Below, piece by piece: positions 1 to 64,000 of a stretch of 64,000 nucleotides of DNA. Each line of letters begins with the position of its first letter. Positions within the stretch are counted from its first letter, which is position 1. This DNA is from Bolinopsis microptera (Eukaryota > Ctenophora > Tentaculata > Lobata > Bolinopsidae), in assembly GCF_026151205.1 (NCBI RefSeq), contig NC_087076.1:11322902-11386901 (forward strand). Direction: 5' to 3'. The notes under the pieces were generated by a model. That model searched no databases and was not told the origin of the DNA. It saw nothing but the letters and a program-made list of their open reading frames with translations. A program made the position numbers and the translations under genes.

Positions 1-186
1 AAAATCCATAAGATATATTTCATCGCTTGAATATTTGTGCACAGCTGCTACGGAATAGAATAAACACATCAATTTGTGAGCAAAATCACAAGGAGCTTAA
101 TAGGTACAGATATTCATTATATAACATGTCGGGGATGAACTTACTGCTGTCGGTTACATTCATACATCTTATGAGAAACGGCTGCA
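1..186. other. No recognisable gene
   Basis: AT-rich sequence left of the first transposon. The only open frame is short and shows no family motif. I see nothing to annotate. Confidence 0.5.
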
Positions 187-214
187 CGATTTCCAGGCCC
201 CCCTATTATTAGGG

Positions 215-224
215 GTCAGATCAT
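215..224. repeat. Target-site duplication, RTE-like insertion, left copy
   Basis: GTCAGATCAT at 215-224 is repeated exactly at 2294-2303. The two copies bracket the retrotransposon body. The duplicated bases lie within the inverted repeat of the host DNA transposon, which shows the insertion order. Confidence 0.75.
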
Positions 225-2293
225 ACTTACTTACTTGATACTTGATAAGGTCTCCTCGATCATTCGAGTGGCCTGCACCAAGGAATTGCCGCTTATGTCG
301 TATCATCTCTCTCCAGTGCTTGCGATTTCCTGCCAACTCTCGGACCTTATCAAATACAATGTCTGGATCTCCTGTAAATGTTACTGCGTCTTCCAGGACA
401 CAGGTTCGCCAATTCTTTCTTGGCCGCCCACGTGATCTTCGGCCGTGAGCAGGTGTCCAGTCAAGTAGATACTTTGGTAGCCTGGTGTCCGGCATTCTAG
501 AAACATGTCCAAACCAGCGAAGACGGTTGGCACTGATGTTGGTTATAACCGGGTTTATTCTTGCCCGCTCCAACACTTGAACATTGCTCATCCGGTGGAA
601 CCATTTAATTCGAAGGATTCTCCACAAACAGTTTTGATGGAAAACTTCGAAGCGATGTAGTTGCTTTGAAGTAGTGTTCCAGACTTCGCTTCCATAAAGT
701 AATATTGTTAGAACCGCTGCAACATATATCCGTATTTTGGTGTTAGTTTGGATATTGCGATTCTTCCAAATATTACCGAGCTGATTGAATGCTCCTGAGG
801 CTTTCTGGATCCGTGCAGACAAGTCCCGGTCAATAGTCCCATCACTTGATATAATCGACCCAAGGTAAGTGAAGTTGCTGACTTGCTGGATAGCCGTGTC
901 TCCCACTGTAATGTCCACCGTTGATGCTTCAGTATACGGCCTCTGTGATGTATTCTTGCCGATGGCCATAACCTCTGATTTCTTCGCATTGATTCTGAGG
1001 CCAGCCTGAGCCGCATACTTGCATAAAAGATCAGTCGTCTCCTGGAGACCGTCCTTGGTGTTGTCCATGATAGCCAAATCATCTGCATAGTCAGTATCCA
1101 AGACGACTGTATCCTGACCAAAGGGCAAAGCTGGTGGTAGCTCTCTGCAGCACTGCCCCGTGTGACAACACTTTGTTATTCTCAGCCCGCTGCGCAGGCA
1201 GGTTGATGCAAACATTAAAGATAGGTGGACCCTGAATATCCCCCTGCCCAGAACCAGATGTAACGTCAAACCAATCTGAGAGCTCACCATTATGTCTGAC
1301 AGAGCTGACGGTGCCGCAAAAGAATGCTTGCATTATGCGAATGTATTTACAAGGCAAGCCATAATGACTGAAAGCTTTCCAGATAAACTCCCGATTAAGT
1401 GAATCGAATGCAGCTTTAAAGTCAACAAAATTTAAGTACAGGGGGAGGTTAAACTCAATGCTGTTGTGAATAATAGTACGGAGCGAATAAATCTGATCAA
1501 TGCAAGACCTTTTTTTCCTGAACCCGCACTGATTCTCTCGGAGCAGTTCTTCAAGCCCCGCATTCATCCGTCGCAACACTATTATCTGATAGAGTTTTGA
1601 TGCCGTGGAGCGTAGGGTTATGCCCCTGTTGTTCGAGCAGAATGATGTATCTACCTTTTTCGGGACAATAACAATGATACCATTAACCCAATCCTCTGGC
1701 ACATTCTCCGTCTCCCAAACACGTGCAAACAGTTTCTCAAGCCTGTCTAAAAGACCAGGAGCCCCATACTTCAGCTGTTCGTTGGAAATTTCATCAATTC
1801 CAGAGCTCTTGTGATTCTTCAGACTCTTTAAAGCCTCAGAGATCTCTGTTCTGCTAGGGGGTAAATCACTATCACTCAGATACGGAAAACATGGTGCGAC
1901 CTCTAGACTGTCTAGGTCTGAAAGGTCCACGTCTCCTATCTGCGGGTTTAGTAGTTCAGCGAAGTGCTCACCCCATCGTTTTCGTTGAGCAGCGGGGTCA
2001 GAAATCAACTTCTCGGTTTTATCTCTGACAGCAGTTGACTTCCGACTCTTCTTGCCTGACAAGGACTTGATCATCTGCCAGACCTCCCTCTGCTGACCGT
2101 GTGAAGAAGCTGTTTCCAGATCGGCTGCAACCCGTAAAGCCCAGTTCTCATCGTCCTTCTTACAGCTCTTCTTAACACGCTTATTAGCAAGAGAATACTC
2201 AGATCTATAATTGAATCCATCACATGGGCATTTCTGCTTGACCTTACTCCGCTCCAAGATGAGATCCTTTGTCTCTTGTGACAAGTGCTGCTT
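225..2293 (-). pseudogene. 5'-truncated RTE-like non-LTR retrotransposon (RT and C-terminal domain), frameshifted
   Basis: Minus-strand remnant of a non-LTR retrotransposon polyprotein. The upstream frame (2,293 to about 1,150) holds fingers and palm motifs: NRGITL, ENQCGFRKKRSCIDQI and the motif A region NFVDFKAAFDSLNRE. The downstream frame (about 1,140 to 250) holds the catalytic motif C DYADDLAIMDN, then a C-terminal stretch with RLRWFGHVSRMPDTRLPK and GRRSRGRPRKNW, typical of RTE-like elements. The two frames differ between motifs B and C, so the copy cannot make an intact reverse transcriptase. Motif B is also odd (GQGDIQGPPIF). The apurinic endonuclease is missing through 5' truncation. 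A TAAG-type tail at 225-235 and a 10-bp target duplication mark the ends. The clade is inferred from the style of the C-terminal motifs. Confidence 0.8.
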
Positions 2294-3146
2294 GTCAGAT
2301 CATTATATGACGTATAATTAGTGATGTGCCGTATAATTAGTGATGTGATCCACCAGCTACGATTTACAGAACATGTGAACTCTACCCTATATATCTAGCC
2401 CAGTTTTACCCCTTAGTTTTGATTTAAATTAACAAGTACACACACAATACTAAAAGAACAGATATCGTGGAGTTGGGTATGGTAATTCCTTCGCCTCTTA
2501 GCGGGTGTCTTGCCAACACTCAACCTGTCGATGTGAAAGTCGGTAATGACTTGCTGATCTTTGATAGCTCGCACATACTCTTGAACAGAGGGCTTTGGGC
2601 GATGAACTCGGGATTTAAATCCTCTGTGAAAGCCAGGCAGACTTGAGGGCTGAATCCTTTACTTGTCCTTCTTCCGGGAGTAGATGTATCCATCAGAGTC
2701 GAGTAGCTGTTGACATCCTGTCCGACCAGAGATGAATTTGGAGAAGGTAGGCATGTTGATAGAATGCGATACTATTGTCTATCATCTTCCAGTATATAAT
2801 ATACCTAAGAACACTTGATCAGCTCACTCCCGTTGCATGCCTTTGGCACGCACGTCTCACATCCCTAGATACAAGAACCCCTCTTTAGCAAGAGCTCCTG
2901 TCCCTTATGTGATATAGTTATACGAGTCGAGCGGTCAAATCTTAAAGATCATGTTTACTTCTTAATGCACAGCTATGATGTACATGTGAACTCTACCATT
3001 TCTAGGTTAGTTAAATTCTACTGATGGATCACATTACTAATTATACGTCACTAATTAGTGACATGATCTGATCTCCCTGGGCCCCCTAGTAATGAGGGGG
3101 CTGGAAGTCGGCCTCTCGACCAGTCAGTGAGTGGAATAGGGAGTGA

Positions 3147-3567
3147 AGCCTGTTACCATTCCTCCACTCTTTAGAGTTTAGGAAAATAGAGCCAGCAACG
3201 AAGATCGATAATCGCCTGCTAGTTCCTGTAGCAACTAAATCGCCTGAGGATGGTTACCGGATTTTCGTCTGTTCAAAAGAAGAACATCCAACAGCAAGGA
3301 ATGTGAAATATATCAATGCCATGCCGTGCCAACAGCAGACGGATAACTTCTCGTGTGGACCTCTATGCTTTGGGTTTCTCTGGGCATTTAGTGGTGGAAA
3401 CGACCCCCAACAGATTCTGGTTCAACTCTACGGATATTAGGAAGACCATACTTAAAATCGCCGAGGACGTCAATAATCGCGATACACATCTTGGGAGAGA
3501 AGTGAAAAAAATAAATCCAACGGGAGCGTCAAAATCTCTGGTAACTGTTTCCTGTCAGGCTGTCTGA
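3147..3567 (+). pseudogene. Ulp1-like (C48) cysteine peptidase fragment, frameshifted
   Basis: One frame open from 3147 to a TAG at 3438 encodes RLLVPVATKSPEDGYRIFV, then QQQTDNFSCGPLCFGFLW. The Q-x(n)-CG pattern is the oxyanion Gln and nucleophile Cys region of Ulp1/SENP-type peptidases. After about 3,415 a different frame (to 3567) carries DIRKTILKIAEDVN, which reads as a natural continuation, so a frameshift is likely. The His and Asp of the triad are not visible. Such domains occur in many eukaryotic DNA transposons. It lies just outside the 187-3120 element and may be an older transposon relic or an exon fragment. Confidence 0.5.
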
Positions 3568-5007
3568 ATCCTTAACAACAAATTACTCTCCAAACCCTGG
3601 CAACTTCTCTCCTAGCTCCAACTACAACCGAAATACTGTAATATAAGCCCATCACCCTTTTCATCAGTCTCTGGAAAGCCCCTTGAAGTACCTACAGGTG
3701 TATCTATACTAGTATACTCATTCCACTAGCATGTAACATGTTCACGTAATCATTATAATGAGCTTTCCTCACTTCTTCACTTATCACTCAACCCAGCCTC
3801 TCTTCCAGTGCTCTGGATTTGGAGGACTTAATTAATGATACACTCAATTAATATACTTGTTAATTGATCTTTGATGTAATTTCTATTCGGTCTATTATTT
3901 TAATTTTGTTAGTGCATGGAGTGAGTCATGTGTATTAAATTTCGTAATGAAGACTGCTTTCAATTCCCAATTGAATTTGTTTTAGTTCTTAGTACAATAT
4001 TTTAAGAGATTAAGAGAAAAGGAAGTTTTGATACTATGGTTTCGTACACGCTGCTTTGCTTTTAATAACTTCCTGGGTTGATGTTATACAGGTGGGCTGT
4101 GTAGAATAATTTTAAATTTGGGATAGACGTTGCGAAACTATGATCGACCGCCAAGCTTTTGTTATATTTGAAATAATAACAATAATAAATTAAATTATAA
4201 ACACTGCTTTTAAGTTGTAAAACTTTTACTCAGCAGTTTGAGAACAACTACAAAAGAACAAACTGATATAAGTGCCACAATAACTCTATCCTAAATTAAC
4301 AGCCTTCCCAGCAATACACGATATATTAATATAACTCAGTAAATAGTACACACTACACAGTATTATGTACTATGCAGTAGTACACAGGCACTTTCAATCA
4401 TTTAGTAACCTGAAATGTTTAGCCAGTAAATTATTTTAATGTTATTTTTTACACACTGTTCCTCATGAGTATTATATTAAAGCTTTATTACCGGGACTAC
4501 TGTATTTCTTTTACTTGTTAATCCGACCGACTGCTTTAAACTTTTTTTAAAGTGTGTTATCTTCAAATTAATTCTGAGACCCACTCAATCAATACGATGC
4601 TGCATTCCATGTTTACATTGTTCCTAATTACATTGTTATCTTCATCCATGATCGCTAATAAGCTTAATGACATTGTTTGTAATTTAGTACTTCTTTTTCA
4701 CTTGTTTACAAAAGAAATATGACTCAAAATTTTTCAGCTCCAGTACCTTGGTCGAGTGAAATCGTTTCTGCTCAGATGTCTGCTGGAGTACTTCCTCCGC
4801 TGGAGTACTTCGTCCGCTGGAGTACTTCGTAATGTTGTTCTAAGGATGAACAAAGGTAGTACAAAATTTAAGATTGTAAATCTTTAGAATCATACTGTCT
4901 AGCGCCTAATCGTTCAAAATCTGGCGAGTAACTGAGATAATTAAAACCTGATTGAGATTTGAAAAGTTACTTACCATTGTACAGTCAAAAATTATATTTT
5001 TAATTTC
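3568..5007. other. AT-rich intergenic sequence, no gene seen
   Basis: No open frame with a recognisable family. The only structure is a short tandem repeat at 4,779-4,833: three copies of a roughly 18-bp unit around CGCTGGAGTACTTCGTC. Confidence 0.5.
4779..4833. repeat. Short tandem repeat, about 18 bp x 3
   Basis: Three consecutive copies of CGCTGGAGTACTTC plus a variable CTC, GTC or GTA end. No coding role is seen. Confidence 0.7.
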
Positions 5008-5019
5008 AGCATAGTGATG

Positions 5020-5795
5020 TACACGTCTACATAGCTGGGAAAGATGAGGTCATAGATGATGGTAAACCCCTTAGAATGAATGAAGAATGGTGCAGTAGCA
5101 AGTTGTTGGGTTCTCTGCTAGAAAGTAGGAAAGATGTCACCAGAAGAATCATGTTAGCCAATGTAGCATTCCAGAACTTCAAGAAGGTCTGGTGCCAGAG
5201 TAAGATCCCCCTACAGAAGAAGCTGAAGGTCTATGAGGCCCAAGTAGTATCTATCCTCATGTATAACTCTAGTTGCTGGGGAATGCCTAAATCGTACTGG
5301 GACAAACTAGATGCATGTCACCGTAACCACCTCAGAAAGATCATGAATGTCAGCTGGCCACGCAGTATGATGTCCAAAGATACCCTCTACAAACAGAGTA
5401 ACTCTATCCCTATGTCTGAGCGTGCTGAGTTATCTAGGTGGAAGATGCTAGGACACATACTGAGGAGCGATGAAAGATCACCAGCTCAAGCTGCGCTGTG
5501 TTTTGCTGTCGAGATGTGTAGTGAAGTTGGTAGACTCGGGGCTCACATACGTAACCTCCTGCACCACCTGAAGGTTGACCTCTGGAAGCGCTTCATCTTG
5601 CTGGAGTCGTATGATGATATTCTCCATTTGAGAGAACTTGCTAGTGACCGTGGTTATTGGAGTAAATTGTTTAACTTTATACTTGAGTACAAGTCAATTT
5701 GATTATTGGGACATATAATTTTACAAAGGATCACGTTTCGGTTCTAAATTATTTTAGGATTGTTGACATTTGTAAGATTGACATGTTTGATAATA
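5020..5795 (+). mobile_element. 5'-truncated non-LTR retrotransposon copy A, with target-site duplication
   Basis: The insert is flanked by the 12-bp direct repeat AGCATAGTGATG at 5008-5019 and 5796-5807. It is open in frame from its first bases (5022) to the stop at 5702. That frame encodes the C-terminal part of a reverse-transcriptase polyprotein (KLKVYEAQVVSILMYNSSCW, then SRWKMLGHILRSDERSPAQA). The tail ends in ATAATA. A near-identical shorter copy lies at 53066-53445 on the other strand. Their protein overlap differs at about one residue (HIRN versus HRRN), so the family was active recently. The clade is not certain. Confidence 0.85.
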
Positions 5796-5807
5796 AGCAT
5801 AGTGATG

Positions 5808-6726
5808 AGAGAGGGCTATTAATGTGTGGGATTTCTGCTGCTTTGTTACAGTCATCTGACTTTTTCATTTTTACTCGGTGACTTTCTGAGGAAAGAGTTC
5901 TGCTAAAAAAGATAAAAAAGATATGCACGCGAGAGATGTTTCCTCTGAGATTATGCTGATGCCGGATGCATCACAAGCACATATTATTCGAACTGCAAAT
6001 CGGAGAATTTTTTTATAATCCTGAACTTAATTTAAAATCCTTACTTAAAATCAGTTCTCATCCAATACTTTACAGATATTGCATCTAAGAGAGTAACAGG
6101 ACGCTCGCAATATCTTGTATATACATATTTTCTTGTGTTTGAAGTCATTATATCTCAAGTTTGGCACATATAAATTCTCCCAAACTCTCACACATTATCC
6201 GTCATATAGCCTTGTAACTATCTGGAAAGTTTAAAGAAAATCTATCAGTCAGACCTTGATAAAATCAAAAATATATTCTAAGTTATTCACTAAAACACTC
6301 TATTTTCGAACTTTTTAACTTTTTATTTTAAACAGATTTATCGTTCTGGTACCGAAATGCTTTACCATAATAAACGTACGGCGCGAGAACATTTCCTCGT
6401 CCAAAGTCTGACAGTTAACAACATGCGTAGGATTCCCTCAAGAGGTGAAAACGTAATCGCCACCATCCGAAGCACATTTGTCTTTGACATTGCATTACAA
6501 TGCGCGTAATTTGGGGAGTATATTTGCCATACGTTGTGGGTCCGCCGCGCACGAGTGCCCTGATACTGGGGCCACTAAGTGAAACGACAATGGGGGTCAC
6601 GACTCACGACATGTGACATGATACAAGAGTAATAGAGTGCAATGCATATAATAGTGTCGTGTTCACATATTACACGAATCACTTTGGTCAATTTTTGCGT
6701 CCCCTTTCCTGCCTCCGTATTCCTTA
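5808..6726. other. Intergenic sequence, no gene seen
   Basis: No open frame with motifs. Short ORFs on both strands look like chance. Confidence 0.5.
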
Positions 6727-7107
6727 AGGGACCATCTTGCATCTACTTAGGACGTCCGCCAAAGTTGCAGATTTTCAGATGCAGACCACCTCCGGGTGTG
6801 TCCGGATTTTCAAACCACCCCCTTCCCCGGACGTCCGGATTTCCAGCTACTTTTAAGAGTACGAATAAAACTTGGCTCTCATGAGCTGCTCTGGCGATCG
6901 ACTTCTCGTTCAAAATACAGGGATCTAAACTTACAAAGTAATTAGTGTCGAAGAGTTGAAATAAATGGGACTTTTTCGTTAATTCTGCCAAAATTTCCTG
7001 ACGTCCAGATTTTCAGAAACCACCCCCCTCCCCCTGTCCGGATTTGTCCGAAATTCCAAAACCACCCCCTCCCTATTTGCCGGACGTCCTAAGTAATGGC
7101 CCCTAAT
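6727..7107. mobile_element. MITE with ACTTAGGACGTCCG termini
   Basis: The left end (GGACCAT, then ACTTAGGACGTCCG near 6,747) pairs with the right end (CGGACGTCCTAAGT, then ATGGCCCC near 7,080-7,105). The interior repeats short CGGACGTCCGG and CCGGATTT motifs several times. It encodes nothing. The left terminus carries a roughly 9-bp insertion compared with the right. The superfamily is unassigned. Confidence 0.6.
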
Positions 7108-8032
7108 TGGTTACCCATTACCACTGCCAGTCTGTTCATGTGTCAACATTACACTAGCGTAATAATTTATGGTGCGAAAATACAACGTTTACATATCAGC
7201 TGGTGGGTTATGTCCAATTTCTAGGTTTAAAGCTGAGATTTCGGGGTTTGAAATTAGTTCCACCAGTGATTTCGTAGAGAAGTTATACACCACTTTTACT
7301 TTTGTGTTGTAATTACCATGATCAATAATGATCAAAACAATTAGCACGTTGTGTTATAATGGTACAGTATTATAGTTATACCAACTCAACTATTAACCAA
7401 TTCAACATTCAACTGTTAAAATACATATTATCCAGTACCAGTACCATGTCGCAACAATTCAATAACTGCGTGGTTGATAGCGCGATACAAATCTATTTTC
7501 GATAAGATTATCTAAACAACACTATTTAAAGTGACACCAAACAATTAAAGTGCGATCAATATTCAAGCTAGACCCAACTAAACAGTTTAAGTTAAAACTA
7601 GATCGAACGTATAGTAGTACTAGTCAGTAGTGACTATGATTTTGCGAAAAATATTAAAAAATAAATCTTCTAGAAAATAAGAAAATAAGAAAATTCCTTT
7701 CATTCTAATATGCTATGAAAAAACGATTACCACGTAACACAATTTTCATAAAAAGTCGTATGAAGATATTGACTGCCCGTTTTTATTACAGAAACGAATA
7801 ACTTGATCAAAGTATTTGCATTAAAAAATTCTATAAAAATGTTTCCACCATGTTCATTGTTCGTTGCACAAACACTGCAAAAACAAGAATGATTAAAAAC
7901 GATCAATGTGACCATTACGTGATTATCACATATTGGATTAAAAGTGAATCATTAAAAGCGTAAAATTTTACAAAAAAAAACAAACAATATCAGGGCTCTC
8001 ACGTCCCAATGTCCCGGTGCTTCTAATTTTTC
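7108..8032. other. 3' flank and probable 3' UTR of the RNF213-like gene
   Basis: AT-rich sequence without a coding motif. On the minus strand an AATAAA hexamer at 7782-7787 lies about 250 bases past the RNF213 stop codon and could be its polyadenylation signal. Confidence 0.4.
7782..7787 (-). promoter_or_regulatory. Candidate polyadenylation signal AATAAA for the RNF213-like gene
   Basis: First canonical hexamer I noticed downstream of the stop at 8033-8035 on the minus strand. Position is the only support. Other AT-rich variants nearby cannot be excluded. Confidence 0.35.
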
Positions 8033-11000
8033 TTAAACTTTAAGGCAAGATTCCTTTAAAGCCAACCAGAAAGCTACCGAGTGCTCGTAGTTCAAACACT
8101 CAGGTAGATCGGGTAACTCTGGTTCCTCGTTCTCAGATCTCGCTAACAGAGTCCTCTCTTTGAAGAAGTCCAGACATTCCATTAGCTCCATACCTTCATA
8201 ACTAACACTACCTTCCGTATCCTCTGAGGGTTTCAGGACCATCCAATCTATCAGGAATCGGTGTAACTCCATCTGCAAATAAATTCATTGTTATTCATGA
8301 TTTTGGATTTAATAGCATTACTCCTTCCCGATATTATACATCAGAGTTCCGACCACTGTGAATTGTAAATTATAACAATGTTAATCCAGGAGCATATATG
8401 ATGTAACAGATCATATAACAAATGATTTGAAATCTTACCAGCCATATCTTGATGATCTTATGATTCTTGCCAGTGAACCACTCGTGAGACTCAGGAGGTG
8501 GTGTAGTGACCATATTAATGCTATCAAACGGATCGTAAGTGCTGCGGTAAGACTTGTAGAAGTAGGCCAGGTACCAAGCATCCAACACGTGACACTTCTT
8601 TAGGGTATCTGGTATTGAGTAGTTGGAATGTTCTTTGAAGGACCCAATACGCTCCATAAATCTGATCAAACTCTCGTTAGGGGATCCACTTCCAAGACCT
8701 GCAATTATGATTCCTCTGAATTATCAACAACTATTGCTTAAAATATTTGATACACCACCCATCGAGTGTTTTAATAAAATCAAAATAGAACAGATGTCAA
8801 AGAGTTTAACTGTTTAAATAGCATACATATTACATACTACACATATTAAAAACCCATTATTTCACAATCCAAACTCCAAAATTCGTACCAGCTCTGATGT
8901 AGCCGATAGCAGTAGCCAGTGCCTTCTTAGCTTCATTAGCAGCTCTAATATCTCCAAACTCTATCTTGATAGTATCCGGTATCCTGTGCTGAGGTTCCCT
9001 AGCGTGGAGCTTGTTGCACAGCTCCAACCACGTGACATCCTCACGGTACGTCATCTTGAAGGTGTCGTGATCTGTGAACTGCTTGATGGAGTCTAATATG
9101 GGGTGTACCCCGCCCAGTACCTCGTCCTTTAGGTATCTCTCAAATACTCCGTAAGAGAATCTTACCTCCCTGTGTTTACCTGGCAAGTCAGTTTAGTTAA
9201 TTAATTAATTAAATACAGCAGGTTTAATTAGTTAATACAGCAGGTTTAATTCAGCAAAACAGTGAAACAGTACGCTGGAATGTTCATAATGTAGTATACA
9301 GTATTTTCGCCTCTTACAGATTTGTTAGCTTCAAAATATAATTGAATAACATAAATTGAAGTGAATATTACTGACCGACGAGTCTGACAGAATGAGAATA
9401 TAACAAGAACATGGTAGGTTCTCTCCGGGTCGTAGTCTACGCTGAGAAATCTATCTGACAGTTTGACATTCTTGCGTTTCGTATGTCTAACAAGCTTATT
9501 GTGTAACGCAATCAGGGTCTGAAAAACAAAACCATGTACTAAAAATGAGGATATGCAATGTATTAATCTTTACAAAAACTGTTCTTTGACAGTTTTACAA
9601 TTGGTAAGAAGTCGGCAATGTGAAGTGGGGATGAAAGAGGAGAACAAAGCAACTAACATCAAGCAGATGGAGACAACATATCCCTTCTCTAGCAACAGGT
9701 TCAGGTAGGAAGAGAGACAGTGGCTCATTATCTCTGATATCCTTCTTATTTTTGTACGCTTCTGGGATCGCAAACTTGGTGCTCTCTACATTAATCTCCT
9801 TCCACGCCTGTGAAAACAAAGTAGTTATAATTTCCATTTATGATTCTAAAATGTGCACTGGTTGCTGATACAGCTGAAATGCTATACACAGTACACAAAA
9901 TTAAATGTAGCTATCATTTCAGTTGCTACTGTTAAGATTCTTAATCGGGGTTTTAGTAAATAATACAGTGATTAATATAAAAATTCCGCACCTGAGCCCA
10001 CGCAGCAAATCCTTCTTCCAAGATGGGGTCATCCTTGATAACATCTCTTATTGGAGTATTTCTTGCTTCCTCCAAACTGCTTTTATATGAGTATCGAGAC
10101 AGAAGACGTCTGAAGAAGTCCAATATCTTCGGTAACAGCTGAGGGTGGAGGGGTTCAGACGAAGTAGTTTGATTACCTCGAGTTATAGATGTGGATACTG
10201 GTGGGGAGGTGAAACACATTTGTTTACTTTAATAGTGAGCACATGTTCGGCGAGTTGAGGAGGTGAAACACATTTGTTTACATTTTTAGGGTAAGCACAT
10301 GTTCGGCGGGTTGAAGAGGTGATACACATTTTGTATTATAGAAGGCTTGTAACACTTGTAACGCTTTCTTGTTACCCCCCTTTGAAGGCCCCGAATTATT
10401 TTCTGAACGAAAGCTCAAAAATAACCGAGAAATCGACCTTCTTATTAACTCATTTTGATGACTATTTCTGACCTAAAATTGCACGAAAAATCGATTTAGC
10501 TAGGTTTCAGAACCTATAAACACTTCCTTATCCCTAAAAATTGATGTTTTATAGCTAATACGAGCAACAAGCAACATATGTTTTGATCCTTCGGTTCTAC
10601 TCATGACCTAGGCAGTTAAGCTGAAACCGACAGATCGAGGCAATCCTCACCTTAACTGATAAAACTGGTACTAACACACTTTTCAGATATAAATGTTCTT
10701 TGCGATATACGTTTATTGCAGCTTTGCAACTTGAGTGAAGACCAGAGTACGAAAACACACAGCAGGTAAGCAACTCACTTTTTGTGACTGTTCATCACGA
10801 ACATTCTGATCCTGCAACATATGAACAAGGATATCGTCTCCTTAACAAATCGAACAGGTACTATCACAATTTCCAGAGCACAGCATGATAACAAATTCAA
10901 AAGAAACACAATGAAGGTAGGTTACCAACACCACAATATAACAATCATACTAACAACTGAATTAAGTTTATTCTGACGACGGGCAGCCCTGATGTGCTCC

Positions 11001-14000
11001 GTGATCCTCAACGAGCGACCACTTGTAATAGAGGTGGTATGTCACGTGACACCGAGCCGTCCAATCACAAACAGGAAGAGTGACCAGATCGATATCGTGT
11101 GTTTACTTTCCTTATCTTTATTTGACCCTCTGTTCAAATTGTTATCTCTATCACATCTCGGCTCGGCAAGGTCCGCGTGCAATATCTGCACCGCGGTAAA
11201 CACGCCATGATTGTTGTACTTATATAACCGTGCCCATTGCTCACCATTGCCCACCTACAATACAAACTGTTGGGGGGGGGGGGGGGGGAGGGGGGGGGGG
11301 TTGAAGATAAACAACCGATCTTGATAGTGTGTTGGTCGCTCCTCCAACTGACTGTGATGCTAACTGTTCAATCATGAACGGAACATTAACATATATCCAT
11401 GAGTGCTCCTTTGCTTAACTTAGACAGTAAGTGTTTGAAAACGGAATATAGGACACGACTTCACTGACAAGAACTGTATGTTCCAGGAGGAGGCACTTGC
11501 AGTGTACAGGAGGACAAGCATGGTTATACATGACAGATTTGAAGTACTAGTTCAACATGGTGCAGTTCATTTTTACCAGGTTAGACACTCAAAATTTCAA
11601 TTTGTGCTGTGTAATCAGTCATTGCCGTTTTAAATATGTAAACTTGGAATCATTCTCACAATTGTAATAAGAGTTTGTGTAACTTTAAATGTTGCACTTG
11701 CCCTCAAAGTCAATGGAATTCATTTTGTGTGCGGGGTGTTTATTTTAGATGAGATACGGAAGTATTGATAAAATCGATAACGGGTAATGGGTGCGCTGTT
11801 GAAATGGTTCAGTGGACCTGTGGACCCCTCTTTAGTTCGTTTACCAGCTGCATTTTATTTCGGATCATGGGTAAGAGCTTTGCTGTATATACTTGTACTG
11901 ACAGATATTTTAGCTGGTACCGTACATACATATTCGTATCGTATTTTTGGCCACATTGACGGTCCTTTACATTTAGGCCCGCAAACTGAAAACGTACTCC
12001 ATCGTTAACTGATGCTACTGCAAATAACACTGTTTGTCTGTTTAAATCCATGCTACCACATGATTACTGTGTTCGTGCTTAAAAATTAACTGTGCATGTA
12101 GCGACGTGAATTTAATTTCCTCTTAGTCTTAGAATCTAAATATGCCGTTTTGGTGCACGTAACGTGCGTAATCCGCGTCCGGTTCGTTCAGTGGACCCGT
12201 CTTTAGATCGTTTACCAGCTGCATTTTATTTCGGATCATGGGTTAGAGCTTTGCTGTACACTATTCAAATTTCTATTTAAAATCCTGCATGCAGTAAGCA
12301 GTTACTCAGAGCCAGCTAGAGAACGTGTTGTAACGTCACGTAATAGTTGAGTGTAGAGTGATTATTCATCGTCCGGTTAGTTAAGAATAAGCGGAATAAA
12401 AAGCGAATTAAATTTCAGGAGTTACACTTAACATCCCAGAGGTGATGTGGAGCAAGACTCAGTTCACGCCGGAAGAAGTAGCTGCCAGCAGAAAAGTAAG
12501 CATCGCCCGCATTCACGTGGAACGCTCCATTGGCTATCTGAAGCGGTACAAGATTTTGGGAAACAAAGTTGTGGCGAAGATATTGCCTTATCTGAGCGAC
12601 ATCGCATTCGTGTGTGCCCATTCGTGTGTGCCCAACTTGTCAACCCTGTTTTTTTAAGGGAGGTGGACAGTGATTTTTTTTAAATGACCAGGTCTACCTA
12701 AACTTGTCGAGCTTGCTGAATAGGAGGAGCGACCGACACACTATCAAGATCGGTTGTTTATCTTCAACCCCCCCCCCCCAACAGTTTGTATTGTACGTGG
12801 GCAATGGGTACGGTTATATAAGTACAACAATCACACTATTTCAAGTTCATGACGTTATCATGGCGTGTTTACCGCAGTGCAGATATTGCACGCGGACCTT
12901 ACCGAGCCGAGATGTGATAGAGATAACAATTTGAACAGAGGGTCAAATAAAGATAAGGAAAGTAAACACACGATATCGATCTGGTCACTCTTCCTGTTTG
13001 TGATTGGACGGATCGGTGTCACGTGACATACCACCTCTATTACAAGTGGTCGCTCGTTGAGGATCACGGAGCACATCAGGGCTGCCCGTCGTCAGAATAA
13101 ACTTAATTCAATTTTTAGTATGATTGTTATATTGTGGTGTTGGTAACCTACCTTCATTGTGTTTCTTTTGACTTTGTTATCATGCTGTGCTCTAGAAATT
13201 TTGATAGTACCTGTTCGATTTGTTAAGGAGACGATATCCTTGTTTATATATGTTGCAGGATCAGAATGTTCGTGAGGAACAGTCACCAAAAGTGAGTTGC
13301 TAACCTGCTGTGTGTTTTCGTACTCTGGTCTTCACTCAAGTTGCAAAGCTGCAATAAACGTATCGCAAAGAACATTTATATCTGAGAAGTGTGTTAGTAC
13401 TAGTTTGATCAGTTAAGGTGAGGATTGCCTCGATCTGTCGGGTTCAGCTTTACTGCCTAGGTCATGAGTAGAACCGAAGGATCAAAACATATGTTGCTTG
13501 TTGCTCGTATTAGCTATAAAACATCAATTTTTAGGGATAAGGAAGTGTTTATAGGTTCTGAAACCTAGCTAAATCGATTTTTCGTGCAATTTTAGGTCAG
13601 AAACAGTCATCAAAATGAGTTAATAAGAAGGTCGATTTCTCGGTTATTTTTGAGCTTTCGTTCAGAAAATAATTCGGGGCCTTCAAAGGGGGGTAACAAG
13701 AAAGCGTTACAAGTGTTACAAGCCTTCTATAATACAAAATGTGTATCACCTCTTCAACCCGCCGAACATGTGCTTACCCTAAAAATGTAAACAAATGTGT
13801 TTCACCTCCTCAACCCGCCGAACATGTGCTCACTATTAAAGTAAACAAATGTGTTTCACCTCCCCACCAGTATCCACATCTATTAATTCTATTTATTATT
13901 ATTAATTATTAGTTATCAACTCTATAAATTGAAGAAGGTTTTGACTGGAACTAGCCAACATTTTCACCATCAAATTTGAAAGGCCAATCACTGATCAAAT

Positions 14001-16153
14001 AACAGTAAGAATTGCTACAAATCATAACGATAAGGAATGTTACGAACCCCAAGGAGATGGACTTGTTCCCTAATATCAACAAAAGTCTTAACAGTAGGGT
14101 ATCTGTCTTGTTCGTGTGCTGCAACAGAGTTAGTGAAGCTGTTGCAGAACAGAGTAAGGTTGAGCGGTTGAGAGTTCCTCCAAAGTTCAGGTCGACAATG
14201 GTAGTCACTGCTGGTTAGTTGGACCGGTGGGTCGTCAAACTCGTACAACTGCCAAAAGGTGGTTATTACAAACACAAATGTAAACTTGAGATTAGCTGAA
14301 ACCCGAACCAAGCAAAAACCAAGGTACAATAATACCCCCATTCACCGCGGAGTTTGGGAGAAAGGCTAAAGTCGCGGTAAATCGGGATTTGCAGTAAATC
14401 GGGGTATTACTGTAGTATGTGGGAGCCTTTCGTGAATATTTGGAAAAATAACGTTCTTTGCGAATTGACACATGATAGCTTTGCGACAGACATGTTTACA
14501 CATAACACAACGAACAACATTAACAGCGACGAGCCTACACGGTTGACAAAATATGGCTTATATTCTGAAAATGCAGAGAGAAAAGTAGCTCCTTGAGGAA
14601 TAAGCTCAGGAAGATAGAAATCGATAATTGTCAGAGAGGCTATGTAATGCTGATAGTGCAATGATCATATATTATGAATTCCATTTCAAGAATTCCCTAA
14701 ATTATCGAATTTATTAGAGAGGCTATGCTGAAAGTGATCGTATTCGTATGAATTGCTTGGCTGTTTAGAATTCCATTTCATGAATTCCTTGAATAATCGA
14801 ATGTAAAAGGTAATCTGAGTGATCAATGTATTGCAGATTCCTAATAGAAGAATTAAAAACCCATGCTATTATTAGGTTTTTATGATCAGTTTTGATGATT
14901 AAAAATGCTGTCAGCGTTGTAAAAAAAACCCGGTATAACAGTGAAGGAACCAGAGCAAATCAACCATCTTGAAATTCTGAAATCTGTATTTTCACATTTG
15001 TCACATGCTTGTCAATCATGTGGAATTTGCTGCAATTAACATTCAATATTTACAGGCACATTATTTCAAATTACATACACATTCTCGGTTGTCGTTTTTT
15101 AAAGTTTGAAAAAAGTAGAATGAGACGACTTTGCAGGCGCCTTTCAAATTTATGGTCGAGGAAACAAACAAACGGGCGAACTAAAAGTTGTCGACTGTCG
15201 AAAAAAACGTCGAGGACGAACTAAAAATCGAGTGTTAAAACATGGTCGAGGTGGACGTTTCAGATTTGCATACCTCATCACCTTTGGTTAGACTTCACCG
15301 CTATATACCTGTTTGACCAGAGGGTCTGTAGCTACATTCACGTCGTGTACAATCAGTACCTGAGCATCTCTAATCACACCCGTTGGGTTTTCTAGAAGCG
15401 GCTGTGCTGCGGCGACTATCGACGCTTCCACGTTGTTTCTGATGGAATGGGTGGAATTTGTGTGTAGCTGTATTGATCAATAATCATGTACTTGTACTGA
15501 AACTTTCACTACATATTTAAATTGTGGTTTATTTCGTCAGCACCACCTAGTGTTGAAGCTACAGCTCTCTGGATGAGAGCTATTAAGCTCAATAAAATGC
15601 CCCAGTATATGTTTATAAATTCTAAGTATATGTCAGCTGGTACTCAGTATGAAACAAACCTATCTGGCTTCGAACTGCAGATGTAGTTACGACTTTCAGC
15701 GGACACGGTCAGAGATATGATCGTTTTCACCAAGAATAGCACGCACTCATCAGGTCCAGCATTGAGATGCAGTCTCATTCCTAAAGAGAGGAGTATTGGA
15801 TCAGCAATCATCATCAAAGTAGAAGATGGGGAACATTTTCTTATTGACGGAATTGAGAAATTTATGGCGAATTGCTACTGATTCACTATATCACGCACTA
15901 AAGAACCTATACCTTCCAGATCGCGCTGCATATTCTCCAGCAGGAAGGTGGATAGATTTTGGTTTCCCAGCTTGAATATTCTGTCTTTATACTGATCAGC
16001 TGTTTCCGATAAGAGATATGATGCGTGTATGAACCATCTGATAATATTAAGAAGTAGAGGAGGTATACTTCGTTCCGTGTCAGTTAATAACCGGACACCA
16101 GGGGGCAGCAGGTTGTATCCCTGAGGGAGGGAGAACTTAGTTTTGGGAGTATT
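8033..16153 (-). CDS. RNF213: RNF213 block 11: C-terminal region
   Basis: Exons 15913-16153, 15660-15780, 15309-15438, 9992-10138, 9658-9807, 9376-9518, 8889-9169, 8439-8698 and 8033-8272. Conserved features are LPQGYNLLPPGVRLL, RWFIHASYLLSE, LPEPVAREGICCLHLL followed by TLIALHNKL, REVRFSYGVFERYL and a final LNYEHSVAFWLAL. The stop is TAA at 8033-8035. The intron 10139-15308 contains a 3.7-kb transposon whose end lies only about 50 bases from the 3' splice site of exon 9992-10138. Exon 15913-16153 has two candidate acceptors 8 bases apart, and only the inner one keeps the frame. Confidence 0.88.
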
Positions 16154-19100
16154 CTGTGTTTCTGCAGAGAAATAAGGGTTCAGTGATCATGATGGAATGG
16201 GCTGGAAATTGGAATATGGGTCATACAATGATCTTATAAGTGTCATTTAAAACTGGGAATTCAGATTAATCTGTTTGCAATATTGAGTACCATCACATCG
16301 TGTTATAACAATTAACCTTTTCTTCCAATCCGATATTGTTGGCATCAGTAACCTCCATGGTATTGGTATTGTTTACAAACTGATGGTTGTCTCCACCAAT
16401 CTCCGCTCCACACGCACATCTCCCTCGCTGCATAGGACGACCACATTTGTTGATGGCGTACGCGTGACCGTTAGTACAACGATACCATTTCCATTTTTGG
16501 GAGCTGGTGATTTTAAATCTCTTTTTAATTACAGAAATACCACTGAATCTTGCATTGGTTACTAAGATAAAAGAAACCCCCAATTACTTAAATTATTGGC
16601 TTGAATGAAAGGTCTACACTTGTAATGAATATTAAACTTACCCTTCCGCGAGATTGCCAATAAAGTCAGAAAGGATATTATCTCTCATACCGGGAAGGAA
16701 TTTGTTCTCACTTTGTTCTGGGTACATTCTTATACTCTGAAATATTCAAATGTTTAAGACCTTCACCATATTATAATACTTAAGTAATTGTAACAGTAAC
16801 GAGGGTATGACTATGATCAGCTAGCACTGGAGCAGATAACGGTTGTTAAGATGAACACTCCATGAACAGTACACTGCAGCATTATTCTGAAGGTCCTTAC
16901 CTCGAGCAGTCTAAGGAAGGGATGTTTGCAGCGTATCTGCAGAGTCAGATAGAGCAGAGTAAGAGGTCCTCTGAACGGATCAACTCTCCTCAGATCCACT
17001 CCGGACAGGGTGTTAGGATCCGGGTCACCGGTACAAAGAGCTGTAAAACAGTTCTTCTCGCTGTCTTGCCTTAGTGTACCGCGCACCTGGGGTTCAAATA
17101 GAATCAGTGTCAAAACATGAAAACATGTGAACTGTAAAGTGAAAACACCCGGTAATAGTGCTACTTATAATAATTTGCCGTAGTCCAATGTTTAGGATCA
17201 CTGATCAGTCGGTCTAAAAAATGAAGTAAACTATTCTTTATGTCCACAAAAAAGAAGTTGAATAAGCGTTACCAATTCTTTGATGTTGTTGGGAATGGGA
17301 CTGTTCCTGAGAACGTAGTAAGTAGCTGCAATTGAATGTAGAGTGGTACACTCCTCAGCCTCCATCTTCTCCACTACATCATCAGCGTTGTTCGTACCAT
17401 TACTCACGGCCAACTCATTCCTAACACACGATAGACAGTAACAAAAAGCGCGCAGTTTCTCTTAAGTAATTTTACTATAATATGTTGAACTGCTATTTTT
17501 TAATCTAGGGATTTAGTACTTGATTTCATGTACCTTGAATTATGCACTAGCTTATAGTTATCATTCTGATCTGGTTTCCTAAACCGATTTCAATAATTAA
17601 AATCACTAGCAGTATCTTGGCTTTGCTCAACCATAAGGTATAAACTAAAACTTTAAAGGATATGAACTGAATTCTGATACCTTAAGGAAGTGTATCCCGC
17701 CCCGAGAAGAGTGAACAGGTCGTTCTCCTGAGTCTCCGCATCTTCAACAGGTGATATCCAACTCAAATTATCATCCTTCATAACCTTGGAGATCACTGAC
17801 ACTCCTGAAGTTGACGGTGATAATAGAACATTTAATGACAGAATTAAACCCCTGTTTTGGCATTTAAATAAGTCTCTGATACCAAAAAATAAATACTTAC
17901 TTTAGTCAAACTTTAAGAGATCTAAGCCGAACAAAAGTACCTCTATCAACGAAGAGTTGCTTGAGGAAGAATAGTTTAAGAGTGTAGACTTGTCTGGGAG
18001 GCATGGTGGAGAGACTAGCCCTCAACTCTTGCAGGTACACAGATAAGGGTGTGGCAGGCCTATCCAACACTTCACTTACTTCTTTTACTAGGATCGTCAG
18101 CCTGGATATTTGTTGTTGTTAATATTAAGAGAGAAAATCAACCCGCAATAAATAGTCTTTCAGATACACTCAGTTCGTTATATAAAAACGGTTCACTTTG
18201 GCGAAGGCTTCAGCGTCTTTAATTATTTTCATTTAAAGGTTTGTCTTTATAAAGCGCGTCTTTATTAAACAAACTGAGTGTACTCATTTAAACTGGGAAC
18301 ACTTGATTATCAACATTAAATCATCACAAAGACTTAAAATTACAGTGCAAAATTAGGGGGATTGTGATGAATAATTTCAAGTTTTCTTCATCATGAAACT
18401 GTATATTTTGTCGTAAAAATAAGTTGTCTCCGTAGCATAAATTATTCAGTACTCGGACTCACACTCTGCGGATACCAGAAACAGATTGTACAGTGCGCTG
18501 TATGTATTCCACTCCTTCATATTCAACTAAGTCATTGTACATGTTGATCAGTTGGGGAATATCTAGTCTGGTATTCACCACATCCTGGAGGAAAGGGTTG
18601 GGAAAGGGTTATATTATATATTATATATTAGGAATGTAGGATTCTTAGAAGTTATTTTAAATTATCGTTACAGACGCGCTTTGTGGTCTACACTACATGC
18701 CTCATGTTCATTCAAATGAAAGACAGGTCATATGTGTGAGAGCAGAACATTAAAATCTTCACCTGAGTGATGGTGACGAACTTTGCGAGCGTTGTAACGT
18801 TAACAGTCTGGTCTTGTAAGTGACAAGATTGGGATATGAACTCACTGTAGTCACTGCAGGGGTAATAGTTGGTTATATCCGATCATGAGAAATTAATTTA
18901 AAACCATAATCTCAGCTTACTACAGGACTGGAAAAGTAGATTTCAGCCATTTGAAACGTTATTTGGTAACGTTCGCAGATCTGACATAGAGCACGTCTTA
19001 CAGAACGTGGAATAGATTATAAAACCGTAAATGTTTAAATACTCACTCGCGATATGTGAGTTGATTCTTGACGAACATGGTGAAAATGAGGGTTTGTAGG

Positions 19101-22100
19101 GCTTCTAGCTTATCATTCGCTACTGACCTTAACAATCTGTTCTCACGCACTCTACCCTTTCCTGGGAGATATCATATATTTAGTCGACAAATTCACCAAG
19201 AACACCTGAGAGCCAGAGTCTGACAGGTCTTCCAAATCATTTACTTCGACATCTGCGGTTATATAACCCAAGATAAATGATAACTTATAACAAATTAGTT
19301 CAAATCTCACCGAGGGTTGCAAGAGTTTCCAAAATTCTGGGGTCAAGTCTCTGTTCACTCAGGAATGTTACAATTATTTGAGATAGGAAACTAACGGCCT
19401 CCCCGCAGCAATTGCTCACCAAAGCCACCAGGTCCCTGTGGATAATTTGTAGGCTTGTAAAACGTATGATACCGAGGTAAATGTCACTAGGTGATAATGT
19501 TCCGATTTGGTTGTTTTCTACTTTTCAATAAGATAAGTTACAAAAGTTGGTGCAATTTATTGAACTAACTCTAGATCAGCTGGGATGGGAGGAGAGTCTT
19601 CAAAAATAGGATCCCCGCATCTTGAGCATCTGAGAAGTTAGCATTATGGTAATTAACTGCGAAATAATTACACTTATCAATTTGATAAGACAGGGGTATA
19701 ATGGTAAAGATATAGAAAGTAAATCATTTGACTTAGTTGTGCGTTTCTTTCAAAGCCCCTTGCGGACAAATGTAAAGAATAAATTAGGGTTAAATAGTTA
19801 AATTAAGCAGAACTCACTGCATATTCTGGTTCTCAAAACAGGGTCTACAGAACACGTGTCTACACGCTGTAACGACCTGATCGTGAGTCAAATCACCGCA
19901 CACAGTACACACCCACATTATATTCCTGAAAATTTGCAGAGTTGAAGTTAAAACTTTAACAGCCATGTTAAATAGTGGTATGTAATAAGGAACAGAAATG
20001 AACTTTGTATGACACGAGTGTTGTAAGATGTGATATCAAGCTCACATCATATCAGTGTCCATAGCAAGGTCCTCCACTGCTAGTTGTATCATGTCGTGTA
20101 GTTGCGTAATAATTCCCTCAAGAGACTCCTGGACCGTGAGGGCCTCCAACTCCTGAATAGTCATCGAGTAGTTTTAATAATCCACAAATATGTTAGTTTT
20201 AATGTATTATTGTATCATTAATAATGATATAATTGAGTTTTACAATTTAGTGATTTCATTCCTGTTATATTCTCGCAAGATGCTTCTAATCCACGGACAA
20301 AGAAACATGACTCACGTGTTCTACTTTGACATAATAAATATCAGTTTGAACTTTAGGCACTCCGAGGCTGTTCATTTTACCAACAAATTTTCTGTTCAGG
20401 TCCTTGAATCTAACTCGGTTCCAACCATTCCTGGGAGTATTGGTTAACGTCATATATCATAATATCAAGGTCAGCCTAATTGTCTACACCCTCTGCAGTA
20501 TCTCAAAGGCTCTCAAATATTTCAAATCGGGGGCCTTCAGTAACAGGCTTCATTAGCTCTGATAATAGAGATAGAACAAACATGTGACTAACATGAGCCT
20601 GGCGTACGCGGTAGGGTGTCCGCCGTAAAGTCCGATGATAATCTTTATGGGCATGGTAAAGTTGTTGGTCCTCATGACGTTGTCAATAGAGCTCTCAATT
20701 TCAGTTAAGAGGATCTCACAAAGGGTGAAGAGAGGTTGTTCTGACCGTGAAGCGTTTTCAAAACAACTGATATCTTTATTGATCTCCTGCAGAAGAATAA
20801 AATGGTTAAAAATATACAAAGACATTATACACGAGGAGCAGCTTCCATCTCCGATCCTATTCAATCTGAATATCCAGTCCACTCCCACATTTGTTCCATA
20901 CAAGTATCAATTAAAAACTGTAAGATTTACCTGCACGAAAACAGTAAGAGTTTTCCGTAGAGCCTCTAGCTGGATCTGTCCACCAAGTCTCAGGTGGTAT
21001 ATCTGTATCAGAACAGCACACTCGGCAACATGTTTCTCCCGCCAACCTTCAGGAAGCTGCACTTCAAAGATCCTGTAAGCAATCTGCAGAAAAGGTTACC
21101 ATGAGAAGTGAAAATTTATTTAATATATCCTAGAAATACTGGCGAAAGACTGTACAAATTATAATTATGAACTTGAGATTGCGCAATGCGCATATCATGC
21201 AATTTTCGATACTTTGAATACAACATAGTTCTACGGTGTATGAACTACGTTGGGTAAGGTTGTATAATTGTATTTTCATGACAAACCTGGAATTCTAAGT
21301 CGGATTGAGCGGCGTAAACCATGTTCAAATAGTCCGAAAGATAACGTTCATTCAAATCCTGTCTTAACTGAGGGTCCTGACTCGCTCCACTCAACAATTC
21401 ATACAATTTACACTTGTTGAACTCCAACACGAAATTGTCTGACATGTCCTCCAGCAAATCGTCTGAGTAAGTAATCAATTGTAGCTTTGTAGTTAAACGA
21501 AACGACAAGGTGTGGAATATTCTCACAAATGGAATGACTGCGTGGAGCCGCGAGGCTGCTCATCAGTAACTTCGTACATTGATTTACAACGAACCTTCTT
21601 CATTAAGTCTGAATACACCAGTGCTCATCTCGTCCAATCTATCTTTGACGAGCCAGGAAAAAGGGAACCGACATGGCACATCTCTAGTGTCAGAGCAGAG
21701 GAAATTATGCTGTATTTTACACAAGCTATGGTCACTGACATGAATATCACTCCAACTGGGCATCATACTGTAAAAAAGGAATGTTAACTACATCCCCTCT
21801 CGCTACAACTTGCCAGGCATCACGAGCAAGACTGAAGACTGCCTAAATTCTCAATATAACGCCAGCCAGCAGCCTGTATAATTTAACGGTGCAAAATTGC
21901 GATTGTAACGATTACTCTGCACAATTGAGTATGACTTACGTAAGCATTTGCTCCCAGAAGACGGTAAGAGATGTTTCACTTCTGAGGGCTGCGTTACCAT
22001 CACGGTCTATATCTGATATGATACTAGCTGCTACATTCGTCAAGGAGTCTGACACCTGTTAATGTGTGTTCAGATCTTCAAGTTCTATCTCCTACAATTG

Positions 22101-25100
22101 GTTCAAACCAGAACGCAAACATTTGTGATCACTGAATTCTTATAATTCATATGTGGGATATGTTTTATGATCAAAGATCGGTACTATCTTTGCTAGCGAC
22201 TTTCCGGATTTGTCAAAGATAGTAAATGTAATGACGGAAAATGTAATGACGGAAAATACAATTTTACCAAATCGTCATCTCCAAATGATGATTCCACGAG
22301 CTATACGCTTTCAATAAAAAGGTCAATAACTAACCTTGAGCATCAGAACGTTCTGGAATGAAGTGCTTTCTGATAATCTTGCTTTGTCAAGAGCGGCTTT
22401 CTGAATCCAGTTTAACTTCGGTGAGTCGCTTGTTGTTTTCAGAGATTGTGTCAGAGCGGAAGTGATCCTAGTTTGCAGGTACGCCGATGTCATACAGTCC
22501 TGATCACAATATTTCAGTACAAAATCAGGAGATAGTGAATGAGGAACAACTGTTTATCTAATCTCTTCGTGAACGGGCGGAAACTTTGGCGGTTAAGGGC
22601 ATGGATTTTCAGATGGCTTACCTTTAATACAGGACCCAAATCCTCACGTGGGAATGGGTTAGCTATGTTGCACACAACTTGCTCCTTGTAGGTATTCAGC
22701 ACCTCGTTCATGTCCAGGATGTCATCTGCGGAATGCAATTTATTTGGTGGTTAAGACTTAAGATCTGATCCAAATTACGAAATGAACTCATCGAGGGCTA
22801 ATAGCGGGGTCCGGACTCTAGGGCGGGTTAGGGTTAGAGTCTTACGCCGTTTAGTCCCGGACCCCTAATAGCCGGTCGTCTTTGTACCTATTTGCCTCGT
22901 GGGGGTTTCAGAGACTCGGTTAAATAATTTTTCAATCATAAAAACAAACCATCGAACAGTCTCGGGATATCTCTGCTCCACAGATTTCTCAAATTTGACA
23001 TCTCCGAAATAGACTTCATTCTTCCAGTCTTGGGGTTCAAGTCCTCAATGTGCACGTTATTCCATACCTCGCTGTGGAACAGAGCCGGTCTGTTCTCCTG
23101 GAAAATTTAATTATTAAAGAAAAGACAGAAACTGTCAAATATAGCTTGAGACAAGGTGATTACAGACAAAAACTCAAAACAAAATTATTCGTTAGAAAAA
23201 CTTACAGAGTTTCGGAGCAGCTGAGTGATTATTATCACATGTTTTATTAATTTCGTATCCCTGCTGAAAGACTGCAATTGGAATCTCATGTAGCTAAGAA
23301 GCTTGTGCCACTTTGGCGGCACCAATATCACCAGCCACTTCGACTCATCTTGGAAGAATGGCTGAACAGCTGATTCAAATGTGCTCTGTGATCCAAATTC
23401 CTCGACATTGAACTTGTATGCAGACTCCTCCTGGAATAACAATATAATCATAAATATTTTACTGAGTACCACCACTGCACTTTACAGTATAGGTTTGTCA
23501 TTTGGGTGTATTATATCGGATTGTAGTTCAAAGTATTAGGAAGTGGAAACCAAAGTGACAGCCAAACGAAGGCTTTCATATAACGAACGAACAGATCATG
23601 TATAATAAGCCGCGCAAATGGAAAACACGCGCTCGGGTTAATGTCACGAGAGTGTACAAAATTTCAGTTAGGCGCTGGCGCGTTACATTCAAAATAGTAT
23701 TGCGCCGCGCAATAATTGAGCGTTTCATTTTTTTAAAGTAGCAGCGAATTGCCAAAAGCAAAAGTGACATTTTAGTTTAAGTAACCTTTGGAAGTGGAAT
23801 GTTTTTCTTCGCTGGAAGGTGGGAGTAGGTGGAAACTACAAAGAAGGATGGTTTAGTCTCCTTCCCCTGGTATTTTACGAATGAAGCCAAGTCTTTGATA
23901 ATTGGAAATACTTTACCCCCTCGGTCGTAGTACTCGTCCCATACTTCCTAAACAGAGAGGGCGTGTATTGATTAGTAACTTGAAAAACAACGTATAACTT
24001 AATTCTTAGTCTTCTCTTTTTCTAGGATATATCATTTACCATTCGATTCACTCACCTCCACTTTTTCCTCATCTGACAAAGAGAATCGAACGAGCCCATC
24101 GTATGAAACTGTTCTCAGTAGCCTATTTTTGCATTCCTTCAGCAGATGATCCAAGTACACTGGTACTTGATCTAATGGCCTTGTTTCATTTCTTTTGTCC
24201 TGAATTCTCTTCCACTCCGTTTTGACGTATGATGCTGTCGTATCTTGATGGTATCCGATAAACGTTTCGTTTGTCTGGAAGTTATCCAGGATGCCTGCCG
24301 GATTGGTAATAATTAGAATAAACTAGAATCAATTCAATATAGAAATAATTTCATTTTTAGCAATGGTATTGAGAGGCTCCAATTTAAGAATATTTATCAC
24401 AGAAATTCACAGAAATTCACAGAAATTCACCTGAGTTAGATTTGGTAAGACTCTCTACCCAGTTTTCAAGTTTTCTAACAACGGTACCTAGTTTCTGTCA
24501 ATGTCATACTATCCCTCAGTGTAAAGTAGTGTTTCTCCATCCGGTTGAGAAGAGGAATAGGAAACTTGACAGCCTGGTCGGAAAGTATTACTGACTACTG
24601 AGTTAGACCACATTCATACTAAAGTAAGACCATATTACTGACTACTGACCATATTACTGACTACTGACCATGTTACTGACTACTGAGTTAGACTGATACT
24701 AAAGTCAGACCATTTTTATATTAGGTGTAATGAAGGGCTCTGAGACACGCACCTGGTCAGGACGAGCGAGTAAGATGATCTTAGTCTCGTCATGTACCCT
24801 GCAGTTGACTCTGTGTGACTCCAGTGCGATCTCAACATACCTGGGGTTTTAATTTGTAATGTTTCTGTCAAAACCTCTAAACTCTATTTAATACTGTACA
24901 CTGTAAATGAGTATACAATGAGTATACACTACACACTTACGTAAATATTAAAGGAGGATATTATATAAGTGAATTCGATATGTATTTCCCAATCATAACC
25001 AGAAATTTGGTTGCTGCAACTAATAATGATTTTCATATTCAGTTGAAAAACTGGAAAAATAGAAATTAATACCACGTAAAAGTACGTAAGAATCAAGGCG

Positions 25101-28100
25101 AATATTTTGAAAGAATTATTTTAAAATTACTTGTTCCCCTGCCACTCCTTGTAATACTGATTAAGAACGTCGTACAAACTCTCGTAAATCATCTCCATGT
25201 CAATAAGCATAATATCATCACCACGTTCTATAGAGTTCTTCACGTCGTTTATTATCTTACATCTCTGAAATGAGGCACGTGGATCATAGCACCAACATTC
25301 TAACATAATGTGTGTAATGTATGATGAGGACAGCGTTCACAATACCTACCTAAGCTTTATTCAAGTTACATTCGAATGTAACACATTCAAACACAGTCGA
25401 CGAGTAGTAAGTATAATATGATAGTATGAATAATATGTTAAGATCATTGTCCTTTATATTACTCGATAGTGTACACTGTACAGACGTAAATAAATAGTTA
25501 AGTTATTGTCGTTCACTTTACGATTGTAATCTAGTTCACATCATATTTCACCCCACTCATTATTCAGCGCACGATTTGAGGTCAATACACTGCTTTCCCG
25601 TTGTAAAATAAAATATACAATTTTGCTTTGGGATCAAACAAACCTTAGTGTAGTCGGCATCATCTGGAAAGTCACTGTTGAACTTGATTTGTGGAGTTCG
25701 TCTGAAACAAATTAAACTATAAAAAATGGGTGAAAAATCCCAGCTCAGTGAGTTACCACTTTGAACTTTCCAGTATTCGGCGAGCAACTTTCACTCTAAT
25801 TCATTTCTATTGTTATCTCAAGCATTCAGCACTCAGCAGGTATGATATTATGTTGACAACAAGCTTACCCATGGATGTCATCTTTTTTGTATCTGTTTCT
25901 CAGCTCCTGATCAACTGTATCTATAGTAGTCTCCAGATTCGGGGTTACTATCAGAAGATACCGGCTTCCACTGAGGTAAACTCAATGTTAAAAAGTCAAT
26001 TATTGTCTCTAAAAAATAAAAAAACAAACACTGTAATTTAGTCTTCAGGTAAAGGAACAACATGTTTATTCATGCCAGGGCCAACTGAAACTAAAATCTC
26101 AAAATTGAAGTGTTTCAGCATTAGAGTCCGACTTAAAATTAAGAACAAATAAACCTCTCCAGTTTCTTAGAGTGTAGATTCTCTCTGATCATTGAAATAG
26201 TCTTAGGCTTCATTTCGTTCTGCACAATAAATCGTTTTTCAAACGCCTTCATGACCTTGGAGTTGGCATCACGACAAATTCCTCCAAAGTTTCTGTACAC
26301 TCCATTTAGGATGTCTCCCGAAGTTAAGAAACTATCCTTCTCCTCGGCCTTCCTACACAGATGTTTAACCTGCAATTTTAAAGATTAACTGTGGTGAAGA
26401 CTAAAAGTAGCATTAGAAAAATATCCCGTGTCTAGCTTTTATAATCAGTGGTAGGACTAAAATATATAACACCATTTATTTATTCACCAGCAGTATCATT
26501 TTTTAATTAAAAAACAAAAAAAACAAATTTCACAAACCAAGCAGTAAAAGTCCCGCAGACCAATGTAAGACTTAGTATCGTTTTTACTAAAGTCTTCATA
26601 GATCTCCATGTAGACTTCGGCGACTTTTCCCAACTGGTCCTTAAGCTAAAATATTATGAACATACGTTAATCATGAACTAAGAAATAGATTAAAATTTAG
26701 TTAGATAATAAAGTCAACAAAAACTGTAGCAAAATGTCCGAACAATAAATGCAAATTGCAAGACCATATAATATTATCATAACAGAGGATTGGTCTCAGG
26801 GACGATACATCTTATCAACTAATTAAAAGTTCTGAAATATACATTACCTTATCTCTCATGGATGTTTTGCATATTTCTATAGCTGTCGACTTCAGTTCTT
26901 CTAAATCGGGTAATTGTCTAGTCACGTAGAGCCCTCTGTTCATCTTAGCTGGGTCTAGGGACCAGTTCGATATTCCTGCAGAAAGTGTTATCCAGAATAC
27001 ACCAATATTTATTTCATGATCCATATCATACATAATTATAAATACTTTATATACACATAATAATATTACACTATATTAAAACTAACAGCTGTAATTTGTT
27101 ATCTTGTCATTGGTATTGTATATTTTACTCAGTCGGCCTATATACGATGTATAAACCAACTAAGTAAAATAGGCATAATTATTATAACAAGCATAGATAA
27201 AAGTTCTATGAAAATACTTTAAACTTTAAACTATGTATTATATCTCAATGTCTTAATAAATATAATTATTGTTTATGAATACTTAATTAAGCAACTTATG
27301 CTGCACCCACAGCAGCATACGAGTATTTTAACCTAGACTTTAACAATATTAAAGGAATTGATTTAATGTAGTTGGAGGAGTCCTAACTCTCCTCACGTCC
27401 GAAAATGGCCTTTCTCTTGTATCAAATATGTATTAAGAAACTTACCAATGAATCCTATTTTGGTCTGATCGGAGGAGCCACTGTTTTCTAGCAGGGAGTG
27501 TAAGGCTTTTAAAGGCATTTTCTTGGAATCCTCCGCAAGACCTATCTCATCCAGCACCACAACTGGCATTAACCTGGCCAGATAGAATACTTAATATACT
27601 GAATTTGTAAGAAATAAATAATATTTCTGATGAAAAAACAAAACTTAAGCAAGAAGAGAGTAGAGTACAGTAGAGTACAGTAGAGTACTGTAGAGTACAG
27701 TAGAGTACTGTACAGTAGAGTACAGTAGAGTACAGTAGAGTACAGTAGAGTACAGTAGAGTACTGTAGAGTACAGTACAGCACTGTAGAGTACAGTACAG
27801 TACAGTACAGTACAGTACAGTACAGTACAGTACAGTACAGTACTGTAGAGTACAGTACAGTACTGTAGAGTACAGTATTTCAACTTTACCTGCGGTTCTG
27901 AGTGTTATTTTCATCTGAGATAAACTTCTTCGCCGACTCAAACGTCCTTTCGATACCTTCAGCTTCTGATTGCGGCGAGCACTGAAAATAGGAGATCGTA
28001 TTACACAAATATTCCAAACTTTGTAGCAAACTTGTTATCTGACGCCACGTGGAATTATCCATTCTAATTGTAATCTAACAAAATATTGCTGAGAAAATAT

Positions 28101-31100
28101 TACATCACAAGACTAAGTTATCAGCATAATATTGAAATGAAAGTAGAGTAAAACATGTAATAACATTAGTAATGTGTGATGTAGCCGTCAGTTTGTGATA
28201 GTAAGTACCACTGGTTAGATGTGTAATGTGTATAAAATGTGTAACTTAATACAAATAACAGCCGTTCTTCAGAATAATGACAGTGTTTACGCGTGATAAA
28301 TGTACAAATATGCTCGTGAGCAGGAACACAGTGTATTCTACTAACATTTTACAAAAACGTTAGGAATATGTTGGGTATCTTATTAAACACTGTTTCATTA
28401 GACACTGTTTCATATTACATGTAAAAATCGGTATCACTGTCAGAAACTGACAGTAAAAATCAGCGATCCAAGAAAAAGTACGCTCTTAAATAGCCTGACT
28501 TCAGTTAGACTGGCGCTAAGAGAGCTTGTGACGAAGAGTAAAACGTAGCAAAAAAACTTACTTGGAACGAGGTCATGTGAATCTGACAGAGATGTTCGAG
28601 AAGTTGAGAGTTAGAGCTCAGTCCGGACATACAACCCTTGACGATAAGTTTAGCAAGACTCTTACTGCTGCCTGGGTGTCCCACTATAAACAGAGGAATG
28701 TTCAGCTCAATACACACCACCTGTAGAGATTGGAGTATTAGCGACTATTAAACTGATAAAGTAATCTTGATATTGTCACTTCTATCATTATAGCAAATCA
28801 GATGCTCTTAAAGCTCACCATCATAAAGATGTTTTCTCTAAGAGCCTCATTCTCAGCAACATCCTCCTGAAACCCAACACCAGAGTTGTGGAGCATCTCG
28901 TGTAGTAGGACTCGCTGGGTCCGGGTGATGGTATTTAGTAACTGGTGTCCTCTTACGTTAGGAAACGGGTTCCTGAGGCGAGCAGATGTTTTAATAAGTG
29001 TTTGTATGGTATTTTAAGGATGAAATAGACTATCCAAAAAGTAATGGTATTACTAGATTCACTGTTTGGAGTAGATAGGAAAAAAATTCGAACCGGAACA
29101 TCAAATTTCTAAAGTTCTAACGAGGATACAGCTTCCAGCTCATTTCACTTTGAAAAAGGAGACAAACCTAAAGTACGGAGCAACAAGATCAAGGTACTCC
29201 ACCCTCGCACTTATTCTGACATAGTAGCACACTCCAATAGCATTGATAGCTGATATAACTACCAGTGGGAAGTCAGATAAGTTATAGTTATCAGCCGTTC
29301 CAGCTTTGGCCGCTTGATCTTTAGCTAACTCAGCAAATATGGGGGTCATTTTCATGAACCATTTGAAAACCTGAGAAAATAAAGGATAATTATTAATTGG
29401 AATGTCTTCAAAGCTTCAAGCAACGCTGTAACACTCTTAATTGTAACTGAAGTAACAAATTCAGTAACTATGGTGACAATGGTAACGTAGAACATTCAGA
29501 AGTCATCATTAAACCTTAGAACTACCAATAACTTTTTACAGAATGAAGTTTAGACAAATGGATTAAAAGGTATCCAAAAAGTACATGTCTTGCAAGACTT
29601 TTGAAACACCCTGTACTATTCAGTTATTTCAGATCAGGCACCTCTATAAATCTGTTGACATCTCTGAGAGACACGAAGCTGCACTGATCGGTCCGAGTTC
29701 TGAGAACATCTTGACAACCGGAAATAATGTCAACCAGTCCCCAGCAGGAAGCTCTCGTTAATAGATTCCTCAGATAAACTAGACTTTATTATCAGTGTGA
29801 TGTACTGTTTTTCTGAAATAATACGAGTATTTAGTCCACAGACGAGGGTACCGAAATACAAACTCTAACCGTTTTTAGGTTTTTATGGGGTGATGGTAAG
29901 CGCAGCGCAATTAGCGAACTTCATTGTAAAGTTGTAATTATAGCGGAATTATATTACTATGGAGTTTTGAATCACAAGTGACCAAATAGGCAAATAAAAC
30001 AGTTGCAATACCAGTAGTGTTATCCATGGAACCAAAGTCCCAAATGAGGGGTTTCAAGGAGGGAGGGAGAGGGTGAACTCTGTAGACAAGTTCTCGGAGA
30101 GGGATGTCTCCGATACGATCTACCACATCTGCTTCTCCAGTTCTATAACCTAACCCTGCTTTCTTCAGCAGCTCAATCATGTCCTGGTAAATAAAACAAT
30201 TGAAATTGACCCGAATGTTTCTGGTATTTTAGGGAAATTCCAGAAGCAAAAATTGAAATTGACGATTCTTCATTCTTCCATATACCGCAAGTTTGAAAGG
30301 TCAAACATTAAAATTGTAGTTGACTGGCCAACTTTATGAAATAATAATAAGAAAGATTCTGGACTAACCGGTGTGTGTTTTCTGTATGGATTGACAGCTG
30401 CGATGAATCGAATGGATGAGTTGATTCTGCGGCCATTGATGGTGTGGTTACACATGATCTCTCTGATCAGATCAATCTCTGATGTAGCATTGGCTTCGTC
30501 AAAGAAGACAATGGTTTCGAACTTTTCATCAATACCCTTGTTGAACAAAGCCTGTTCCTCTGCCTCTGCTATTTTAGCACTTATCATTGCTGATGTTATG
30601 CCGCCGTGCACTCTCAATGTTATAAGATTATTGACATTCTCCGGAACATTTTCCTCTTCATACTTGCTCAAAACACTCTGTTTAATGATGTCGCACATGA
30701 AGGCAATCAGTCTGGTTTTACCACATCCCGTCTCCCCCATGATCACCACCGGAATGTTTGATCTCATTCTCATATGTATCGCTAGAATCTTGATCGTGTT
30801 ATCCAATGTTAGTTGGTAATCAACAGCTGCTTTAACTTTACCATATCTCAGATCAAGGACAGATTCCAGTTTGTTCATCAACAACTCTGGAGTGTAAGCG
30901 CTGTAATCATCTTTAAATGTTACCCTCTGACCTCGGAGTCTACCCAACAAATCCTGGTTCATAAAGTCTTTAACTCTGATCTCATCGGTGACCACGTCTA
31001 CAAGGTCACCAGGAGCTTGGATCTTGAAGCCGATGAAGGTGAAACTCATTCCGTCGTTGTTAAAGAAGAGGTAAGGATGGAATGTTTTGTCCCATAGTTT

Positions 31101-34100
31101 CTCCAGAGCGTGTTCCTCCAGGACGTCAGCTCCTTCGCTGATATTAAGAGATCTTGTTGCAAACTCTTCGCTCATCGTGATCATGAACTTCACTACGAAA
31201 GCGTTGAACTGAGCCCCGAGCTCTGGAGCTAGGATTGTGTTAGTAAAACTGCAGTTCTCGTAGCAGAGCAGCTGTGTGTTGAGGAAGCAGACGAAGTTAT
31301 CAAGTTCTCGCCATGATGGGTCCTTTATCTTTACAAATCTCAAGAAGAGATCAACACATCCTTCTTCGTGTTCAGTTCCGATCAGTGGCTGTGGGGATTT
31401 TATATATTTAATAGAGTAAAAGGTTAACGTAAGCTAAGGGTATATTGCTATACAAAACGTTCAATGATTATGATAGGTTCTGACGTAGAGAATACAATAA
31501 CTATTAAATGGAAGATCTTAATACGGAACACCCAAACAAAAATGTAAAATAGTAATCATGTAATAAAAGTAATTTTAAAGTATTAAATGCAATAAACAAT
31601 TTCTTATTCAACTTCTTTATCAATCACGAAACTGAACTAACATTGGCAAAGGAGAAGGTAAAGTTAGCCATGGTGCCTTCAGTAAGGCGGTACTGCAGCA
31701 AGTATTGATAGACCCTTTGCCACTTTTCTGATTTGAACTGTTTTGCCTGACAAATTTTAAATATTATTTTAGATAGGGTAATGCAACTATTCAAGGTTTA
31801 ATAAATAAAAAGTGCTAAATTTACAAGATATATCAACATGATTTAAAAATAAATAATTCGTATTAAATCATACCTCCAGAAGCGTCTGATTATGTTGTGT
31901 TGTCTGTTTAGTTCTGTAAATATCCAGCGATTGTTGGGGACTCAGACAGTCGTAGACAGGCAAGAAGTTTGTGAAGTCTATGGGGAAGTTGCGGATAAAG
32001 GGTCCAGAGGAGAAGAGGCCCTCAATAAGGACGTAGTCACCATTGAATGGTCTAAAAACTCTGCCCGCACTGTCTGTTATCTTCTTTAGAATCAGCAACT
32101 GCAAAAATATTGCAACATATTGTACATTGTTTTGATAAGTGGTTTTCATGCTTAAAACTTACAAATCCTATTACAAAACTGATTTTAATGTTTCAAGACA
32201 AGAGCAAAATCCTAATAATCATGGGAAAATAATATGTTAAAAATAAATACCTCGAAAATAAAAACGTCAGCCCCCTCTCGAACAGAAGGTGATACATCAA
32301 CCAAGTACATGGTATTCCTGACAGGATCTCTTTTGTGGCTCAGAAACTCTTTAACGATGATATTCCGATCACAATCCCGCTTGTGTATGGGAACACAGCA
32401 TAAGGTGTACTGCTTGGCAAACTCGTCCAGAATTAGGTTTGCTTTTCTTGTTTTTCCGTTTCCGGACCCTTCGGACTGAATAAGTCTTCCAGACAGTCTG
32501 TTTGGATCGCATCTGCATTGATCATTCTGTAGGATTGTCTTTTCTGTGAACTCTTTTATTCTCCTGATGTCTCCAAGTGGTACCTGTTTGTGGCGGGACA
32601 CGTAAGAAGACGCTATCTCACTTGGAACGTTCTCCACAGTAATCACCAGTAAGAGGTAGTTGAGCCGTGCTGATGTGCTGTTTTTAGACAACCTCTCGTA
32701 CTCGTCCACAAAGTGTTTGTTCAGCTGATAGGACAGCTTCTCAGGGCTGACTAGACAGTTTATTTGTCTGAAGTTGTTTGAAAATATGGCTCGTCGGAGG
32801 AAGACGCTAATTTGTTCTTCTGTAGTGTCCTGTGTGCAACAGAGGACCTCCTCCGCAGTGGGTACTCGGTTAGCGTGCATAAACAGAGACAGAACACATC
32901 TGAACATGTCTCGAGCAGGAACTTTCAGCAGAGTTATCATTCCACGTCCAAGATCGTAATCTTTTAGAACCCCCTTGTCTTCTTTTCTTTTTTGCATTAG
33001 TGTTGTCAGTATTTTCCCCAGTTGGTCTATGCTCAGCCTGAAAAATTAGGGTTTAACGTTTCTTAATTCTTACACAAATAGTTTTTGTTTTGACCGTTGA
33101 ATTTGTTGAAATGAAAATTGTCCCTCTAGGCTCTAACTTGACAACCTGGATTTTATGTCAAAAAAATGTTTTAAAATATATCATGTTATCCTTAAATTGC
33201 AGTAATTCTAGATATTATGTCATGGTTCTGAATATAATATTGTGTCAATAAAAGCGCTTCTTAAGAAAATGAAGTCATATTATCTGCGTCACTCTCTGTC
33301 AGTCTTATAAACTTACAAATCTCTTTCGTGAGTGCTTTCAAATTCTTCTTGGATAATGTATATCTGCCTCTTCACATCTTCCATTACGACCTGCAGATAT
33401 AACATTGTTACTGCAACTGTATCGAGGTGATATGAGACTTTTCCAGATTTCAATTAACATCTAGAATGACATTTTTTTGTTGAAAATGTGGAATTTTTAA
33501 GATTATCATCAATAGAAAATGAATTATTCGAAAAAGTTGACAAAATGTGAAGTACATATTCCATAAAAGATGATACTCATTATTCTTTCGGACATATACC
33601 TGAGGGCTAATAGCCTGTAGAAGGATCAGGGTCTCATGGTAATAAGAGGGTGGCTCGTCCTCCTTGAACACACTGAGCTTGTTTCTTAGATACAGCAGCT
33701 GGAGTCTAGTAAAATTTGTAAGAGCTGCATATTCTCGGATCTTATCCTCTATTTTGTTCTTTTCTTCTTCCAACTGAACAATAAAACGTTGGTAATGGTA
33801 ATTAATTGGGGCAGAGTTAAGATATCCATAATTGTAATCTAAAAACGTAGTTTATAAAGAGCAAAATAAACTATTTAATGTACAGCAGGGTGTCATAATT
33901 ATTGGCGCGTAGACAATTTTGCGTGAAATTTTAGCTTACCCAAGCTTTTAGAAACGATTATTACTTGACTTCTAAGGGTCAGTTTCCTATGCAGTTTTGA
34001 TCATTGGAGAGATAATCCTTTATACTACAGTTCAGTCTAAAAACGAAGTTCGAAAGAAGTTATTGTAAGCACCTGATGAAGCATATCTTTGTGCAGTTTG

Positions 34101-37100
34101 TTGACATCTTCCCAAGCTTGGGCTGGTTCCTTGAAATCTCGCTCGTACACCCATTTCTGATAGTTAGCATGTCCACACTCATTAAGCTCCTTGTACACAT
34201 CACAGATCTGTGTCAACTTACCAAACACCTGACAATTGTGAATAAGTAAATTATTTGTTCCATCAGGGGTGTCTAAGATGGCTCGGGTAGCGGGGACATT
34301 TTAGCTACGTAGTCTTTAAAGTTACCGTTTTGGGTGTTCTATAAACTTGACACCGAAAAAGACAATTCTTATGAGCCAAATATTTATGTGCAATAATTGG
34401 ACAATATAAAGAAGTGAGCTTTAGAGTGAAGCTCACAGCCCTATTATAGTTAAAAAGAAGGCCACAAAAGGAGGCTACTATTTAACTATCTTAAATCATT
34501 AATGTTGAGTATAATAGAATAAATTGTACATTATCTTTTGACATCTTGAATTTAAAATCTATGGGAATCCATATATCATATAGATTTAAGTATACATGTA
34601 CAGTATACTTTAATCTATATATATGGATGCCCATATGTATGTATACTAATATTCAGTTTTATACAGGCCTTTGCCACATTAGCTACCGCAGATAATACAA
34701 AGTGGCCTACAAAACTTCAGAATATCAGTGAATTTTGGCTGGCATGCCATACGATTAAACTGTGCATCTATAACTAAGCTGACAAAGGGGGAAATGGATG
34801 ATGGGGGAACTGCCAAGATACCTGGGTGAAGCTGAGGACTTTCTCGTGATAATTCTGCTGTCCGCTAATCAGCACCAATTTATCGTTTAGTTCCTTCAGA
34901 TCTTTGTACTTCAAGTGTTTTGTATCCCCACTTTCGTACACTATCTCAGCTTTCATCAAGTCGTCGATCTTACGCTGTAAATTGTAGACGTGAGGGGTTG
35001 GATACAGAATGACATTGACTTTATTTAACACTTTTGTTGTGTGCTAACTGGCTGTAACAGAGATTTAAATCGTCCAAAAATCTATAAGTTCAAGTAACCT
35101 CTTCAAAAAAGTCAGAGAGTCCTGTTCGTTTCTGATTGCACCCAACAATGAAGCGTCCATATGCCTTCATGTTTTCAACTTGAGATATTGAACTCTTAGT
35201 CGTGTCAGTCTGTAAATCTTGCATTTCTTTAAACCACTTCAGATTTTCTGTCACATCAATCTGGAAAAGTTATAATTGTTAAACACAACAATTTTGAGAG
35301 CCGTAAAGGTTGCCCCATAAATTATGATGTCTAAATAGATTTATAATCATCAAAAGCGTTCAAATATAATATTTATCAATCATTGATCTTGGCGAGGAAA
35401 AAACGAACCAGCCTATCTGTGATCTGAGTATCTCCCTCGACAAACTTGTACATCTTATCAAACGCTCTCTGAAAGTCGGAGAACTGGCCGTCAGATCTGA
35501 CATCAAACACCAGAGGACGGATAGCGAGTATGATACGATGCAGACCCGACAGTCTGTCAGATGTGGCAGCGTCCTCCAGGGTATTTGCCAGATCAATGAA
35601 TGTCCCGATGTCCTTCTCATCTGGGATTGTAGACATGATTGCAATTGTAATATTACACTTACAGATACTGTCCAGGTAACAATCAATGTGGGGAACACAA
35701 ATGAAGATTGAAAAAATCTTCATTAAGAAGTGTTAACAGTATCATAAGTCCTGATCAAACCTTTAGCTATCTCCTTGATCCAAGTAATAAGCTCCTGACT
35801 CTTTGCAAAGCCGTTCACCAGTTCCCGAGTATCTCGTAGCTTGTAGAAGAACCTCAGGTCTAAATGCGCGTCCACAACAGAGAGTGCCTCCTCAAACTGC
35901 TCTTTGCAAACCTGAGGTTTTTAGTTGTGAAGATTTGCGGAATTACTTATTTTCACAAAAATTGCTGCATAAATTTTGAAATTAATCATGAAGAAATGTT
36001 TAATATTACCGTTTTGCGGAGTTTTTCGACATCCTTCCAGACTGTTGTTATATTGAGCGTCTTCTTGATCAAGTCAAGACTCTCAAAAGAACTTTTCAGA
36101 TCAGATAAAATAATCTCCAGCTTTTTAAAAGTGTTGTCTGATATTCTCTCTGGGTACAAGTCTGAGACAGCGTGGCAAATGTGCAACAAATCTTTCCTAA
36201 CTTCCCCATATGTGCCATACACTGTGTGATTAAAGATCTTCTTGATCTCAGATTGTAGGATTTGTTCGGATCCGATATTCTCAATAATTCCGCGGAGTTT
36301 AGAAAATGCTGGCTCATAAGCCTGTAAATGGTTAGTCGATAGATAACTTTGTACAGAACGTTTAAGTACTCAGTAAGCATGTAATATTTCAATAATTCCG
36401 TTTTGCTGTATTATATTGACACTGGCAATTCTATGATGGCTAGTAGTTTATCGCGTCAAAACTAAAAAACAACATGAATTAAATAAACAATTAACTTTAC
36501 CTTGATCACGAGGTCAGTAAGAAGATCGTCTCTATTACACTGTTCAGGTTCGGTCTCATTGAATTGCCTTGTTATCAATATCCCATAAAGCCTGCAATCC
36601 GCAACCATCTTCACATACCGTAAAGTTAAAATTTGAGCGTCCGATAAATTGCTAAAACATCCTCGCCTCAGTACTTTAAATCTCCTACTGTCTGTTCGGG
36701 TCCAGAGGTCTTTGATCTTCATTTTAGAGAAATGCTCGAGCGCAGGAATTGTATTTCTCACGTCAATGCCTGGAAGTGGATTAGAGGGTGAAACGTACGG
36801 CGTATCCCTATTTCCTAGAGAGAAATTCACTGCTAGTTAGTAGTTAGTACTAACTACGGTCATAGCTCAGACAAGGCTGGTCGGTCGGAGGTCGGTCGGG
36901 CGCCGGTCGGCGGTAGGTGAACGCCGGTCGGAGGTCGGTCGGAGGTTGGACCGGCGTTCACCTACCGCCGACCGGCGCCCGACCGACCTCCGACCGACCA
37001 GCCTTGTCTGAGCTATGACCCTAATATATACTATACCTCTATACTATAAGGGAACAGTACTAAGAGTTCTGCAAAAATTCATCAAACTGCTAAAAACGTA

Positions 37101-40100
37101 AGCCTGGGCATATCGTCCTATTAACTTGGCTACGGATGGCCATTTCTGAATTAAGGGAGGACAATCAGGCAATCAATGTATTCAATTTTAGATTTTATTC
37201 GGGTGTAACGTCTCAGTTCTATGACTCAAGAAATGTTTGACCCGCATAAGCAGAAAAGGATGATGATAATGTATGTTAACTCTTGTTTTCATTCATATCC
37301 ATTACACGACACATCCCTCCGTCGTCGTGTGCTTCGACTATTCAACAGGCCTAAAGTCATTTCATTTAGGAAATTCAGCTTTAATCACTTCATAACGTGA
37401 ATGTTTCAATTGCAAAAAAGAACGGAACCTTACTTTTGTTCTTCCCGAAGGATTCAATCAGTAAATGACAATTGCGAAGAATCATCTGAAATTCCCCAAA
37501 TTCTGTTGCCACCTCAGTAAACACCGCCTGAAACATTTTATAGATATCGAATGATGTTTACGTTGTGATGGAAAATGGACATAACTCGGCAAACAACTTA
37601 TTGTTCGTTTGAAGTGGGACTTCAAAAAGTGTGCATAAAATCCAATGTTATCTTGTTTTAACTTTCATGAGTACCATTAGCTAGATATAACGCTAAGTTG
37701 CATGTTTACCAAATATAAAATAATATTGATAAATTCTTCAAATACGACTTATGATTTCTAAGTCTATCAGAGTAAAAATAGGAATAACCCGAATTCCCAG
37801 AGACTACTTAATTAGAGAAAAACCTTGATATCAGTCGCAGGAACTTTAACAACTTTCGTAACCAAGAATTGAAATCGATTGTTAATTTGGCTATTCTCGT
37901 CAATCAACTTTTCTAGAATCTGTAAAGTCATATCTCTGGAACGGATATCTTCGTAACTATCTTTAAGTGTCTCTTTAGCGTCTTTAACGACATCGTTATT
38001 TTTGAACTCTGACAGCTCAAAAATCATCTCCCATGGAAAGTAGTTAGTTGAGTTAGTATCAGATACTAAAAGGTGGCTGTAATTCACCCCAGTAGGAAAC
38101 TTTCGCAAGAGGATTTCTCTCAACGCCTTAATAAAACCCTTTGATGAGTTATAGAACCTTTGGTTATCTTTCAAATATATTATGATGAAGGATTGTAAGG
38201 TGTCTATCATCACATTGATCATTTTTTGAGGAACTTTCACTTCGTCTAGGAATGAATCATCTTCGATTAGCTTCTTTTTATCTTCGTCCTGTGTGAGAAA
38301 TAGTTTAAGATTACCGTAAATAATGGATTACCTTAGGTTAAGTCTTAAGAACACTTATCACTTGTCATTTAACCTATAAAGTAAGAAGTAAGTCTACTCT
38401 TCAAGTTTTAACTTTTTAATGAGGTCTGGCCACGAAAATCTACATTTAGTTCTAAAGCAAAACAAAACTTAGCAAGACATCCGCGACATGAATATTATCG
38501 ATGTGGATTCTGGTGGGAGGTGAGGCATATTCGTTGACACGTGAGAGCAATTAACCAATCAGTTTCCATTATTGACCAATCAAAACCAAGAATCACTGGA
38601 CACTGTCACATTATAAAGTATGCCTCACCTCCCCACCAGAATAGGATTGGAAAATTCACAGAAAATGAGAAGATATTATTTATTTGGTATTGCTCACATC
38701 TTTGTTGTTCATGAAAATTCTGAATCTTTCCAGAATGAATTTCTCAGCTTCAGCTTGATAATTATCGTCATAGAGCTCATCTTTATTTTCCGATAAAGGC
38801 GTAGTTTTGAGGACTCCCTCGAATAGAGTCGTCCACCAAGTGAGCTGTAGAATGTGATTGTAAAATTCTAAAAACTAAAAAACATTAACATAATATAAAT
38901 TATAATTTCCCTCGATCATTAAAACGAGTTTGCAGATATTTGTGATCATAAAAGGAAATGATAGAGAAAAGGAAATGATAGAGACGTTAATAAAGTTAGG
39001 ATAAGACTAACTGGCAGGGAGTTTAAGAGCGCAGAATGAACGTCTTTGATGGGGCTCTTCCACTTGATTGTAGAGATGATGTAACATTGCCAGAAACCCG
39101 AGAAAATGCTTGCTGCAATTCTAAACCAGCTCTCATCTTTAGCAGTCCCTCCAAAAATCGCACTGTATGCAATTGAGCTCCTAGTTTCTCTTTTACTAAC
39201 GTTTCTTCTCATTGTATACTCATGAAGCCTTCTACCCCATCGGTCAAGAATCTGCTCTAGATTTTCTGTCACATTTATACTGTCTCTGGAATGTGATATC
39301 AATAAGAAAATTGAGAATTTACTGTTCAGTTTGTATAATCGGAACCTTCTATTATATGTATTTGTGTGGTCTCTACAAATATACAGAGAAAAATCGAATA
39401 TGGCACCTAAGTGTTTTTAACTTACAGGTTATAAAGAACATGTTTAGATATCAGCTTTGCAGCAGCTTTAATGCTCTTTTCCTGCGAATAACATAATTAC
39501 AACGAACAACGAAGGACTTCCCATACAAGTTGGGATCATCGCCATCAACCTTTTAGTTAATGACGATAATCGTCCATCGCCTTACAAATAAGCTCGTTTT
39601 ATAGCATTTTAACTCATTTTTCATCAAATCTCCTACTTCCATAATAATAATTTCCTGAAGATGTAATTTACTTATTTACCGTCATCATGGATGAGCTCAC
39701 AAATGATTCTATGTCCCAGTTTCTGACGCAACTGACGATCAGGTCCACAGAAACATCTTTTGGATAGGTTTGCACAAGATATGTTAGCCCGCTAAGATCT
39801 GCCGACCTAGCACAGAACTTCAGCAGACCAGACACCTTTTTCAAATACTCTTTGCTTTCAACAAAGAAATCTCTGTCACTGAAGAGTGATTGGATAAAAT
39901 ACAGAAAAGTTGATCAATTTGATATGTAATCCATAGGTCATACAGACAGATTCAGTATGACGATATCGATACGTCATGTAATATATAAAGTTACAAGGTG
40001 CTGCTGAAATATGATTCTTAAACAACTTATAATTTGATACAAAACTAACAGTGGGAATCTGGCATCATCAAAGTGATCGTTAAAGCGATGTCCCATCATA

Positions 40101-41063
40101 TAGTCATCTTCATCCTCCATGATTCCGGATTCTTTTACTTTGTTCCTCATCACATACAGCGGTATCACAAGCTGTGGGCAGTCTTCTTGATGAATAGTTA
40201 ATAACCTTTCCAGCTTCTTTAAAGCAGCCGCGCTGAGAAAAAAAGTCATATTTATCTATTCTTAGAAGAATTTTCCAAGACGATTGAAACATGCTATCTA
40301 AAAAGTTATAACACAACTTTCTTTAAATTATATGATGTTCTAAGAACTCTATAGAACTATAAAATAGTTCACAGTACCGTAGAGAAGCACAATGAAAACA
40401 AAATTACCATATTGGAGGTTCTAAACCATCTTCTACCAGGGGAATGAGCATTTTAGTGCATTCCTTAACAGTTGACACATCCAAAGTGTCTTTCCTATGT
40501 TGTCCTTTAACTCTTCTTGAGAAATTAGGTAGGAGCCAAAGTAACATTAGACGAGATTTCACGTTGCTATGTTTAAATATGGTTCTCGTGAGCCCTTGGA
40601 AGTTCTGAAACGATGAAACTAGCTAATTTCCTCTTTTTATCTTAAGTCGGCATCAACTTTTTTCCACATAATTGATCTATTTTTAACAATAAAATATAAT
40701 CTATTACTTGAAGCATTGTCAGTTTATGCAATATGACCTGAAATGAGCAATTTTAACCAAAATTAACAATGAGCATTATTAGTCTAGGTCAATCTTACTT
40801 CTTTGAACAGATGTTTGACTTCAGGAATGACTACAAGTGTTTCATATACAAAGGAGTCCAACTGGATACATATGTCCAAATTGGAGTGGTTCTGACTTTG
40901 AATAACTTGAAGGAGAGCTAGATACTGATGAAAAAGCTGCGATTCGCTAACATAAGAGAATCTCACAGCCACGTACACTGTCTTGCTTTCTGACAAAATA
41001 AATTGCTGCTAATAAGAGTTGTGTCTGAGTTTAAGAATAGCGGTAATCGTATATTAATCGGTA

Positions 41064-41110
<47 letters not shown>

Positions 41111-44100
41111 TAATATATATCTCTTACAAAGTAACAAGGCAGTAGCAACTACTAACCCGAGAGAAGACGGACATATACACTTCGGCTTATTTGATAGGAG
41201 ATGTTTTGGTTGGCAGCCTTTTTACTACCTGGGGGGTGTCCAACCCCAAAAAACCCAACCCCAAAATGAAAATTGTTTTTTTTGTTATTTTTGGATTTTT
41301 ATTAGAAAAAATGTTAGAATTGATATTATTTACACCTACATTCATTTGAGACCAAGTTATACAGGGTGGCCCAAAAGTGACTACCCACACGCAACCTCTT
41401 AATAACTAACGTAATTCGTCTCCAAATTGCACCAAAATTTCAGAGATTATAGATATGGGTCAAACTTAGATTTCCTGAAAGTTTCGTAAGCCACGCTCAA
41501 TTACAGTGGGCGTGGCGTGACACTCCTTCTTTTTCACTATTGTCTTCATAAAATGGGAACGCTTTGAGCTAAGAACTCTAAATTTTTTGCACACATTTGG
41601 CTTGATAATTTAAAACCTTTCCCAAAGTTTCAAGTTCATTGTTCAAAATTTGGCTGAGTTATGACCATTTAAAAATTCATCGGATACGTGATCCGGGCAC
41701 TCAGTCAGTGATCTCTGCACTCAATCAGTGATCTCGTCACCCAATCTGATCAAGAGTAAGGCGTTAGCGTGTATTAATGAGGTTCATTAGACTTTACCAA
41801 ACATACTGAGGAGATGACGACCTGATCATGATTGATTGGATACCGATAATGACTTTGCTAGACAGGAAAACACCAAATTCTTCGTAAAAGTAAGGTCCTA
41901 GGATTCCACGAGAACTGATGGCGCACCAGATCGTGACCTTTTCAGGAAAATCAGGAATCACGGTCTAAAAGTTGGTGTTTCTTTGTGATCCGATAGGCCC
42001 TGGTTAGAAAGATCTCGCTTTAGGATTCGTTGAAGGGATGTTCTGCTGAGGTCTAAGGTAGGAGCTCGTTTTCGGGTGCCAATTTTAGGTATCCATCACG
42101 TCACAAACAACCATGGTGATGTTTTCTTCAGTCCTCGCAGTTCGTCTTTTGCAGAAAAAGTGAACTTGATCTTGTGATGCATATCAAAGCAGCTTTTCCG
42201 GCAAGGGGATGGTCGGTTGAATTTCATTTGAAATTGTCGTTTAAGCTGAGGGCAGAACTCCCCATTCTCTTTGTTCAGGTAGACAAACAATCGTTGTTCC
42301 GCAGTATAGGGAGGATAGTGAACCATTTTCGATGATTCAATGGATAGTTCATTCCTTTTTATCGATTGTAAGGAACGAACCTGTGACTAGCAGGGCTAAC
42401 AAGCCCTGCAACCAATCAAGCGGTGCATGTGAGCCAAACAGGCCATTAACCAAGTGCAGAGATCACTGACTGAGTGCTCGGATCTCGTATCCGATGAATT
42501 TTGAGATGGTCATAACTCAGCCAAATTTCAAACAATGAACTTGAAACTTTGGGAAAGGTTTTAAATTATCAAGCCAAATGTGTGCAAAAAATGTGGAGTT
42601 CTTAGCTTAAAGCGTTCTCATTTTATGAAGGCAATAGTGAAAAAGAGGCAGTGTCACGCCACGCCCACTGTAATTGGGCGTGGCTTACAAAACTTTCAGG
42701 AAATCTAAGTTTGACCCATATCTATAATCTCTGAAATTTTGGTGCAATTTGAAGACGAATTACGTGAGTTATTAAAAGGTTGCGTGTGGGAAGTCACTTT
42801 TGGGCCACCCTGAATTATATGTTATCCTCCATCATATCATCCTCATTATCAATTATTTAAATGTGTTTCCAGGGGTCGACCGGGATTTTTCTGGGATGAC
42901 TAGTTCAAACACTGCTGAGTATAACTTTTATCTTAAAAGCGGTGTTATTAAATTTCAATTTATTATTATTAACTCCAAAATGAGAATTTGAGGTTTAAAA
43001 AAAAAAAAAAAAATTTGGTAGCTTAAACACAAACTCTAAGCCCAGTGGATAAACCACAAAACTTATGCTCTATTGTGTGAAACAAAGATACTAGATCAAG
43101 ATAACTATCAAGGAGTGTATGCATAGGACATAAAAAGTTTTGGAACGAAGATGACATGCTTATGAAGCGAGCTATCAGTCTAATTGCTAATAAGTTCAAA
43201 AAGATCATGACATTAGGTTGCATCCTAAATAAAACAGTTTAAGCAAATAACATAAAGTTATACTGTCAATTAATCGCTCATGCCATAACTTTTCTTAAAC
43301 AAGCCCACATCCAGAAACACGCCATTTTGCCAGACATTCTGGGAGGACATTTTTTTTGGGAGGAAAAAACGGGAGGAAAAAGAGGAAATTTTTGAAGAAA
43401 TTTTTCGATTGTATAAAAATCAAAGAGGAACATCCTGTCAGTTTTGGAACACAGTGAAACATTTTGAAATTTATCCATTTACAAGACTTGGTTTCTGCCT
43501 TGTGCTCAATATCAACATTGGGGCTGGCCTTCCCCGACTTGAAGGCCATTTCATTACATACATGATATTTGTGTGATCACTGTAACGATTATATATTACA
43601 TTCGATACAAAATTGTTCGTTCAAAATCAAAATCATAGGAAATAGCGTTTCAAATAGACCTCTATAACCAAATTGCTTCCATGGCTTTTATGCCTTTACA
43701 AAATTCAAAATTTTTCGCCTTGCTCCAGTGTTCAAAATTTGCGAGCGAAACGAGCGGGCCACAGAAAAAAGGCAAACTTGCGAGCAAAGCGAGTGGGCCA
43801 CAGAATTTAGAAAAAAACGCATCTGGGAGGAAATATAAAACTTTCTGGATTTGGGTAAACAGGTGAGTTTTTAATAATGTTTTGAACAGATCAACATCAG
43901 AACAAGTCTTAATTTCAATTGGTAGTTGGTTCCAGATTTTCGGAGCAACAGTCTGAAACGCTCTTGGGTGCGATCTTGTAGACCCAACAGGTAGGTGTAA
44001 GGAGGAAGTTCTTCTGCTACTCGAACTAACAAATGTTACTAGATCACACAGATATGCAGGAGCAACACCATTGACTGCTTTGAAAATCAGTAAACATAAC

Positions 44101-47100
44101 TTAAACTCAATCCTCTCCTTCACCTTGAGCCAATGAAGGGATTAAAATGGGTGCTGCTCTTGAGAACGAAAAGGAGATGGAATAGTTTCGTTCAAGTTTT
44201 GGTCTGGAATCTTAAGTTGGTCAACATAATGATATAATATGAGCGTTAAATTTTACAAATCGATTCGGAAAATCGATACTAGGGAAATCGATTAGGGACT
44301 CCTAAGTAAAATTGCTAGGTTATTCCTCAAAATCTGTGTTCTATTTCAAACACAGCTTTCTAATTTGAATAATCAATATTCAGTGACCCCCCTCATTCCG
44401 CCGTCTCAATGCTAATCCGACTTAGGGGCCGGGTCTCCATCAAAATTATCTCGAAATTGACTTAATAAGTGTTTCGGGTAGAGGGGAGTGATATCTATCA
44501 GCTGCTTTTAGTCCCATGGAAGATATTGTTCCTAGCCGAAATTATCGCCGGTCAAAGGTCAGCGCTTATGTGTAATTGTATTGTGTGAGCGATTTTCAAA
44601 TCGAGTCTAAAAATCTACCTTCTCCTACATTTTTTGAGCAATCGCCCTCAAACTTTCAGGATATGTTCTTAGGATCAGTTAAAAGAGAACTATATAGCCA
44701 GAATTTTGAGATAGGTATGTTTTTTCCATGGGACCAAAAGCAGTTGATAGATAACACCTATTTCAAGAGAAGTCAATTTCGAGAGAATTTTGATGAAGAC
44801 CCCACTTAACTTAACAGAGTTATTAGGGGCGTTTTTGGAATACTGACTAACCAATATAAATATTGTTGATCTAAAATTACATATTATATATATATAATAT
44901 GATAATATTAATAACAATTCAAAACCTCTTCTCAATATAAACGCTTACCGTTTTCGATAACAACAAGTCTATTTGCATGCTGGTGAGCATCCGTATGGAA
45001 TTGATTGCGATCTAGATACTCCCACTCGTTTTGCACATTATTAGCGTATAAATATGAGACTGAGTATTTGAGGAACTTGTACAATATTCGAGAATCCTCA
45101 GGAACGTCTTCGATGATGGCTTTAAAGACCTTAGCGTCACTTCCTGGTTTTCCGAGAAATTCTTTGCACCTGATAATATGATTTCTTGATTCATATAATC
45201 TACACTAATAGTATACAACTATATAAAGAACACTTTCATGAATTATTTAATTATTGTCTACCATTTTGGGAAAATACAAATTTCCGGTGTAAAGAGCCAA
45301 AGGGTTATGGCATGAGTTTGGGAATTGGGATATGGTGAGAATGAAGGATTGAAGAACAAGGTTTCTGAGTAATTAAGCATTCTCAACGTTAAGGAGAAAA
45401 TCAATATCATGTTGCATCATGCCCAAAACAGAGCGAAATATGGATTATATTATACTTACTCCACTTGCTTCCAACTTGCGCTTACACTGCCAATAGCATA
45501 AGCTAGAGCTAAGTATTTTTGTGCAACTTTAGCATGGACGATGAAATTAACGTTGATCTTTTTGCTTGTTATTTTGTCCCTGAATTTTGGTTAAGGTTAC
45601 AAGAATAATTCTACTAATTCTACTCTTTTTAATAAACTTTCTGCTAATAATTTGTTAAACTCACGATTTTTATACCAGCCTAACTGACAACATTTAAAAG
45701 ATCAAACCCAATTCTCAAAGAGTAAAATAAGGATTTGTGCAAGTAATTTCTCGATAAAAATTAAAAATAAACATTTACGTTATGGCTTGATATCCTTGTT
45801 TGAATGTGTCTACAATAGTCCCAGTTAATCCTTTTCGTTTTGGCTTAGGTTGTCCACTCAGAGCATCACGATAGCTTATCATTCCAGGAGCTGGTGTACG
45901 TCTGTAAGTTATGATTTCAGTACTGGAGCCTCCAGTAGACTTTTTGGTACTGTACCTGAAATTAAAAACAGTTGAATTAGTTAATAATTATTTGCCTTAA
46001 TTAAAGGCTGCACTGCCTACCAGTATTGATAAGCGGTCATGGTTGTGAAGTTAAGAATGTAAACGCACACGGTATCATCAACCTAATAAGCATAGACAAG
46101 GCGACGGGTAGCAGGAAATATTTCTGGCGAAAAAGATATTAAAGGACCAGTTAACTGAAAAATTTGTAGTCTCCAATTTGGCTAAGATTTAAATCAGCTG
46201 TGACAAACTGGTAAAGAATCGTATCGCCGAAAGAACCAACTCTCTAGCGTACGTGTAACGCGTGTTATTGCAATAATAAGCTGTGGCCTCGTGACGTCAC
46301 GAAGTCCCTCAGTGCGCGCTGGCACAGCGTAATACGTTGCAAATGTTTATCGTTGTCATTAAAACACGTGTAACTCACTCAAATTTTAGAATTATGACTA
46401 TTACCCTAGTTCTCCAAAATCCTTATAGTTTTGGCTATCATCCTAACTAAAGGAATAGCTGATTAGATGTACAGTGCTCACGTCATGATTTTAAACAGTG
46501 ATATAGGTTCTTGAACAGTGGCGGGTGAATGTACGGTTAGAAAGTTTCTGATATTACAGTTCTTATGTCATATGTGATAATTTTGGATTGTTTTCATTGC
46601 TTAATTACACAAGCAGGGAGACTGTACCGATTATTTTTCCCCAGTCCATGAAACTCTAACGAATTTAGAAAGGATCTAGATAAGTAGGAGTTTGTTCAAT
46701 TCCGAGAGCAATTATATTTATAGCATAGCGAAATTTCTAACTTTAAATCGTATGTGTCAGCCAGTACAGGAGACAAGAAGTCTGGCTACTTTACGGCCGT
46801 TCCTCTGGGACCATTAGTAGAAGTAGCTTCTATCAGAACAGTGCCGTGGGAACAGAATTCCCGCCAAAATATCCGGTCTACCAAATAGTAATAGTGATGG
46901 GAGTGTACGGTGTGCGATGTGTTTTGAATTAGACTTACGGCTTACCTAGTTGTTATCCTAATTGCATTATCATCGGTACATAACATAAATAAACTACTGG
47001 TTAGTTTAAATACCAAGTGCAAACGTGTTCAGTCAATCGACCTACTGAACAACTATAGAATTTCCAAGACCCTATTATTCTTTGGCCACATATTACGGCA

Positions 47101-50100
47101 CGATCGATTGTTAGATGGTTAAACGACCAACGTTAATCTATACAATTCTAAAACTATGAGCTAGCACTTTAATCTAAAAATACACTTTTTATATTACTCC
47201 TGATTTTTACATTTCACGTAAAACATTGTCGCCACAGGTTTATCATGGACACTAACAGCTTAATTTGAGATAAATGACTTATGAGTTTCTCTAAAGTTAA
47301 CTCTAAAGTTGTGTAGTCCAGTCATTTATGGACATTTATGGAAATGAACCTGCAAATGTTCAGATACTCACGAAACTTTGCACAGACCTTCCCGAAGGTA
47401 TGAATAAACGATTTTCGTTTGGAGACATTTTTTTGACAGTGGAGAAAACCCAGGAGGGCCACGCCCATATTGACCCAATAACGTAATCGACCCCTTGTTT
47501 CTGAAGGTCGTAGAGACTTCAAAATAGGCTTAAACGAAGCCGCATATGCATGTTTATATAGGAGTTATCGAGCAACACATGGCCTAAAATCCTTACTTTT
47601 CGAGAAATTCGCCAAAAACCATTGTGGGCGTGGTGCTGAGCCCATTTTCGATAGGATCGTGATAGAGTCTTTAGACAGGGTGCAAAAGAACCGGAATTAG
47701 CATATTAATATATGACTTACGAACAAACATATGCCTTAAAGTGCTTACTTTTTCAGTTATTGGCGAAAAATTGATTTTCGGTTCCAGAAATCATGCAAAA
47801 TTATGGGTATCTGGTAAATTGGGCTATGAAGGCCCTAAAGGTTTTTGAATGTGTGCAAATTGTGCAGAATAGCCATGTTTATATACAACTTATATGAAGC
47901 AACATGTACCCTAAATTACTTACTTTTCGAGTTATTCGGGGAAAAACATTGTATTATGTCCATTTTCTACCTGTAAAATACAGTCTCACGAGCTCTTCTG
48001 CGCGCGCAAGGGACTTCGTGACGTCATCGCCAAAATAATACAAACGCTATTTACACGCGTTAGAGAGCAGTTAGAGATTTAGGAATTTCGACTCGTTGCT
48101 TAGTTTGCTATTTGTCACAATCTGTCAAAATATGAGGATAACTTTTTTTTCAGTTAACTGGTCCTTTAACTGCCCCCTACATACAGTATTTATGGCTTGG
48201 CTAATGGCTCGTGGAAAATTTAAGATGAGCAACTTACGTGATATTATTGCTCAGGTTTGGATCGTCGGTTTCCGAACTTTCTTGTGGGGATGATAGGTTC
48301 AAGCTCTGCGTAATATACATACTCAACCTGAAACGTGACATTCGTCATTGATTCAGCCACTTAAATAGTTAAATTGGCTGACCTGAATAAACGCTATTTC
48401 AAATCTCGTAATAATCACTTCATTATTAATTATATTATTATTATTCCTAAAAAACAATGAATTGTCACGTAAATTGGAATGTAGGGCTCACCCCCTCCCC
48501 AACCGCAATTAAAACTCACATTTGCTGTCTTTCTTCTGTACTTATTTCTCTTTCTACAACAGGCGGAGAAGGCTTGTTGTCATCGGCAGGAAACTTATCA
48601 GTTGCAGCTTTCGAGACCTCTTCAGTTGAAGGTTTTGAAACAGCATCATTAGTAGGTTTTGAAACATCTTCAGTTGAAGGGGTTGAATCAGCATTAGGTG
48701 AAGGTCTTACAACTTCTTCAGTTACAACTTTTGAAACCTCTTCTTTAGAAAATAACTGACCGGACTGTGTAACACTTGGGATTTCAGAAGGAGGATTCTT
48801 CTTTGTTTCAATATCTGACATAGAATCTGCTGTATCGCCAGGAGTAGCTGTGTTAGGAGTAGCTGTGTTAGGAGTTGTCTCTGATTTTGGTCCATCTGTT
48901 TCAACGCCCTCTGGAGGAGCATCAGCAACTTTCTGTCGTTTGCTGGCATTTTCATCCTTATCATTCTCCTCAATTGTCTTGGAATTATTTACATTGGGCT
49001 CTGGTACTGCAGGTCCATCGACTTCTTCAGAGCTCTCTCTATCCCGGACATGTACGATATCTGTGTCTTTCGGCACACTGTTATCTTTAGGAGGCACTAC
49101 TTCTTCACTTTCTCCTTTGTTCAATTGATCCTCGCCCGCGTCACTTCCCGGGATTTCTTCATAAATTAACTCCTCTTTTAAAGTGTCAAGGTCAGAGTCC
49201 TTCAAAGTCACTTTCACTTCCTCAGTTGAAAGGTAAGGGACGCTGTTGATATCACTAATAGTATCGTCGCTTGTCAAAGTCACAGTCTTATCGGGACTAT
49301 AGGGTTGAACTTGATGGGGCTCGGTTGAAACAATATCTGAAATTAATTATTTGAAAATACCATAACATTTAACAAGGACGGTGCTGTTGCATGATCCGTA
49401 GGTTCATTCGTAATTGATTTAACTAATGTCGATGAAATGGGGGAAACAATGAAACGAACCAGCATCTGCAGCAAAAAACGATTGATAAATATTTAAAGAT
49501 AACAGAGTTTTGCCGAAGCATCATAACACTTACCAGTTGTTTCAGATTGTAAACATTCTCCACCATCTCTGTTGAATTGACTAGATGGGGCTTCTAGTAT
49601 AACGATACTCTCATCAACTTCTCCTGATTTTGTATCCCTCTCATCCACCATTTGTACACTCTCATCCACTTCCATCAATTGTACACTGAAAGACATCTAT
49701 AATATTAATTGTTTTATAATTTTTAAAAGTTTCTTTTGCCGAAACAATAAGTTAAAATAAAGTGCAATACATGACCTAAGAATTCAAGATGACCACGTTG
49801 GACGAACCAGACCTGGCTAGTGCTAAAAAACTCACTCATGAGGTCGATCAATAACAACAAAAACATCGCTGCCACTTGAATCTAGTGTTCGGTCTATGTC
49901 AGATTGTGGGATGGCACTCGATCCTCCATCTTTCCCATCCAAGTCCCGTAGAAAGTCATTTGCAGAAACTTCTGGGCTGGTTTCTTGGGACGAATTTGGC
50001 TTCTGAACTGTTTCTGTCCTAAGGATTATGAATTATGATAGGTTTAAAAGGAGGAGAATAATATCTAAAGTTACAAAATATTAACAAACATTGCATCACT

Positions 50101-51140
50101 AGTTCGAGAACACTGGTCAATGGAAATGTTTACAATGTTTATCATAATTAGATCCAAGACCTGACCTAAACTGTTATAATATAACCACACAAATAACCCA
50201 CAATTTTTTGAATTCAATTAGACAGATTTTAATTTATTATAGATTGTGTCCAACTAAGTTTAGATATTCAAATCACAAACTTAGGTTGCTTTTGTGTGCT
50301 TTGTCCAGGATAGGATTTCTGTCGCTTCCGTGGTTGGCTGGTGCCAGGGCTTGAAGTACGGGAACTCCTGTTCAATTTCTCATCTGTATCAGAATCAGTA
50401 GCTGTAGCACCATGAGCTAACCACGAGGACACCTTACTGCAAATATTAAGCTTCATAAGTGGTCATCAAAGTCAAAAGTTCATTCTACAGTAAACCAAAC
50501 CTTTCAAAATACAAGATTAATTCATGATAATCCCAGGTTTTTACAAATTCAATGCAAATTTTCAAACCTGTTACTTTGTTGTAGAGTAGTACCAACAAAG
50601 AATGACCTATCTTCAAACTCTGAAAAAATCATTTGCTTAACTAAAACCTGTCTTGTTTAAAGGTGCTGCTATCTTTGAATAATAACTACAAAGAAGCAAA
50701 AAATCAGAAAAAGACATCATGTGTATCAATAAGATTCGACTGCACACAAAAAATCAAGAAATCCAAATTAGGAATAATGAATCATATTTCGTAAAATATT
50801 CCTGGTTTTATAATCATATTTTCTGCTTACCATCTGTGTTTATGATAACACGTACTCCTTTTCCGGATGGATATTCATCCAGCATTCCCTCCAAATCATC
50901 ACATTCTCCTAATTCTGTATCATCTCCTTCTAACTCATCTTCCGGTTTGTACACCATTACAAGTTCAGGAGCTTCATCAGGTGATTTGAGATGTTGATTT
51001 AAAAGATTTCTACATGTATCTGTAAGAACCTCAAAAGCTTTTTCATAATCACCATCATCAAATGGGATTTTTACCTTTTTCTTTTTGGCCAAGTTACTTG
51101 AAAGACTAACTTGTAGCCATAGTGTCTTTTTGGCAGCCAT
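8033..51140 (-). CDS. RNF213: RNF213 (mysterin)-like giant AAA ATPase / E3 ubiquitin ligase, 82-exon gene model
   Basis: I could join 82 minus-strand exons (listed in the block entries below) by GT-AG introns with matching phases, from the ATG at 51138-51140 to the TAA at 8033-8035. They total about 15.4 kb, about 5,100 residues, against about 5,200 in human RNF213. Diagnostic features appear in family order: GETGCGKT and FFDEANAT (AAA3); NIPLFIVGHPGSSKSLAK and VVVLDEIGLAED (AAA4); NWSLDPAKMNRG; FPIPLLNRMEKH; a C3HC4 RING; an RZ finger; and a GICCLHLL...LHN C-terminal signature. Known family role: cytosolic dynein-like AAA core fused to a ubiquitin ligase, linked to lipid droplets and antimicrobial ubiquitylation. 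Oddities are a 1-base frameshift near 24,480, an unresolved mini-intron near 19,200 and an RZ finger with C-x-C spacing. Exon ends are my readings of splice consensus, not transcript-verified. Confidence 0.93.
10188..11346. repeat. Left terminal inverted repeat of the 3.7-kb element
   Basis: Matches 12723-13880 in inverted orientation. It contains subterminal direct repeats of GTGAAACACATTTGTTTAC and GCACATGTTCGGCG within the first 130 bases, probably transposase-binding sites. A G-run lies at about 11,271-11,300. Confidence 0.85.
12418..12656 (+). pseudogene. C-terminal exon of a DDE_Tnp_4 transposase
   Basis: After a good 3' splice site (TTTCAG at 12,413-12,418) the frame reads GVTLNIPEVMWSKTQFTPEE, then IARIHVERSIGYLKRYKILG, and ends in a stop at 12654-12656. 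RIHVER-IGxxKxxxIL is the terminal DDE_Tnp_4 signature and includes the likely catalytic Glu. The N-terminal catalytic Asp blocks are not seen in 11,347-12,417, so the transposase is deleted or highly eroded. That interval instead holds a diverged direct duplication (about 11,811-11,888 and 12,190-12,262). Confidence 0.7.
12723..13880. repeat. Right terminal inverted repeat of the 3.7-kb element
   Basis: Inverted copy of 10188-11346. It has a shorter homopolymer (C-run near 12,768-12,780) and roughly 27 extra bases near 12,830-12,860. Otherwise the arms look nearly identical, which implies a fairly recent insertion. Confidence 0.85.
14319..14416. mobile_element. Tiny MITE-like inverted repeat (TACAATAATACCCCC termini)
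   Basis: TACAATAATACCCCCATTCACCGCG near 14,323 pairs with CGCGGTAAATCGG and GGGGTATTACTGTA near 14,376-14,414. Ends of the type CAGTAATACCCCGATTTACC look like pogo/Tigger-type mariner MITEs. Only about 95 bp long. Confidence 0.4.
16317..16561 (-). CDS. RNF213: RNF213 block 10: RZ-type zinc finger exon
   Basis: One exon encodes KWKWYRCTNGHAYAINKCGR, then PMQRGRCACGAEIGGDNHQF. This is the RZ finger shared by RNF213 and ZNFX1, needed in human RNF213 for ligase activity on lipopolysaccharide. Cys, His, Cys, Cys, Cys and the final His are present. The second-half cysteines are spaced C-A-C, whereas the consensus I recall is C-x2-C. Splice phases are 1 on entry and 0 on exit and match the neighbours. 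Summed exon lengths place it at about residues 4,460-4,540. Confidence 0.94.
16642..19435 (-). CDS. RNF213: RNF213 block 9: E3 module between RING and RZ finger
   Basis: Exons 19311-19435, about 19207-19252, about 19047-19161, 18763-18853, 18465-18584, 17941-18101, 17681-17804, 17273-17420, 16901-17086 and 16642-16736. Sequences include VALVSNCCGEAVSFLSQIIV, GRVRENRLLRSVANDK and PPRQVYTLKLFFLKQLF. One junction is unresolved. Between 19,252 and 19,161 the frame after SGSQ only joins GRVREN if an intron of about 49 bases ending in AAAG is removed. The other nine exons fit well. Confidence 0.83.
19570..19925 (-). CDS. RNF213: RNF213 block 8: RING finger (C3HC4)
   Basis: Two exons, 19818-19925 and 19570-19629, encode the RING. 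Exon one gives CTVC, then ACRHVFCRPC. Exon two gives CSRCGDPIFEDSPPIPADL. The ligand order is C-x2-C, C-x-H, C-x2-C, C-x2-C, a complete C3HC4 set. Summed exon lengths place it near residue 4,000, where the RING of human RNF213 lies. The intron falls just before the last cysteine pair. The RING recruits ubiquitin-loaded E2 in the family. Some RNF213 reactions are reported not to need it. Confidence 0.93.
20046..23947 (-). CDS. RNF213: RNF213 block 7: E3 module upstream of the RING
   Basis: Exons 23786-23947, 23206-23430, 22950-23097, 22622-22725, 22335-22499, 21940-22055, 21595-21767, 21287-21462, 20931-21072, 20593-20786, 20316-20430 and 20046-20152. Phases join throughout. Recognisable stretches include DRDGNAALRSETSLTVFWEQ, RFPFSWLVKDRLDEM and IIIGLYGGHPTAYARLM. 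This is the helical shell around the RING in RNF213. No independent catalytic motif is visible. The last exon splices to the RING exon in phase 2 (DTDM-M-NIMWVC). Confidence 0.87.
24056..26645 (-). CDS. RNF213: RNF213 block 6: later AAA units
   Basis: Exons 26538-26645, 26155-26369, 25869-25980, 25644-25701, 25131-25264, 24753-24840, 24431-24573 and 24056-24294. Family signatures are SYIGLRDFYCL, SRYLLIVTPNLETTI, FNSDFPDDADYTK, MIYESLYDVLNQYY, YVEIALESHRVNCRVHDETK and FPIPLLNRMEKH. Walker residues are not apparent, as in the inactive AAA5/AAA6 units. Exon 24431-24573 has a reading-frame break: up to LTETRYR is in one frame and KLENWVESLTKSNSG is in the next. Flanking splice phases require both frames, so one extra base lies near 24,480. 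Confidence 0.9.
24390..24430. repeat. 10-bp tandem repeat at an RNF213 5' splice site
   Basis: Four near-exact copies of AGAAATTCAC on the plus strand. On the minus strand this gives repeated GTGAATTTCT immediately after exon 24431-24573, so the donor sequence is present several times in tandem. Confidence 0.8.
24590..24715. repeat. Imperfect tandem repeat in an RNF213 intron
   Basis: Repeated CCATATTACTGACTACTGA and GAGTTAGAC-ATACTAAAG-AGACCAT units. Intronic, no coding content. Confidence 0.7.
26848..30183 (-). CDS. RNF213: RNF213 block 5: second active AAA unit (AAA4-like)
   Basis: Exons 30012-30183, 29642-29768, 29168-29370, 28819-28972, 28562-28720, 27890-27981, 27446-27573 and 26848-26975. 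Key signatures are LVYRVHPLPPSLKPLIWDFG, VSLRDVNRFIE-VFKWFMK, Walker A NIPLFIVGHPGSSKSLAK (exon 28562-28720), HMTSFQ-CSPQSEAEGI across a junction, Walker B VVVLDEIGLAED (exon 27446-27573) and NWSLDPAKMNRGLYVTRQ. Lys and Asp-Glu of both Walker motifs are kept, so this unit should hydrolyse ATP. The intron between the CSPQSE exon and the Walker B exon holds a minisatellite. The exact donor of the 30012-30183 exon is uncertain. Confidence 0.93.
27656..27873. repeat. Minisatellite of GTACAGTAGA / GTACAGTACA units
   Basis: About 220 bases made only of 5- and 10-bp variants of AGTAC with CAGT or AGAG, in an RNF213 intron. The first part alternates TAGAG and TACAG. The middle (about 27,795-27,842) is pure CAGTA. 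It keeps several frames open by chance, giving spurious YCTVLYC-type ORFs. It ends only about 15 bases before the donor side of exon 27890-27981. Confidence 0.95.
30369..33037 (-). CDS. RNF213: RNF213 block 4: degenerate AAA unit and first active AAA unit (AAA3-like)
   Basis: Exons 32251-33037, 31874-32098, 31642-31746 and 30369-31388. The first exon has a P-loop-like SEGSGNGKTRK, but the matching strand reads MYLVDVSPS without the catalytic Glu, so this unit is probably inactive. The 1,020-bp exon has Walker A GETGCGKT (about 30,715-30,740), Walker B ETIVFFDEANAT and a sensor-like FIAAVNPYRKHTP. This matches the third AAA unit of RNF213, one of two that are ATPase-competent in the family. 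By summing exons, Walker A falls near residue 2,500. The numbering AAA2/AAA3 follows the vertebrate protein and is inferred from order. Confidence 0.92.
33317..36769 (-). CDS. RNF213: RNF213 block 3: helical arm / linker before the AAA core
   Basis: Exons 36500-36769, 36010-36321, 35761-35911, 35409-35630, 35100-35260, 34822-34974, 34073-34228, 33600-33773 and 33317-33390. The sequence is charged and helix-prone, with coiled-coil-like runs such as EEEKNKIEDKIREYAALTNF. No enzymatic motif is visible, matching the linker that precedes the AAA units. The last exon ends in phase 2, which joins the next exon as ERDL-LSIDQLGKIL. Confidence 0.85.
36858..37020. repeat. Perfect 72-bp inverted repeat (foldback) with 19-bp loop
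   Basis: The left arm 36858-36929 and right arm 36949-37020 are exact reverse complements over 72 bases (starting GGTCATAGCTCAGACAAGG), with a 19-base loop. Arms and loop are GC-rich and contain tandem GGTCGGTCGGAGGTCGGTCG units, in sharp contrast with the AT-rich surroundings. It lies in the RNF213 intron between exons 36500-36769 and 37434-37527. It could be a MITE or foldback element, or a hairpin RNA source. Confidence 0.95.
37434..48327 (-). CDS. RNF213: RNF213 block 2: N-terminal arm, first part
   Basis: Exons 48238-48327, 45779-45955, 45460-45579, 44949-45169, 40799-40989, 40408-40604, 40050-40232, 39680-39878, 39426-39481, 39012-39285, 38698-38844, 37824-38288 and 37434-37527. They encode mostly helical sequence without catalytic motifs, for example FIVHAKVAQKYLALAYAIGS and RNWDIESFVSSSMMT. 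This corresponds by position to the stalk-like N-arm of RNF213. Exon phases join cleanly across two element-rich introns: 40990-44948 (phase 1, joining ENG to ESKTVYV) and 45956-48237. No exon appears lost in either gap. Confidence 0.8.
38498..38645. mobile_element. MITE sharing termini with the 3.7-kb element
   Basis: Begins GATGTGGATTCTGGTGGGAGG and ends CCTCACCTCCCCACCAGAATA, about 148 bases long. The first bases match the GATGTGGATACTGGTGGGG terminus of the transposon at 10188-13880, including the GAGGTGA that follows. It is probably a non-autonomous relative mobilised by the same transposase. It lies in an RNF213 intron. Confidence 0.65.
41068..41120. repeat. (AT)n microsatellite
   Basis: About 50 bases of alternating AT with two interruptions, in the RNF213 intron 40990-44948. 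Confidence 0.95.
41362..42812 (-). mobile_element. Mariner-like transposon with long (about 360 bp) terminal inverted repeats
   Basis: Ends CAGGGTGGCCCAAAAGTGAC (41362) and its inverse (to 42812), a terminus type typical of Tc1/mariner relatives. TA precedes the left end. The right flank reads AA, so one TA may have mutated. The inverted repeats extend from 41,362 to about 41,725 and from about 42,454 to 42,812, including GTGCAGAGATCACTGACTGA. Inside, on the minus strand, lies a decayed transposase. The repeats are much longer than the roughly 30 bp usual for mariner. It sits in an RNF213 intron. Confidence 0.75.
41830..42326 (-). pseudogene. Decayed mariner-like transposase
   Basis: The N-terminal piece (42326-42096) starts MVHYPPYTAEQRLFVYLNKE and continues with QFQMKFNRPSPCRKSC, the helix-turn-helix of insect-type mariner transposases. 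A C-terminal piece (about 41,975-41,870) reads VIPDFPEKVTIWCAISSRGI and LGPYFYEEFG, the block around the second catalytic Asp. Stops and a large internal deletion separate them. Confidence 0.65.
43662..44141 (-). pseudogene. L2/CR1-like non-LTR retrotransposon C-terminal fragment
   Basis: From about 44,141 the minus frame reads LHWLKVKERIEFKLCLLIFK, then AVNGVAPAYLCDLV, SSSSRRTSSLHLPVG and APKIWNQLPIEIK...FKTLLKTHLF. This is the conserved C-terminal tail found after the reverse transcriptase of L2/CR1 elements. It is 5'-truncated, as is usual. The following bases to about 43,680 remain open but are low-complexity (repeated CGPLALLASLPFF-type text). Confidence 0.75.
44425..44805. mobile_element. 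MITE with GGGTCTCCATCAAAATT-type termini
   Basis: GGGTCTCCATCAAAATTATC (about 44,430) and CTCGAAATTGACTT pair with AAGTCAATTTCGAGAG and AATTTTGATGAAGACCCC (about 44,768-44,803). About 380 bases. The plus-strand ORF across it shows no family motif. It lies in the RNF213 intron 40990-44948. Confidence 0.65.
46143..48165. mobile_element. 2-kb non-coding DNA element with TTAA target duplication
   Basis: TTAA at 46139-46142 and 48166-48169 flank inverted termini AGGACCAGTTAACTGAAAAA. Inverted similarity continues inwards about 130 bases, including GTGACAAA, CTCTAAC/GTTAGAG and ACGCGTGT. A TTAA target is used by piggyBac and Kolobok transposons. No transposase is visible, so it is probably non-autonomous. 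GTGACGTCAC (46,294) and GTGACGTCAT (48,013) lie near the two ends. The interior has three diverged tandem units near 47,540, 47,700 and 47,870, each holding TTACTTTTTCGAG-like text. It sits in an RNF213 intron. Confidence 0.7.
48520..51140 (-). CDS. RNF213: RNF213 block 1: N-terminal acidic, disordered region
   Basis: Exons 50831-51140, 50568-50619, 50277-50436, 49836-50018, 49534-49685 and 48520-49336. The first exon begins MAAKKTLWLQVSLSSN and becomes acidic. The rest is rich in Ser, Thr, Glu, Asp and Pro and should be disordered. The 817-bp exon contains diverged repeats of a SKPSTEEVSK-like unit and NTATP-NTATP. Two basic KRQK motifs (ASKRQKVAD; PRKRQKSYP) could be nuclear-localisation or interaction signals, which is inference. 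I could not recognise the CBM20-type domain described in vertebrate RNF213. Assignment to RNF213 rests on continuity of splice phase with later exons, since this region is not conserved. Confidence 0.75.
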
Positions 51141-51145
51141 TCAAA

Positions 51146-51151
51146 CTACAT
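51146..51151 (-). promoter_or_regulatory. Start-stop minimal uORF (ATG TAG) just before the RNF213 ATG
   Basis: On the minus strand the sequence ACC ATG TAG TTTGA ATG GCT GCC places an ATG immediately followed by TAG five bases before the main ATG. If it is part of the mature 5' UTR it would act as a start-stop element that lowers initiation. A possible 3' splice site (ATATCTAG, just upstream) would still keep it in the exon. The functional effect is inferred only. Confidence 0.4.
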
Positions 51152-53053
51152 GGTACCTAGATATTATTATTTAAGTCCTGATGGTAACAATTCATGTTAA
51201 TGAATTAAATCTTGCTGTATACAAATTTTAGATCGTCAAGCAAAGCCGTTTAAAACTCAATCAACACTATAAAATAACGGCTTAAATACTGTCTTGTTGA
51301 CAGAAATCTGGTGTCATACGACAGTGTGTATAGATATAATAATATACCTATTTTCCTAGATTTATAGGTTGTGTGTGTTGTAATATAATAACAAGGAATA
51401 GAAGTTAAATCTTGATTATTTTTCCTTTAAAAAAAGGCAACCTCCCTGAGACACCTCACAGCAAGTAGACCAAAGTGGCTCTTGCTTGTGAACAGTGCAT
51501 CAACTAACCGCCGGAGCGGTGGGTTGGGATTCCCCCCTGGGATAATTTCGTCCGTAAAATTGTATACATCATAAAATAGTACATTAAAATAGTACAGTTA
51601 AAAAGTAGATTAAGATTATGTTTTTTGTCATTTAATCGTAAATAAAGGATAGAATTTAAAACATGTTTCACTAAAAATACATCTGGAGGTATGGGACCAC
51701 TCTACACTTTCTTCGTAGATCGTATCTCGTATCGCTGACCGCAATAAAGAAGCTAGGAGCCAGGTCAAACATCACATCAGAACACGATTCAGGTTTGATC
51801 TGCTACGAAGCACACTCATAGCACTCAGGGGAATCAGAGGAGTCTCTTAATTTGGTTTATGTAAATTTTATAGATAATTTATTGTAGCTTAATTATATTG
51901 TGTAAAATGTTACGGACGATATGATCCCGGGGGGACTCCAGAGCCGGACAAAGTACATGTAATCAGGAACTTTAGGGTCATTAGCTCGAAGAAGGAGCCT
52001 TGAGAAAAGACAATTTTTTTGAGAAAAGACAATTTTATTATTTATCACCAATTCAATACATAATCAATAAATATATATCCAAAAAAATTTGATTTAAAAT
52101 TTAATGATACAAGTATGCTAGCAGCTAGCGCGCTTGTATTTAATCAATATAAATGCTGTTAAAGTGTGAAATGGGTCTGACCGCACCGCCACTCACATTA
52201 GCACAGTTGGTGAAAGGACCCAGGAGCTGTTAAGCTTTTATGAGCCCTGGTTTGACTGCTGAGAGTGGCGACGGGTCTGACATTAATTTTGTATTAGTTT
52301 TCTTCATATTCCTTACCTCTAGAAACCCCAGAACTCATGAAGCCTAGTCTGAATTCAAAACTAGTTGACCAGCTACGTACAGTTTCCTGGACAACTGGAA
52401 CCTTTTGGGCCATGCACAAGCCAATAGCATGTATGGTCCTGCAGTGGGGTTTTCTTGTCCTTGGATCTGTGTTTTGATCCGTCTTTTCTTAAAATTTTCC
52501 ATTTGTGTCACTTAGAATCACCTTTTAAATGTTAATTGACACCACTGGTCCTAATTAAATTTAGCCATGGCACGACTACTCGAACGTAACAGTTAAATAG
52601 GTGTGACATACTATTATATTCTTATAATTATATCATATGAATTGATTGCACTGCTAATAAATAAAATACTTTGTTTTACTAAAATACTTTGTTTTACTCC
52701 AGTAAAATTTAAGTTTTGAGTTATATAATTTTCATGCGACATTTAAGTCACAGCTGCTCGCAATACATAATTGCCTAAAAATTGTTAAACATGCTCGTTA
52801 TACACTTGAATTTTAGATATGGCATGTATTATATGTACATCTTAGCTCATAATACCAAATAACAATAATAATTGAAGTAAAAGCATGAAGAGGTCCAAAA
52901 CCAACTCAAGCATGACACTAGATTAGAACCAACATTGAACACATTGTCATCGGAAGCTGCAAGCTTATTATCGTTTGATTCCACGTTGATCCGTTATTAT
53001 GCAGTCATCTTGATCAGGCGGTGTCGACCGATCATGTGCAAATGGTTTTGACA
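51152..53053. other. Upstream flank of RNF213; repeat-rich, no gene seen
   Basis: Should contain the RNF213 promoter and possibly a 5' untranslated exon, but I cannot place them. One repeat (51526-51950) is listed separately. Segment 52,150-52,300 (a stretch with GGGTCTGACCG and GGGTCTGACAT about 100 bases apart) and 52,310-52,500 look like repeat remnants of unknown type. Confidence 0.4.
51526..51950. repeat. Inverted-terminus repeat of uncertain type
   Basis: GGGATTCCCCCCTGGGATAA-TTTCGTCCGTAAAA (51,535-51,560) pairs imperfectly with GTTACGGACGATATGATCCC-GGGGGGACTCC (51,909-51,939). In between, the plus strand reads RFRFDLLRSTLIALRGIRGV before a stop, which could be the tail of a retrotransposon ORF. 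It is either a MITE or a LINE 3' end. Confidence 0.4.
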
Positions 53054-53065
53054 GGCTGTGCCCTT

Positions 53066-53445
53066 TATTATTATTATCGAACATGTCAATCTTACAAATG
53101 TCAACAATCCTAAAATAATTTAGAACCGAAACGTGATCCTTTGTAAAATTATATGTCCCAAAAGTCAAATTGACTTGTACTCAAGTATAAAATTGAACAA
53201 TTTACTCCAATAACCACGGTCACTAGCAAGTTCTCTCAAATGGAGAATATCATCATACGACTCCAGCAAGATGAAACGCTTCCAGAGGTCAACCTTCAGG
53301 TGGTGTAGGAGGTTACGTCTGTGAGCCCCGAGTCTACCAACTTCACTACACATCTCGACAGCAAAACACAGCGCAGCTTGAGCTGGTGATCTTTCATCGC
53401 TCCTCAGTATGTGTCCTAGCATCTTCCACCTAGATAACTCAGCAC
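53066..53445 (-). mobile_element. 5'-truncated non-LTR retrotransposon copy B, with target-site duplication
   Basis: Flanked by the 12-bp direct repeat GGCTGTGCCCTT at 53054-53065 and 53446-53457. It encodes the last 85 or so residues (MLGHILRSDERSPAQAALCF to the stop at 53165) and the 3' tail of the element at 5020-5795, in opposite orientation. The tail is longer here (ATAATAATAATAA). Confidence 0.9.
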
Positions 53446-53805
53446 GGCTGTGCCCTTAACATAATTAAACTGAACTATTGCCTGATACGATGTAAATATG
53501 AGTAATGAGTGTTGGATAAGTGAGCTGCGCAAGCGCTCATGCGCGCATTTGTGTCGATCTGGCTAGTAGCGCTTGAATAATTTAGCTACCAAGACGTAAA
53601 TCGCGCGTTACGTAAAGTATCATTTTTCCCTTCAGATAAAGTGAACGGTACACCCGCGTGTAACCTGCTTCAATGGTTTGTGTGCATGTGTGGTGGAGTA
53701 AGTGTAGAATGTAATGATTGACTGAATCTGTTTCTTTTGTGGTGTATATATGATGTGAGTGACAGGTGTAAAATGAAAAAGATATAAATATAAATATGGG
53801 TCTTT

Positions 53806-54240
53806 TCATAGGAAAGTGTTGAAGTTTACGTCCTGCCAGTTAATATTGTCAGGTTGGTGTTGAGCTGTCATGATAGAATGCTTCAATAGGGATATAATTG
53901 AGCCTAGTGAACCTATTTTACCACGTGCATTTGACTGCTCAAGAAACGTATTCCATAGATTTGCCCCGTTATATGCGAAATTGTGAGATGAGTGTGGTGT
54001 CACAAATCTGTCATCTCTGAGCTCAGACTTCTTAAAGAGAGAATACATGGATATGGGCTGATGACTCTTCACTATCTTCATTGTTTCAGTAATGGATCGG
54101 TATCTATATATATTATGTACTGTCATTAGTTCCTTAGATTGGAAATCGGTTTTGTTGATTCTCTAGAGTGGAATTCTGCCCCAAGTATTTAGCAGCGATG
54201 TGGCCTTGTCTATCACCAGTCTTCCTCAAGCTGATAAATG
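53806..54240 (-). pseudogene. Non-LTR retrotransposon C-terminal fragment
   Basis: The minus frame reads DKATSLLNTWGRIPL, a stop, then ELMTVHNIYRYRSITETMK, and DDRFVTPHSSHNFAYNGANL followed by WNTFLEQ. The pattern of a retrotransposon tail (TP-S-NF-YNGANLWN) resembles the region after the RT in CR1/Jockey-like elements. One in-frame stop (about 54,172) breaks it. 5'-truncated. Confidence 0.6.
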
Positions 54241-54394
54241 TAGAACACGGTTTAATGTGGGGTATAGTTGATTCATTGGATATTTGACCTTTCTTGCCCT
54301 GAGAGTTTTATATTTTCTATAAATACAATATTATACCTTTGAATTCATTGATGAATTGGTTTTTTGTTAGGCAAAGCCCAATGTTATTGCGGGT

Positions 54395-54469
54395 CACAGG
54401 AGGACTATAGTGCAAAGAAACTGCTGGTAACTGCTGCTCACAGTTTCTTTGCACTATAGTCCTCCTGTG
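54395..54469. repeat. Perfect 29-bp hairpin with 17-bp loop
   Basis: CACAGGAGGACTATAGTGCA... at 54395-54423 is the exact reverse complement of 54441-54469. The loop is 17 bases. It lies outside any ORF. It may be a foldback remnant or an inverted micro-duplication. Confidence 0.9.
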
Positions 54470-54766
54470 GGCTGCGTTATTCAATACTGCACACTTCCAT
54501 GTTTTTGTGACCAGTCTTTCAATGCATAATTTTGGTTTCGATATATTGGGCTATTGGATATTTGGGCTATATTGGTTTCTCTTCTTTTATATTTGGGTTT
54601 ATTTAGAAGCATTTAATTTTGTATAATTATGTATTACTTTTATTATTCTTTTATTCAAAATTCTGATTGTAAAATCCGGATTGGAGTATTATTTATGAGT
54701 CGCATTGTTGTAATGTATTCTGGGTAAAAATTATCTTTATCCCGGTTGTTGCGACAAGTAAAAATG

Positions 54767-55304
54767 CTCTTATTAGGGAAAGGAGATTACTCGACGTTTC
54801 AATGTAACTACATCGTATTCATGATCTAAAAACAAGTGTTAAAAATTCAAAACGTAAAAAACATATATCTGAGGCAAAATTTGTGTACATTAATTTATTT
54901 TTAATCAATCAACTTTATCCAAAAATTCGATACAAAAAAGTCATAACAAAATTCATAACAAAATTAGTTTATACGACGACAAACTTTTATAGTAAATACT
55001 GTACACTCCTAAAACTACTACTAAATATACTACACATGATACAGAAGCATGGAGTGCTACAACGGTGAACAGGTGCATGATGTGAAGTGTGTAGGTATGT
55101 ATCTAGTGTGGAGTGAAAATGGCGGGAATCGTACTGACCAATGAGAAGTGTGAAACGTGGGAGCCTAATATGGTTTGATTGATGTTATAAGGGTTAGTGT
55201 ATTGAATAGGAGGCGGAAGTGTGCGTGTGTGAGATGTGGTCCCTGTACTCAGAAAGTAAACAAAACCTATAAATATCACTAAATATCACTACATATGTGT
55301 AGAC
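54767..55304 (-). mobile_element. Probable 3' part of the Penelope-like element split by the 5.2-kb retrotransposon
   Basis: On the minus strand this contains ATGTAGTTACATTGAAACGT-CGAGTAA, a GAAACGTCG motif typical of the untranslated ends of Penelope-like elements. It is separated from the GIY-YIG ORF (60546-61403) only by the retrotransposon at 55314-60502, whose target duplication joins the two halves. Assignment of this half is an inference from motif and geometry. Confidence 0.4.
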
Positions 55305-55385
55305 AATCCCCTGATCCCTTTTTCTTTTGGAGCTCTCACAGCCTTCACTCACACCTGAGCATATAGGGTTTTAGAAGTTCAGGGT

Positions 55386-56477
55386 GTGTACTTCAAGGTC
55401 GGGCCCTTAATACCGATCATTAGCACCCGTTTTACCTTTACCTTATTAGCGGCATATCATTACTGTCGCGGAAGTAAAACAAACATCTTTCTACGATTCG
55501 CAGAAAGTGTTAAAACTCTCACTAATACACTTGGACTACAACACCGGATTACCAGTGGAGGAGGCAGGACTGAGCTGGCCTCGTGTGGGATTGGCACACT
55601 TGCGCAGGCTTCACAGCCTTGCTGCGATGGTGCTGGTTCCTATCGGGGCTGTGCTCGTTCAGCAACCACCAAGGAATCCACCACTACTACACCTACACTA
55701 CAACACCGGATTACCAGTGGAGGAGGCGGGACTGAGCCGGCCTCGTGTGGGATTGGCACACTTGCGCAGGCTTCACAGCCTTGCTGCGATGGTGCTGGTT
55801 CCTATCGGGGCTGTGCTCGTTCAGCAACCACCAAGGAATCCACCACTACTACACCTACACTACAACACCGGATTACCAGTGGAGGAGGCGGGACTGAGCC
55901 GGCCTCGTGTGGGATTGGCACTCTTGCACAGGCTTCACAGCCTTGTTGCGAGGGTGCTGGTTTCAGTCGGGGCTATGCTCGTTCAGCAACCACCAAGGAA
56001 TCCACCACTATTACCCCTATACTACAACTCCGGATTTACAAAACAATCATGACTGATAGCGGTAATGAGATGTTTCAACTGTGTAACACAGATGAGACAT
56101 TGATTTTCGCAGAGCGGATCAGGTTTCCTGATTTACGCTTAACATCAGACATTATTGTGATTAAAGGACCTATTTCAACAACATTGCGCGGGAACGCGCA
56201 CATAATCTCCCATATACACAATAACTCATTATCTATCAATCCTACCCCACCGTGGAATAGGATACAGATCACCAACATCTGGGAGGCAGTGGCTGTGCAG
56301 CTACATGAAGGTGGGGGCCCGTCGACGGAGTTTAAACAGAGGCAGCGGATCTGGGTGGATGTCTCACCTTCGGGTGAGACATTCTTAGAGAAACACAGTT
56401 TTCTCCCGGAGACGCTGGTTGCTGCTATTCGACTTCGACCAGCCCCCCGACACAGTGCCCAATCCAAAAGGTCCTAG
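55386..56477 (+). CDS. Retrotransposon ORF1 protein with three 54-residue repeats
   Basis: 363 residues. Residues about 51-212 are three tandem copies of a 54-residue unit beginning LQHRITSGGG and including ASCGIGTLAQASQPCCDGAG. The downstream part (from MTDSGNEMFQLCNTDETLIF) is unique and includes a region rich in Pro and Arg. I see no zinc knuckle or RRM, so family and nucleic-acid-binding role are by position only. It overlaps ORF2 by 59 bases in a different frame (+1 relative), so ORF2 may be made by frameshift or reinitiation. The start at 55386 is the first ATG of the frame. Confidence 0.75.
   Translation: MYFKVGPLIPIISTRFTFTLLAAYHYCRGSKTNIFLRFAESVKTLTNTLGLQHRITSGGGRTELASCGIGTLAQASQPCCDGAGSYRGCARSATTKESTTTTPTLQHRITSGGGGTEPASCGIGTLAQASQPCCDGAGSYRGCARSATTKESTTTTPTLQHRITSGGGGTEPASCGIGTLAQASQPCCEGAGFSRGYARSATTKESTTITPILQLRIYKTIMTDSGNEMFQLCNTDETLIFAERIRFPDLRLTSDIIVIKGPISTTLRGNAHIISHIHNNSLSINPTPPWNRIQITNIWEAVAVQLHEGGGPSTEFKQRQRIWVDVSPSGETFLEKHSFLPETLVAAIRLRPAPRHSAQSKRS
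55536..56060 (+). repeat. 162-bp tandem repeat, 3.2 copies, inside ORF1
   Basis: Units start CTACAACACCGGATTACCAG at 55536, 55698 and 55860, with a partial fourth (CTACAACTCCGGATTTAC) at 56022. The first two are nearly identical and the third is more diverged. 162 is a multiple of three, so the ORF1 frame and an overlapping +1 frame (LPVEEAGLSRPRVGLAHLRR) stay open through all copies. Confidence 0.97.
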
Positions 56478-59400
56478 TACCCGTCCGGTGAGGGTAACTG
56501 CAGGTGCTGCACGCCACGTCCCCAATACCAAAAAAACAGGTAAAACTCATCATGAATATTACTCTGTTACTCAAATCAACCTTAAACGCAAGTACAACGC
56601 TTGGAAAACCCTGCTGGTGAACACTCATGGCAGGAAAAATCCTATTGTACTAGCGACTGAACCATACACTAATAACAAACACCTAATTCCACCAATAAGC
56701 AAAGAACTAACCGAGTATTATTACAAAGTTGGGGACATTAGGCCCCGTGCCGCCATAGTAATACACAAAAACCTAGCTGAAAAAAGTTGGGAACTATCGC
56801 AATTCACAACCCCGGATCAAGTTGCTATTAAGATTCAACTTAGCTCGACAGAAGTAATTCTGGCAGCTTCGTACATGGATATTAATGGACCAGCTCCATC
56901 CCACGAAACCACACCTCTAGCCAAATACGCTATAGACAACAATTTACCACTCATAATAGGCTCTGACACCAACTCCCAACACACTCTTTGGGGTAACAAG
57001 TTGTGCAATAGAAGAGGAGAGGAACTACTTGATTTCCTCTCGTCGCTAGGGCTCTCCTGTTCCAACAAAGGTTCAACTCCAACATTCCTCAACTCACGAG
57101 GTCATAATTCCATCATTGACCTCACTATTACCAACCAACTGGGGGCTGAACTGATCAGTAACTGGCACGTTAGTGATCTTTACTCAAACTCCGATCACAG
57201 ATATATCATGTTCGACATTACTTCTGGTCCCAAAAAAGAACCAAGACAAATACGCCTAGTCAAGAACACTGACTGGGCGAAATTTGACGAGATTCTTTAC
57301 AACAACAATGATCTCCACAACACCTGCGTTAACACACCACACGACATTGATCACAAAGTTAACACCATTAATACTGCTCTCCGAGCTGCCTTTGAGGAGG
57401 CATGTCCCATTACTTACATCTCCAGCGCTGTCAGAAAACCACCCTGGCTAACTCGAGAAGTTGAGGAAGCACAGAGGGGTATAAGACGCAAACTCATCAC
57501 AGCTCGTCGAATCAAAACTGATGCTTCGTGGCTCGCTCTTAGAGAAAGCAACAAGCAATACAACAAGATCCTGTCCAACTCCCAGCGCAATGCGTGGCGG
57601 AAATTCTGCGCAGACACAGAATCGGTTAAGGAATCTGGAAGGATGAACAAGATTCTGAAAACCTGTACTGACACCAATAACAAACTTGAAGCCGTTTATA
57701 AACCAAATGGCGAACTCACCAAAAACGCAGAGGAGACACTGGAGGTCATGACACAAACCCACTTCAAGGAGAGTGTTACTGATCCGCCAGTTCCGCCTCT
57801 CTGCCCCTTACCGATCTCCACAGACTTACTAGACAAAATCTACAGCCCTGAAAGAATCGAAAAGGCTCTCCTATCCTTCGATCCCTTGAAGGCTGCAGGA
57901 CCTGACACTCTAAAACCTATCATATTCCAGAAAGCCTGGGCTCATATCAAAGACATAACAAAAAACATTATGACAAAAAACCATGAAACGCAACACATCC
58001 CAACTTTGTGGAGGGACTCTCTTGGAATCTTTCTCCCTAAGCCTGGAAAAACCGACTACAACAAAGCTAAGTCATTTCGAACGATCACTCTTTCGCCCGT
58101 GATGTTAAAGTTGCAGGAGAAAGTGATCTTATGGCATATGCAACATGACCTCAACATAGCTAATGATATCAACAAACGACAATTCGGCTTTAAAAAGGGC
58201 TGCTCCACAGAAGCGGCACTTCATAAAGTTACTCACACCATTGAGCGCAGAATAGCCAAGAAAGGATATGTCCTAGGTGTCTTTCTAGATATAGAGGGCG
58301 CCTTCGACAATGTCTCGTTCAAGGCTATCTCTGAAGCAGTCAAGGCTACGAAAGTGGACTTGGCTACTGCACAGTGGATCATCAACATGGTAACCAATCG
58401 ATTCATCACACTAAATCATAAGGATAAGTCGAGAAGGGTACGGATCAGGCGAGGTTGCCCCCAAGGAGGCATTCTCTCTCCTTTTCTCTGGAATCTGGTA
58501 GTCGACGATCTCCTTTCCTTTACCGCAAAAGACATCCCGGGTTACCTGCAAGCCTTTGCGGATGATCTGTTGTCTCTAGCGGAAGGGGATGATTTAGACA
58601 TCATCTGGGACCGAACATGCAAAACTATTAAAACGATAGAAAATTGGTGCAGAACCAAAGAGCTATCTATTAGCGCCCTTAAAACTCAGATAGTCATGTT
58701 TACCTGGAATAGTAAGTGGACTCTAAGACCTATAACAGTTGGCAACAACATTATAGGTCTTTCCAAGTCTGCTAAATTTCTAGGAGTCACCTTGGACAGC
58801 AAACTCAATTTCAATGAACATATCATCAACACCACCAAAAAAGCCACGGCATCCCTCATGCAATGTCGAAGAGCTGTCGGCCCCACATGGGGTATGAGCC
58901 CTAAAACATGCAAATGGATGTACACGGCTGTCATCCGTCCAATCCTATCCTACTGCTGTAGTATATGGATCAGGGCCACTCAAACGGACTATAACGCGAA
59001 GAAACTCAAACGTGTGCAGGCATTGGCACTCAGAATGATGTCTGGTGCCATGCCAAGCACACCTTTTATCGCATTGAATCACCTCACCGAAACTTCTGAC
59101 ATCATACTGTTCCTGCAAGGCGAAGCAGCAAAGGGTGCGGCCAGGCTACAAGCTTATGGCAGCCTCACTCTTGAAACTATCGCCTTCAGGAAGGGAACTA
59201 TCAAAAATCATACCACTATCAACAAACAATTCATGGCAGACCTCATTATCCCACCTAGAGCAACGAGAGACCTAACAACACCAACCATGATGCTGGGACG
59301 GCACTTCACCGTCACAACTCCTGGAGCCGATAACACTGAATATAGAAATTCACTTCAAAACACCATTGACAACATTACCAGTGAAACGATCACCTGCTAC

Positions 59401-60264
59401 ACTGACGGGTCACTCACAGACTCAGGATGCGGGGCTGGCTATATCATCACAACTGACAACAATAACACCACCCTTGAAGAAAGATCATTCAAGCTCCCTG
59501 ATTATTGCACTGTTTACCAAACAGAGCTCACCGCCATCATTGAAGCTTGCAAATATCTCTCTACCTATACCAACACACACATCATCATATGGTCTGACAG
59601 TCTCTCATCTATACAAGCTATCTCTGCGCTTTCAACGCGGAGTAGAACTACAAGAGACTGTTACGACTCTCTTAATGCACTCGGATCCAACAACACGCTA
59701 GAGATACGATGGATTGCAGCACACATCGGATTGTGGGGGAACGAAAAAGCAGATGAGCTGGCCAAGCTTGGTACAATCAGTGAATCCACTTTGAAGTGTC
59801 CAATTCCTCAATCCTACATCAAGCGTCAAATCGACAACAAAGTCAACAGACTGAATCAGGAAACTTGGTTAACTGACGGTCCCAGACACACCAAACTGAC
59901 ACTCGGCCACAAGCATACCAAAATCATCAAAAACCTCAACACTACACTCAGCAAAAACAGACAAGATTACAGAACTGCAGTTCACCTCATCACGGGTCAC
60001 TGCGGCTTAAACAAACACCTTCACACCATTTGCAAATCAAACACCAGTGCTTGTCCTATGTGCGGCGACGGAGAGGAAACTGTCTCACACTTTCTTGGAC
60101 AGTGTCCGGCTATTGCCCAAATTAGAGGTCAATATTTCCAGGACTACTACCTCTCTGTCAATGACATATTCGACAACCAACACATCACCACAATTGTCAA
60201 TTTCGCAAACCGCACCAAACGCTTAATTGTGCCGGAGGAGCTGGATCAGACCGGGGTGACTTAA
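56419..60264 (+). CDS. Retrotransposon ORF2: AP endonuclease, reverse transcriptase, RNase H, zinc finger
   Basis: 1,281 residues. N-terminal endonuclease/exonuclease/phosphatase fold: NLKRKYNAW, LATEPY, IIGSDTNSQHTLWG, SIIDLTITN and YSNSDHRYI. Reverse transcriptase: LGIFLPKPGKTDYNKAKSFR, motif A GVFLDIEGAFDNVS, motif B RRGCPQGGILSPFLWNL and motif C LQAFADDLLSLAEG. RNase H: CYTDGSLTDSGCGAGYI, YQTELTAIIEA, IWSDSLSSIQAI and WIAAHIGLWGNEKADELAK, with the D-E-D-D set present. C-terminal CPMCGDGEETVSHFLGQCP. RNase H plus this endonuclease place it in the I/R1/LOA/Nimb-type group, exact clade uncertain. The protein copies its RNA at the nicked target. No stop or frameshift interrupts it. Confidence 0.93.
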   Translation: MLLFDFDQPPDTVPNPKGPSTRPVRVTAGAARHVPNTKKTGKTHHEYYSVTQINLKRKYNAWKTLLVNTHGRKNPIVLATEPYTNNKHLIPPISKELTEYYYKVGDIRPRAAIVIHKNLAEKSWELSQFTTPDQVAIKIQLSSTEVILAASYMDINGPAPSHETTPLAKYAIDNNLPLIIGSDTNSQHTLWGNKLCNRRGEELLDFLSSLGLSCSNKGSTPTFLNSRGHNSIIDLTITNQLGAELISNWHVSDLYSNSDHRYIMFDITSGPKKEPRQIRLVKNTDWAKFDEILYNNNDLHNTCVNTPHDIDHKVNTINTALRAAFEEACPITYISSAVRKPPWLTREVEEAQRGIRRKLITARRIKTDASWLALRESNKQYNKILSNSQRNAWRKFCADTESVKESGRMNKILKTCTDTNNKLEAVYKPNGELTKNAEETLEVMTQTHFKESVTDPPVPPLCPLPISTDLLDKIYSPERIEKALLSFDPLKAAGPDTLKPIIFQKAWAHIKDITKNIMTKNHETQHIPTLWRDSLGIFLPKPGKTDYNKAKSFRTITLSPVMLKLQEKVILWHMQHDLNIANDINKRQFGFKKGCSTEAALHKVTHTIERRIAKKGYVLGVFLDIEGAFDNVSFKAISEAVKATKVDLATAQWIINMVTNRFITLNHKDKSRRVRIRRGCPQGGILSPFLWNLVVDDLLSFTAKDIPGYLQAFADDLLSLAEGDDLDIIWDRTCKTIKTIENWCRTKELSISALKTQIVMFTWNSKWTLRPITVGNNIIGLSKSAKFLGVTLDSKLNFNEHIINTTKKATASLMQCRRAVGPTWGMSPKTCKWMYTAVIRPILSYCCSIWIRATQTDYNAKKLKRVQALALRMMSGAMPSTPFIALNHLTETSDIILFLQGEAAKGAARLQAYGSLTLETIAFRKGTIKNHTTINKQFMADLIIPPRATRDLTTPTMMLGRHFTVTTPGADNTEYRNSLQNTIDNITSETITCYTDGSLTDSGCGAGYIITTDNNNTTLEERSFKLPDYCTVYQTELTAIIEACKYLSTYTNTHIIIWSDSLSSIQAISALSTRSRTTRDCYDSLNALGSNNTLEIRWIAAHIGLWGNEKADELAKLGTISESTLKCPIPQSYIKRQIDNKVNRLNQETWLTDGPRHTKLTLGHKHTKIIKNLNTTLSKNRQDYRTAVHLITGHCGLNKHLHTICKSNTSACPMCGDGEETVSHFLGQCPAIAQIRGQYFQDYYLSVNDIFDNQHITTIVNFANRTKRLIVPEELDQTGVT

Positions 60265-60479
60265 AGTATTATTTCATATGCTGTCTCGTCTCGTTTTACT
60301 TTTCCAAACCCAGCTGGCATTAAGCGTATCATTTTGACTCATTTAATAACATCTTACACCATCCTCCACCAATCACTCTGATTTCACCGGCAACCTTCCC
60401 CAAGGTTGCCACACCCCAGAGGTAGGCAGAGCATCTCAATGCTATCCTCTCGTGGGCTATCTTGGCCCAGCCTCTCTTA

Positions 60480-60504
60480 AAAAAAAAAAAAAAAAAAAAA
60501 AAAA
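60480..60504 (+). other. Poly(A) tail of the I-group retrotransposon
   Basis: Unbroken run of about 25 A directly after the 3' UTR (…CAGCCTCTCTT), marking the 3' end of the element. Confidence 0.9.
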
Positions 60505-60545
60505 TCCCCTGTCTGTAAAGTATAAAATATGTTACACCCTGTTTA

Positions 60546-61403
60546 TTATGTACTTGTTACTAAAAAACGCTTGATGGTTTCTAACTCATCTCTCTTGTTA
60601 ATGTTAGGTTTGAACTTCAAAATAAGCATTGCTTCTGCAATCTTTCTTCTAGCTGTGTTGCTTTCTGTTTTTAAAATCTCAAATTCTAAATTGGGTTCTG
60701 ACCCCCTATGTAAACTGTAGTAATGAATAGCAAAAGCTTGACTTGTGTTAGAAGGAGTTAAAGGCAATTTAGCATATCTTAGGTGCTCTCCGAGCCTATC
60801 ATGTGCCCTCCTGCACGTCTCACCAATATAAATATTATTACAGATTTTACAGGTAATCTTATACACAACGTTCTTCACCTCACAATCTTTATTTTCAGTT
60901 ATTAATAAAGGACAAATTTTACAGGAGTTAATAATACAGGTTCTCTTATCATACGGTCTGTTATTGCACACAATATTTCTTAGTTTTCTAGCTGGGGAAA
61001 ATATAACTTTGATAGGTAAATTGTTCTGTTTAATATGATTCCTAATTCTGTTACTGATACTGTCTGAGATAAAATCTAACTTAAGCACTGTTCTGTTATC
61101 CTCCCTATTTCTATTACTAATACTACTACGACGTCTGTTGGAATAATTTCTGGGTGTTTGATACCCGTTTCTAGTCATGAGACGGTCTAAAATGCTGTAT
61201 GAATGTTCTCTCTCCTGAGGTCCTGACGAGATCTTGTCCGCTTCTTTATACAGGTTGATCACGGTGTTCGTCTTCACAGATTCTGGGTGACATGAATTCT
61301 TGTGAAGTGTGATGTCTTTCTGCTGTGGCTTACGGTACAAGCGACAAAAGGATCCTACGCCATTGTGCTTTTTATGAAGAAATACGTCAGTAAATAATTC
61401 ATC
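60546..61403 (-). pseudogene. Penelope-like element C-terminus: RT end, linker, GIY-YIG endonuclease (5'-truncated)
   Basis: The minus frame is open from 61403 (after TGA) to the stop at 60546. It begins ELFTDVFLHKKHNG, then LYRKPQQKDITLHKNSCHPE, the end of a Penelope-type reverse transcriptase. A Cys-rich linker follows (TCIINSCKICPLL), then the GIY-YIG domain: VVYKITCKICNNIYIGETCR with RAHDRLGEHLRYA, and the helix AEAMLILKFKPNINKRDE. The catalytic Tyr, Arg and Glu-type positions look present. The RT palm is missing, so the copy is dead on arrival. Its 3' UTR appears to continue at 55,304 after the inserted retrotransposon. Confidence 0.82.
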
Positions 61404-61860
61404 TCAATTCATGAAGTTTGAAAGAAGTTACAGTAATGCGCACAATTTGGGGAGTGTGCTTTTGGCGGAGATATAAACTGCACTTATTCTGAAATAGTAT
61501 TAATTCGATTATGTATTGCTTAAAAAGATTTTAAAAAAGCTACTTCGCAGCTTTTTGCATCGGTTAAGTAATATATTTCGGAAAAATACTTTTACTGGAT
61601 ATGATGGTGCTCAGTTGTTACCAATCCAAAGCTAACCTTGAATGTTGTCATACGTTGTATGCGAGCCCTAAAAACTTTTTGAAATCGTGTTTTGATATAA
61701 TAGCCTGATACGCGCAGCCCATAAACAATAAAATGGTGTTTTGTTTTATGTTTATTTGATGGACGATGCCCACCGTGATTGACGTTGTCTTACGTTTTAA
61801 TACTTTCAACACTACTATATAACAAATAATTTGAGGTATGACAATGGAAAGTCCGCTACG
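61404..61860. other. Non-coding gap before the PHD-RT ORF
   Basis: AT-rich sequence. The last in-frame stop before the next ORF is a TGA near 61,780. It may contain the 5' UTR of the next element. No repeat boundary is evident. Confidence 0.4.
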
Positions 61861-64000
61861 ATGATAACAAACAGCGGTGAAGACAAGACAGCAGAAACAG
61901 AGAGTGTACAGCTACCAGACACCTGTGATCCGGAGACATCTCAACACCTGTCTTCTGAAGGTATTGCTTATGTTACACCTGTTGTTTCTCTGTTATGTGG
62001 AATCTGTCCCAAAGATCTTATATCAGAACCTTGTAGCATTCAATGTGATTCCTGTAAGACATTTTTCCATCCTAAATGTCTTGGCAAGTCTGCACCAGTG
62101 GACAGTGAACGGTGGGTTTGTCAGAAATGTAGGGATAATGTAGAGAACCAGCAGATCATTGATGCTCCTGACGAGGAAAATGATATCTGTTATAACTGTC
62201 CCGTATGTAGGAGTGTTGTGGGGGATTCGGATAAGGCATTGGGTTGTGATGGCTGTGAAGAATGGTTCCATGCACCTTGTTTGTTTATCAGTGAAACCGA
62301 GTACGCTGAGATGGATAATGAAGAGATATGGTTTTGTGATACTTGTCAAGCAGTGAAAGCAAACAAAATTAATTGGGGCTCAATGGTTGGTGAAGAGTTG
62401 ATAGCTGAGAAAGTCCAAGCTGTTTATCAAGAGATGGTGACATGGAGAAAGAATCTTTTCCTAGTTCCCAGAGGTAAATCAGGTAGCGACTTTATAAAAG
62501 AACTGACTCGGCTCATCCTCTTATTTGCAGATGCTACCAAGTGGGAAAGGCTATCGTTCGCACTGGTTCATATCTTTTTGCCAATCATGTTGCAAAAACC
62601 GTCAAGCAAGTCAAAAGCAAGAGACCATGTAACATATCTCACCAAGCGTTTGGTTAAATGGAAAAATGGAGAACTTGACGATCTAATGATGGAGTGCAGG
62701 AGTATTCAGAAAGCCTTGGTGCAGCAACAAAAAATCAGCGAGGAATCCAGGAAGAAGAGTTTCTGCCGACTAATGCTCCTTGGGAAAGTTAAACAAGCCA
62801 CCAAATATGTTGACAGTTCCAATGACACCTTAGGAGTTCACAGCCTAACAGCAAACATTAAACAGGTCCTTGGGGAGAAACACCCTCCAGCTGTTAAAGC
62901 AGATCCAGTTGTTCTGCACCCTCACAGTACTCCTCCACCTCAGGAAGTGATATTTGAGAGGATTGACGCAGAGACTGTCAAGAGGGCTTGTTTATATTTG
63001 GATGGATCAGGCGGCCCAACACTAACGGACTCAGATTTGTGGAAGCATATCATCTGCAGCAAATCATTTGGCAAAGCATCAGTGACACTTGCTGAGTCTA
63101 TAGCAATTGTTGCAAGGCGCCTTTGTAGAGAAGATATCCATCATAGCTGTCTGAAAGAGTTCACTGCATGCAGATTAATCCCTCTTGATAAAGGCCAGGA
63201 TAAGAACGGGAAACCTGGTGTAAGACCAATTGGAATCGGCGAGATATTGCGCAGAATCATTGGAAAAGCAGTTATAATGTCTTTCAAAACTGATATACAA
63301 TATGCTGCTGGCCCACTGCAGACATGTGCAGGGCTCAAATCAGGAATAGAGGCTTCCATTCATGCAATGAGACAGATCTGGGAAGACAGTGACACTGAAG
63401 CAATACTACAGGTTGACGCTGATAATGCGTTCAATCGTCTTAATAGAGAAGCAGCCCTTCACAATGTTCATGAGATCTGTCCTCCGCTCTATCAGTATCT
63501 AAAGAACCACTACCAAAAGCCAGCAGACCTGATCATTAATACTACCGAGGACCACTACCAACTTAAGTCTGAGGAAGGTTCAACTCAGGGAGATGTAGCA
63601 GCAATGGCATTCTATGCGTTAGGGATCAAGCCTCTAGTAGATGACCTTGCCACAGCCTCCAAGCCCAGTGTTTGCAAACAGTCTTGGTATGCAGATGACA
63701 GTAGTGTTGGTGGAAAGATTGAAGGTATTAAGATATGGTGGGATACGCTGCTGGAGCAAGGACCAAAGTATGGATATTACCCAAAAGCCAGTAAGACCGT
63801 CCTGATTGTGAAGAATAGCGAGGACCTAGATCTTGCGCAGAAAGTATTCTCAGGCACTGGTATTAAAATCGAGTCTGAAGGAGAACGCCATTTGGGTGCA
63901 GCAATTGGCAGCGAAGTTTTTAAGAACAAATATGTCTCAGATAAAGTCCATAAATGGTGTCAGGACATCAAGCTGTTGTCATCAATTGCTATTGAGGAGC
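61861..64000 (+). CDS. Two-PHD-finger reverse transcriptase protein, cut by the window end
   Basis: One uninterrupted frame of 713 codons from ATG 61861 to the window end. Residues about 46-90: PHD finger 1 (CGICPKDL, CDSCKTFFHPKC, RWVCQKC). Residues about 112-162: PHD finger 2 (CPVC, CDGCEEWFHAPC, IWFCDTC). A basic helical stretch follows. Reverse transcriptase from about residue 440: KPGVRPIGIGEILRRIIGKA, motif A LQVDADNAFNRLNRE, motif B EEGSTQGDVAAMAFYAL, motif C SWYADDSSVGG, then ERHLGAAIGS. All three catalytic Asp positions are present. I recall similar RTs (GLQTCAGxxxGxEAxxHAM type) as abundant in cnidarian genomes but cannot name the clade. It is probably a non-LTR-type mobile element. 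Another part may lie beyond the window. Confidence 0.85.
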   Translation, partial: MITNSGEDKTAETESVQLPDTCDPETSQHLSSEGIAYVTPVVSLLCGICPKDLISEPCSIQCDSCKTFFHPKCLGKSAPVDSERWVCQKCRDNVENQQIIDAPDEENDICYNCPVCRSVVGDSDKALGCDGCEEWFHAPCLFISETEYAEMDNEEIWFCDTCQAVKANKINWGSMVGEELIAEKVQAVYQEMVTWRKNLFLVPRGKSGSDFIKELTRLILLFADATKWERLSFALVHIFLPIMLQKPSSKSKARDHVTYLTKRLVKWKNGELDDLMMECRSIQKALVQQQKISEESRKKSFCRLMLLGKVKQATKYVDSSNDTLGVHSLTANIKQVLGEKHPPAVKADPVVLHPHSTPPPQEVIFERIDAETVKRACLYLDGSGGPTLTDSDLWKHIICSKSFGKASVTLAESIAIVARRLCREDIHHSCLKEFTACRLIPLDKGQDKNGKPGVRPIGIGEILRRIIGKAVIMSFKTDIQYAAGPLQTCAGLKSGIEASIHAMRQIWEDSDTEAILQVDADNAFNRLNREAALHNVHEICPPLYQYLKNHYQKPADLIINTTEDHYQLKSEEGSTQGDVAAMAFYALGIKPLVDDLATASKPSVCKQSWYADDSSVGGKIEGIKIWWDTLLEQGPKYGYYPKASKTVLIVKNSEDLDLAQKVFSGTGIKIESEGERHLGAAIGSEVFKNKYVSDKVHKWCQDIKLLSSIAIEE

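Follow-up and report, generated by a model that had tools for sequence, protein, structure and literature searches.

A very probable RNF213 orthologue with an altered RZ finger, and two further RZ genes, in the genome of a possible non-bilaterian animal

The closest described systems are vertebrate RNF213 (mysterin; PDB 6tax, 8s24, 9jwg), the RNF213 genes of invertebrates and, for the RZ finger, ZNFX1. Published accounts state that the activity of mammalian RNF213 survives deletion of the RING finger (PMC7311170, PMC11549300), that the vertebrate RING has Leu in place of the linchpin residue (PMC7311170), that each cysteine of the mouse RZ CxxC motif is essential (PMC12075652), and Tyr3078 of the mouse protein is said to block AAA4 at rest (PMC7311170). 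Outside vertebrates, RNF213 genes have been reported in Nematostella (PMC13319465), in the deep-sea mussel Gigantidas platifrons (PMC11299980), in symbiotic bivalves (PMC9993606) and in the Manila clam (PMC7430831). In Nematostella immune cells RNF213 is listed among the poly(I:C)-induced genes (PMC13319465); in the Manila clam one RNF213 gene is described as strongly upregulated with peptidoglycan and others as downregulated in response to LPS, peptidoglycan or poly(I:C) (PMC7430831), so that the direction of the response in these accounts is mixed. The passage of PMC5343593 that speaks of "metazoan" concerns USPs and not RNF213. The gene described here adds to a family that is already in print outside vertebrates, and the initial annotation, which took it to place this machine before the origin of vertebrates, made a reasonable proposal that is not new, given the four reports just cited.

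Our main conclusion is that the window (the whole stretch of DNA that was analysed, 64,000 nucleotides) very probably holds a complete RNF213 orthologue, that is, a dynein-like six-AAA protein joined to an RZ-type E3 scaffold, whose function beyond the sequence would follow that of the mammalian protein by analogy. The gene, at 8033..51140 on the minus strand, is real as judged from its sequence, and is modelled by exon chaining and homology as 82 exons encoding 5,088 amino acids. The chain was built by a Viterbi exon model with self-trained coding statistics and splice matrices, in which GC donors were permitted and AG acceptors were obligatory. Although rebuilt independently of the exon coordinates in the initial annotation, it has the same strand, the same start (ATG at 51140) and the same stop (TAA at 8033-8035); its 5,088 codons are stop-free, the median intron is 188 nt, and GT-AG borders are present at 81 of 81 introns. 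The claim that 82 exons join in phase can be kept as far as the open chain and the splice borders are concerned, but phase is forced by the chaining method and is not evidence in itself, and a fair statement of the exon number is 82-84. The raw chain had 89 exons, which became 84 after masking of a 3.7 kb inverted-repeat element and 82 after removal of two weak exons. Five raw-chain exons (13348-10779) were discarded as lying inside the element; the chain scored 1526.4 with them and 1504.9 without, and an independently trained model (exons 21-51) likewise placed exons there. The two weak exons, 41228-41157 (72 nt) and 49465-49460 (6 nt), are in frame, were chosen again by the independently trained model and may be real; they were dropped with knowledge of the earlier count, and the number 82 is therefore not fully independent.

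When one recipe was applied throughout, the chain on the gene strand reached 1498.8 with 91 exons and the opposite strand 153.2, and dinucleotide shuffles yielded a chain in 18 of 20 cases with a top score of 50.0, the coding model in this comparison having been trained on the RNF213 gene itself. As an independent check, a coding model trained on exons 21-51 alone placed both ends exactly for 14 of the 20 earlier exons and 27 of the 31 later ones, the other six N-terminal exons being missed or given an altered end. With this model the N-terminal part formed a chain of 28 exons (score 274.9) and the C-terminal part one of 38 exons (439.4). Among its controls, the opposite strand of the C-terminal part reached 158.0-169.2, the transposon-rich flank reached 155.3 and 163.4 with one end giving no chain, and the opposite strand of the N-terminal part gave no chain for any of the three ends tried. 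Measured against control scores of 155.3-169.2, the C-terminal part is thus clear of background and the N-terminal part modestly above it.

The identity of the protein is carried by homology. When each of four pieces was searched against all PDB chains, RNF213 accounted for 9/9 sequences matched at E<=0.001, with best E values of 2e-113, 1.6e-121, 1.3e-25 and 1e-26, and the catalytic residues are kept; a stalk-side search listed to E=10 returned RNF213 in nine of 11 cases (best 8.3e-17), the remaining two being unrelated (E 0.66 and 9.2). Alignment to vertebrate RNF213, which had been suggested as a check, gave collinear pieces against the mouse or human protein at aa 1446-1808, 1916-2683, 2688-3505, 3576-4049 and 4362-5031, 3,093 residues in total, with best E values from 1.6e-121 to 8.3e-17. 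The piece at aa 3576-4049 is weak alone (29.5 bits, i-E 1.6e-6), and aa 4050-4357 were unaligned to human RNF213 in the PDB search of that piece. All 73 alignment matches fall on the 82 exons, and the alignments extend a few residues into introns. The E3 shell and C-terminal domain (exons 73-82, 8036..16120, minus strand) are present; searched alone against PDB, the C-terminal piece gave no RNF213 match and one unrelated chain (E=1.3), and when anchored with the RZ exon and freed of the transposon exons it matched human RNF213 at E=1e-26, reaching aa 5031, which corresponds to residue 5191 of the 5247-residue human chain. The anchoring and the exon removal were done together, so the gain is not creditable to either alone. 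Six peptide patterns searched in each of the prokaryote and viral collections matched 4 and 7 stretches, none of them confirmed, in a search that is sensitive to close relatives only.

The initial annotation held that domain order and positions agree with vertebrate RNF213, which is borne out by the pieces within aa 1446-5031 and does not extend to the region before aa 1446. There, nothing significant was found for aa 1-1445 (aa 586 onwards against PDB, parts against Pfam). Exons 1-10 (aa 1-759; 44949..51140, minus strand) are marked by coding signal only, and exon 6 (49336-48520) encodes an N-terminal region rich in E, S, P and D. From about aa 653 onwards (exons 9-10) there is a stretch that is a CBM20-like candidate by its likeness to a motif (YKF..WE..RN); Pfam showed no CBM20 match. 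In the stalk (exons 11-28, aa 760-1915; 33317..40989, minus strand), aa 1446-1808 match RNF213 at E=8.3e-17 and the earlier part is without a match. Since aa 1-1445 lack detectable homology, it is a coding signal of modest strength that supports exons 1-20.

In the AAA core, exon 29 (32251..33037, minus strand), in the AAA2 region, encodes a degenerate P-loop, SEGSGNGKT, where the mouse has SERAGVGKS. Exon 32 (30369..31388, minus strand) encodes AAA3 (E=2e-113 to RNF213) with Walker A GETGCGKT (K2512), Walker B FFDEAN (E2586) and sensor N2621, and exons 37-40 (26848..28720, minus strand) encode AAA4 (E=1.6e-121) with Walker A GHPGSSKS (K2847), Walker B VVLDEIG (E2920) and sensor N2957. With Walker A and Walker B in both AAA3 and AAA4, the protein has, by sequence, two competent AAA units. 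Exon 45 (25131..25264, minus strand) carries the conserved segment YESLYDVLNQYY, in which, by residue counting on the mouse alignment, Y3192, the first Tyr of the YY pair, corresponds to mouse Tyr3078. In the genome searched (264.65 Mb, 232 contigs) the AAA3 region is single, both of two matches being the exons of the RNF213 gene itself.

The RING finger (exons 61-62, 19570..19925, minus strand) is inserted in the E3 back at the expected place and has eight ligands, CxxC-CxH-CxxC-CxxC; Pfam RING models stay under their cut-off (best 20.7 against 27 bits). The last Cys is followed by Gly, and there is no linchpin Lys/Arg. The two RING exons measure 108 and 60 nt; both lengths are divisible by 3 and the phases match, and an in-frame transcript devoid of the RING is therefore possible.

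Exon 72 (16317..16503, minus strand) encodes the RZ finger (Pfam PF20173, 59.9 bits, cut-off 27), with metal ligands C4407, H4411, C4427 and C4429 and the catalytic pair C4418 and H4438. Their published equivalents are the metal ligands C4505, H4509, C4525 and C4528, the nucleophile C4516 and the base H4537 (PMC11549300), and these roles are also given for mouse RNF213 (PMC12075652). The AAA3 and AAA4 motifs, the eight RING ligands and these six RZ residues were all located, in agreement with the initial annotation, which had both AAA units, the RING and the RZ finger present. The final two metal cysteines are spaced C-x-C instead of C-x-x-C, one residue fewer, and this spacing is a new detail; among the papers listed by word-based literature searches, none concerned a CxC RZ finger or RZ genes devoid of the AAA part. 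AlphaFold, given the RZ exon alone, returned a mean pLDDT of 36.7, too low to inform the zinc geometry of CxC. The one-residue deletion could be read as decay of the RZ ligase in a protein whose ATPase alone is left, which we regard as improbable. Another RZ gene of this genome (C2), with 29% identity where the RZ and shell align, is also CxC, which argues against decay, and both genes retain the catalytic Cys/His pair. We infer from the recurrence of CxC that zinc binding by the RZ finger probably persists.

The RZ finger was matched three times in the genome (7/7 candidates scored), namely in the RNF213 gene and in two further genes, C1 and C2; a count of paralogues, also suggested at the outset, therefore stands at one AAA3 region and three RZ matches in 264.65 Mb. 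C2 (contig C2, 16693035-16686686) has an RZ with CxC, a shell and C-terminal parts in large open frames, and its RZ copy WYKCAGGHVYAINNCGEPQEKGKCFCGSEIGGIKH lies in an open frame. C1 (contig C1, 7048437-7041795) has an RZ with the canonical CxxC, the His falling in the next exon according to the exon model, together with a shell and C-terminal parts that include a 458-residue open frame resembling the RNF213 C-terminus. Just upstream of C1, on the opposite strand, 7049530-7050426 holds a frame that looks kinase-like by eye. Compared with C2, the RNF213 protein gives collinear matches (E 9.8e-17, 1.6e-6, 2.0e-5 and 0.002); compared with C1, it matches in the RZ (E 5.6e-8) and, in collinear position but without significance (E=13), in a C-terminal piece. 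The human RZ stretch as query finds C2 at 4.5e-7 and the RNF213 gene here at 4.1e-9. A profile of C1 and C2 against PDB retrieved nothing but RNF213 at E<=10 (nine sequences, the top one at 1.6e-7), and its comparison with the profile of the RNF213 gene gave 99.8%; the C2 E3 region alone found no RNF213 in PDB and two coatomer chains (E 0.053 and 0.088).

The resemblance of C1 and C2 to RNF213 is confined to its E3 end, and no AAA core was found near them: aa 2089-3560 searched against 60 kb around C1 and 80 kb around C2 gave nothing better than E=0.54, whereas mouse AAA3 and AAA4 find the RNF213 gene at 4e-43 and 1.6e-16. Neither the RING half-motif nor the P-loop motif occurs in unspliced minus-strand frames of the C1 and C2 stretches; in the window they occur 1 and 2 times. 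Exon-chain models of C1 (142.3) and C2 (136.3) compare with 153.2 for the opposite-strand control over 43 kb, and were set aside for their background-level scores, the C2 chain moreover losing the first RZ cysteine of the open frame; the reading of both genes rests on open frames and homology. With chains at this level, either gene may be partial or may carry other N-terminal parts at its 5' end. Tentatively, and with slightly less than even confidence, the RZ-bearing E3 end can be seen as an independent module in this genome, in which C1 and C2 would be ubiquitin ligases that use the chemistry of RNF213 without control by ATP. Taken with the CxC, they suggest that the giant RNF213 either arose when a stand-alone RZ ligase was fused in or gave one off afterwards.

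Mobile elements lie within the gene as well as around it. Intron 76 (3,909 nt, about 212 nt without the insertion) contains the inverted-repeat element (10186..13882; 3,697 nt), whose arms of ~1.16 kb comprise blocks of 523 nt (99%), 393 nt (98%) and 147 nt (88%) and shorter ones, with TTA on both sides. It ends 47 bp before the exon 77 acceptor and could disturb splicing; it is outside the protein and is the source of the five false exons. Another element, in intron 10 (41348-42826), has 374-nt inverted arms (93%). These insertions in introns 10 and 76 would agree with a transposon-rich locus in which RNF213 is a silenced copy or has recently become a pseudogene. This is very unlikely, considering that the 82-exon model has no stop or frameshift, that every catalytic residue examined is intact and that no second AAA3 copy was found in the genome that could be the working one.

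The open frames within 41348-42826 appear transposase-like by eye, with no Pfam family at E<=0.01. A 381-nt repeat flanks the gene in two inverted copies (5421-5801 and 53066-53446, 97%). The stretch 55520-63999 holds a 162-bp tandem array followed by a 1291-aa open frame (56389-60264) with endonuclease, reverse transcriptase and RNase H, and then by two more frames, one GIY-YIG on the minus strand and one for a reverse transcriptase with a PHD finger. A short coding-like stretch, RISRKVRILGHVLL and WVNMGVALLGFLH, is alike at 47325-47704 of the window and at 16696728-16696999 of contig C2, and is probably a repeat.

That some other giant AAA protein, such as dynein or Rea1/midasin, has been mistaken for RNF213 is a negligible prospect, as general AAA Pfam matches do occur but are weak and all below cut-off, whereas in the four PDB searches every match at E<=0.001 is RNF213 and an RZ finger is present.

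For the RNF213 orthologue, the most likely mechanism is one proposed by analogy with mammals. AAA3 and AAA4 would bind and split ATP, and ATP binding there would activate the E3 part; an E2 would then hand ubiquitin to Cys4418 of the RZ finger, and His4438 would help its transfer from Cys4418 to the substrate, so that the RZ finger and not the RING would pass ubiquitin via a cysteine. In mammals RNF213 marks microbes that invade the cell; by the same analogy, we infer that ATP-gated transthiolation probably proceeds as in mammals and that microbes or vacuoles in the cytosol may be tagged, and a role against microbes is plausible. A full-length RNF213 with known catalytic residues in a possible non-bilaterian makes the ATP-gated RZ mechanism testable far outside mammals, and suggests that AAA3/4, the RZ pair and the linchpin-less RING are old parts, and that the stalk and N-terminus are fast-changing. 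C1 and C2, without a nearby AAA core, would allow the dependence of the E3 chemistry on the ATPase to be examined, a question which the published work cited approaches through mutants of mammalian RNF213.

The lineage was considered through markers of the genome as a whole. At 264.65 Mb this genome is smaller than vertebrate genomes are known to be, and it is probably not that of a vertebrate. The microRNAs let-7 and miR-100 and the motif IWFQNRRMKWK signify Bilateria, Eumetazoa and Hox genes. Genome-wide, let-7 and miR-100 cores with <=1 mismatch gave no site, in a search without a positive control genome, and an Rfam let-7 search in which 57 of 48,176 candidates were scored had no control signal and is thus uninformative. 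The exact IWFQNRRMKWK coding pattern gave none either; a shorter homeodomain-helix pattern has 10 sites, nine of which read IWFQNRR, none continuing with MKWK and one frame meeting a stop. A COX1 search of the genome gave no mitochondrial sequence. These marker absences fit a sponge or other non-bilaterian, short of proof; the early-branching animal of the initial annotation is accordingly plausible but unproven.

Compared with vertebrate RNF213, the protein has the same AAA/RING/RZ order, the same AAA3 and AAA4 motifs, a degenerate AAA2 P-loop, a linchpin-less RING, the RZ Cys/His pair and a collinear C-terminus. It differs in that its AAA core is 35% identical to mouse RNF213 (270/768 and 284/818 query residues), aa 1-1445 are unalignable, RING ligands 6 and 7 have 7 residues between them instead of 11, and the RZ has CxC instead of CxxC. 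ZNFX1, to our knowledge, is without the RNF213 AAA core and E3 shell. It is described as sharing an RZ finger with the Cys/His pair and as differing in being an RNA helicase (PMC12075652). The invertebrate genes of Nematostella, Gigantidas, the bivalves and the clam, compared by their published descriptions, bear the same annotation and are linked to immune or symbiosis responses; in the symbiotic bivalves the RNF213 family is reported as expanded (PMC9993606), whereas one AAA3 region is found in the genome here.
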